Virus record (IMG/VR): IMGVR_UViG_3300032331_003054
Span: 1 to 28,515 of that record
Direction: 5' to 3' (one strand)
DNA length: 28,515 bases
Origin: a virus
Part shown: one piece after another, positions 1 through 28,515 of the stretch
Numbering within the stretch: position 1 is the stretch's first letter
How the letters are laid out: each line of letters begins with the position of its first letter
The notes under the pieces: generated by a model
The model's database searches: none
The model's input: the letters and a program-made list of their open reading frames with translations, nothing else
What the model was told of the DNA's origin: nothing
Translations under genes and position numbers: made by a program

Positions 1-271
1 CTTTAAACCAAAACATACTATCCCAGTGATCTTCTACCCATGGTTTAATACGTTTGTCAGTGAACTTAATATCAATATTATCATGGTATTCACCTTCTTC
101 AAACAAACCACTCTTTGCTATAATAGTTGCTTCATAACAGAATTTATCTGTTTCATATACAAATCCTTTAAAGCCAGTTACATCTTCTCTCTTTAATGGT
201 TTTATTTCTTGTGTTGGTTGGTTATCTTCTCGAGTGTACCATACCCCATTTAATTGTATTCTATCTTCCAT
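1..271 (-). CDS. Hypothetical phage protein, cut by the window edge
   Basis: An open frame starts at ATG 269-271 and runs without a stop to the left edge, giving 90 codons; the C-terminus lies outside the window. The protein begins MEDRIQLNGVWYTRED and ends in view with an aromatic, charged stretch (WVEDHWDSMFWFK). It is soluble in character and no family is recognised. It starts one base after the TAA of the metallophosphoesterase gene, so it is probably the last visible member of that transcript. The reading frame is supported by its length, by the tight spacing and by the lack of a competing frame. Confidence 0.75.
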   Translation of the reverse strand, partial: MEDRIQLNGVWYTREDNQPTQEIKPLKREDVTGFKGFVYETDKFCYEATIIAKSGLFEEGEYHDNIDIKFTDKRIKPWVEDHWDSMFWFK

Positions 272-272
272 A

Positions 273-923
273 TTATATTCTTTTAACGTGATGATCTTTT
301 GGTAATGATAATTTATCAATTGGTCTAGATACCATTTTAATTAATATATCATCCATTTCAATTGGCTCCAAATCATTTCCATCTACTCCTACATCCATTG
401 CTTTACCTGCTGCCATTCTTAAATGTTTAGGTAGATGGACGTGTCCATGTAAGTGTATTGCTCCATCATTCATTCCATTCCAACTTGCAATTGGATAGTG
501 CATACAAATAAAACGAGCGTGTTCCTTTTTCTTACCTGCAATCCACCAACTAACATTTAGATCTAGGTAGTGGTTCACTGAACTAAAAATAGATTGAATA
601 TTATCTTTATTTCGTTCAATATGATGATCATGGTTACCAAGTATTAAATGTACATTTTGACATATAATTCTATCTCTAAACGCTTTAATATTCTCAAAAC
701 CACCAAATGACCAATCACCTAAGTGAATTAAGATATCATCTTGAGCTACTCTTTGGTTAATCCAAAATATAAGCTCCTCATTCATCATCTCCAATGAACT
801 AAAGTCACGAGTAACCGAATCAGCATCAATCCAACGTGTAGTTGCTCTACATATGTTGGTGTGGTTATAGTGAGTATCACTTGTGAACCATAAACGTTGT
901 CCTTGTTTTAACTCTATTTTCAT
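273..923 (-). CDS. Calcineurin-like metallophosphoesterase
   Basis: This 216-residue protein shows the ordered metal-binding blocks of the calcineurin-like phosphoesterase fold: SDTHYNHTNI (D16, H18, H21), GDWSFGG (D70), GNHDHH (N97-H98-D99), MHYP (H142) and HGHVH (H159, H161, H163). Such enzymes use two metal ions to hydrolyse phosphomono- or diesters; in phages the target may be nucleic-acid ends, nucleotides or phosphoproteins and cannot be read from sequence. The start at 923 follows a TATATTTA box by only six bases, so its mRNA may have almost no leader. It differs from the second phosphoesterase at 5935-6663, whose motifs are closer to the PPP protein-phosphatase type. Family call is secure; substrate is unknown. 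Confidence 0.9.
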   Translation of the reverse strand: MKIELKQGQRLWFTSDTHYNHTNICRATTRWIDADSVTRDFSSLEMMNEELIFWINQRVAQDDILIHLGDWSFGGFENIKAFRDRIICQNVHLILGNHDHHIERNKDNIQSIFSSVNHYLDLNVSWWIAGKKKEHARFICMHYPIASWNGMNDGAIHLHGHVHLPKHLRMAAGKAMDVGVDGNDLEPIEMDDILIKMVSRPIDKLSLPKDHHVKRI

Positions 924-929
924 AATGAT

Positions 930-961
930 TAAATATAATAAAGAAAGGCCCGGAGGCCAAA
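930..961 (-). promoter_or_regulatory. Candidate promoter (TTTG-N20-TATATTTA) for the phosphoesterase gene
   Basis: On the minus strand TTTG (958-961) lies exactly 20 nt upstream of TATATTTA (930-937), which ends six bases before the ATG at 923. This resembles the Bacteroidota vegetative promoter TTTG / TAnnTTTG with 17-23 nt spacing. The spacer contains the terminator hairpin of the upstream gene. The same layout recurs at 3910-3941, 7012-7043 and 12326-12357. Seen: motif and spacing. Inferred: promoter function. Confidence 0.5.
947..958 (-). terminator. Hairpin terminator after the 969-1184 gene
   Basis: Minus-strand GGCC-TCCG-GGCC forms a four-base-pair GC stem with a tetraloop, followed by TTTCTTTATTATA. 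It lies 11 bases past the stop codon at 969. It is a one-base loop variant of the TTCG hairpins elsewhere in the window, and the TCCG loop belongs to the stable UNCG class. The short stem makes strong termination uncertain. Confidence 0.6.
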
Positions 962-968
962 CTTATTT

Positions 969-1184
969 TTAATCTTCATCGTCATCATCACCATAAGGTG
1001 CTTCGTTCCATGTTTCGAATCGGTCAGTGCGTTCCATTTCTTCCCAATCCCAATCATCAACTTCCTCTTCGTCCTTATATTTACTGATGACTTCTATTAT
1101 ATGGTGTGGTATTAATGTATTACCACTATATATTATCCCACATAGTTCTGCTTCTATTGCTTCTAATATGTCGTTTTTTCTCAT
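969..1184 (-). CDS. Small acidic hypothetical protein
   Basis: This 71-residue protein has a helical N-terminal half and an extremely acidic C-terminal half (DEEEVDDWDWEEMER, ending GDDDDED). No family is recognised. Its ATG overlaps the stop of the 315-residue gene upstream in an ATGA arrangement, suggesting translational coupling, and a hairpin terminator follows its stop. The acidic tail could mimic nucleic acid or bind a basic partner, but that is only a suggestion from composition. Confidence 0.8.
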   Translation of the reverse strand: MRKNDILEAIEAELCGIIYSGNTLIPHHIIEVISKYKDEEEVDDWDWEEMERTDRFETWNEAPYGDDDDED

Positions 1185-2128
1185 GCTCCAATTGTGGTCA
1201 ATTCATATTCTATTGATGGTACTGCTTCTTCTACTGGTTGGTCAGCCATAGTTAAATCATATCTATCAGCTAATTCTCTAAGACTATAAACTAATGAGTT
1301 TGATTTTTCTTTACCATTTAATCTTTCATCATTCATTTTCTTAGTTTCCTCAGTACCTAAATCATAATTTGGTTTGATACAACTTCTAAAATCAGTTATG
1401 ATTACATCTAAAATATGAGATGGTAAATTACATTCTGATGAGTCTATTCTCTCATCAACCGCATTCCAAAATGATGTTTCACGTTGATGGTCTGGGTCTA
1501 TGTTTTTAAACGCTGCTACTTTAACTCCAGTTTTTCTATTCATAGCGTAAATCAAAATACCTCGTCTTGTATAATTGTGATATTGATACTCTTCACTTGT
1601 AGAGGCAGTACACCATTTAGTTCCAGCTCCATACTTACAAGATGACTCATACGTTAATGGTTTAACAACTAACCAATCATTTTCATCATAGAGTTTAATA
1701 ACAAATTTCTCTAAATCCTTACTCATCAATTTCAACTCAGCAACTGATAATGCGCCTTGAAGTTCTTCTAAACTCTTATATGATGTAACGTCTTTATTCT
1801 CAATTAAACCTCTTTCATTTAATTCAATAAACTTATTAACATCCTCTAAAACAGCATCATGAACATCATCTAATATGTTATGAATTGCTACTAATGTTTG
1901 GTCTGAGATTTTATCTATATTCTCTTTTTTAAACCCAGCGTCAATAAGATCAGTAGCATATCTCCTTTTTGAGTACCAATCATTCTTCATCTGTTTATTG
2001 AAGTTGTGCTTATGTAAATTGAATGCTAACTCAACATACTTAGGCTTCTCAAATAAAATGCTGAGTGCATCTATTAACCCTATATTGAATTGAGGGTTTT
2101 GTTCTTTAAGTGTACTTAATTTGCTCAT
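1181..2128 (-). CDS. Conserved-looking phage protein with a KYGAGTKWCTA motif
   Basis: This 315-residue protein has a charged, helical N-terminal half and a central block, KYGAGTKWCTA at residues 165-175, followed by an aromatic run (YQYHNYTRRG) and a strand-rich segment. Blocks of the GTKWC kind recur, to my recollection, in uncharacterised proteins of environmental phages; I do not know a function. No signal peptide or membrane segment is visible. The start is preceded by the leader TATAGTTATG, which matches the AGTTATG ending of many other starts here. Its last codons overlap the acidic gene (ATGA). The conserved C, K and W could form an active or binding site. Confidence 0.8.
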   Translation of the reverse strand: MSKLSTLKEQNPQFNIGLIDALSILFEKPKYVELAFNLHKHNFNKQMKNDWYSKRRYATDLIDAGFKKENIDKISDQTLVAIHNILDDVHDAVLEDVNKFIELNERGLIENKDVTSYKSLEELQGALSVAELKLMSKDLEKFVIKLYDENDWLVVKPLTYESSCKYGAGTKWCTASTSEEYQYHNYTRRGILIYAMNRKTGVKVAAFKNIDPDHQRETSFWNAVDERIDSSECNLPSHILDVIITDFRSCIKPNYDLGTEETKKMNDERLNGKEKSNSLVYSLRELADRYDLTMADQPVEEAVPSIEYELTTIGA

Positions 2129-2164
2129 AACTATAATATAATAACCTTTATTTACTTTTCCAAT

Positions 2165-2446
2165 CTATTCTTTATTGGCTCTTTCTTTTAAATCCTCTAT
2201 AAACATGTCACGTTGACCGATCAAATATTTTTCACGTTCAACTAATCGAGCACGTTCCTCATCAGTTAGTTTTAATACTAACTCTTCTTTTTCTTGTATC
2301 ATTTGTCTATACTCATCCATTTGTTTATTGAATAGAGTATTTTGATAATACATTATACCAACCAAAATAATGATTGTAAATGACTGTTCTTTAAGTTTAC
2401 TTAAGAATGTTTCGCCATAACTACTTACTTTAGTTTCTTTTTCCAT
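2165..2446 (-). CDS. Single-pass membrane protein with coiled coil
   Basis: The 93-residue product has a short cytosolic N-terminus, one hydrophobic segment at about residues 23-40 (FTIIILVGIMYYQNTLF) and then a long charged heptad-rich helix to the end. This topology is typical of inner-membrane spanins, which act at the last step of lysis of Gram-negative hosts, but also of other phage membrane proteins. It lies away from the endolysin gene, although two lipoproteins that could be outer-membrane partners are present in the window. Membrane topology is well supported; the spanin idea is weak. Confidence 0.75.
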   Translation of the reverse strand: MEKETKVSSYGETFLSKLKEQSFTIIILVGIMYYQNTLFNKQMDEYRQMIQEKEELVLKLTDEERARLVEREKYLIGQRDMFIEDLKERANKE

Positions 2447-2461
2447 ATTAATAAATATGGT

Positions 2462-2590
2462 TTACTCCTCATCAAATAAATCCTTCCCATCATAATCAGG
2501 ATGATTTTTTTCCATATAGTCTAATCCTAAAACCATTAACACTGCTATTATAGCTGCTAATGTAAATGAAATAATTGCTGCTGGTATCAT
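2462..2590 (-). CDS. 42-residue membrane protein
   Basis: A short frame opens at ATG 2588-2590 and stops at TAA 2462-2464. It has one strong hydrophobic helix (residues 3-23, IPAAIISFTLAAIIAVLMVL) followed by an acidic tail (HPDYDGKDLFDEE). Its ATG overlaps the TGA of the zinc-ribbon gene (ATGA), the same coupling used by many genes here, and it fills what would otherwise be a gap. Size and topology would suit a small holin, antiholin or other membrane accessory protein; nothing shows which. Confidence 0.65.
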   Translation of the reverse strand: MIPAAIISFTLAAIIAVLMVLGLDYMEKNHPDYDGKDLFDEE

Positions 2591-2814
2591 AAAAATAATT
2601 TTTTAATAATTTCTAATTTTGATTTAAACTCTATTTTCTCAAATTTGTTGTTTGCATTTAATGTCCAAGCAAACATACCCTCACTCCAACGTTTATAAGT
2701 ACAAAGTCTACATACTAAATTCTTACCTTGATGTTGAGGTCGTTGGTATGGTCTTGGGTTGGTAGTGAACATAAATAATGGATATGTTCTTTTACAGTCA
2801 AAGCATTTCTTCAT
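2587..2814 (-). CDS. Small protein with two CxxC zinc knuckles
   Basis: The 75-residue product carries CFDC (C4, C7) and CRLC (C35, C38), spaced like a four-cysteine zinc ribbon, with a basic, aromatic linker (PRPYQRPQHQGK). The rest is helical and lysine-rich. Such proteins often bind nucleic acid, or resemble HNH-nuclease zinc cores that have lost catalytic residues; no HNH histidine is evident. The start overlaps the ligase stop (ATGA), so it is probably translated together with the ligase. Confidence 0.75.
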   Translation of the reverse strand: MKKCFDCKRTYPLFMFTTNPRPYQRPQHQGKNLVCRLCTYKRWSEGMFAWTLNANNKFEKIEFKSKLEIIKKLFL

Positions 2815-3905
2815 TCGTAACTCTCTCTATCAATTTTAATTACATATGGAAATCTTGGAACACCATCTGGTGTTAAATTAAAGTACTTAACTGTAGCTGA
2901 TTTACCAATTAACTCATTTTTATTGTTCCACATCGCTTTACATTCCTCCCAATTAAATTTAGGTGATGAATTGAATATATGACCTGTCTTACTCTTAAAT
3001 ATAAATGAACCTACCATTCCAGTTTTATTACCTAAACCTTCAACTATATCTAATATAGTATATTCCTCGTCTATAAACGATTTATACTTAAGTAATGACT
3101 TAGAACGTTTCGATTCATATTTTTTATCTAAACGCACCATTAACCCCTCATATCCCTCACTAACATAATCAATATACCATTTATCAACCCACTCAGCTGT
3201 ATGAACGATACTTGTTCTTACCAACACACAACACTTAGGTAAAGACATTTTGTTTAAAGCACTATGTCGCTCACTAAACACACCATCATGATTAGGTAAA
3301 TCATAAATGTGATATTGGATTGATTCTTTACTTTTAACTAAATCATTACTTGTTGGTTTAGTTTTCTTAACTAATGAACAAATAGCGTTAAAGTCATTTG
3401 CAAATTTATCAGCATACAACTCACCATCAAATATCAAATCAGGATTAGATTCAAATAATGGTTTTAATGATTCAAAAATGTGAGGTGCTGAGATGATTTT
3501 TTTACCATTTCTACTCCACATACCATCTGCTCTAACAATACATCTAATACCATCTAATTTAGGTTGACTATAAACTGGGTATTCAATTTTGTCTTTATGG
3601 TCTTCAAATTTATGAGCTAACATTGGATTAAAAAACTTAGGTGTATCAATATCTTTTATTGACTCATAACTACCTAACTCTAATTTTTTAGTCCACATTG
3701 CTTTAGCTTCAGCTAATGCTTGTTGTTCAGGTGTGGTAGCGTTTTTCTTACCTGTATTCTTACCTGAACAGCATGTCCATTCAGAAGTTGTTTTAACTCC
3801 ATCAGTATAACCTGATATTGTTCTAAAACAATTGTTTTCTATTTCAACGGTCCACTCATTGATTTTACCGTTTACTGCGCGTTTAAATAATGTGTTTAAT
3901 TTCAT
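2811..3905 (-). CDS. ATP-dependent DNA ligase
   Basis: The 364-residue protein contains the nucleotidyltransferase motifs of ATP-dependent ligases in order: PKLDGIR (residues 115-121, with K116 the likely adenylated lysine), FDGELY (159-164), EGLMVR (253-258) and LLKYK (271-275), followed by a C-terminal OB-fold-like region. It would seal nicks during phage replication and repair. Residues 1-90, ahead of the catalytic core, resemble a WGR-type domain (KINEWTVEIE, then a GKN-rich turn and a helical TTPEQQALAEAKAMW block). The start at 3905 is only four bases after a TATATTTA box, so the message may be leaderless. T4 gp30 plays this role in T4, but the length and the N-terminal domain differ, so no gene symbol is assigned. 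Confidence 0.9.
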   Translation of the reverse strand: MKLNTLFKRAVNGKINEWTVEIENNCFRTISGYTDGVKTTSEWTCCSGKNTGKKNATTPEQQALAEAKAMWTKKLELGSYESIKDIDTPKFFNPMLAHKFEDHKDKIEYPVYSQPKLDGIRCIVRADGMWSRNGKKIISAPHIFESLKPLFESNPDLIFDGELYADKFANDFNAICSLVKKTKPTSNDLVKSKESIQYHIYDLPNHDGVFSERHSALNKMSLPKCCVLVRTSIVHTAEWVDKWYIDYVSEGYEGLMVRLDKKYESKRSKSLLKYKSFIDEEYTILDIVEGLGNKTGMVGSFIFKSKTGHIFNSSPKFNWEECKAMWNNKNELIGKSATVKYFNLTPDGVPRFPYVIKIDRESYE

Positions 3906-3909
3906 GATC

Positions 3910-3941
3910 TAAATATAACAAAGAATGGCCCGAAGGCCAAA
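3910..3941 (-). promoter_or_regulatory. Candidate promoter for the DNA ligase gene
   Basis: TTTG at 3938-3941, 20 nt spacer, TATATTTA at 3910-3917, then GATC and the ligase ATG. The spacer contains the TTCG hairpin. With a start site about four to seven bases past the box, transcription would begin at or next to the start codon. Confidence 0.55.
3926..3939 (-). terminator. UUCG hairpin terminator after the GAF-protein gene
   Basis: Minus-strand TGGCC-TTCG-GGCCA gives a five-base-pair stem capped by the very stable C(UUCG)G tetraloop, followed by TTCTTTGTTATATTT. It lies 24 bases past the stop at 3964. Identical copies occur at 7028-7041 and 12342-12355. CUUCGG hairpins are well known in phage T4 transcripts. 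Confidence 0.65.
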
Positions 3942-3963
3942 CTTTATCCATGAAATGGTGTGT

Positions 3964-4566
3964 TTATTTTTTACTATGTAGGTAATTACTAATTATATTA
4001 CCAATTGCACCTACTTTTTGACGAATAAAGATCCACTCGTCTTTAACTATTTTATGTTTCTTTTCAATATAATGAATACCCATCACACCTATGATACGTC
4101 CATCTAAATCAGTTAATGATAATAAATAAATTGATTTACATTTACCACCTGTTGTTGTGTTAAGTAAATATGAATTAGCTGCCTCAGCATCTTCAATTAT
4201 TACTTCACCATGTTCATATAATTCAGATAATGGTTTATTAAATAATGATACAGGTATGTTTTGATAAACATTTTTAACTGATTCAATGTTTGGGTTTAAT
4301 ACCTCATAGAATATAGAGAATTTTTGAATCGATTTACCAGTTGGATAAAAGTGTCCTCCATTATGAAATTGAGCTATAAATATTTGGTCACATTCTAATT
4401 CATCAAGTATTATATCTAATTGATGTTCAATTTGTTCATTATACTTAATAGCATCAGGCATTGGATCAGCTGATTTCTTTTTAAATTTAGCCTTAGCCCA
4501 CTCCAATAATACAGGTCCGAATACGGATGTGATCAATGCGATCGCAATAGGTATTAATATTTCCAT
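3964..4566 (-). CDS. Membrane-anchored GAF-like sensor protein
   Basis: The 200-residue product starts with one hydrophobic helix (residues 2-23, EILIPIAIALITSVFGPVLL), then a basic stop-transfer stretch (KAKFKKK). Residues 45-195 look like a single GAF-type domain: an N-terminal helix, FIAQFHNGGHF, an acidic middle, CKSIYLLSLTD and GRIIGVMGIHYIEKK, then a closing helix. GAF domains bind small ligands. No kinase, cyclase or other output domain is present. It begins one base after the endolysin stop codon and a terminator follows it, so endolysin and GAF protein form one unit. A role in sensing cell state for lysis control is an inference from this linkage; GAF assignment is by fold-like pattern only. 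Confidence 0.65.
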   Translation of the reverse strand: MEILIPIAIALITSVFGPVLLEWAKAKFKKKSADPMPDAIKYNEQIEHQLDIILDELECDQIFIAQFHNGGHFYPTGKSIQKFSIFYEVLNPNIESVKNVYQNIPVSLFNKPLSELYEHGEVIIEDAEAANSYLLNTTTGGKCKSIYLLSLTDLDGRIIGVMGIHYIEKKHKIVKDEWIFIRQKVGAIGNIISNYLHSKK

Positions 4567-4567
4567 C

Positions 4568-5392
4568 TTACTTTAGTAAATTATAGTATTCATTAAAATG
4601 CTTTAAACGATCAGGTAAACCAATTGTACCGCCGTTTACTCGTTTAGTAACCGCAGTGACAGTTGCTTCATCAGCTCCTTTATCACATATTGACCATAAT
4701 TTGTTTGAATCGAAGAAAAACGCTGCTGACGCTAATGGGTATTTAGTCGCTACTAAATCAGGGTTAGTAACTGTGTCTTCACCTATAAACTTAGCAAAAC
4801 TAGTATAATTAGATTTACCAGTTAATTGAATATATCCACGTCCACGGAATTTATACCCTTCACCTGTTGATTCGTCTCCATTACCCATTCTTGCTCCATA
4901 AACACGAGATGCAATTTTTTCTGGTTGGCGAGCATAAGAAGTAGCTAAATCACCAGGAAAATATTTTCCAAATGTTCTCTTCAAACCATCAACTGAGTAG
5001 TTTAGGTTCTCACTTATTGCTTTGAATCCACCTGATTCGTGTCCACATTGTGCTAAGAAATGAGCTAGACGTAGTGGGTTTGTAATATTGAATTTAGCTG
5101 CTGTGTCTGGTATTTGAGCTATCACAGCATCAGGAATATGTCCTTTTAAAGCATCTAATTTGAATGAACTAGGAGGAATAACTACTGACGCAGCGGGAGT
5201 TGGAGCTGTCGCCCCAAACATTTTACCCCACGTACCATCTCCTACAATGCCGTCAGCTGTTAATCCGTTTTTAGCTTGCCATTCTTTGACTTTAGTTTCT
5301 GTCATTGGTCCAAAACTTCCATCAGCTCCTAAACCTAATAATGTTTGAAGTTGTTTTACTTCTTCTCCTTTCGATCCGTTTTTCAATAACAT
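4568..5392 (-). CDS. Endolysin: peptidoglycan-binding domain plus GH19 lysozyme/chitinase domain
   Basis: The 274-residue protein has a PG_binding_1 domain (residues 1-60, NGSKGEEVKQLQ to DGIVGDGTWG), a Pro/Ala linker (61-76) and a GH19 catalytic domain (about 80-274). The GH19 signature is clear: FLAQCGHESGGF with likely catalytic E119, SENLNY with a possible second acid E128, and FRGRGYIQLTG. It would cleave host peptidoglycan at lysis. There is no signal peptide, so release needs a holin or similar. I start it at the ATG at 5392, which places LLKNGSKGEE at the N-terminus as usual for this domain; an in-frame ATG ten codons upstream would add a hydrophobic MIFITINNLL extension and lies in the probable promoter. 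Confidence 0.9.
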   Translation of the reverse strand: MLLKNGSKGEEVKQLQTLLGLGADGSFGPMTETKVKEWQAKNGLTADGIVGDGTWGKMFGATAPTPAASVVIPPSSFKLDALKGHIPDAVIAQIPDTAAKFNITNPLRLAHFLAQCGHESGGFKAISENLNYSVDGLKRTFGKYFPGDLATSYARQPEKIASRVYGARMGNGDESTGEGYKFRGRGYIQLTGKSNYTSFAKFIGEDTVTNPDLVATKYPLASAAFFFDSNKLWSICDKGADEATVTAVTKRVNGGTIGLPDRLKHFNEYYNLLK

Positions 5393-5408
5393 AAGTAAAT
5401 TGTTTATA

Positions 5409-5422
5409 GTGATAAATATCAC
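5409..5422. promoter_or_regulatory. Palindrome upstream of the endolysin gene
   Basis: GTGAT-AAAT-ATCAC is a perfect 5-bp inverted repeat with a 4-bp centre, 16 bases upstream of the chosen endolysin start. On the minus strand it contains GATATTTA, a variant of the TATATTTA box. It could be a promoter element or an operator for a dimeric repressor. It is the only element between the lipoprotein stop and the endolysin start. Confidence 0.3.
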
Positions 5423-5429
5423 CTACTCT

Positions 5430-5747
5430 TTACTTTTCGCAATCACATTTAACAATTTCTTCATTCATTCCTAAACAAAATGCAATCTGTCCTATAGCTG
5501 GTTTATTATTAGTATAATACATAATTACATTCTCAGTTACTACTTGCCAAGCCATATCAATATCTCTATCTACATTTCTCTTTACAGATACAACTTTGAT
5601 AGGCCATGCCTTAGTAGTGTCTGTTGGGATGATAGGTTGTGGACTCACATTAACTGTGTCAACACGGGAAATAAGAATTGGTGGTGCTGTGATCAAATCA
5701 CAACTAATTAAACCTATACTTAATAATGTTAATAATACTTTTTTCAT
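5430..5747 (-). CDS. Putative lipoprotein next to the endolysin
   Basis: The 105-residue product begins with a lipoprotein signal: MKK, a hydrophobic core and the lipobox LISC with the lipidated cysteine at residue 16. The mature protein would be about 90 residues, rich in Thr, Val and Pro at first and ending with cysteines in CDCEK. Because it lies directly upstream of the endolysin and is an exported lipoprotein, it is a candidate outer-membrane spanin, although it could equally be a superinfection-exclusion or other envelope lipoprotein. Its start overlaps the stop of the 5744-5938 gene (ATGA). Confidence 0.75.
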   Translation of the reverse strand: MKKVLLTLLSIGLISCDLITAPPILISRVDTVNVSPQPIIPTDTTKAWPIKVVSVKRNVDRDIDMAWQVVTENVIMYYTNNKPAIGQIAFCLGMNEEIVKCDCEK

Positions 5748-5938
5748 CTTGGTTCTACTTTTATTTGTTTTGCTTCTTCTTTATCTAATATAAATGCTAA
5801 GCCTGAGCCTACAGCCACTAATAATGAGTTGTCACTAACGTGGCATACTTTGATTTCACCCCCACTACTAAATCTATTATCGATTGTCTCGATAACATTA
5901 TAGACTCTAGGATATATCGTTACTTCATTTAATCTCAT
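5744..5938 (-). CDS. Hypothetical 64-residue protein
   Basis: The product is small, soluble and strand-rich (VYNVIETIDNRF, IKVCHVSDNSLLVAVGSG). No family is recognised. It overlaps the phosphoesterase stop upstream and the lipoprotein start downstream, both by four bases, so it is locked into a four-gene coupled chain (6986 to 5430). Confidence 0.75.
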   Translation of the reverse strand: MRLNEVTIYPRVYNVIETIDNRFSSGGEIKVCHVSDNSLLVAVGSGLAFILDKEEAKQIKVEPR

Positions 5939-6663
5939 AATATAGTTGGATAATCACCTACTTTAAACTCTCCATCCTCATAAATCAAAAACTTATTTGA
6001 GGTATCAAATGTGTCAATAAAATAATATCTACCACCTGTTGATTTGCCTTCAATATCAATCTTTTTAACATGAGTGTGACCTACTACTTGAATATAATCT
6101 TCTTTTAAGAACGTATCTCGATTACCAGCCATTAATGCTTGAGGACGAATCCAAATTGGTGTTTGTGTTTTAGAATTACCGTATGGATCAATTCCGTAAA
6201 ACATAAACTTATTAGGTTGATACTCCCAAATGGCGTTCACAAAATCAGCTATTGTGCCTGAATCTACTCCTGGTTCATATTTGTTTTGGTATGTCAACCA
6301 ATCACTTCCAATACCAGCATGTGTAAATAAGATATTATCTAATTGATAACACATTTGTAGATGATGTTTATTTTCTTGGAGTAACTGTCTAATAGCTGGA
6401 GCAGCACCTGCTTTATATCCTGAGTATGTCTCACCGCCTGGGTAGTAATGATAGTCATGATTACCAACTAACATAGTTACCTCACACTCACCTTTCTCTT
6501 TAAACTCAATTATCTCTTTAAAGTTAAGCATTTGCTCAGCAGGGCCAATATCAAAACTATCAAAGTAATCTCCTATAAAGATAACTCGATCTGCTTGTTC
6601 TTGGAACACAATGTCTTTCCAAACATTGCGTCCATGAATATCTCCTAATACTATTGTTTTCAT
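5935..6663 (-). CDS. PPP-type metallophosphoesterase (protein-phosphatase-like)
   Basis: The 242-residue protein has the classic PPP-phosphatase blocks GDIHG (D8, H10), GDYFDS (D32), GNHDYHYY (N68, H69), a THAG block (H115) and GHTH (H196, H198). Lambda phosphatase, a Ser/Thr/Tyr protein phosphatase of about 220 residues, shares this layout, so the product may dephosphorylate proteins or small phosphoesters. The central region between HAG and GHTH is long and aromatic. Start and stop overlap neighbouring genes by four bases. The family is secure; protein versus nucleotide substrate is not. Confidence 0.9.
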   Translation of the reverse strand: MKTIVLGDIHGRNVWKDIVFQEQADRVIFIGDYFDSFDIGPAEQMLNFKEIIEFKEKGECEVTMLVGNHDYHYYPGGETYSGYKAGAAPAIRQLLQENKHHLQMCYQLDNILFTHAGIGSDWLTYQNKYEPGVDSGTIADFVNAIWEYQPNKFMFYGIDPYGNSKTQTPIWIRPQALMAGNRDTFLKEDYIQVVGHTHVKKIDIEGKSTGGRYYFIDTFDTSNKFLIYEDGEFKVGDYPTIL

Positions 6664-6986
6664 TTTACTAATTTCTTAACTTTAATTATGAAACGACGTT
6701 TAAAACATTTCATTGATGTTGAAAATGTATTAACAGGTGTTTCAGTTTTTAACTCACTAAATGCTTTCTTTAATGCAATCTTAATTTTAGGATTAACTTT
6801 AATTAACTCAAAAAATTTATCTAAATGAGAAGATGATTTTGAATTCCATCTACCATTATAAAATTCAGTTAATGTTACTCGAGTATCACTTATTGTATCA
6901 AATAAGTAAACTGTAACTGTTTTTTCCCAACTGTCTGAAACGAATTGTAATTCTTGATTACCTGAAAGTGTGACTGATTTGCTCAT
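6660..6986 (-). CDS. Hypothetical 108-residue basic protein
   Basis: The N-terminal half is strand-rich (VTLSGNQELQFVSDSW, TVTVYLFDTISD) and the C-terminal half basic and helical, ending in KCFKRRFIIKVKKLVK. No family is recognised. The start at 6986 is preceded by AATAAAAGTTATG and by the hairpin/promoter unit at 7012-7043, making this the first gene of the transcript that carries the second phosphoesterase, the lipoprotein and probably the endolysin. Confidence 0.75.
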   Translation of the reverse strand: MSKSVTLSGNQELQFVSDSWEKTVTVYLFDTISDTRVTLTEFYNGRWNSKSSSHLDKFFELIKVNPKIKIALKKAFSELKTETPVNTFSTSMKCFKRRFIIKVKKLVK

Positions 6987-7011
6987 AACTTTTATTATTT
7001 TTTATTATATC

Positions 7012-7043
7012 TAAATATAACAAAGAATGGCCCGAAGGCCAAA
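7012..7043 (-). promoter_or_regulatory. Candidate promoter for the 6986-to-3964 transcript
   Basis: TTTG (7040-7043), 20 nt spacer holding the TTCG hairpin, TATATTTA (7012-7019). The ATG at 6986 follows 25 bases later, after an A-rich leader, so unlike the ligase copy this one allows a short 5' untranslated region. Confidence 0.55.
7028..7041 (-). terminator. UUCG hairpin terminator after the 7065-7283 gene
   Basis: TGGCC-TTCG-GGCCA on the minus strand, 23 bases past the stop at 7065, followed by TTCTTTGTTATATTT. It matches the copies at 3926-3939 and 12342-12355 exactly in stem and loop. Confidence 0.65.
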
Positions 7044-7064
7044 CATTTGTTATGAAAAGTTTAT

Positions 7065-7283
7065 TTAAAATGGAGTATCGTATCCAGTTTCTTCACTAGC
7101 TTTGAAATATTCTTTTAAAAACGGTTCAGGATACAACATTACATTTCCTGTGTATTTAGGATTAGACACTTTCCGTATGTCATGTTTCCATCCACCTTCT
7201 AATGAGGCGAGATATACTTTTTTACCTAATTCGGTTCCAGCTGCTTTACCTAAGAACTCATATAATGACATCATTTTATCCAT
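7065..7283 (-). CDS. Hypothetical 72-residue protein with a strong ribosome-binding site
   Basis: The product is soluble and mixed helix/strand (LYEFLGKAAGTELGKKVYLA, then a proline-rich tail ending DTPF). No family is recognised. The start at 7283 is chosen because AGGAGGTGATCA lies directly upstream with ideal spacing; M4 and M5 are poorer choices. It overlaps the end of the 7276-7530 gene by eight bases. Confidence 0.75.
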   Translation of the reverse strand: MDKMMSLYEFLGKAAGTELGKKVYLASLEGGWKHDIRKVSNPKYTGNVMLYPEPFLKEYFKASEETGYDTPF

Positions 7284-7530
7284 TGATCACCTCCTCTAAT
7301 GTTTTCCATTCTGCTTCTACTTCCCCTTCTTCATTGAATTCACCTGTAGCGATTGCTAAATGAATTACTGCGTTTTCATCTTTACCAATTGCAACTGCTC
7401 CAAAGCCCTCACAAAGATAATAGTTAGTCATTGTACTGTTAGGCATTTCAGAAGCGATTGCTTCAATATCAAAATCCCAACCCATTTCCGGATCATTTTT
7501 TTCGACCCATTGTTTGCTAAATTCAGCCAT
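7276..7530 (-). CDS. Hypothetical 84-residue acidic protein
   Basis: The product has an acidic, tryptophan-containing N-terminus (WVEKNDPEMGWDFDIEAI), a strand-rich middle (YYLCEGFGAVAIGKDENAVIHLAIA) and an acidic tail. No family is recognised. The leader AAAAATAAGTTATG fits the start consensus of this genome. Its final codons encode the strong ribosome-binding site of the next gene. Confidence 0.75.
   Translation of the reverse strand: MAEFSKQWVEKNDPEMGWDFDIEAIASEMPNSTMTNYYLCEGFGAVAIGKDENAVIHLAIATGEFNEEGEVEAEWKTLEEVING
7284..7295 (-). promoter_or_regulatory. Near-perfect Shine-Dalgarno site
   Basis: Minus-strand AGGAGGTGATCA immediately precedes the ATG at 7283, with GGAGG six bases from the start codon. 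This is the full complement of the conserved GAUCACCUCCU end of 16S rRNA. It is exceptional here, since most starts have only A-rich leaders. It lies within the last codons (EEVI) of the upstream gene. Confidence 0.75.
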
Positions 7531-7552
7531 AACTTATTTTTTATTTATAAAC

Positions 7553-7584
7553 TCAATATAATAAAAATAGGCCCGAAGGCCTAT
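7553..7584 (-). promoter_or_regulatory. Possible promoter overlapping the 7565-7586 hairpin
   Basis: TATATTGA (7553-7560) occupies the place of the TATATTTA box after a hairpin, 22 bases before the ATG at 7530. The position of the upstream TTTG holds ATAG, so only half of the motif is kept. Weak candidate. An exact T4-type late octamer TATAAATA also lies nearby at 7542-7549. Confidence 0.3.
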
Positions 7585-7586
7585 TT
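7565..7586 (-). terminator. Rho-independent terminator after the 7591-7905 gene
   Basis: Minus-strand AAATAGGCC-TTCG-GGCCTATTT is a nine-base-pair perfect stem with the stable UUCG loop, followed by a T-rich tail (TTATTATATT). It begins four bases past the stop codon at 7591. This is the strongest of the GGCC-TTCG hairpins in the window. Confidence 0.85.
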
Positions 7587-7590
7587 ATTT

Positions 7591-7905
7591 TTATTTTCTT
7601 TTAGCATTCTTATCAAAGTCTGCTTGTGCTTGTTTATTTGCTTCATGTTCAGGTGAGGCTTTCCATCCTACGTTTCCTTTTTCTAACTCAATGTTACCAT
7701 ACTTTTTAAGGAAATCAGCTTTCCAATCTTGGAAATCATCTTCGTCTTTAATTTTTCTAGATGAACCCATACCTATATTAGTTGGTAAAAGATTTTTATC
7801 ACCTAAATCAGAAAATTTAAGTGACTTAACAGTAATTTTACTTTCATTCATTACTTCTTCAAGTAATAATTGATTGCGTCTCCACTCGTATATGTTAAAT
7901 GCCAT
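7591..7905 (-). CDS. Hypothetical 104-residue charged protein
   Basis: The protein starts MAFNIYEWRRNQLLLEE, then has a helical, highly charged body with repeated Lys and Asp/Glu and a lysine-rich end. No membrane segment or known domain is seen. It is expressed from its own small unit: a TATATTTA box at 7921-7928 in front, the leader AAAATAAAACTATG, and a strong terminator right after its stop. Confidence 0.75.
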   Translation of the reverse strand: MAFNIYEWRRNQLLLEEVMNESKITVKSLKFSDLGDKNLLPTNIGMGSSRKIKDEDDFQDWKADFLKKYGNIELEKGNVGWKASPEHEANKQAQADFDKNAKRK

Positions 7906-7920
7906 AGTTTTATTTTATTA

Positions 7921-7928
7921 TAAATATA
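7921..7928 (-). promoter_or_regulatory. TATATTTA box upstream of the 7591-7905 gene
   Basis: The octamer TATATTTA lies 15 bases before the ATG at 7905. A TTTA rather than TTTG is found about 19 bases further upstream, and no hairpin intervenes. Candidate -7 element of a Bacteroidota-type promoter; in this AT-rich setting chance is possible. Confidence 0.3.
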
Positions 7929-7933
7929 TAATT

Positions 7934-8128
7934 TTATTTCTCTATACTAAATGTACTATTCTTATACACCTTAATTTGATCAGATAGATAATGTCTAACT
8001 ATTCCTCCATCACAATGTACTATACACCAAATATCATTCTCCCAAGTGCCTCCATTAGTGACATAAATGGCATAACCCTCTATATCACCTTCAACTATTA
8101 CTGGTATTGGGTTCTTGAATTCTAACAT
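7934..8128 (-). CDS. Hypothetical 64-residue strand-rich protein
   Basis: The product (IPVIVEGDIEGYAIYVTNGG, then WENDIWCIVHCDGG) looks like a small all-beta fold with one CxxxC pair around residues 35-39. Similar short proteins are, to my recollection, common in environmental phages, without function. Its ATG shares a base with the stop of the 27-codon gene upstream (TAATG). Confidence 0.75.
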   Translation of the reverse strand: MLEFKNPIPVIVEGDIEGYAIYVTNGGTWENDIWCIVHCDGGIVRHYLSDQIKVYKNSTFSIEK

Positions 8129-8211
8129 TAGAATAAATCATCTAGTTCTTTAGGGTACTCAGCAATAATATGCTTCTTAACAAATCGTTTCCACCAATTA
8201 TTCAATCTCAT
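8128..8211 (-). CDS. Tiny 27-residue basic/aromatic protein
   Basis: A short frame starts at ATG 8209-8211 inside the end of the ClpP-like gene and stops at TAA 8128-8130, where TAATG joins it to the next gene. The product starts MRLNNWWKRFVKKHII and ends acidic (KELDDLF), which gives an amphipathic helix. It fills the only gap between two coupled genes, which supports it, but the length is too short for certainty. Confidence 0.45.
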   Translation of the reverse strand: MRLNNWWKRFVKKHIIAEYPKELDDLF

Positions 8212-8770
8212 CAACCATCCCATACTTAAGTGCTTCTTCTGCTGTGAAATACCAATCACGTCTTGATTTTTTAACATCGTCTAATTGTTTTTGAGATATA
8301 GTTGAGTTTAATAATAAGATTTCATCATATTGTTTCATTACACGATTACATTCATCTAAATCATCTTTAATAATAGATAATTTATCAAATTGAGGATAAC
8401 TATTTAAAGCCTCATGATACATAAACGTAGCATATTTACTCGCTATTCGTTTCCACCCAGCAGCAAATATTGGTAACCCCATTGACATAGCGTAACCATA
8501 ACAGTAAGTATGAATTGGTGTTCTAGAAGTTTTAATCACACCTATTAAAGCGAAACCATCATAAATTACTCCACCAAAACTATTAATGATTAATTTAATA
8601 GGTTTACGCTCAAAGTCTTTAGAGACTGAGTCTTGCTCCTCATCATACTCATTAGCATCTAATATAAATTGAATAACTTCTTCAACTGATTCATTATCAA
8701 TATCATTACTCAAAACAATACTTCTGAATTGGTCTTCTCTATCGAAGTATCTATTTTTTCTGCTAGTCAT
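8198..8770 (-). CDS. ClpP-like (S14) serine protease
   Basis: The 190-residue protein aligns with ClpP throughout: IKLIINSFGGVIYDGFALI, then YAMSMG with nucleophile S96, MYHEA with H119, and RRDWYFTAEEALKYGMVDEI with D172. All three members of the catalytic triad are present, so it is likely active. ClpP normally degrades proteins with an AAA+ partner; in phages S14-type proteases serve in prohead maturation or host-protein turnover. No capsid or scaffold gene is visible nearby, so the target is open. Its ATG shares a base with the stop of the lipoprotein gene upstream (TAATG). Confidence 0.9.
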   Translation of the reverse strand: MTSRKNRYFDREDQFRSIVLSNDIDNESVEEVIQFILDANEYDEEQDSVSKDFERKPIKLIINSFGGVIYDGFALIGVIKTSRTPIHTYCYGYAMSMGLPIFAAGWKRIASKYATFMYHEALNSYPQFDKLSIIKDDLDECNRVMKQYDEILLLNSTISQKQLDDVKKSRRDWYFTAEEALKYGMVDEIE

Positions 8771-8949
8771 TATCTATGTTTTTTAGGTGAGCATTGATGT
8801 TGAAGTTGGTTTTTACCTTTATTAACTCGCTTAGTTTGTTTATACATTGTTTGTTGTCTATTACTATGATGTTTATAGTTATAGCCTTTTTGAGGAGCTG
8901 AGCATGAAGCTAAAACAGCTACAATTAAAAATAAAATTAGTTTTTTCAT
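8770..8949 (-). CDS. Short basic lipoprotein
   Basis: The 59-residue product begins MKKLILFLIVAVLASC, a lipoprotein signal with the lipidated cysteine at residue 16. The mature part of about 44 residues is very basic and rich in Gln, His and Lys. I use the start at 8949, because this gives the canonical MKK n-region and an ATGA overlap with the upstream gene; a start five codons earlier is possible. Topology and size would suit an outer-membrane spanin subunit, but its partner is not obvious. Confidence 0.75.
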   Translation of the reverse strand: MKKLILFLIVAVLASCSAPQKGYNYKHHSNRQQTMYKQTKRVNKGKNQLQHQCSPKKHR

Positions 8950-9164
8950 ATTATTTCCTCCCATTCTGGTTCTTTAATTTCTTGTAAAAAGAATAATGTC
9001 TCACCTTCTTGATATATTTGATCTGATTCAGTATATTCCTTCCATAGATCAATTAAATCTTGTCTTATTTGACCTCCATTTAAATTGTCTATAAATTTAC
9101 CAAACCATACCTTTCGTTTTAATAGATAAGGTATACCATTAAGAGTAAGTACATCAGTCCTCAT
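8946..9164 (-). CDS. Hypothetical 72-residue protein
   Basis: A soluble protein with a basic N-terminal half (LLKRKVWFGKF) and an acidic C-terminal half (EGETLFFLQEIKEPEWEEII). No family is recognised. It overlaps its upstream neighbour by 11 bases and the lipoprotein by four, in a coupled chain that runs from 9288 to 7934. Confidence 0.75.
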   Translation of the reverse strand: MRTDVLTLNGIPYLLKRKVWFGKFIDNLNGGQIRQDLIDLWKEYTESDQIYQEGETLFFLQEIKEPEWEEII

Positions 9165-9288
9165 TACTTGATCTATATTTCTTTCTATTGTATACTTTAC
9201 CTGAAGGTTTTGCCTTCTGTATCATTCTACGTCTCACTATTTGAGCAACGTGTCGTAATGATAAACCGTTTAAATTACTATTTTCCAT
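9154..9288 (-). CDS. Small basic protein
   Basis: The 44-residue product (MENSNLNGLSLRHVAQIVRR, then Lys/Arg-rich) could form one helix and a basic tail able to bind nucleic acid. The ATG at 9288 is chosen: a start 20 codons upstream would place the first codons within the terminator hairpin at 9321-9342 and the TATATTTA box at 9307-9314. The A-rich leader after that box fits the genome's style. Confidence 0.65.
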   Translation of the reverse strand: MENSNLNGLSLRHVAQIVRRRMIQKAKPSGKVYNRKKYRSSNED

Positions 9289-9306
9289 GTGTTTTTTATT
9301 ATATAA

Positions 9307-9338
9307 TAAATATAACAAAAAAGGCTTGGAGAGCCAAG
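9307..9338 (-). promoter_or_regulatory. Candidate promoter for the 9288-to-7934 chain
   Basis: TATATTTA at 9307-9314 is preceded, after exactly 20 nt, by CTTG (9335-9338), one base off TTTG and inside the terminator stem. The spacing matches the four better copies in the window although the hairpin sequence is different, which argues that spacing is selected. Confidence 0.45.
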
Positions 9339-9342
9339 CCTT
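9321..9342 (-). terminator. Rho-independent terminator after the 9366-9692 gene
   Basis: AAGGCTTGG-CTCT-CCAAGCCTT on the minus strand is a perfect nine-base-pair stem followed by TTTTGTTATATT. It lies 23 bases past the stop at 9366. Strong canonical terminator. Confidence 0.88.
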
Positions 9343-9365
9343 AATCATGAAACGTTAAATGAAAT

Positions 9366-9692
9366 TTACTTCTTCTCAGCTGACATTTTAGGAGCTGGCT
9401 TCTTTTTAAAGTATTTTTTCTTTTTCTTTGCAACTTCCTCAGCCGTTTTAGGGGTGTCAATAACTGGGTGCATTGATTTATTTTCCATCACTCGAATTTT
9501 AGATTGTAACACTGTTACTTCATTGCGAAGTAATTGACGTCCGGCGTTAGCCATTTCTAAAGATTCTTGAAGTGCTTCAATTTGAGAATTAGCCGCGTCT
9601 AATTCATTTACAAGAAATTGATGTTTTGATGCCAACATTACTGCTGTGGTTGTTGCTACTACTAAAGCAGCTGATAAGATAATTACTAACAT
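9366..9692 (-). CDS. Membrane-anchored coiled-coil protein with a lysine-rich tail
   Basis: The 108-residue product has an N-terminal hydrophobic helix (residues 2-20, LVIILSAALVVATTTAVML), a heptad-rich coiled coil (about 25-75, VNELDAANSQIEALQESLEM and on) and a C-terminus loaded with lysine and proline (KKKKKYFKKKPAPKMSAEKK). The layout is like an inner-membrane spanin or other anchored coiled coil; the basic tail is unusual and could bind nucleic acid or lipid A. The leader in front is a TAAA tandem repeat. It has its own strong terminator. Confidence 0.75.
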   Translation of the reverse strand: MLVIILSAALVVATTTAVMLASKHQFLVNELDAANSQIEALQESLEMANAGRQLLRNEVTVLQSKIRVMENKSMHPVIDTPKTAEEVAKKKKKYFKKKPAPKMSAEKK

Positions 9693-9700
9693 ATTTATTT

Positions 9701-9724
9701 TTTATTTATTTATTTATTTATTTA
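9701..9724. repeat. (TTTA)6 tandem repeat in a leader
   Basis: Six uninterrupted copies of TTTA on the plus strand (TAAA on the minus strand) lie directly upstream of the ATG at 9692 and overlap the stop codon of the 9722-9889 gene. An A-rich unstructured leader favours translation in Bacteroidota, and such a microsatellite could change length by slippage. Confidence 0.85.
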
Positions 9725-9889
9725 CATTCTATCTGTCTTAACTCTAAAATGAGCTAATTCAATTATTTCATTTTGGCTTTTATGTGGGAGAGATATTTTA
9801 TACTCTTTTATATACTGGTGTAATTTATCTACATCCCCAGCTGTGTGTGCTTGGTAAAATATTTCTTCAATGCGTTCTTCGTTTGACAT
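9722..9889 (-). CDS. Hypothetical 55-residue helical protein
   Basis: A short frame from ATG 9887-9889 to TAA 9722-9724. The product (MSNEERIEEIFYQAHTAGDV, DKLHQYIKEY) is helical and acidic at the N-terminus, like small proteins starting with an EERIEEI-type helix that I recall from other T4-like phages. No function is known to me. It starts five bases after the GIY-YIG gene stop. Confidence 0.7.
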   Translation of the reverse strand: MSNEERIEEIFYQAHTAGDVDKLHQYIKEYKISLPHKSQNEIIELAHFRVKTDRM

Positions 9890-9894
9890 TTATT

Positions 9895-10476
9895 TTAGTT
9901 TTTATTTTTCCAAATGTATCCATAAATGGATTTTCTCTTTCCAGAGCAACATTCTGATATTGCCCCTTGTGATGTTTTACCTAATGACTTAGCTGCTAGT
10001 ATCCTATTCTCCCATTCTTTAATAAAATTACCCTCTAAATCATATTGTAGGACTGGTTTAGAATTTGCTAACATCAATTTACTACCAGTACCTTCTTTTT
10101 TAGGTTTTCTCATTTTTTGTTTTGTCTCTTCAGAATGAGGACCTTTTGGTTTCCTTAATTTTTCTTTATACTCTTCAGATTTTTGATTATTATTTTTCAT
10201 CTTATTTCGAGTAATTTCAGAGTGATAATTAACTCCACCACCTCCTTTATTTTTATTCATTAACTCAAATCCCCATTGTCTGAATTGTTCTATCCAATAT
10301 GATTCTAAAGGTTCCCATTCTTTATAATTATAACTATCAATTTGGTCTATAATAGTATATATTATATTTTTTCCAAATTTATGCTTATGAGCGTTTTTTC
10401 GGGATGTTTTAGTTTTACCTATATAAACCTTATTAAAATCATTATAGCAATTTTCAATTAAATACATGTATGTCAT
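9895..10476 (-). CDS. GIY-YIG homing endonuclease with NUMOD modules
   Basis: The 193-residue product has an N-terminal GIY-YIG domain (MYLIENC and KVYIGKT at about residues 4-22, likely catalytic E58 in LESYWIEQF, then LMNKNKGGGG). Two NUMOD3-like DNA-binding repeats follow (YHSEITRNKMKN, PHSEETKQKMRKPK), and a C-terminal NUMOD1/IENR-like module (PVLQYDLEGNFIKEWENRIL to SIYGYIWK). Such free-standing endonucleases cut intronless alleles and spread themselves between phages. ATG 10476 is chosen, as it follows the GATATTTA box and puts the GIY strand at the usual place; 10467 is also possible. No split host gene is visible around it. Confidence 0.88.
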   Translation of the reverse strand: MTYMYLIENCYNDFNKVYIGKTKTSRKNAHKHKFGKNIIYTIIDQIDSYNYKEWEPLESYWIEQFRQWGFELMNKNKGGGGVNYHSEITRNKMKNNNQKSEEYKEKLRKPKGPHSEETKQKMRKPKKEGTGSKLMLANSKPVLQYDLEGNFIKEWENRILAAKSLGKTSQGAISECCSGKRKSIYGYIWKNKN

Positions 10477-10481
10477 GTATA

Positions 10482-10489
10482 TAAATATC
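10482..10489 (-). promoter_or_regulatory. GATATTTA box ahead of the homing endonuclease
   Basis: A one-base variant of the TATATTTA box, five bases before the chosen ATG at 10476. No TTTG at a suitable distance is obvious. It suggests that the mobile gene carries its own promoter, as homing endonucleases of T4-like phages often do. Confidence 0.3.
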
Positions 10490-10505
10490 ACAATAATTGA
10501 CTTCG

Positions 10506-10715
10506 TTACTCATAAAAACTATTTCTTTTAAATTTATAAATCATATTAAATGTAGCCAAATTATTTCTAATTTCTTTTACATTCATTTTTTTAAATTTCC
10601 AATATTCTACAAAGTTGCTTATTATTGTTTTAGCGCACACTAACTGCTCCTCATTTTCTATGGAGTTAAGTATTTTGATTATTTTATTTATGTGTTGTCT
10701 AAATACTTGTTCCAC
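10506..10715 (-). CDS. Hypothetical 69-residue helical protein, GTG start
   Basis: The product is helical and basic at the C-terminus (EYWKFKKMNVKEIRNNL, YKFKRNSFYE). No family is recognised. Translation must begin at GTG 10713-10715 or at a later codon, since no ATG is available upstream. The GTG stands four bases after a TATATTTA box, the same distance as for the ligase gene, which supports this start and suggests a leaderless transcript. Confidence 0.6.
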   Translation of the reverse strand: MEQVFRQHINKIIKILNSIENEEQLVCAKTIISNFVEYWKFKKMNVKEIRNNLATFNMIYKFKRNSFYE

Positions 10716-10719
10716 TTTG

Positions 10720-10727
10720 TAAATATA
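10720..10727 (-). promoter_or_regulatory. TATATTTA box four bases from a GTG start
   Basis: TATATTTA-CAAA-GTG parallels TATATTTA-GATC-ATG of the ligase gene. No TTTG is seen 19-21 bases upstream, so the promoter reading is weaker here. Confidence 0.35.
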
Positions 10728-10741
10728 TGGATATACATATA

Positions 10742-11083
10742 TTACTCTTTATAATTTTTCTTAAATTCAGGATCTTCTAACCAATGTCTTTCACCTGTTC
10801 TTAATCTTGCTTTACTTTTATAATCATGAGCGTAAACATAACCTCGAGGGCATTTCTTTTTCATAACCATATTTGTCTCAAACAAATAAACTGGTCCATT
10901 ATAATCCTGGTGATTAGGTGATTTGTCTTCATTCCAATAACATATTCGTCTAGGTCCATTATAACTTCTAAATCGATTGCATGTTACTCTAAACCAACTA
11001 CCATCTTCTAACTGTATTTCAGTTGCTCGTTGAGTTGGGAAATCATAAATTAATTTAACTGTGTGTCCTGTTTTTTCAGCCAT
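10742..11083 (-). CDS. Hypothetical 113-residue basic protein
   Basis: The protein is rich in Arg, Lys and aromatic residues (WFRVTCNRFRSYNGPRRICYW) with cysteines at about residues 35, 48 and 79. It looks like a compact beta-rich fold, possibly nucleic-acid binding. No family is recognised. It begins one base after the stop of the four-helix membrane protein gene, so the two are probably co-translated. Confidence 0.75.
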   Translation of the reverse strand: MAEKTGHTVKLIYDFPTQRATEIQLEDGSWFRVTCNRFRSYNGPRRICYWNEDKSPNHQDYNGPVYLFETNMVMKKKCPRGYVYAHDYKSKARLRTGERHWLEDPEFKKNYKE

Positions 11084-11084
11084 A

Positions 11085-11423
11085 TTACTTCCAAAATAAT
11101 TGCACCATTAATATAATTAAACTTAATACTAAACAAATAGCTGTTTTCATTGTTATTGGTTCTCCAAATAATGATACAGACATAATTGTAAACATAACTG
11201 TACCTATAACAAAACCAATCAATCTAGATGGCCATAACTGTCCATTAAAATGTTCAACCATTAAACTAACTGATGTCATGAATAATATTGAAATAGGAAT
11301 GCCTAACAATACCATAACCCACTGGTGGTTCTTCATCCACTCAAACTTCCACCTCCCTTGTAATTGAAGAAAAGTTAATGTTTGAGCTAACACCCCTACT
11401 AACATCCCTAATATTAATTTCAT
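11085..11423 (-). CDS. Four-helix integral membrane protein
   Basis: The 112-residue product has four hydrophobic helices at about residues 3-21, 35-56, 68-86 and 93-111, with short charged loops. Size and layout recall small multidrug-resistance-type transporters; the C-terminal half (GEPITMKTAICLVLSLIILM) has the small-residue look of that superfamily. It lacks the conserved N-terminal glutamate of SMR transporters in helix 1, so transport is doubtful. Proteins of this type are, to my recollection, frequent in T4-like phages. Its start overlaps the upstream stop (ATGA). Confidence 0.75.
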   Translation of the reverse strand: MKLILGMLVGVLAQTLTFLQLQGRWKFEWMKNHQWVMVLLGIPISILFMTSVSLMVEHFNGQLWPSRLIGFVIGTVMFTIMSVSLFGEPITMKTAICLVLSLIILMVQLFWK

Positions 11424-11626
11424 ATATATTCTTTTTCTAATTTACCGTATGTGTATACTCTTAATGTCGCTACTTGGTTATCATTATAAAGTGGTTTTGC
11501 TAAATCTAAGTCATCTGAGAATATTGCTTCACCTTGTTTGAATCCAATAAATGCTTGACATTGGTCATTCAAAACAATAAATTCAGGTTCTTTAGCTATA
11601 TCAAATACTCTTTTTTTCTTTCTCAT
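11420..11626 (-). CDS. Hypothetical 68-residue protein
   Basis: A strand-rich product with a basic start (MRKKKRVFDIAKEPEFIVL) and a central QAFIGFKQGEAIFSDDLDLA segment. No family is recognised. It overlaps both neighbours by four bases within a coupled run from 11856 to 10742. Confidence 0.75.
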   Translation of the reverse strand: MRKKKRVFDIAKEPEFIVLNDQCQAFIGFKQGEAIFSDDLDLAKPLYNDNQVATLRVYTYGKLEKEYI

Positions 11627-11856
11627 AGTTTAGCATCATATTCAGGTAACACTCCTAAATCCTCAATCTTAACCCACACTCTCATCTTCCATAAATCAAC
11701 TTTCAAATTGTCAATCATTGTCTCTCCCTCATCAGTTGCCTTAGCTAAAATGAGTAAACATGTATCTAATTGTTCAATTGCAGATGGAACATCTTTTACT
11801 TTGATAAATTGTAATGCTTTCTTCCACGTGTTGGTAATCTTCCCTACTTTCTTCAT
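11623..11856 (-). CDS. Hypothetical 77-residue helical protein
   Basis: The product is mostly helical (MKKVGKITNTWKKALQFI, AIEQLDTCLLILAKA) and could form a helical bundle with a partner. No family is recognised. The leader AAAATAAGTTATG fits the genome's start consensus. It is three bases from the small membrane-protein gene upstream. Confidence 0.75.
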   Translation of the reverse strand: MKKVGKITNTWKKALQFIKVKDVPSAIEQLDTCLLILAKATDEGETMIDNLKVDLWKMRVWVKIEDLGVLPEYDAKL

Positions 11857-11859
11857 AAC

Positions 11860-11982
11860 TTATTTTATTAGATGTATAATTAAATTTAATATCGCTGATA
11901 TAGCGAATACACATATTGTTGATATTCCTATTGTAGCAGCTACAATAAAAAACACTTCATCTGGTTTTATACCTTTTTTCAT
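11860..11982 (-). CDS. 40-residue membrane protein
   Basis: A short frame from ATG 11980-11982 to TAA 11860-11862. After a charged N-terminus (MKKGIKPDEV) nearly the whole protein is one hydrophobic helix (FFIVAATIGISTICVFAISA and on). The leader AAAATAAAGGTTATG is identical to that of the SWIM gene start at 12311, which supports translation. Function unknown; it could be a holin-like or regulatory membrane peptide. Confidence 0.65.
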   Translation of the reverse strand: MKKGIKPDEVFFIVAATIGISTICVFAISAILNLIIHLIK

Positions 11983-11987
11983 AACCT

Positions 11988-12311
11988 TTATTTTAATTGT
12001 TTTATATGTTTACAAACTCTATCTTTAGCTCTATAATAACCAGGACATGAACAATGATATTTATCACCTACCTTTTTGATAACATACTTACTTGAACCAT
12101 CTGATGATTTTACTTCAATAGTATTAGGTTTTGGTTTTGTTTGTGTACCATCATCTTTAATCCAAACAATATCATCAAATGTAGTACCTAATGGGACATT
12201 AACCCACCATGGACAAATAGCTATTTTGTCTACTAAATTAAATAATACAGGAGGAATAAAACCACCCACTACATAATGTTTACCGTCTTTGAAATAATAA
12301 CTTCTTTCCAT
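11988..12311 (-). CDS. Small SWIM zinc-finger protein
   Basis: The 107-residue product ends in a SWIM-type motif, C-x-C-x10-C-x-H, formed by C87, C89, C100 and H102 (YHCSCPGYYRAKDRVCKHIK). SWIM modules bind DNA or proteins and occur in transposases, helicase-related and bacterial regulatory proteins; here the module is almost alone, after a strand-rich N-terminal region (WWVNVPLGTTFDDIVWI). The ATG at 12311 is chosen; an ATG 15 codons upstream would lie inside the terminator and promoter unit. It is the first gene after that unit. Confidence 0.75.
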   Translation of the reverse strand: MERSYYFKDGKHYVVGGFIPPVLFNLVDKIAICPWWVNVPLGTTFDDIVWIKDDGTQTKPKPNTIEVKSSDGSSKYVIKKVGDKYHCSCPGYYRAKDRVCKHIKQLK

Positions 12312-12325
12312 AACCTTTATTTTCC

Positions 12326-12357
12326 TAAATATAACAAAGAATGGCCCGAAGGCCAAA
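12326..12357 (-). promoter_or_regulatory. Candidate promoter for the 12311-to-10742 genes
   Basis: TTTG (12354-12357), 20 nt spacer with TTCG hairpin, TATATTTA (12326-12333), then GGAAAATAAAGGTT and the ATG at 12311. The leader of 14 bases is short but contains an AAGG that could act as a weak ribosome-binding site. Confidence 0.55.
12342..12355 (-). terminator. UUCG hairpin terminator after the 12362-12517 gene
   Basis: TGGCC-TTCG-GGCCA on the minus strand, six bases past the stop at 12362, followed by TTCTTTGTTATATTT. Third identical copy of this hairpin in the window. Its closeness to a stop codon supports the small gene 12362-12517. Confidence 0.68.
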
Positions 12358-12361
12358 CTTA

Positions 12362-12517
12362 TTAATTGGGAAGGTTAAGGGGAGGAGCGTTCTGTTCAAT
12401 TAACTCTAAATCTAAAGTCAATAATACACAGAAATCTTTTAAACTATCCCAGTCATGTTCTGCTAACATAACCAAATCCTTGTCGGGGATGTCGTCTAAA
12501 TAATTTTTAATACTCAC
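12362..12517 (-). CDS. Hypothetical 51-residue acidic protein, GTG start
   Basis: A frame from GTG 12515-12517 to TAA 12362-12364. The product (SIKNYLDDIPDKDLVMLAEH, then DWDSLKDFCVLLTLDLELIE) reads as a helical acidic protein with a proline-rich end. No ATG occurs before the acidic region, so GTG is proposed; it overlaps the stop of the preceding small gene by 11 bases. The frame extends open further upstream, which leaves the start uncertain. The terminator just after its stop supports the gene. Confidence 0.55.
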   Translation of the reverse strand: MSIKNYLDDIPDKDLVMLAEHDWDSLKDFCVLLTLDLELIEQNAPPLNLPN

Positions 12518-12653
12518 TTCTGTAAGCGTTTTTAGTTGTATATGTCTTCTCGTTTCGTAGTTTAGTAACTTCTTTTTTCTTACGTTTACCTTCTAGAACT
12601 TGAATATACGACTTTAAACACTCGTATTTTTGCATTGCACTGTTTTTACTCAT
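12507..12653 (-). CDS. Small basic protein, 48 residues
   Basis: A frame from ATG 12651-12653 to TAA 12507-12509. The product (MSKNSAMQKYECLKSYIQVL, EGKRKKKEVTKLRNEK) is a helical, very basic protein that could bind nucleic acid. The leader AAAAATAGTTATG matches the start consensus. It is 17 bases from the stop of the basic gene 12671-12817. Confidence 0.6.
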   Translation of the reverse strand: MSKNSAMQKYECLKSYIQVLEGKRKKKEVTKLRNEKTYTTKNAYRSEY

Positions 12654-12670
12654 AACTATTTTTATTTAAT

Positions 12671-12817
12671 TTATTTTCCTTGACCACGGTAAGACTTTTT
12701 ATAGTTCTTACTTGATTTTGATTTTGATGTTTTTTTCTTACTATGTACTCCTGGTCTTTTCTTTTTAGGAGTTGGGTTGTACATCTTTGTTGCTGATGTT
12801 TGTTTTGTTTTTGCCAT
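12671..12817 (-). CDS. Highly basic small protein (KKKRPGVHSKKK type)
   Basis: A frame from ATG 12815-12817 to TAA 12671-12673 encodes 48 residues, about a third of them lysine or arginine: MAKTKQTSATKMYNPTPKKK, RPGVHSKKKTSKSKSSKNYK, KSYRGQGK. I recall KRPGVH...SKNYKK..RGQG-type proteins from many environmental phage genomes, none with a known role. Its charge suggests binding of DNA or RNA. It overlaps the 3' end of the 12765-13133 gene by 53 bases in another frame; an internal ATG at 12784 would cut the overlap to 20 bases. Confidence 0.6.
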   Translation of the reverse strand: MAKTKQTSATKMYNPTPKKKRPGVHSKKKTSKSKSSKNYKKSYRGQGK

Positions 12818-13133
12818 TTTTCTTAGGTGTGTTTTGTTTTTCTTTTAGGTAATTAATTGCGTCTACAATTCTAGTACAATCTTCATACTGTTCATTCTCA
12901 ACATAGTATTTAAGATTCTCTTGCAATGTATCAGCAAAGTGTTTTCTTTCAAGTGTAATACTATACTCAGCATTTTCCTCTAAACATATAACTGTTATGA
13001 CATGAATATGTTGTTTACGAGTATTTAAGTTATTGAGTAATGTTTCTACAACTGCCTTAGCTATTGAGAAATCTTTTCGCTCAACCATCTCCTGAAACTC
13101 CTCACTGTTGTTTAATGTGAATTCAATAGCCAT
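12765..13133 (-). CDS. Hypothetical 122-residue protein with basic tail
   Basis: The first 95 residues are helical and charged (MAIEFTLNNSEEFQEMVERK; HADTL-like helix; YEDCTRIVDAINYLKEKQ), and the last 25 are Lys/Asn-rich and probably disordered. No family is recognised. The disordered tail is the part that overlaps the next small basic gene, so its composition may be partly dictated by the other frame. It starts one base after the preceding stop. Confidence 0.75.
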   Translation of the reverse strand: MAIEFTLNNSEEFQEMVERKDFSIAKAVVETLLNNLNTRKQHIHVITVICLEENAEYSITLERKHFADTLQENLKYYVENEQYEDCTRIVDAINYLKEKQNTPKKNGKNKTNISNKDVQPNS

Positions 13134-13134
13134 A

Positions 13135-13293
13135 TTAAAATAAATTTAGGAACCCAGGGTCAATTTCTTTACCCTTAAGTTGATTCATCTTCTCATCCTT
13201 CTTTAACATATCAGTAGCTAACTTTTCTAAATGCTTTGCTTTAATAGCATCGTAGTCAGTTATTACTTCTTTATGTTTCTTATTCCTTTTCAT
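13135..13293 (-). CDS. Small helical basic protein, 52 residues
   Basis: A frame from ATG 13291-13293 to TAA 13135-13137. The product (MKRNKKHKEVITDYDAIKAK, HLEKLATDMLKKDEKMNQLK) is one long charged helix with a hydrophobic end (DPGFLNLF). It is tightly placed, 13 bases from the HNH-like gene stop and one base before the next ATG. No family is recognised. Confidence 0.65.
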   Translation of the reverse strand: MKRNKKHKEVITDYDAIKAKHLEKLATDMLKKDEKMNQLKGKEIDPGFLNLF

Positions 13294-13306
13294 TCAACTA
13301 TAAATA

Positions 13307-13948
13307 TTAAAGTCTACTAATAAACTCACTTCCATCATCTATTGGTTCTGATTTATCTAATCCTAATTCCAATAATCGTTGTTTAGTATACTCATCTAGT
13401 TCCCAATCTACTTCACTTTGGTTCATTGGTTTATGATCCTCTAACCCCTCAAGTTGCTTACCACTAAATATATCACCTACCATTAAGTAATAACAATTGT
13501 AACAAAGCATTTCCATATTATCTAATCGGTAATGTTGTTTGTTGTTGTCCTTGAAGTGCAAGATCAGTGGGGATTTATAATCTGAAACTCGGCGTTCATG
13601 GAAGCCGCAATTACAACATTCGTCTTTTAAATAACCATCTGTTATCAACCGATATTTAATCTTTTGTGGGTTGAAGTGAGATGGATCTATTCTACCTTCT
13701 ATAATATCTAAAATTGCTGGTTCTTTTTTATTAATACTAGACACTGATAAGAATTTAGGAATACCTTTACCTGACTGGTTCTTGTGAGCGTCAAATAAAG
13801 ATACTCCATTACTATCAACATATAATTTCATCCATTTCTTAATATGTTGGTAAGAGCAATTTAAGTAACGAGCAGCGGCGCGAACGGACTTTGTTTTATC
13901 CATTGCGCTGATGATCGATTCTTTAGTTAATGGTCTTGCTTTAGGCAT
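13307..13948 (-). CDS. Helix-turn-helix protein with degenerate HNH-like zinc domain
   Basis: Residues 8-42 of this 213-residue protein form a helix-turn-helix (SVRAAARYLNCSYQHIKKWM), the kind used by transposases and terminase small subunits. Residues 108-155 are an HNH-type core with two cysteine pairs (C111/C112 and C114; C149 and C152) around SPLILHFKDNN and RLDNMEMLCYNC. In active HNH enzymes the first strand usually reads HHxD and the last pair is followed by His; here they are LHF and NCYY, so at least one catalytic histidine is missing. It may bind DNA without cutting it. The C-terminus is acidic. It overlaps the zinc-finger gene upstream by eight bases. Confidence 0.75.
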   Translation of the reverse strand: MPKARPLTKESIISAMDKTKSVRAAARYLNCSYQHIKKWMKLYVDSNGVSLFDAHKNQSGKGIPKFLSVSSINKKEPAILDIIEGRIDPSHFNPQKIKYRLITDGYLKDECCNCGFHERRVSDYKSPLILHFKDNNKQHYRLDNMEMLCYNCYYLMVGDIFSGKQLEGLEDHKPMNQSEVDWELDEYTKQRLLELGLDKSEPIDDGSEFISRL

Positions 13949-14279
13949 GGTCTACATCTGGCTCAGTAGCGTCTTCTTCTAAATCGAAGTCGTTTAATGT
14001 TTTAGTATCATCATCCACATCTATTGAAACAGTTTCAATTGGATTTTCATCTTCAAGTAATTGTTTTCTGAAGTTCTTTTCTGCTTCTTCAATCTTACGA
14101 AGGTCTTCTCTATCAACAGCATATGTCTCAATCCAGGTGTGATCACCTTCTCCCATTTGTACTGTAACAGCTACTTTCTTCTCAACTGTTGAATGTTGAG
14201 TGCAAGTTCGCGTATTAGGCAAAATAGCTATTCGTCTTGGATCAATTTCAACCCCACATACGATACATTTTCTACTCAT
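13941..14279 (-). CDS. DksA/TraR-type zinc-finger protein with acidic tail
   Basis: The first 30 residues form a DksA/TraR-like zinc finger: CIVCGVEI (C5, C8), RRIAILPNTRTC (C26), QHS (H29, replacing the usual last cysteine). DksA and TraR bind RNA polymerase through its secondary channel and change initiation. The N-terminal coiled coil of DksA is absent, and the remaining 80 residues are helical, then strongly acidic (SIDVDDDTKTLNDFDLEEDA). It may be a phage transcription factor, or only a zinc-finger fold. It lies between two genes it overlaps by eight bases. Confidence 0.7.
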   Translation of the reverse strand: MSRKCIVCGVEIDPRRIAILPNTRTCTQHSTVEKKVAVTVQMGEGDHTWIETYAVDREDLRKIEEAEKNFRKQLLEDENPIETVSIDVDDDTKTLNDFDLEEDATEPDVDHA

Positions 14280-14676
14280 CTTTTTTACCTTTATTTTCTA
14301 TTTTATCAATTTTTTCTATTATCTTCCATAAGTCTTCAGGTGTCTTTAACTTATATTTTTTAGCTGGTTTGTCTTCAGGTGTGATTTCTAAATCTAATAT
14401 ATTTCCCTCAGCATCAATTCTGTCATACACATACCATAGAATTAATTCTGCTTTCCATTCCTCAAAATGTAAATAAATTAAATCCTCAATTATGTGATAG
14501 AAATGCTCTTCATAATTCCAGAAATCAACTTGTAGTTGGGTATGTAAGAAACTAGTTCTAATCCAACAGTTATCTAATTGAGACACAAGTCTAACAAATA
14601 ATTGTTTCTCTTTATTCTCAGCGTTCTTACTACTGTCTGTAACTCTAAGCTTAGTTCCAAAATTATTTAGATTCAT
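14272..14676 (-). CDS. Hypothetical 134-residue protein
   Basis: A soluble protein with aromatic, acidic helices in the middle (YEEHFYHIIEDLIYLHFEEW) and a lysine-rich C-terminus. No family is recognised. It is the first gene downstream of the glycan cassette, preceded by a TATATTTA box and the leader AAGAAAAATG, and it heads a three-gene overlapping set with the DksA-like and HTH/HNH-like genes. Confidence 0.75.
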   Translation of the reverse strand: MNLNNFGTKLRVTDSSKNAENKEKQLFVRLVSQLDNCWIRTSFLHTQLQVDFWNYEEHFYHIIEDLIYLHFEEWKAELILWYVYDRIDAEGNILDLEITPEDKPAKKYKLKTPEDLWKIIEKIDKIENKGKKDE

Positions 14677-14690
14677 TTTTCTTATTTATT

Positions 14691-14721
14691 TAAATATAAT
14701 AAAAAATAAGTTAAAGCCAAT
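14691..14721 (-). promoter_or_regulatory. Candidate promoter after the glycan cassette
   Basis: ATTG (14718-14721), 19 nt spacer, TATATTTA (14691-14698), 14 bases before the ATG at 14676. No clear hairpin follows the last cassette gene, so the cassette transcript may read through into these genes while a new start is added here. Confidence 0.4.
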
Positions 14722-15660
14722 TTATTTATAAAGATTTTTTAAAAAGTCTTTAAGATTCATAAAAGTGTAAGGTAAATGTTTATTGATACCTAACACATTA
14801 TGTAATGTTTTTAAGGCTACCATTCTTAAACGATACGCTCTATCATGACCTAATCTATCAGGTACAAATTTATATTTAACTTCTTTACCTAGTATATCTC
14901 CAATCACATTAATTATATCAATATTTTTATATTCTATCTCAGAACTAATATTATAAATACCATTTAATGTTCTATCATCAAACATTAAATCAGTTACTAT
15001 TTTAACATTATCATCAACATGTATCCATTGACGTACTTGCTGTCCGTCTCCATATACTGGTACTTCTTTTCCTTCTTTTATACACTCATGTATTTTAGGC
15101 AAGAATTTTTCTGGGTGTTGATGTTCACCAAAGTTATTACATGTGCGTGTGATCAGATATGGTAATCCAAATGTTCTATTAGCTGATGTGACTAATAAAT
15201 CAGATGCCGCTTTAGTTGCTGAGTAGTATGAACTAGGTCTTAATGGGAATGACTCAGTTGCGGATTGATTCAAGACTAAAGATTCATCAGCCATATCTCC
15301 ATATACTTCATCTGTTGATATTTGAACAAACTTTTTTAAGTTTTTGTTTTGTCTAGCACATTCTAATAAATTAAAAGTACCTTCTACATTTGATCTAATA
15401 AATGGTTTTCCATTTGCTATGGAATTATCAACATGCGACTCAGCAGCAAAGTTAACTAGGTAATCATATTCACCTAAATCATCAATGGTAACATCACATA
15501 TGTCTTTTTCTAAAAACTCAACTTCATGTTTAATATTATCTTTATTAGCCGCGTATGTCATTACATCTACACAAAGTATATCACATTCATAATTAGATTT
15601 AATATAATTAATAAATGATGATCCTATAAATCCTGCTCCACCTGTAACTATTATTCTCAT
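14722..15660 (-). CDS. dTDP-glucose 4,6-dehydratase-like NDP-sugar enzyme
   Basis: The 312-residue extended short-chain dehydrogenase has the NAD-binding GGAGFIGS (residues 7-14), the family block FAAESHVDNSI, the catalytic STDEVYG (T116, D117, E118) and YSATK (Y146, K150), then RTCNNFGEHQHPEKFLPK and the QVRQWIHVDD block. RmlB enzymes turn dTDP-glucose into the 4-keto-6-deoxy sugar, the branch point to rhamnose and other deoxysugars. The nucleotide (dTDP, CDP or other) cannot be fixed from sequence. It is the last gene of the cassette and overlaps the GT2 gene by four bases. Confidence 0.85.
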   Translation of the reverse strand: MRIIVTGGAGFIGSSFINYIKSNYECDILCVDVMTYAANKDNIKHEVEFLEKDICDVTIDDLGEYDYLVNFAAESHVDNSIANGKPFIRSNVEGTFNLLECARQNKNLKKFVQISTDEVYGDMADESLVLNQSATESFPLRPSSYYSATKAASDLLVTSANRTFGLPYLITRTCNNFGEHQHPEKFLPKIHECIKEGKEVPVYGDGQQVRQWIHVDDNVKIVTDLMFDDRTLNGIYNISSEIEYKNIDIINVIGDILGKEVKYKFVPDRLGHDRAYRLRMVALKTLHNVLGINKHLPYTFMNLKDFLKNLYK

Positions 15661-16421
15661 ATAAATTTTAAATTATTATTTGGGTTATGTTTAATATATT
15701 CTCCCCATTTATAGAGAGCATAATCATGACATTCTTTTTCTATCATTTGGTTTTCTCTTACTTTATCAGGAGTACGAGTACCTAATGATACAAAGTGATA
15801 AAAATAGGTTTTATATGTTCTAAGCATTTTTAATCCACTCATCTGGCATTTCATAAAGAACTCCCAATCAACAACCCATGGCCCAGGATATGATTCATCA
15901 AATCCTCCTACTTTTAAATAATCTTCTTTACTAATAAGGAATGGGAATGTTGATCCATCTTCTTTAACTTCATCTTTAGCTATTGATTGTTCAAACTCCC
16001 AAAATGCTTTTAAATCAAATGTATTAACATCCCGCCCTAAATCTTTAATATAAAATTGATTAAACATACTTGGAGTAGGTTCAATTTGATTTACAGATAA
16101 TACTGAATTTGGTTGGTAATGGCTTTCTAAATTAACATCCCAATTTTTTGAGAATACATTATCATCTTGAGCATGTAATACTAAATCATAAGAAGCATTG
16201 TATGTTCCTAGATTCATAGCTTTAATCATACCAACATTACTTTCTAAATTAAGAATATCAATTGAGTCAGCATATTTTTCAAGTACTTCTTTATTTAAAT
16301 CATAGAACCCATCTACAACAACAATAATTTGATTTTTATTAACTTGACCTTCAATAGCTGATCTAAGAGTTAGGTCGAGTGCCTCAGGCTCTTTATAAGT
16401 AGGAATAATTAAACTAAGCAT
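15657..16421 (-). CDS. GT2 family glycosyltransferase
   Basis: The 254-residue product is a GT-A fold enzyme of the GT2 type: LSLIIPTYKEPEAL at the N-terminus, VVVDGFYD (34-41), NVGMIKAMNLG (62-72), and LHAQDDNVF with the metal-binding D86-D87. It would add a sugar from a nucleotide donor to a growing glycan in the cytosol. A later block (GGFDESYPGPWVVDWEFFMKC) has the usual ED/WE acceptor-side residues. It overlaps genes on both sides. Confidence 0.85.
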   Translation of the reverse strand: MLSLIIPTYKEPEALDLTLRSAIEGQVNKNQIIVVVDGFYDLNKEVLEKYADSIDILNLESNVGMIKAMNLGTYNASYDLVLHAQDDNVFSKNWDVNLESHYQPNSVLSVNQIEPTPSMFNQFYIKDLGRDVNTFDLKAFWEFEQSIAKDEVKEDGSTFPFLISKEDYLKVGGFDESYPGPWVVDWEFFMKCQMSGLKMLRTYKTYFYHFVSLGTRTPDKVRENQMIEKECHDYALYKWGEYIKHNPNNNLKFI

Positions 16422-17112
16422 ATTGACTCCAGTCTGTTAATGGTGATAACCAAGCTGTTTCCCCATGAGTTGAGTAACCAGGTATTGGTGTTATTAAAAA
16501 TTCGTCTTGATCCATTAACTCTAAAAACATACTAAAATCATGTGGATGTGATCCACTTGTATGTTTTCTTAAAATATCTTCAGTTCGTTTTAAAGTAGAT
16601 ACTTTAGCAGCGAATGTCATAGTAGTACTATTTGTTATCTTCCAATGACATGAATCTGTTAAATATATTCTAGTATCTTCAGCTCCATTATCACAGTATG
16701 GATTACCTCCTTGATTTGGAGTCATATACTTATCAGGATGATCATATAGTGATACAAATGATGGATCTAAATCAAATCCTTCTTTAAAAATATTTCCTGA
16801 GTTTGGTTTGTGTAAATAATCATTTTCAATGAAATAAATTATTTCATCATCTGGGGATTGTAATGCTTCATCTAAAGCTAGATTAAATGTACCTGCTCCA
16901 TGACCTACTGAGACATACATTACGTAATCTTTAGAGATGTATTTTTGGATCATATCATTTGTCTTTTCAGATGTATTATCAGCTATGATAGACCAATCAT
17001 ATTCTGATGTAGGGAATGTTTGGAGAGCATTTTTTAAACAATTTTCATTGTTTATATATTCTGGTTTTACTTTACTATAACCAGCGTCTGATATTCTGTA
17101 TATTATTTTCAT
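16414..17112 (-). CDS. Probable GT-A fold glycosyltransferase
   Basis: The 232-residue protein starts with a strand (MKIIYRISDAG), has DWSIIADN (nucleotide-side), GAGTFNLALDEALQ and YFIENDYLHKP, where END (96-98) stands at the place of the DxD metal site, and later HPHDFSMFLELM and GYSTHGETAW. This pattern is like GT2-related transferases found in sugar cassettes of environmental phages and bacteria. Donor and acceptor are unknown. Confidence 0.65.
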   Translation of the reverse strand: MKIIYRISDAGYSKVKPEYINNENCLKNALQTFPTSEYDWSIIADNTSEKTNDMIQKYISKDYVMYVSVGHGAGTFNLALDEALQSPDDEIIYFIENDYLHKPNSGNIFKEGFDLDPSFVSLYDHPDKYMTPNQGGNPYCDNGAEDTRIYLTDSCHWKITNSTTMTFAAKVSTLKRTEDILRKHTSGSHPHDFSMFLELMDQDEFLITPIPGYSTHGETAWLSPLTDWSQYA

Positions 17113-17903
17113 ATTTCTATTATCTTTTGATCTAAATTATGGAAGTGACATATTCCGTCTAAGAATATATTTTTATGGCTGCAGTCATGTATATTATAAT
17201 ATCTAATGTAATCTAGTAATGCTTTATATTGTTTATCAGAGATAAGATGGTATTTAGTAAGATTATTTCTAATAATACTTTCAGCTAAGAATTTCTCACA
17301 AGCCCACCCATCAACATATTCCCATATCTTACCATTGTAATTAGGTATACTTAATGAGTATTCATAAGTATCATTCACATATTTTTTATCATTAATAAAA
17401 TCAGTTTTAGATACATTAATAAAATAAAAATTTGTCTGGGGGAAGAAATCATCATTAATTATCTTATTATAATCAAAATCATAAGGAACCATTCCTCCAT
17501 ACCCAATTCCATTTAAATAATAAAAATCAGCATCCTCAATTTCTTTTTCTAATATGGATTCTTTCATTAAAATATCATGAGCTGATTTACATACCCATTC
17601 TATATCATTTTGTTTACAATAATCAAAGATTAAATCATCTAAATCAGTTGTACCAAAATTATGTCCTCGATTTATTTTAGAATTTAATATTATACAATTT
17701 GGAAAATATTCTTTCCATATATTATCTGATTGCTCAATTAATTCTAAGGATTGATAATTTGTAGCTACAATTATTTGTTTAAATTCTTTTAGTACTTGTA
17801 GGTTAAATAGTATATATTGTTCTAATTGTTCTAATGAGTTAGAGGAAGCTATATAACCTGTTGTACCGTAATAACTTTTATTAATTATTTCCTTTAATAA
17901 CAT
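17109..17903 (-). CDS. Cassette protein, possible GT-A like glycosyltransferase
   Basis: The 264-residue product has an N-terminal alternating strand/helix region (QIIVATNYQSLELIEQ; NRGHNFGTTDLDDLIFDYCK), a WVCKSAHDILM block at the place of the DxD motif and YVDGWACEKFLAESI later. This layout suggests a GT-A fold but no signature is decisive. It sits inside the cassette, overlapping the reductase gene by 23 bases and the next by four. Also possible: a glycan-modifying enzyme of another fold. Confidence 0.5.
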   Translation of the reverse strand: MLLKEIINKSYYGTTGYIASSNSLEQLEQYILFNLQVLKEFKQIIVATNYQSLELIEQSDNIWKEYFPNCIILNSKINRGHNFGTTDLDDLIFDYCKQNDIEWVCKSAHDILMKESILEKEIEDADFYYLNGIGYGGMVPYDFDYNKIINDDFFPQTNFYFINVSKTDFINDKKYVNDTYEYSLSIPNYNGKIWEYVDGWACEKFLAESIIRNNLTKYHLISDKQYKALLDYIRYYNIHDCSHKNIFLDGICHFHNLDQKIIEI

Positions 17904-18591
17904 TTTTTAATTTATTAACATTCATACTTACATTTTTAGGAACATTCATAGGAGTAAAATCAGGTATAACATCTCCTGCTAAACTAAACATAGTTTTTAA
18001 TTCTGTCCCTACATTATATAAACCTGTAGCTTCTTTTTCAATTAACTGTTTTATTAAAGCAGCCATTACATCTACATAATCAAAATTACCTACTTGGTCA
18101 ACCCAAGCTTTATTGTAAGGAAATGGTCTTTGTTTATGAGTACCTCTTAAAACTAAATTATTTTCATTTAATTGAACATAACTATCTCCTAATAGTTTAG
18201 TGTAACTATACCAATTATTACCATGGATTGGGACATCATTTTCACTAGCATTATTTATTGAGTTAGTATAAACATAATCAGTTGATATATGAACTAATTT
18301 AATATCATGTTTAAAACAAAAATCAGATAATTTAATAACACTTTTGTAATTGATGTCCCAATGTAAATCTTTATTGTCTGAGTAGGTGTTAGTATTGGCT
18401 ATACAATTTATTATTACATCATATTTTTTCCACCAAGCTACTGAGTCATGGTCTTCTAAAAAGAATTTATAATATGAACTATAATTACTTATATCAAATC
18501 CATCTTTTTTTCTAGATATAAATTCCCATCCTGTTTGTTTAACAAGCTCAGAACCTAACAACCCATCTCCAAGAATAACGATTTTACTCAT
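17881..18591 (-). CDS. RmlD-like dTDP-4-dehydrorhamnose reductase family protein
   Basis: The 236-residue short-chain dehydrogenase has a GDGLLGS nucleotide-binding loop (8-14), INCIANT, ISTDYVYTNS and the catalytic pair in YSYTK (Y128, K132). RmlD reduces a 4-keto sugar nucleotide in the last step of dTDP-rhamnose synthesis; this protein is shorter than typical RmlD (about 290 residues). The start at 18591 gives a normal MSKIVILGDG N-terminus; an upstream ATG would add 23 unlikely residues inside the RfbH-like gene. One base separates it from that gene, so both are probably in one pathway. Confidence 0.8.
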   Translation of the reverse strand: MSKIVILGDGLLGSELVKQTGWEFISRKKDGFDISNYSSYYKFFLEDHDSVAWWKKYDVIINCIANTNTYSDNKDLHWDINYKSVIKLSDFCFKHDIKLVHISTDYVYTNSINNASENDVPIHGNNWYSYTKLLGDSYVQLNENNLVLRGTHKQRPFPYNKAWVDQVGNFDYVDVMAALIKQLIEKEATGLYNVGTELKTMFSLAGDVIPDFTPMNVPKNVSMNVNKLKNVIKGNN

Positions 18592-18592
18592 A

Positions 18593-19876
18593 TTAGAATT
18601 TCTTAATAACGCTTTCAATATAATTAAATACATCTTCGGTATAATGCGGGGCAGCACCAATAAAAAACACTTTATCTAATACCTTATTAGCTTCAGGATA
18701 ATCTAAAGTATTATCTAATGATGAGTAACCAGGATGTAGTAAGATATTACCTGCGAAATAATTCCGTGTTTGGATTTTATTGTCTTCTAGATATTGAACT
18801 AATCTATGTTTTAATCCTTCTTCCTCACATATAAATGGAGTTCCGAACCAACATGGATCAGCTTTATCTAAAGTTTTAGGTACTCTAAGCCCAGGTATGT
18901 TGTCTGTAAATATTTTTTCTAATCTTTCTTTAGATGTTTTACGATTCGCTTCAATTTCATCTAATTTAGATAATTGAACTACTCCAATTGCACCTTGCAA
19001 ATCTAATGGTTTTAGATTATAACCCATATTAGAGAATACATACTTATGATCTATTACTCCATCATATGAATCTAACCATTTATCAAAACGTTTACCACAA
19101 GTACCACAAGCTAATAAATTAGCAGCTCCCACACAGTGACAATCTCTTCCCCACCAAGCAATACTCATCATTAACTTTTTTAACTCTTCATCATTAGTAC
19201 ATACCATTCCACCTTCACCAGTTGAAATATGATGTGCTGGGTAGAATGAGTTTGAAAATGCTACATAGTATTCATTTAAATATTTTCCATCCCACTTACT
19301 TCCTAAACTATCACAATTGTCACCTACTAGTTTAAGATCATATTTTTCACAAATTTCTAATAAACGATCAAAATCAGGTGGGTTACCTAATACTGGTGAT
19401 ACAAAAATTGCTTTAGTACGAGGTGTGATTTTAGCTTCTAATTGATCTAAATCAAAGTTTAAAGTATCCCATTCAATATCAATAAAGACTGGTTTAAGTC
19501 TATTTTGGTGTAAAACTGATATAGTAGTAGCAAAACCAACAGGTGATACAATTACTTCATCATCGTCTGCCCAATTAAATCTTTTCTTTAAGGCAGCTAT
19601 TAATACTAGGTTAGCTGATGAACCTGAGTTAACCATTAGATTATATTTGGAACCAAATCTTTTACCAAATAGTCTTTCAAATTTAAAAACACTTTCACCT
19701 GTGGTAACCCATTTACCATTTAAAAAAGTATACATTGCTGCTTCTATTTCTTGATTATCCCAATATGGTCCTGAGTAATAGATAGGAGTTTCTCCTGGGG
19801 TGAATGCTTTTGAATTGTACACATATGGAACTAAATGTCCATCTAATAATGATTTGATACTGTCTATTGTAATCAT
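18593..19876 (-). CDS. RfbH-like PLP/PMP-dependent sugar 3-dehydratase (DegT/DnrJ/EryC1 family)
   Basis: The 427-residue protein follows the DegT fold: MVNSGSSANLVLIAAL, VGDNCDS, FSNSFYPAHHISTGEGG. At the place of the PLP-binding lysine stands H215, as in E1/RfbH and ColD dehydratases, which use PMP rather than transaminating. After WWGRD come C246, C248, C257 and C260 (CHC...CGTCGKRF), matching the iron-sulphur cysteine region of RfbH-type enzymes, then DHKYVFSNMGYNLKPLDLQG. Such enzymes remove the 3-hydroxyl from a 4-keto-6-deoxy nucleotide sugar to make 3,6-dideoxyhexoses. A reductase partner (E3) is needed and is not seen. Family call strong; exact sugar unknown. Confidence 0.85.
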   Translation of the reverse strand: MITIDSIKSLLDGHLVPYVYNSKAFTPGETPIYYSGPYWDNQEIEAAMYTFLNGKWVTTGESVFKFERLFGKRFGSKYNLMVNSGSSANLVLIAALKKRFNWADDDEVIVSPVGFATTISVLHQNRLKPVFIDIEWDTLNFDLDQLEAKITPRTKAIFVSPVLGNPPDFDRLLEICEKYDLKLVGDNCDSLGSKWDGKYLNEYYVAFSNSFYPAHHISTGEGGMVCTNDEELKKLMMSIAWWGRDCHCVGAANLLACGTCGKRFDKWLDSYDGVIDHKYVFSNMGYNLKPLDLQGAIGVVQLSKLDEIEANRKTSKERLEKIFTDNIPGLRVPKTLDKADPCWFGTPFICEEEGLKHRLVQYLEDNKIQTRNYFAGNILLHPGYSSLDNTLDYPEANKVLDKVFFIGAAPHYTEDVFNYIESVIKKF

Positions 19877-20742
19877 ATTTTATTTAATATATAGTTTGCT
19901 AAGTTTTTTGTTGTTAAATTTTCTTTAGTATAATTAAACATTTCATCTAATATAGTAAAATATCTTTGCTCATCAAAATTATTTGCTAATTCTCTTCCTT
20001 CAAGTAATAAATCTTTAGGTAGGTTAGCTAATGTATCTTTAGGACAATTTTCTAATCCTATAAAATAAGGCATACAATAGTTACCTAATATTTCATAATG
20101 TCTCATACAATCCCAACCCGCTTTTTTCATTGTTACACCATAATATGATTTTTGATAGTCTTCATAGTATGGTTGTTCTGATTTGAAAATATAAGTCTCA
20201 GGTTGCCCTGGTAAGCATGTAGCGTATTCTTGTGTTTTGTTTTTATTAGGTTCAGCTAATTTACTAGTAGGTGTACCAAATGTGATAGGTAATAAATTAG
20301 GGTGAGATTCTTGTAATTCTCTTTTAAAATAAAGATGCTTAGTATATAGTGGATCTAATTCAGGTTCATCATTTCCATCAATTAAAATTATTTTTGATGA
20401 TGGATAGTATTTAGAAACTAAATCATAATATTGTTTACAACGTTTAATCGCTCCATAGATAATTAAATCATAATATCTATCCTTAATTTTTTCTTCAATA
20501 TTAGAACGATCAATATTATTTTCTCCAATTAACCAAAATGTAGTCATACCACCCCATAAATGTTTAGAAGGGATTTTATTCTCATATTCCTTATATAATG
20601 AGATTATTTGAGTACTATCAACTACATCGTCACCAAATAATTCTCTTAATCCATAAAATATTAAATCATTTTGGTAGTCATTAATAAACCCACCACTAGC
20701 TTTAGCTATGTCAATATGATTAGTTATATATAATATTTTCAT
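19873..20742 (-). CDS. Cassette protein, possible GT-B like glycosyltransferase
   Basis: The 289-residue product begins MKILYITNHIDIAKASGG, like a GT-B N-terminal strand and glycine loop, has RYYDLIIYGAIKRCKQYYDL and IILIDGNDEPELDP, and a C-terminal block (KKAGWDCMRHYEILGNYCMP, YFIGLENCP) in which E218-like residues and an NGCxP-type loop resemble the donor site of some GT-B families. Without an EX7E motif the assignment stays tentative. It overlaps both neighbours. Confidence 0.5.
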   Translation of the reverse strand: MKILYITNHIDIAKASGGFINDYQNDLIFYGLRELFGDDVVDSTQIISLYKEYENKIPSKHLWGGMTTFWLIGENNIDRSNIEEKIKDRYYDLIIYGAIKRCKQYYDLVSKYYPSSKIILIDGNDEPELDPLYTKHLYFKRELQESHPNLLPITFGTPTSKLAEPNKNKTQEYATCLPGQPETYIFKSEQPYYEDYQKSYYGVTMKKAGWDCMRHYEILGNYCMPYFIGLENCPKDTLANLPKDLLLEGRELANNFDEQRYFTILDEMFNYTKENLTTKNLANYILNKI

Positions 20743-21374
20743 TAGCCTAATAAACCAGCAAAATAATTATAAACAGATTCTACATTAGGACCCATATAAT
20801 CGTCATTAGTAAATTTAATTTCAAAATTATCTTTCCAAAAGAAACAAATCTCATTTATATCATTTGAAAATGAAGAAGTTATATCTGACCAATCATATGA
20901 TTCTATAAAATTTAATTTAGGGTAAGCTACAAATTCATTTCCTTGGATATTATAAATCCAACGGTGATGAACCCAACCTAAGTATGGACCATTAACATAC
21001 CTAGTTAATTCCATATTTTTTGAAGGAACAGCTATAAAACCTTCTAATCCAATTTTATTAATCATTTCTGTCACCATCAATGGGGAACTAATATCCTCTA
21101 AAGTGTGGCTACATATTACAAAATCAAATTTTCCGTTTTTTTCAACATCCTCTAATACTTGATCCCATGTTTTTATAGAGCATATATTCCCTAAAAACCC
21201 TTTAGCTTTAGCATCAGTCCATACATTTATATCCATATAATGTGATAAGTATTCACTTGACCAACCAGCCATTGTAGCTCCAATGTCTAATACTCTTTTA
21301 AATTGTTTTTCTTTTAAGTAGTTTAATATTTCTTCTCGATTTGATAAATTAGAATATTTTAAATTATATATCAT
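20742..21374 (-). CDS. Class I SAM-dependent methyltransferase
   Basis: The 210-residue protein has a motif I variant RVLDIGATMAGWS (27-39), an acidic second strand and FDFVICSHTLEDISSP (83-98), as in class I methyltransferases of the type that modify sugars or small molecules. It likely methylates a hydroxyl or other group of the glycan. Its ATG shares a base with its downstream neighbour's frame, and it lies next to a second methyltransferase with 11 bases overlap. Confidence 0.75.
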   Translation of the reverse strand: MIYNLKYSNLSNREEILNYLKEKQFKRVLDIGATMAGWSSEYLSHYMDINVWTDAKAKGFLGNICSIKTWDQVLEDVEKNGKFDFVICSHTLEDISSPLMVTEMINKIGLEGFIAVPSKNMELTRYVNGPYLGWVHHRWIYNIQGNEFVAYPKLNFIESYDWSDITSSFSNDINEICFFWKDNFEIKFTNDDYMGPNVESVYNYFAGLLG

Positions 21375-21984
21375 TTGTATTTTGTTTTTTTATAAATAAA
21401 TAATCTTTTTGGAGTAAACTTCCATGTAAATAGTGTTCTTCAAGTATCTCAACAGGATAAAAACCAATCTCATCCATATATTTTATTACTTCATCATGTA
21501 ATGGTGCTCCTTCATTATATGGTGTGATGCTAACTTCTAATATAATACCTTTAGCTTTATTAATTAAATTTTTCCCTCCCATCATAATATCTAATTCTGA
21601 ACCTTGAGTGTCTATTTTTATTAGATCAAACTCAGAATTTTCTTCAAATAAATTATCTAACATCACACACTCTCTTTTTTGAATAATTAGATTATCATCT
21701 GAGAAGAAAGATGTTAATTCTTTGTATATTGAGTTGCCAGTACTTGTGGTGTCATTTTTATTCACATAAAAGTCTACAATTTTATTTTCTTTCCCTAAAA
21801 GACATATATAATAATCTTTTGTAAGTTGAGATAAATAATACTCACATTCTGGTGCTGCCTCAATACTAAAAACAAAACTATAAGGATATGCATTTTTGCA
21901 TAAAATATAGAATTGACCAACATTAGCTCCAATGTCTAATATACGGTTTGGGGTAAAATACTTATTAACTATTTGTATATTCAT
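21364..21984 (-). CDS. FkbM-family methyltransferase
   Basis: The 206-residue product has RILDIGANVGQF (14-25), FSIEAAPECEYYL, and the FkbM hallmark FDLIKIDTQGSELDIMMGG (119-137), followed by the ILEVS strand. FkbM enzymes O-methylate sugars of glycans and polyketides. With the neighbouring methyltransferase it would cap or decorate the glycan. Its start overlaps the upstream glycosyltransferase by 20 bases. Confidence 0.88.
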   Translation of the reverse strand: MNIQIVNKYFTPNRILDIGANVGQFYILCKNAYPYSFVFSIEAAPECEYYLSQLTKDYYICLLGKENKIVDFYVNKNDTTSTGNSIYKELTSFFSDDNLIIQKRECVMLDNLFEENSEFDLIKIDTQGSELDIMMGGKNLINKAKGIILEVSITPYNEGAPLHDEVIKYMDEIGFYPVEILEEHYLHGSLLQKDYLFIKKQNTNDI

Positions 21985-22903
21985 TGTAAAATACTTGATT
22001 AAATTTTTTCATTATATTTTCAGGTGTAAATTCTTGATAACAATTCCATTCTTTATGTTGTAAATCTGATTGGCTTAGATTGAGTAATATATTATATAAT
22101 GAGTTATAGTCTTGGTAGTATATTCCTTTATCTTTTAAAATTTCTATATGATTACATTCTGGTGAATTTTGGTAAGTTATAATAGGTTTATTTTGGGATG
22201 AAAATTCTGCTATAGCTAATCCAAATGTTTCTCCTCTTTCACGAGCATGAATCATAGCGTCACAAGTGTTAATAAATGCTACCTTTTGTTCTTGATCTGT
22301 AGTACCATTAATGAATATAGTATTTTCTAAGTCACTAAATGATTCTTGATTCATAAAGAGAAAAATAATATCTTTTCTTTTTTTAGCCACCTCTATTACA
22401 GCTTGTCTAACAAATGGAATTTCAAAATTATTTCCACCATACCATCCTATAACCAATTGATTTTTAATATTAAAGAAATCTTTAAAATTTTCATTTACAT
22501 TAGGTAAATTTACCATGTGAGGTACAAATGGAGAACCATTCCCATGAGTTTTAGCTAACCACTCAGAAACATAAGCATAAACATCACCATGAGGATCAAA
22601 TGAAGGAAACACTACATGAACTAAATTTTTAGAGTTTAAATGTGATACACCATCATTGAATCCATATTTTAAAGAATAAAAATAATCACAACTTATATTA
22701 TTAATATCTATGTAGGAGTTTACAATATGAGTTTCAAAACGATTATTAAATTTCTCAAAACTTTTTAATTCAGCATTATTTAATGATATAATAATAGATT
22801 TATTACCTAATATAACTTCATTAAAGTGAGCATAATCATATGTTGCTATACTAGTTCCTCTTTCATTTAAATTAGGATCAAAAAATATTGTTGTTTTACT
22901 CAT
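21965..22903 (-). CDS. GT-B glycosyltransferase (GT4-like)
   Basis: The 312-residue protein has a GT-B layout: an N-terminal FDPNLNERGTSIATYDYA region, a linker, then VIGWYGGNNFEIP opening the C-terminal domain and the donor-site motif EX7E (E225 to E233, in RGETFGLAIAEF) followed by KPIITYQN. It would transfer a sugar from a nucleotide donor with retention. It overlaps the GT2 gene by four bases. Confidence 0.8.
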   Translation of the reverse strand: MSKTTIFFDPNLNERGTSIATYDYAHFNEVILGNKSIIISLNNAELKSFEKFNNRFETHIVNSYIDINNISCDYFYSLKYGFNDGVSHLNSKNLVHVVFPSFDPHGDVYAYVSEWLAKTHGNGSPFVPHMVNLPNVNENFKDFFNIKNQLVIGWYGGNNFEIPFVRQAVIEVAKKRKDIIFLFMNQESFSDLENTIFINGTTDQEQKVAFINTCDAMIHARERGETFGLAIAEFSSQNKPIITYQNSPECNHIEILKDKGIYYQDYNSLYNILLNLSQSDLQHKEWNCYQEFTPENIMKKFNQVFYNEYTNS

Positions 22904-23520
22904 AATTTACTATAGAAATTATTTTGTGATTCTTGTCTTGATATATGTTTGTAATGATATAAAGAATATTCTTCAAACTCAGGTAAATAAGCATATGTTT
23001 TATACCCATCTAATACTTCATGTAATTTATTCACCCATTTAATATCAGAAGTATTTTTAAATATCCTCCATTGATAGTCTGGGAATTGAACCCACCCTTG
23101 ATCATTTTGCTTCCAACCCCACATTTGTAAATGTTGGGGTGTAATTCCTTCTACAATATTAATTCTAGGTGTTAAGATAACATCTGATCCTGAGTTAGAT
23201 AATATACTTGGGAGTGCTTCTAATAACTCTTCGTTAGGTAACTCATCAGCATCAATTTGAAAAATATAATCACCAGAGCACATTCTATTTAACTCATTTT
23301 TCCAATCAGCAAAATGACCTTGGAATGCGCTTTCTTTTAAGATGATAATATCTTTAGATGACCAATAATATAATTCATCTAATAACTCTTGAGATGCTTT
23401 TGGTTTATCTAATAAAACACAAATTTCATCTTCAAATCGTTTATGTTGATGAAGGAAATTAAGTAAACGACTTACTTCTTCCAGTTCATTACAAACTGTA
23501 ATTGCATAACTAATTTTCAT
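22900..23520 (-). CDS. GT2 family glycosyltransferase
   Basis: The 206-residue product starts MKISYAITVCNELEEVSRLL and has the DxD metal site in FQIDADELPNEELL (D90, D92). GWVQFPDYQWRIFKN and WVNKLHEVLDGY are the acceptor-side blocks typical of the LgtF/WaaE-like GT2 group, which adds sugars to lipopolysaccharide-type glycans. Short but complete for this group. Confidence 0.85.
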   Translation of the reverse strand: MKISYAITVCNELEEVSRLLNFLHQHKRFEDEICVLLDKPKASQELLDELYYWSSKDIIILKESAFQGHFADWKNELNRMCSGDYIFQIDADELPNEELLEALPSILSNSGSDVILTPRINIVEGITPQHLQMWGWKQNDQGWVQFPDYQWRIFKNTSDIKWVNKLHEVLDGYKTYAYLPEFEEYSLYHYKHISRQESQNNFYSKL

Positions 23521-23536
23521 ATAACCTAATATAATA

Positions 23537-23995
23537 TTACTTTGTCAATAGGCCAATGTAATCTAAAGCATCTATAAAATCTCTTTCATCAAAATGTTGA
23601 AGCGATTCCATATCCATTCTGTATTCATAAAACTTGCCTGGTTGTTTTGGGATTGGGAATTTATGTTTTTCTTCCTCAGTTACTGGTATTGCTTTTACAG
23701 CTGACCATTTCCAATTATCTATCCCTGTTCCATTTGCAAACACCATACCTTGTTTAGGCTCATTAATAGTTTGTGGTAACCATATTAAATTAGTTTTAGG
23801 ATCTGTCCAAGCTAGTATTTTATATAGTTCAGGTAGAACTTCAAATTGTTCATTATAGAATTCACTTCCTTCAATCATAAGTGAATTAGTCCAAAATCCA
23901 CAAGATAAAGACATCCAATTTGTAATCTCAGGTGTTACTTCTATTTCGTAACATAAATCCCCTCCTGATTTAGGGCAATTAATAATCTTATCCAT
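23537..23995 (-). CDS. Hypothetical 152-residue protein inside the glycan cassette
   Basis: The product starts INCPKSGGDLCYEIEVTPEI and contains three early cysteines, a tryptophan/glycine-rich middle (SLSCGFWTNSLMIEG) and a charged C-terminus (ESLQHFDERDFIDALDYIGL). No glycosyltransferase or methyltransferase motif is visible. It overlaps the 435-residue glycosyltransferase gene by eight bases, so it belongs to the operon. It may be a zinc-dependent or structural partner, possibly the protein acceptor of the glycan; that is only a guess from position. Confidence 0.75.
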   Translation of the reverse strand: MDKIINCPKSGGDLCYEIEVTPEITNWMSLSCGFWTNSLMIEGSEFYNEQFEVLPELYKILAWTDPKTNLIWLPQTINEPKQGMVFANGTGIDNWKWSAVKAIPVTEEEKHKFPIPKQPGKFYEYRMDMESLQHFDERDFIDALDYIGLLTK

Positions 23996-25295
23996 TATTT
24001 TCTATTTTTTTCAATTTTGGTAATTCAATTTTCTTTAATTTAGGAAGTTGTAATTTAATTTCTTTTGGAAACTCAGGAATATATTTAATAAATAATTCAT
24101 CAACTTTATCCTTCATTTTTTCCCAACTAAACTCAGTTTTACTTTTATGTGATTGACGTTTTGCTCCATCAATATATTTTTTATAATCTTCAAACATATC
24201 TTTAATAACAGTACCAGTATGCCCTAGATCAACTGAGAACCATTGTGACTCTTTTAGTAACCATTGATTGGCAGCACTTGAATGTACCTCTGTTAATTTA
24301 CCTGGTAACATTGTTGTAAACTCCGGGTTTAAGAAATCTACTTGCCCACTCCAGTTAGTTGTAATAATTGGTTTTTTAGTTAAACTAAATTCAAGTAATG
24401 GTCGTCCAAATCCTTCACCTTTAGTTAAATTAATCATCGCTTTAACTTTAGAATGATTATATAATTCATTCATTTCAGTATCACTAAATTCACCATGTAA
24501 AACGTATATGTTAGGTAAATCTTTACTGTTAATTGATTTTTTAATTAAAGTAATTTTTCTTAAGATTTCATCTCTATCAAGATATGAAGATCCCATTTGA
24601 GATGTTTTTAAAATTAATGCTGGTTTGTCTTTTTTGTTTTTAAAGATCTCATAAAACATTTTAATCAATAAACCAACATTCTTTCTATCCTCACCTAGAT
24701 CACCATTGATACAGTGACCAACAAATAAAAATGCAAATTTTTCTTTAATATTAGTTATTTCAGGGAATGAATCTACTTTATCAAGTGTTTTATAAATCTC
24801 AACATTTGCTCCTTCAAATAATACTTCAATTGGTTTTTCAATTTTAACTTCACCAATTGGTTGATTAGTATGTTGATCTATTTTTTGTAAAACAGTACTA
24901 ATAAATGTTTTCTTTGAATGTTCTGAAGAAGTTAACACTAAATTCATTTTATTGCATCCTTCAATCCAGTCTCCAGGTGCTACAGTTGTTTCAATTCCTG
25001 CTGTTACTCCAATATTATATTTTCCTACTGGTCGAAATTCACTTGGTATAGTAATTTGCATCCATATTTCAGGTTGTTTAGGTAATTGTGGATATTTCCA
25101 TAAATGATCATTTAAAAATTCCCATTCTGGGTTATCACTAATAAATCCCCAAGGTGTATTACCCCACATTTGTGGGATAATTTTAACATCATATTTGTCT
25201 ATAGCAATAATTGCTTTAACTAAATCTCGAGATCGTGCTCCATATCCTGAGTAAGTATCTATAGGACATGATATAAAAAATAACGGTTTGCTCAT
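23988..25295 (-). CDS. GT4 family glycosyltransferase with repeated basic tail
   Basis: The 435-residue GT-B enzyme has SGYGARSRDLV near the N-terminus (acceptor side), VTAGIETT, FLFVGH opening the C-terminal domain and the EX7E donor motif (E294 to E302 in KGEGFGRPLLEF) followed by KPIITTNWSGQVDFL. After the catalytic domain the protein ends in a short tandem repeat of LPKLKKIE, absent from usual GT4 enzymes, which could anchor it to a membrane or partner. The leader AAAAAGTTATATG precedes the start. Confidence 0.85.
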   Translation of the reverse strand: MSKPLFFISCPIDTYSGYGARSRDLVKAIIAIDKYDVKIIPQMWGNTPWGFISDNPEWEFLNDHLWKYPQLPKQPEIWMQITIPSEFRPVGKYNIGVTAGIETTVAPGDWIEGCNKMNLVLTSSEHSKKTFISTVLQKIDQHTNQPIGEVKIEKPIEVLFEGANVEIYKTLDKVDSFPEITNIKEKFAFLFVGHCINGDLGEDRKNVGLLIKMFYEIFKNKKDKPALILKTSQMGSSYLDRDEILRKITLIKKSINSKDLPNIYVLHGEFSDTEMNELYNHSKVKAMINLTKGEGFGRPLLEFSLTKKPIITTNWSGQVDFLNPEFTTMLPGKLTEVHSSAANQWLLKESQWFSVDLGHTGTVIKDMFEDYKKYIDGAKRQSHKSKTEFSWEKMKDKVDELFIKYIPEFPKEIKLQLPKLKKIELPKLKKIENNG

Positions 25296-25306
25296 ATAAC
25301 TTTTTA

Positions 25307-26743
25307 TTAATAAACTAATTTATGTGGTACTACTTTGTCTTGAGTTTCGTTTGCATTTACTAACTCATATTTTTCTCTTGGTTTCCAAGTTTTAAATAAT
25401 TTATCTAATGTTTTAATAACTTTTTTACCCATGTTCTCAGCTGTGAATCCTGCTTCATCTGATAAAGCCCATTCACGACCTTTTAATCCTAACGCTTGTC
25501 TTTTTTCTTTACCTAGATCATAAACAGCTTTAATTTGTTCAGCTGCATCTTCTGCATTGCATCTGTCATCCCAAATATAAGGTGTTAATGGAGAACCCTG
25601 AATTGATCTGTTAGTTGGATATACTGGGAAGGCCCATTCACCATGTTCTTTAATAGTGCCATTATGGTTTGAAGGAAAATCAACACTAAAATCAATCCAT
25701 TTACCTTTCTTACTAAAGCGCATTTGGTCTTGCATTCCACCTGTCACATTTGCAATAATTGGATTACCTGCTAAAATTGCTTCAGTTAAGCTTAATCCCC
25801 ATCCCTCATTATTAGTTAATAAGATTTGAACATCAGAGCAATTATATAATAAATTCATTCCTCTAGGATCTAACACTTGATTAGAAAAGATAATATTATA
25901 TTTAGAATCACTTCCAAATAACATTTCTCGTACTGCTTCTAAATCAGTACCATTATCATCTACTACTTGAGTATGTAATACAAAAGCACATTTTCTTGCT
26001 TGCTCATCAGTTAATGAATCAATAAAGATTTTATAGGCAAATAATGTATCAGGAATTTGTTTACGTCTAATATTTCTAGAATTAAAAAACATAACAAAAT
26101 CAAATTCTTTACCTCCAAATAATTTTTTCTTAAACTCAACTAATTCTTTATCATTTTTATCAAGAGGCTTAAATACTTCTTCATTTAATCCATGAGGAAC
26201 ATATTCAATAATCTTATTTTTAGCTTTACCACCTAACACTAACTCATTAATGTTTTTAGTTTGTTTTGAGATAGCTAATAAAGCATCACATGACTCATAA
26301 TATCCTTTATTATACATTGGAGCCGGATAGTCATCCCAAATATTAAGATAAATAATAGGCATTTTCTTTCTAACCTCATTTTCAATTTGGAATAACCAAA
26401 TGAAATATCTTGGGTCTGTAATCAAGAATATAGCATCCGGATTTTCTATGCTAATCAGTTGTCTAATTAAATTAGCATCACCATACCCATTAGTTGGATA
26501 TAAGATAATTGATGAGTCAGTTAACCCAGTATTATTATTAGTATCTGAGGATAGGTCTAATCGTTTACCTTGTTCAGGATGATTAATAGCACCTCCTACA
26601 TTCACCCAATTAAAATGTTGGGCTGTGTTTAATACTAATTCTCGAGCGATAGTTGCTACACCTGAGTGTACTCTAATATCATCACAGATTAGTAAGATTT
26701 TCTTCCTCTCATTCTGGGGAAGATAAGCAAAACTTGAATTCAT
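25307..26743 (-). CDS. GT4 family glycosyltransferase
   Basis: The 478-residue GT-B enzyme has KILLICDDIRVHSGVATIAR (N-terminal strand and glycine loop), YLNIWDDYPAPMYNKG, FFNSRNIRRKQIPDTL and the donor motif EX7E (E313 to E321, NNEGWGLSLTEA) followed by NPIIANVTGGMQDQM. It is the first gene of the glycan cassette, probably making the first or longest linkage; that order is an inference. The leader AAAAAGTTATATG is identical to that of the next GT4 gene. Confidence 0.87.
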   Translation of the reverse strand: MNSSFAYLPQNERKKILLICDDIRVHSGVATIARELVLNTAQHFNWVNVGGAINHPEQGKRLDLSSDTNNNTGLTDSSIILYPTNGYGDANLIRQLISIENPDAIFLITDPRYFIWLFQIENEVRKKMPIIYLNIWDDYPAPMYNKGYYESCDALLAISKQTKNINELVLGGKAKNKIIEYVPHGLNEEVFKPLDKNDKELVEFKKKLFGGKEFDFVMFFNSRNIRRKQIPDTLFAYKIFIDSLTDEQARKCAFVLHTQVVDDNGTDLEAVREMLFGSDSKYNIIFSNQVLDPRGMNLLYNCSDVQILLTNNEGWGLSLTEAILAGNPIIANVTGGMQDQMRFSKKGKWIDFSVDFPSNHNGTIKEHGEWAFPVYPTNRSIQGSPLTPYIWDDRCNAEDAAEQIKAVYDLGKEKRQALGLKGREWALSDEAGFTAENMGKKVIKTLDKLFKTWKPREKYELVNANETQDKVVPHKLVY

Positions 26744-26754
26744 ATAACTTTTTT

Positions 26755-26940
26755 TTATCGATTTAAATTGTTGTGGTTGTGGATATTTTTGCGAAATTCT
26801 TCATCTGTAAGATATAAATGAACTGTGCGATCTACAAGCTTTTGTAAAGAAAACTTATGTTTTACACAACTCATTTTAAAATCTTCAAATAACTCGCTTT
26901 GTACTTTAACACTTGTTAGTGTCATTTCTTTTTTACTCAT
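26755..26940 (-). CDS. Ribbon-helix-helix DNA-binding protein
   Basis: The 61-residue product matches the ribbon-helix-helix layout: a strand (MTLTSVKVQSELF), helix A (EDFKMSCVKHKF), the turn SLQKLVDRTVHLYL and a charged end. Such dimers repress transcription by reading DNA with the N-terminal strand. It stands at the head of the glycan cassette, 11 bases from the first glycosyltransferase, and may regulate it or the promoter at 26957-26964. Confidence 0.8.
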   Translation of the reverse strand: MSKKEMTLTSVKVQSELFEDFKMSCVKHKFSLQKLVDRTVHLYLTDEEFRKNIHNHNNLNR

Positions 26941-26956
26941 AGCTTTTATTTGTATA

Positions 26957-26964
26957 TAAATATA
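26957..26964 (-). promoter_or_regulatory. TATATTTA box ahead of the ribbon-helix-helix gene and glycan cassette
   Basis: TATATTTA lies 16 bases before the ATG at 26940 in the only intergenic gap (41 bases) before the cassette. No TTTG at 19-21 bases is visible. Best candidate for the cassette promoter, and a possible binding site for the protein it precedes. Confidence 0.35.
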
Positions 26965-26981
26965 TATGAAATCAATAAAAG

Positions 26982-27917
26982 TTACTTATTACATAAATCT
27001 TTTTTATCATTATAAGGGCACCATTGGCAATTCTTATTTACAGTAATTGAATGAGTAGTGTCCTTATATGACCCATCAGTGTTAAAACATTGTTCAAGAA
27101 AGTTATTAATTGCTGTTACAGCTTTCTTTATTTTAATTTTACCACTTGGAGGAGTATATTCTTGAAGACGACTTTGAGGAAACTCACTTTCCTCCCATAT
27201 TTTTCTCTTTAGTATAAGGAAATCAACTTCAATTTGATCTTCAGGAATGTTAAATTGTTTACTAAAAAAGTACTTATATAGTATCAATTGAAATTGTTTA
27301 CCCTCATCTTTCTTAGTTTCATCATTCCATCCTCGAGTAGACGTCTTAAAGTCGATTATCTTAAATGTATTAGTAGGTTCGTGATATAATACCAAGTCGA
27401 TGAAACCCTTGAATAATACGTTTTTAAACGCGTTATTAGGCGTCATTACAATTGGTAACTCAACCTTAACTAAATGCCATCCTTTCCTACTAAAGTACTG
27501 TCCTCGTTTCTTTTTGAATTGACTGAGTATGTTCAGTCCGTCTTCATAGAATTCTCTCATTTCGGTAGCGCCACTAAAATGAGTACTTTTATTTTTCTTA
27601 TACTCGTCTAAGTATACTTTACGAAATGTTTCCTCAAACTGTTTCTCAATATCAACTCTATCAGCTGCGGCAGCACTTTCCTCAAACATCACTGTTAAGT
27701 GACTTTGAAGTACTTCATGCATCGCAGTTCCAAATACAGTATGAATTGTAGGTTTATACTCCTGTAATCCGTCTTTATATTGTAATTCCCATTTGTGAGG
27801 GCATTCTTTATAAACAGAAAATTGGCTATAAGAGATAGTCTTATGGTAAGCATAATTTATCTCTTGAGGAGTATAGTTCCTGATAGTTTTAACTATCGAT
27901 GGTATTTTAGTGCTCAA
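26982..27917 (-). CDS. RecB/Cas4-like PD-(D/E)XK nuclease with iron-sulphur cysteines
   Basis: The 311-residue protein has the PD-(D/E)XK core of the RecB/AddB/Cas4 group: SYSQFSVYKECP, GTAMHEVL (H67), GFIDLVL (D174), FKIIDFKTS (D189, K191) and QFQLILYKYFF. C39 together with C297, C300 and C309 (NCQWCPYNDKKDLC) gives the one-plus-three cysteine pattern that binds a 4Fe-4S cluster in AddB, Dna2 and Cas4. It would be an ssDNA or dsDNA exonuclease used in replication, recombination or processing. It overlaps no neighbour but is only eight bases from the small gene upstream. Confidence 0.85.
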   Translation of the reverse strand: MSTKIPSIVKTIRNYTPQEINYAYHKTISYSQFSVYKECPHKWELQYKDGLQEYKPTIHTVFGTAMHEVLQSHLTVMFEESAAAADRVDIEKQFEETFRKVYLDEYKKNKSTHFSGATEMREFYEDGLNILSQFKKKRGQYFSRKGWHLVKVELPIVMTPNNAFKNVLFKGFIDLVLYHEPTNTFKIIDFKTSTRGWNDETKKDEGKQFQLILYKYFFSKQFNIPEDQIEVDFLILKRKIWEESEFPQSRLQEYTPPSGKIKIKKAVTAINNFLEQCFNTDGSYKDTTHSITVNKNCQWCPYNDKKDLCNK

Positions 27918-27925
27918 AATTTGAT

Positions 27926-28120
27926 TTATTTGTTTTCTTGAATGAACTGTTGTTTCAGTTTTTCAAGGTATAGGATAGCATCCATATGTTCTTGTTTAGC
28001 ATGTTCAACCCACTCTAATAGAGATAGATCTGTTCTGTCTAAATCAGTACCATATTTTGTTTTACCAGCAGCACTTCGTTCTTCAAACTGCTTAATTATT
28101 GATGTAACTATACTATCCAT
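27926..28120 (-). CDS. Small conserved-looking phage protein, MazG-like candidate
   Basis: The 64-residue product (EERSAAGKTKYGTDLDRTDL, then SLLEWVEHAKQEHMDAILYL) has a KYG...LDR...LLEW..HA..E..DA.LYLE arrangement. Such single-helix-pair proteins in phages recall the MazG/dUTPase-like all-alpha nucleotide pyrophosphohydrolases, where E and D residues on these helices bind metal, but the match is partial. It overlaps the gp62-like gene by eight bases. Confidence 0.65.
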   Translation of the reverse strand: MDSIVTSIIKQFEERSAAGKTKYGTDLDRTDLSLLEWVEHAKQEHMDAILYLEKLKQQFIQENK

Positions 28121-28515
28121 TTTTTAATAACTTTTTTTGTTCTTTTTCTTCAATACCTAATTTAGTAAGTATACTTTTCACACCTGATTCTCTTAATATG
28201 TCAATGTACTCCTCTGCTTCACCAAATGAGCATTCAAAGTAGTTAGCAATATGTTTAAGCAATGATTCTTGCTTTTTCTTTTTAGAGGATTTAATGTATT
28301 TAAGGAACATATTACTTTTAGGTATCATATATAAATATATATTATATGTTTTCTCCTTATCAGAATATGGAAAAGTCTGCACTAAATTCACGAATTCTAT
28401 GTACTCAGGATTCATACTGAGGAGGCGATGCATCATATAAGGGTTAAATGATGCTCTTTCCTCCTTAGTAAATGATTCCCATTTTGATTTGTTAGAAGTA
28501 ATCTCCTTTAACCAA
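28113..28515 (-). CDS. Clamp-loader small subunit, gp62-like, N-terminus cut by window edge
   Basis: The frame is open from 28113 to the right edge, 134 codons, so the true start lies outside the window. Seen are WLKEITSNKSKWESFTKEER, SFNPYMMHRLLSMNPEYIEF and a lysine-rich helix (KYIKSSKKKKQESLLKHIAN) ending in a helical bundle region (FGEAEEYIDIL). This matches in style the T4 gp62 small clamp-loader subunit (187 residues), with its N-P-F/Y-M-I/M-H-R-L/A-L-S core. With gp44, gp62 loads the gp45 sliding clamp. The partner genes are not in view. The N-terminal extension beyond ATG 28436 argues against that internal start. Confidence 0.65.
   Translation of the reverse strand, partial: WLKEITSNKSKWESFTKEERASFNPYMMHRLLSMNPEYIEFVNLVQTFPYSDKEKTYNIYLYMIPKSNMFLKYIKSSKKKKQESLLKHIANYFECSFGEAEEYIDILRESGVKSILTKLGIEEKEQKKLLKNG

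Follow-up and report, generated by a model that had tools for sequence, protein, structure and literature searches.

The closest described counterparts are the promoter-early stem-loops (PeSLs) of T4-type phages (Arbiol 2010; Comeau 2014; both as relayed in PMC4503421). According to that account these are composites of a terminator and an early promoter which in T4-like myoviruses occupy the short intervals separating small genes of like orientation, are repeated through the genome, and stay in place while neighbouring genes swap around them. In Salmonella the terminator of one operon is described as overlapping the promoter of the next at tufB-secE and related operons, with effects on expression and fitness (Brandis 2019, via PMC7055797). 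The sigma-A promoters of the Bacteroidota consist of TTG followed by TAnnTTTG, as mapped in F. psychrophilum, with the box expected at -12 to -5 (PMC9723704). Finally, single-molecule work indicates that bacterial polymerase remains bound to the DNA after termination and is able to initiate again at promoters close by (PMC6978380).

The window, that is, the whole stretch of 28,515 nucleotides analyzed here, is part of the genome of a T4-like myovirus of the Flavobacterium type, with a GC content of 30%; vB_FspM_immuto is a cultured relative. BLAST comparison of the window with phage records returned zero matches, and Rfam and tRNA scans found nothing. A preliminary description had listed four intergenic units composed of TTTG, 20 nucleotides and TATATTTA, together with one more at 9307 built on a different hairpin. 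The positions and motifs are right; what went unstated is that all five units, like nearly all of the genes, read on the minus strand.

In the first unit (930–961) TTTG occupies 961–958, the hairpin GGCC-TCCG-GGCC 958–947 and the box TATATTTA 937–930, with TTTCTTTAT as the U-rich tail. The box ends 6 nt before the ATG of a phosphoesterase gene (273–923), which is preceded by a similar unit in the relatives G018, G002 and G007 as well. The second (3910–3941) has TTTG at 3941–3938, the hairpin T-GGCC-TTCG-GGCC-A at 3939–3926, the tail TTCTTTGT and the box TATATTTA at 3917–3910, 4 nt before the ATG of DNA ligase (2811–3905). The third (7012–7043; hairpin 7041–7028, box 7019–7012) and the fifth (12326–12357; hairpin 12355–12342, box 12333–12326) match the second over all 32 nt, their boxes lying 25 nt before the ATG of gene 6660–6986 and 14 nt before the ATG (12311) of a gene ending at 11988, respectively; both units have orthologs in G018. 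The unit at 9307–9342 is in a second register. Its 9-bp stem, AAGGCTTGG-CTCT-CCAAGCCTT (9342–9321), includes the -33 CTTG (9338–9335) in the 5' arm, and is followed by the tail TTTTGT and the box TATATTTA (9314–9307), so that the spacing CTTG-N20-TATATTTA is kept. Judged from the sequence, this box precedes an in-frame ATG (9288) of ORF 9154–9348 by 18 nt. The order previously given, stop codon, hairpin, box and ATG, holds for these units.

The observation is confirmed as real and far above chance. Exact TTTG-N20-TATATTTA occurs four times in the window, compared to a mean of 0.05 and a largest value of 1 in 100 dinucleotide shuffles, and TTTGGCC-N3-GGGCC-N9-TATATTTA occurs four times against 0.00 expected; a search allowing two mismatches was uninformative (27 observed, 26 expected). 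The whole-genome scan which the preliminary description had proposed, run on five relatives and the cultured isolate, also gave strong enrichment.

We suggest, with a probability of roughly 0.83, that the 32-nt unit is both the terminator of the upstream gene and the promoter of the next, with the hairpin nested in the spacer. The unit would be a Bacteroidota-class sigma-A-type promoter, with TTTG near -33, a 20-nt gap and TAnnTTTA near -7, and its spacer would have become an intrinsic terminator. Incoming RNA polymerase would transcribe TTTGGCC...GGCC, and the RNA would fold as a GC hairpin, often capped by the stable UUCG loop, and be freed by the U-rich tail (TTCTTTGT, which continues into TATATTT) either shortly before the -7 box or inside it. 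Holoenzyme would be recruited by the same DNA, and the next RNA would begin about 5 nt past the box. In some units that position coincides with the A of the start codon, and the message would be leaderless. Termination, initiation and leaderless starts are thus what we infer from the nucleotide sequence. Nesting is presumably possible because the extended -33 element, GTTTGGC in this phage group, already holds the beginning of the 5' arm in its GGC. The spacer then has to contribute no more than a complementary 3' arm and a U-rich tail. The arrangement may benefit the phage by saving space, by shielding the promoter from read-through or by letting terminated polymerase be used again.

Composite terminator/promoter cassettes are already known, and it is the nested geometry which differs from the tested cassettes of RB49. 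As in PeSLs, a stem-loop and a promoter share one intergenic cassette, though the promoters here may not be early. In the three clear cassettes within the first 50 kb of RB49 the two signals are in tandem, the hairpin and U-tract lying upstream of a sigma-70 promoter whose -35 begins 17–18 nt after the hairpin end. Here the hairpin lies between the -33 and -7 elements of a Bacteroidota-type promoter, all within 32 nt. The Salmonella overlaps, as described in PMC7055797, concern a few chromosomal operon joints, whereas the phage element recurs in series and its nesting is of constant geometry. The units share TTG, a gap of about 20 nt and TAnnTTT with Bacteroidota sigma-A promoters, but differ in the extended -33 GTTTGGC, in the A as last base of the box, in the hairpin found in the spacer of a subset, and in the GATGT which precedes the box in the non-hairpin class.

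The promoter geometry is well supported, since TTTG stands at exactly N20 and almost nowhere else. In three relatives it does so at 25/51, 24/52 and 31/62 coding-strand TATATTTA sites, or about half, which supports the promoter half of the original claim, with 0–2 cases at nearly every other offset. The main exception is TTTG-N14 in G002, seen 8 times and mostly arising from TTTGGCTTTG, in which a second TTTG is found 6 nt inside the same promoters. The -33 TTG keeps its fixed spacing of about 20, with a sharp N20 peak, in the relatives and in immuto. The latter, a cultured Flavobacterium phage, has 36 TTG-N20 promoter-like sites, eight of them with a hairpin and U-tract, the stem sequences being different. 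In its record (vB_FspM_immuto_2-6A, NC_055915) such hairpins include those at 22069, 37295, 64499, 67962, 69174 and 70243. In the clade of the window TATATTTA departs from the -7 consensus TAnnTTTG at the last base only (A, not G), and full matches are present in the fused unit of L131 (TATCTTTG) and in immuto (TATCTTTA).

When 1.9 Mb of DNA from relatives, unselected for hairpins, was scanned for a hairpin and U-tract between TTG and TAnnTTT(A/G) at spacings of 14–27, there were 53 distinct sites at N=20, four at N=21 and at most two at any other spacing. A reversed-box control gave 11 matches at N23, which are probably the same units, picked up by way of the sequence that follows the box. 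In a viral collection GGCCTTCGGGCC-N-TATATTTA was found in 49 distinct contexts at gap 9 versus 15 at all other gaps; TTT precedes 46 and TTA three of the former, and TTT precedes 0/15 of the latter. The control box TAAATATA had one context at gap 9, and a scan of a genome collection with TATNTTTG revealed no gap-9 peak.

These scans bear upon the possibility that the hairpins are plain intrinsic terminators, and that TTTG and TATATTTA arise incidentally from the AT-richness of the genome and from the U-tract. One might expect as much in DNA of 30% GC where the box overlaps a T-rich tail and where standalone terminators are also present. Yet TTTG-N20 is equally sharp in hairpin-free promoters, hairpins are nearly absent at other spacings, and the 5' flank is TTT, leaving the U-tail without the A-tract partner that it has in ordinary terminators, for instance the one at 7565–7586. 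We consider this explanation highly improbable, and reject it on the offset peak, the hairpin-free class, the spacing scan and the association of stem with U-tract described below. The hairpin at 7565–7586 is a sixth one, of the GGCC-TTCG-GGCC type, overlooked previously. It belongs to an element at 7553–7586 on the minus strand, an A-tract/U-tract hairpin AAATAGGCC-TTCG-GGCCTATTT (7586–7565) in which ATAG replaces TTTG and TATATTGA replaces the box. This form recurs in G002 and G018, and reads as a putative terminator with a lost or weak promoter.

The terminator half of the claim is likewise supported. A stem, counted if it had at least four GC pairs, is present in the spacer of 28 of 100 promoters (1000 rounds of shuffling gave a mean of 1.4 and at most 6). 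The gene upstream is co-directional in 28/28 of these units and its stop codon lies 2–27 nt upstream in 25/28. The hairpin accompanies the U-tract while the -33 and -7 elements are constant: with TTTGGCC fixed, 18 of the 22 cores that have a U-rich tail carry a pairing GGCC or GGTC 3' arm, as against 0/21 of the others (P=1.4e-8). A GC-rich stem followed by a U-rich tract is the structure of intrinsic terminators (PMC6978380), and the association appears to be their signature. The tails are only moderately U-rich (5–7 T of 9 in many units), and the 4–5 bp stems, for which energies of -6.6 to -9.2 kcal/mol are predicted in four window units, could make weak terminators. Several of the 28 stems, such as those at 136428, 138633 and 139640 in G006 and 65347 in G018, have GATGT-type rather than U-rich tails and are probably chance stems.

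Might the hairpin instead be a promoter element, either an N4-like DNA hairpin for a phage RNA polymerase or a spacer structure that tunes strength, with no part in termination? The stem does occupy a fixed register inside the promoter, and its arms cover part of the -33 element. However, in some 70% of the promoters that share this -33, spacing and box, hairpins are no more frequent than chance predicts, while N4-type promoters would carry one in every member of the class. These remaining promoters keep TTTGGC...GATGT-TATATTTA and show no hairpin excess in TTTG plus spacer on column permutation, which suggests that the promoter does not need a hairpin and leads us to reject a general requirement for one. 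When 12 upstream nt were added in G009, the GATGT promoters folded better than permuted controls (P=0.002). Across 99 distinct units there are at least 34 stem pairs in two registers, all keeping TTG-N20-box, so no fixed hairpin would be recognized, and hairpins go with U-rich tails (the 18/22 versus 0/21 above). The hairpin-free majority and the stem/U-tract association cause us to reject this proposal, to which we attach very little probability.

The stems have turned over at orthologous sites. Those preceding the DNA ligase orthologs include GGCC/GGCC, a GGCC/GGTC wobble form, GGCTCC/GGAGCC and GGCTTGG/CCAAGCC, together with GGGCTC/GAGCCC shifted to TTG-N21 (the L082/L083 unit), one decayed stem and one hairpin-free GATGT promoter. 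The ligase unit remains while the upstream neighbour belongs to one of at least three families without mutual BLAST match. In G009 the GGCTCC stem is found in 5/7 hairpin units, so that stem types look homogenized per genome, and in the window three identical 32-mers lie between unrelated genes. The last three observations would suit units which are mainly recombination cassettes like the PeSLs of T4, with termination and initiation making gene swaps viable. Against this, 32 nt is short for homologous recombination, and the hairpin-free promoters share nearly as much sequence and could serve equally. We regard it as improbable that this is their main role; it is compatible with, and not exclusive of, a nested terminator and promoter. 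A host origin was considered and set aside: in 196 genomes from the order to which a Flavobacteriia MAG belongs, a search for the pattern gave no match. DNA of that order (680 kb) had no hairpin at any spacing, but is a weak control as it had no N20 peak either.

On the nested reading, a promoter can accommodate a terminator between its two recognition elements and share its -33 sequence with it, and phages of Bacteroidota would have arrived at this arrangement repeatedly, using different stems. This would offer a promoter and terminator model for an environmental phage group whose transcription appears unstudied, and a small, naturally occurring part with which genes in series could be insulated. 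It would also be a clean setting for asking whether termination feeds re-initiation. Since RNA would be released on top of the core of the next promoter, a just-terminated polymerase might be handed directly to the next start, coupling serial genes without a shared RNA and often through leaderless RNAs; we think this unlikely. It would differ from the recycling described in PMC6978380 in that the release point would already be on the promoter. Because a cultured member and its host, Flavobacterium sp. LMO8, exist, a direct test is possible.

Hairpin-free promoter-like sites are also present on the minus strand of the window and were overlooked previously. An example is TTG-N19-TATATTTA at 14691–14720 (read 14720–14691), 14 nt before the ATG of gene 14272–14676.

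The preliminary description of the window had placed a terminator hairpin inside the spacer of a Bacteroidota-type promoter, and the four exact units (930–961, 3910–3941, 7012–7043 and 12326–12357), together with a variant beginning with CTTG (9307–9338), were confirmed, all on the minus strand. Each exact unit consists of 32 nt, namely TTTG (-33), 20 nt containing the hairpin (N20), and the box TATATTTA (-7). The expected enrichment over shuffled sequence was also borne out: since four exact units were found versus 0.05 expected in the window, chance is excluded for these. Five of the six intergenic terminators in the window are fused units, while the sixth (7565–7586, minus strand) has a hairpin like theirs with an A-tract replacing TTTG.

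The window (28,515 bases, 30% GC) carries nearly all of its genes on the minus strand, among them those for DNA ligase, a glycoside-hydrolase endolysin, a Clp-type protease, phosphoesterases, and a sugar-nucleotide and glycosyltransferase block. Relatives retrieved via the DNA ligase include records of 155–163 kb, one of which (G002) encodes a terminase, tail sheath, gp43-like DNA polymerase and GroEL. The G002 terminase shares 61% identity with the terminase of a cultured Flavobacterium phage, vB_FspM_immuto (immuto), the annotation of which includes T4-like Gp20 and Gp23; based upon this match and annotation we infer a Flavobacterium-type host for the window phage.

The fixed spacing proposed for the window holds across 1.9 Mb of relatives' DNA, where a hairpin and U-tract between TTG and TAnnTTT[AG] occur at 53 distinct sites with N=20, four with N=21, and at most two with any other spacing. 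In immuto TTG-N20 is present at 36 sites, eight of which have a hairpin and U-tract; none was found on the same strand at other spacings. A scan of the viral collection revealed the hairpin GGCCTTCGGGCC at a gap of 9 from the box in 49 distinct contexts, versus one for a control box, and of the 51 loci bearing a unit of this type, 50 have proteins in common with G002 and only L021, a short locus, does not. Over all loci 99 distinct units keep N20 and employ between them 34 different stem pairs, a count which is a catalogue and not an enrichment test because some loci were fetched by hairpin patterns. The stems fall in two registers, one starting at the G of TTTG (GGCC, GGCTCC, GGCCC) and the other, of the GGCTTGG-N4-CCAAGCC type, enclosing TTG in its 5′ arm.

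In whole genomes of three relatives TTTG lies at N20 before TATATTTA at 25 of 51 (G002), 24 of 52 (G006) and 31 of 62 (G009) coding-strand sites, and 0–2 times at nearly all other offsets. Promoters lacking the hairpin share an extended signature, GTTTGGC at -33 and GATGT ahead of TATATTTA, with a stop codon a median of 8 nt upstream and ATG a median of 22 nt downstream. The non-U promoters of G009, taken with 12 nt upstream of TTTG, folded better than column-permuted controls (P=0.002), unlike those of G002 and G006.

Stems with at least four GC pairs are present in 28 of 100 exact promoters, whereas spacer shuffles gave a mean of 1.4 and a maximum of 6. Column permutation among promoters, which keeps composition, still leaves the strong stems unexplained, and the hairpin-free remainder has no stem excess under it. 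The cleanest test employed TTTGGCC and TATATTTA at fixed spacing in loci chosen without regard to hairpins: among distinct cores, a pairing GGCC or GGTC 3′ arm occurs in 18 of the 22 whose tail is U-rich versus 0 of 21 others (P=1.4e-8, a guide only, because related cores are not independent). This association favours a terminator, as the tail would matter to a terminator and not to a promoter requirement. The upstream gene is co-directional in all 28 hairpin units.

The best reading of these sequences is that the upstream RNA would be released shortly before, or inside, the -7 box and that the next would begin a few bases further on, both events being served by one and the same stretch of 32 bases. 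Since bacterial polymerase often remains on the DNA after intrinsic termination, able to restart nearby (PMC6978380), it may be passed directly from termination to the next start. Termination may be partial because the U-tracts are moderate and the stems short.

Box-to-ATG spacing in hairpin units is often 4–6 nt (window 3910–3917 and 930–937, and relatives). The gap is 6 nt or less in 12 of 27 hairpin units versus 6 of 70 others (P=1.5e-4). The Flavobacterium psychrophilum sigma-A box TAnnTTTG spans -12 to -5 (PMC9723704), and by this position a spacing of 4 nt would put the RNA start at the A of ATG. Short spacing thus predicts leaderless mRNAs, for example that of DNA ligase; in F. psychrophilum these make up just 5.5% of mRNAs (PMC9723704).

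The slot upstream of DNA ligase holds GGCC/GGCC, a GGCC/GGTC wobble, GGCTCC/GGAGCC, GGCTTGG/CCAAGCC or a decayed stem; in loci L082 and L083 it has GGGCTC/GAGCCC with TTG at N21, and in L097 a GATGT promoter without a hairpin. Because this slot persists while the preceding gene belongs to at least three families, mutually without BLAST match, the unit appears to outlast its neighbours. The same has been proposed for the promoter-early stem-loops (PeSLs) of T4-type phages.

PeSLs are composite terminator-promoter cassettes (see PMC4503421), and terminator-promoter overlaps have been described between Salmonella operons (PMC7055797). The present element is of this known kind, with a different, nested geometry. 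In the three clear cassettes within the first 50 kb of phage RB49 the hairpin and U-tract are finished ahead of the promoter, TTGACA beginning 17–18 nt past the hairpin, whereas here the hairpin lies within the promoter. We found no description of a nested terminator-promoter element in Bacteroidota phages in the open-access literature.

Five contigs outside the phage group (L005, L008, L010, L017, L045) bear GGCCTTCGGGCC extended by AAGG/CCTT, together with TATATTTA at a gap of 18, a predicted second recurring terminator arrangement. A candidate late promoter, ATATTTATAA, is present in G002 (L154–L162), G006, G009, a further relative (G007) and immuto, often downstream of standalone terminators. 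On the coding strand, all 21 of its copies in G002 and 22 of the 23 in G006 lie within 30 nt of an ATG; opposite-strand copies number three and zero, respectively. Glycosyltransferase, aminotransferase, epimerase and methyltransferase-like genes form one block in the window (14722–26743, minus strand), and immuto is annotated with a similar one. Also on the minus strand, an HNH endonuclease-like gene (13307–13948) and an ORF resembling by eye a GIY-YIG endonuclease (9895–10491) possibly encode homing endonucleases.

Follow-up and report, generated by a model that had tools for sequence, protein, structure and literature searches.

A run of 14 tightly spaced open reading frames on the minus strand of a T4-like phage fragment (14722-26743, about 12 kb) encodes mostly enzymes of glycan synthesis and raises the question of which glycan is made and to what acceptor it is attached. 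The locus was analysed within its window, the whole stretch of 28,515 nucleotides.

Gene content and layout of the locus

A sequence-only reading of the window had described 14 genes with gaps of at most 16 bases and mostly overlapping starts, and this was borne out: no gap is wider than 16 bases, and at most of the junctions the neighbouring genes share 1-23 bases. One longer overlap of 68 bases, between g09 and g10, is gone if g10 begins at an internal ATG (18591). The same reading had counted at least five glycosyltransferases (GTs) and up to three more. Five were confirmed by Pfam (g01, g02 and g05 as Glycos_transf_1, PF00534; g04 and g13 as Glycos_transf_2, PF00535; all above the curated cut-off) and a sixth, g12, by its predicted fold; g08 and g11, which like g03 gave no family match, are possibly GTs, adding at most two candidates. 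The two methyltransferases (g06, g07) and three sugar-nucleotide enzymes (g09, g10, g14) claimed before were recovered by Pfam, g07 just below the cut-off. Several GTs and nucleotide-sugar enzymes are thus combined in one co-directional unit, as in phage glycan-synthesis gene clusters.

All flanking genes lie on the minus strand as well. To the left are the small ORF h61 (26755..26940), which is conserved in relatives with a dN/dS of 0.03, a PD-(D/E)XK exonuclease that forms the conserved left anchor (26982..27917; PF12705, E 9e-25; phrog_69) and a clamp-loader-like protein truncated by the contig end (28113..28514; phrog_225, E 6e-17). The conserved right anchor starts with h134 (14272..14676), which is conserved beside the DksA and HNH genes in relatives, followed by the DksA-like and HNH endonuclease genes themselves (13307..14279), identified by Pfam/PHROGs and synteny. 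In agreement with the earlier statement that internal promoters and terminators are lacking, promoter-like sites between 13000 and 28515 were found at chance level (108 versus 105.7 expected), and only two terminator-like sites, both weak, are present on the minus strand of the cassette (18108-18092 and 16556-16542). An intergenic hairpin occurs in six copies elsewhere in the window and in none within 12.4-28.5 kb, and a search of Rfam gave no match. Since the gaps at the exonuclease and clamp-loader genes are only 8-41 bases, the transcription unit probably extends upstream into these genes. Of the single operon proposed before, the tight packing was retained, and in evolutionary terms the 14 genes fall into two units, a core (g01-g04, 22900-26743) and a swap block (g05-g14, 14722..22903), both on the minus strand.

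Conserved core and exchanged block

The core encodes two GT-B enzymes, g01 (25307..26743, 478 aa, GT1/GT4-like) and g02 (23988..25295, 435 aa), the 152-aa protein g03 (23537..23995) and the GT2 enzyme g04 (22900..23520, 206 aa), all on the minus strand. By megablast the cassette had no match in phage records and, therefore, relatives were recovered by protein searches. The exonuclease is followed by g01 in 80 of the 80 IMG/VR loci recovered, and g02-g04 come next in this order wherever the contig is long enough. Identity of g01 across relatives ranges from 58 to 96%, and in distant relatives the core is often better conserved than the exonuclease. The dN/dS of the core genes (0.09-0.13) indicates purifying selection. 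No function could be assigned to g03; an alignment revealed zinc-ribbon-like cysteines in many relatives, and an AlphaFold model computed from the window and IMG/VR sequences reached a pLDDT of 95 and had no fold match in the PDB.

Next to this constant part the block is replaced. In two near relatives (L014 and L086), nucleotide homology of 86-91% ends at the stop codon of g04 and restarts at the stop codon of g14, and the interval is filled with mostly unrelated sugar genes. Across 69 loci the blocks, roughly 4-12 kb in size, encode 528 proteins that fall into 272 families at 50% identity, with sugar-nucleotide enzymes, methyltransferases and GTs as Pfam content. Core identity and block content are nearly independent (r=0.20 over 666 pairs), and seven of eight pairs with 95-99% identical g01 have no family in common. 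These findings show that close relatives exchange the block wholesale, like bacterial serotype loci. The comparison of cassette content across related genomes, suggested before as a check, thus yielded a division into fixed core and swapped block that the sequence-only reading did not contain.

The relatives belong to a lineage of T4-like aquatic myoviruses near Immutovirus, as seen from the syntenic core and a T4-type gp23 that is 59-67% identical in six of the eight long relative contigs; no capsid gene was found among the proteins scanned in the 28.5-kb window. Flavobacterium phage vB_FspM_immuto (NC_055915) has the same arrangement of PDDEXK exonuclease, small ORF, two GTs, a 152-aa protein, GT2, variable sugar genes, DksA and HNH, and its core proteins are 44-58% identical to those of the window, but its block has other content and its record carries gene names only. 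Microcystis phage Mel-JY01 (complete, 190 kb) carries g01, g02, g04, g12 and g13, with g01 divided into two ORFs and g03 missing. Among 84,980 cellular (GTDB) genomes, two short peptide patterns that detect close relatives only found g01 on just six contigs, all with the same phage synteny. A host-derived cassette was ruled out on this ground for the close relatives scanned, and the idea of a recent chance transfer from a host genome lacking purifying selection did not hold, given the low dN/dS of the core and of g08.

Predicted sugar chemistry of the block

All genes of the block are on the minus strand. The first, g05 (21965..22903), encodes a GT-B enzyme, g06 (21364..21984) an FkbM-type methyltransferase (PF05050, E 1.5e-19; NCBIfam TIGR01444 above cut-off) and g07 (20742..21374) a SAM methyltransferase (Methyltransf_23, PF13489, 26.9 bits at a cut-off of 27). 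The product of g08 (19873..20742) has no assigned function; the gene is common to two other loci, L007 and L027 (88%), and is under purifying selection (dN/dS about 0.095). For g11 (17109..17903), possibly a divergent GT, homologues were found in four loci and no informative match. The GT-A fold of g12 (16414..17112), which has no Pfam match, was assigned from an AlphaFold model (pLDDT 81) with Foldseek matches to GnT-I (1fo8, E 6e-7), SpsA and LgtC and a profile match to TarS. The GT2 enzyme g13 (15657..16421; PF00535, E 1e-12) has a relative near the 3' end of many blocks, with 29 matches among block proteins.

Three enzymes point to the sugar. The product of g14 (14722..15660) resembles the dTDP-glucose 4,6-dehydratase RmlB (Pfam Epimerase; PDB 6bi4, E 8e-61; 289 bits to TIGR01181, under the 365-bit equivalog cut-off), g10 (17881..18591 with the ATG start) an RmlD-like 4-ketoreductase (PF04321, E 1e-16; PDB 2ggs, E 2e-10) and g09 (18593..19876) an RfbH/E1-type NDP-4-keto-6-deoxyhexose 3-dehydrase (Pfam DegT; PDB 3bcx, E 3e-77; 364 bits to the NCBIfam RfbH model, under the 423-bit equivalog cut-off). 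A plain aminotransferase leading to a 4-amino-4,6-dideoxy sugar was considered for g09 and dropped after alignment, in which its SFYPAHH motif, expected to hold the catalytic His, aligned with 3bcx and four cysteines occupied the Fe-S cluster site. With g14, g09 and g10, the three enzymes that mark a 3,6-dideoxyhexose pathway are represented. Because g09 is of the RfbH/E1 type, the product is probably a 3,6-dideoxyhexose, judged from family chemistry, with specificity and nucleotide predicted. In the proposed route g14 would dehydrate host-supplied dTDP-glucose to the 4-keto-6-deoxy sugar, g09 would strip the C3 hydroxyl and g10 would then reduce C4; g05, g12 and g13 would attach sugars and g06 and g07 methylate them. 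A nucleotidylyltransferase and an E3 reductase are absent from the block. At the level of gene families, the proposal of a phage unit for synthesis, transfer and methylation of an unusual deoxysugar was upheld. Clusters of this generic kind are already known from T4-like phages.

Candidate acceptors of the glycan

To narrow down the acceptor, the 528 block proteins were subjected to a hydropathy scan, a crude membrane test that nevertheless detected the positive controls Wzx, Wzy and WcaJ of E. coli. Four proteins had one hydrophobic segment, none was polytopic, and no flippase, polymerase or membrane transferase was found in any of the 69 blocks, nor any membrane protein in the window; this lack had been overlooked in the sequence-only reading. 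The locus, therefore, does not have the make-up of a Wzx/Wzy-type O-antigen or capsule locus. A GtrABC O-antigen conversion cassette, with membrane GtrA and GtrB and a specific GtrC, was not found either, matches to the GtrB profile being weak and confined to soluble GT2 domains. Since the blocks are without such membrane components, the acceptor is probably cytoplasmic.

By elimination, we give slightly better than even chances to glycosylation of a virion protein with a conserved inner and a strain-specific outer glycan. The two GT-B enzymes, the orphan-fold protein g03 and the GT2 enzyme would build or attach the inner glycan common to the clade, and the replaceable block would contribute the outer part, through rare sugars in activated form and through transferases and methyltransferases of its own. 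Because all enzymes are soluble, sugars would be added in the cytoplasm, most likely onto a virion protein, so that phages sharing a particle would differ in surface chemistry and might benefit from shielding or altered adsorption. The presence of g01, g02, g04, g12 and g13 in phages of hosts from different phyla is as expected for an acceptor carried by the phage. None of the products of the cassette was recognized as a known initiating transferase, the type that attaches sugar to protein. Virion glycosylation has a precedent in mycobacteriophages (Freeman 2023, as referred to in PMC12619734). The capsid glycans of chloroviruses are added in the cytoplasm and combine a conserved core with virus-specific sugars (PMC5408694, PMC7826918); the virus itself encodes the soluble GTs, the enzymes for nucleotide sugars and a methyltransferase. 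The best solved relative of g01 is B736L of chlorovirus NY-2A (3oy2, profile E 5e-10), whose own biochemical function is unresolved (PMC5408694). In contrast to the phages, chloroviruses infect eukaryotic algae and have an unrelated capsid and no single swap locus, and the homology is at the level of the GT family only.

Soluble GTs can extend the LPS core or lipid-linked intermediates of a host, whose flippases then export the product. Accordingly, the enzymes may act on lipid-linked acceptors and alter the envelope of the infected host at the LPS core or at glycans linked to lipid or protein; superinfection would thereby be blocked or receptors changed, with the block tracking the receptors of local competitors. 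Clusters of cyanophages and pelagiphages are usually interpreted in this way (PMC7029224, PMC7824862), and the variability of the block would suit a receptor arms race, but we consider it rather unlikely here: the 69 blocks lack the membrane transferase, flippase and polymerase of the E. coli O-antigen and colanic-acid loci, and g01 and g02 are common to phages of two hosts with different envelopes, Flavobacterium and Microcystis.

Phage GTs are well known to glycosylate DNA, and the sugars could be placed on T4-like 5-hydroxymethyl pyrimidines or on a 7-deazaguanine that DpdA inserts, as a protection from nucleases. DpdA is encoded by immuto and by five of the eight long relative contigs, and GTs, methyltransferases and sugar enzymes together would suit a complex base modification. 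However, DpdA is missing from Mel-JY01, which has g01, g02 and g04, and so is any protein of the thymidylate-synthase family (PF00303), to which dCMP/dUMP hydroxymethylases belong; G001, the nearest long relative contig, also carries core GTs and has DpdA and no PF00303 protein, and PHROGs labels the immuto protein as thymidylate synthase. The PF00303 result applies to these two relatives, the window being a genome fragment. Moreover, the near-complete turnover of outer sugars would exceed the need of base protection, and this acceptor appears improbable. The search for DpdA and PF00303 could miss base modification by divergent enzymes or by another route. Virion, DNA and host envelope, left equally open before, are thus no longer on a par: the evidence favours the virion and disfavours DNA, with a soluble extension of host LPS core retaining some probability. 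That the block is passive cargo or stuffer DNA, as proposed for cyanophage LPS clusters (PMC3037559) and in line with a content nearly random relative to the core, is very improbable given the strong purifying selection on the core and g08, the mostly sugar-related, densely coding blocks on almost exclusively one strand and the replacement at gene boundaries.

Returning to the virion protein as acceptor, a further-reaching version, which we hold tentatively and at somewhat less than even chances, is a clade of T4-like phages with a true serotype locus, in which four fixed genes make an inner virion glycan by cytoplasmic protein glycosylation, the outer antigenic sugars change between near-identical phages through exchange of the block and g03 is a new-fold component, perhaps for acceptor recognition. 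Bacterial O-antigen and capsule serotype loci have the same constant flanks and exchanged interior of GTs and rare-sugar genes but, unlike the phage blocks, encode Wzx/Wzy or initiating membrane transferases. The LPS clusters of the T4-like cyanophages P-SSM2 and S-SSM7 also contain soluble epimerases, GTs and a methyltransferase (PMC3037559), but they lie at another genome position, are sporadic among relatives and have no fixed core-plus-swap layout in that report; tblastn of the phage collection gave no g01 match in P-SSM2 at E 1e-5. The host-recognition cluster of pelagimyophages is likewise a hypervariable GT-bearing island of T4-like aquatic phages (PMC7029224), but it averages 44.6 kb and lies amid structural genes with tail fibres, whereas the locus of the window has exonuclease and DksA flanks and sugar genes only. 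In the literature searched we found neither a core-plus-swap architecture nor a description of the immuto block, and nothing specific on the immuto cassette, phage serotype swapping or phage dideoxyhexoses. If the serotype reading is true, it would be the phage counterpart of bacterial serotype variation, altering surface chemistry and not the particle, and would bear on adsorption, grazing, clearance and phage competition in water. The role of LPS clusters in T4-like phages becomes an experimentally addressable question in the isolated relative immuto, and the locus is also a pointer to soluble enzymes for rare deoxysugars.

Gene content of the cassette and its conserved core

The window is an IMG/VR virus fragment of 28.5 kb taken in full; positions 14722-26743 are filled by 14 minus-strand ORFs (g01-g14) whose gaps do not exceed 16 bases, as the sequence-only reading had described, and the glycan enzymes claimed there were borne out by Pfam matches and by the fold of g12. 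Pfam assigned three GT-B and two GT2 glycosyltransferases (GTs), one FkbM and one Methyltransf_23 methyltransferase and, on the sugar-nucleotide side, a DegT-family protein, an RmlD-like and an RmlB-like enzyme; g12 had no Pfam match and its predicted fold is that of a GT-A transferase. The exonuclease adjoining the cassette was most similar to that of Flavobacterium phage vB_FspM_immuto (44% identity), whose locus has the same order as the window (PDDEXK exonuclease, small ORF, GT, GT, 152-aa protein, GT2, sugar genes, DksA, HNH), and on long contigs of relatives there is a gene for a gp23-type capsid protein with 59–67% identity to the immuto capsid. A Bacteroidota host would fit the fact that most starts have no Shine-Dalgarno-like sequence upstream.

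In 80 of 80 IMG/VR loci, retrieved via the exonuclease, g01 followed that gene, and g02, g03 and g04 came behind it in this order wherever the contig was long enough (core, 22900-26743). Some relatives have an extra gene between core genes; in L014 (13922-14908), L035 and L069, a gene resembling GDP-mannose 4,6-dehydratases by eye lies between g02 and g03, and thus the core is also open to insertions. Two ORFs are found at this place in L064 (13964-15308); by eye, the first is similar to an ORF between g01 and g02 in L060 and the second is homing-endonuclease-like. The 152-aa protein g03 (23537-23995) was predicted at pLDDT 95 from 28 homologues, and its fold had no match in the PDB (best E 0.8, TM-score ~0.2); its one viral homologue is uncharacterised. 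In the alignment, many relatives start with a CxxC...CxxC-like zinc ribbon, which is partly lost in the lineage of the window.

Median dN/dS among close relatives was 0.087 for g01, 0.101 for g02, 0.125 for g03 and 0.130 for g04, and 0.095 was found for g08; by these low values, these genes are maintained. The cassette is phage-borne rather than the copy of a host-genome equivalent: in a scan of 84,980 cellular genomes with two short peptide patterns that reach close relatives, g01 relatives were confined to six contigs with the same phage synteny. In GTDB, phage contigs with the same locus (L116-L121) have been placed in bacterial or archaeal MAGs (Woesearchaeota, Pelagibacter and others).

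Exchange of the block behind g04

Comparing cassette content across related genomes, as the sequence-only reading had suggested, revealed a fixed core and an exchanged block (g05-g14, 14722-22903). Window and L014/L086 (160.8-kb contig) are 87–91% identical in nucleotide sequence as far as the stop codon of g04 and 91% identical again beginning at that of g14; across the 8 kb between, there is no identity. In nine of ten compared relatives reaching that point, homology was lost within ~20 bases of the g04 stop, and different genes begin right behind it; the right anchor (h134, DksA-like and HNH genes) is conserved in loci retrieved via the HNH gene. From 69 loci, some of them near-duplicates, 528 block ORFs (50 aa or longer) were obtained, falling into 272 families at 50% and 202 at 30% identity, and the first swapped gene belonged to 32 families among the 55 loci with a left boundary. 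Complete blocks comprise 4.2–11.9 kb, with nearly all genes on a single strand. Core identity barely predicted shared block content (r = 0.20, 666 pairs); seven of eight pairs with 95–99% identical g01 had no block family in common, and block genes 75–84% identical were found in loci whose g01 is only 56–76% identical. Judged from these comparisons of sequence, the block variation is module exchange rather than rapid divergence. Single genes are exchanged as well, because g08 is common to L005, L007 and L027 and a relative of g11 to L007 and L027 (not L005), amid otherwise different genes. A homing-endonuclease-like gene (9895-10491) and the HNH gene of the right anchor (13307-13948) may promote recombination at the cassette. 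An 83-aa gene directly before h134 in 18 loci (e.g. L096:8422-8673) was found in neither the window nor L014.

Pfam matches of 148 block-family representatives were mainly epimerases/dehydratases, RmlD, GDP-mannose dehydratase, many methyltransferases, GT2, DegT and nucleotidyltransferases. In the window, g14 is dTDP-glucose 4,6-dehydratase-like, g10 is RmlD-like and g09 aligned with the E1 3-dehydrase 3bcx over 406 residues (E 3e-77), including SFYPAHH and the four-cysteine site; as is established for E1, the histidine replaces the usual PLP lysine and the cysteines are the cluster site. Against RfbH, g09 scored 364 bits, under the equivalog cut-off. Together, g14, g09 and g10 are predicted to be the central part of a 3,6-dideoxyhexose pathway, whose nucleotidylyltransferase and E3 reductase partner would have to be supplied by the host or by genes elsewhere in the phage. 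No g09-like E1/RfbH protein was found in the other blocks examined. Some of these contain unusual genes (L030:15068-16009; L014:16841-18193), such as, by eye, KASIII/FabH-like and HAD-like ones, hinting at acylated or unusual sugars.

Acceptor of the sugar

Among virion, DNA and host envelope, all considered by the sequence-only reading, a virion protein would be the most economical acceptor. A 19-residue hydropathy scan, which picked up Wzx, Wzy, WcaJ and Wzc in the E. coli O-antigen and colanic-acid control loci, revealed a polytopic protein neither among the 528 block proteins nor in the cassette of the window; the P-SSM2 cluster was likewise soluble. A soluble extension of the host LPS core is compatible with this absence, which argues against a Wzy-type or GtrABC-type envelope modification. 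Moreover, g01, g02, g04, g12 and g13 recur in a Microcystis phage, so these genes travel with the phage and not with one host envelope. DNA is disfavoured, since Microcystis phage Mel-JY01 lacks DpdA as well as a thymidylate-synthase/hydroxymethylase, and since the latter enzyme is also missing from the nearest long relative contig, which does encode DpdA.

The favoured virion target has a parallel in chloroviruses, in which soluble virus-encoded GTs decorate the capsid protein with a conserved core and virus-specific sugars (PMC7826918, PMC5408694). The best solved relative of g01 is a chlorovirus GT4, an enzyme whose biochemical role is not settled. Virion glycosylation in mycobacteriophages was described by Freeman et al. 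2023, as referred to in PMC12619734, and glycan clusters of T4-like cyanophages and pelagiphages are already known (PMC3037559, PMC7029224, PMC7824862). In the literature searched, no description was found of the strict core-plus-swap architecture, its exchange among near-identical phages or its all-soluble make-up.

A repeat element outside the cassette

A 49-nt intergenic element is present in six copies (927-975, 3907-3955, 7009-7057, 7550-7598, 9304-9352 and 12323-12371) and absent from 12.4–28.5 kb of the window. It contains a GGCC-TTCG-GGCC hairpin or a variant thereof, lies mostly directly upstream of gene starts, also occurs in the close relatives L014, L003, L004 and L085 and is possibly a mobile regulatory stem-loop.
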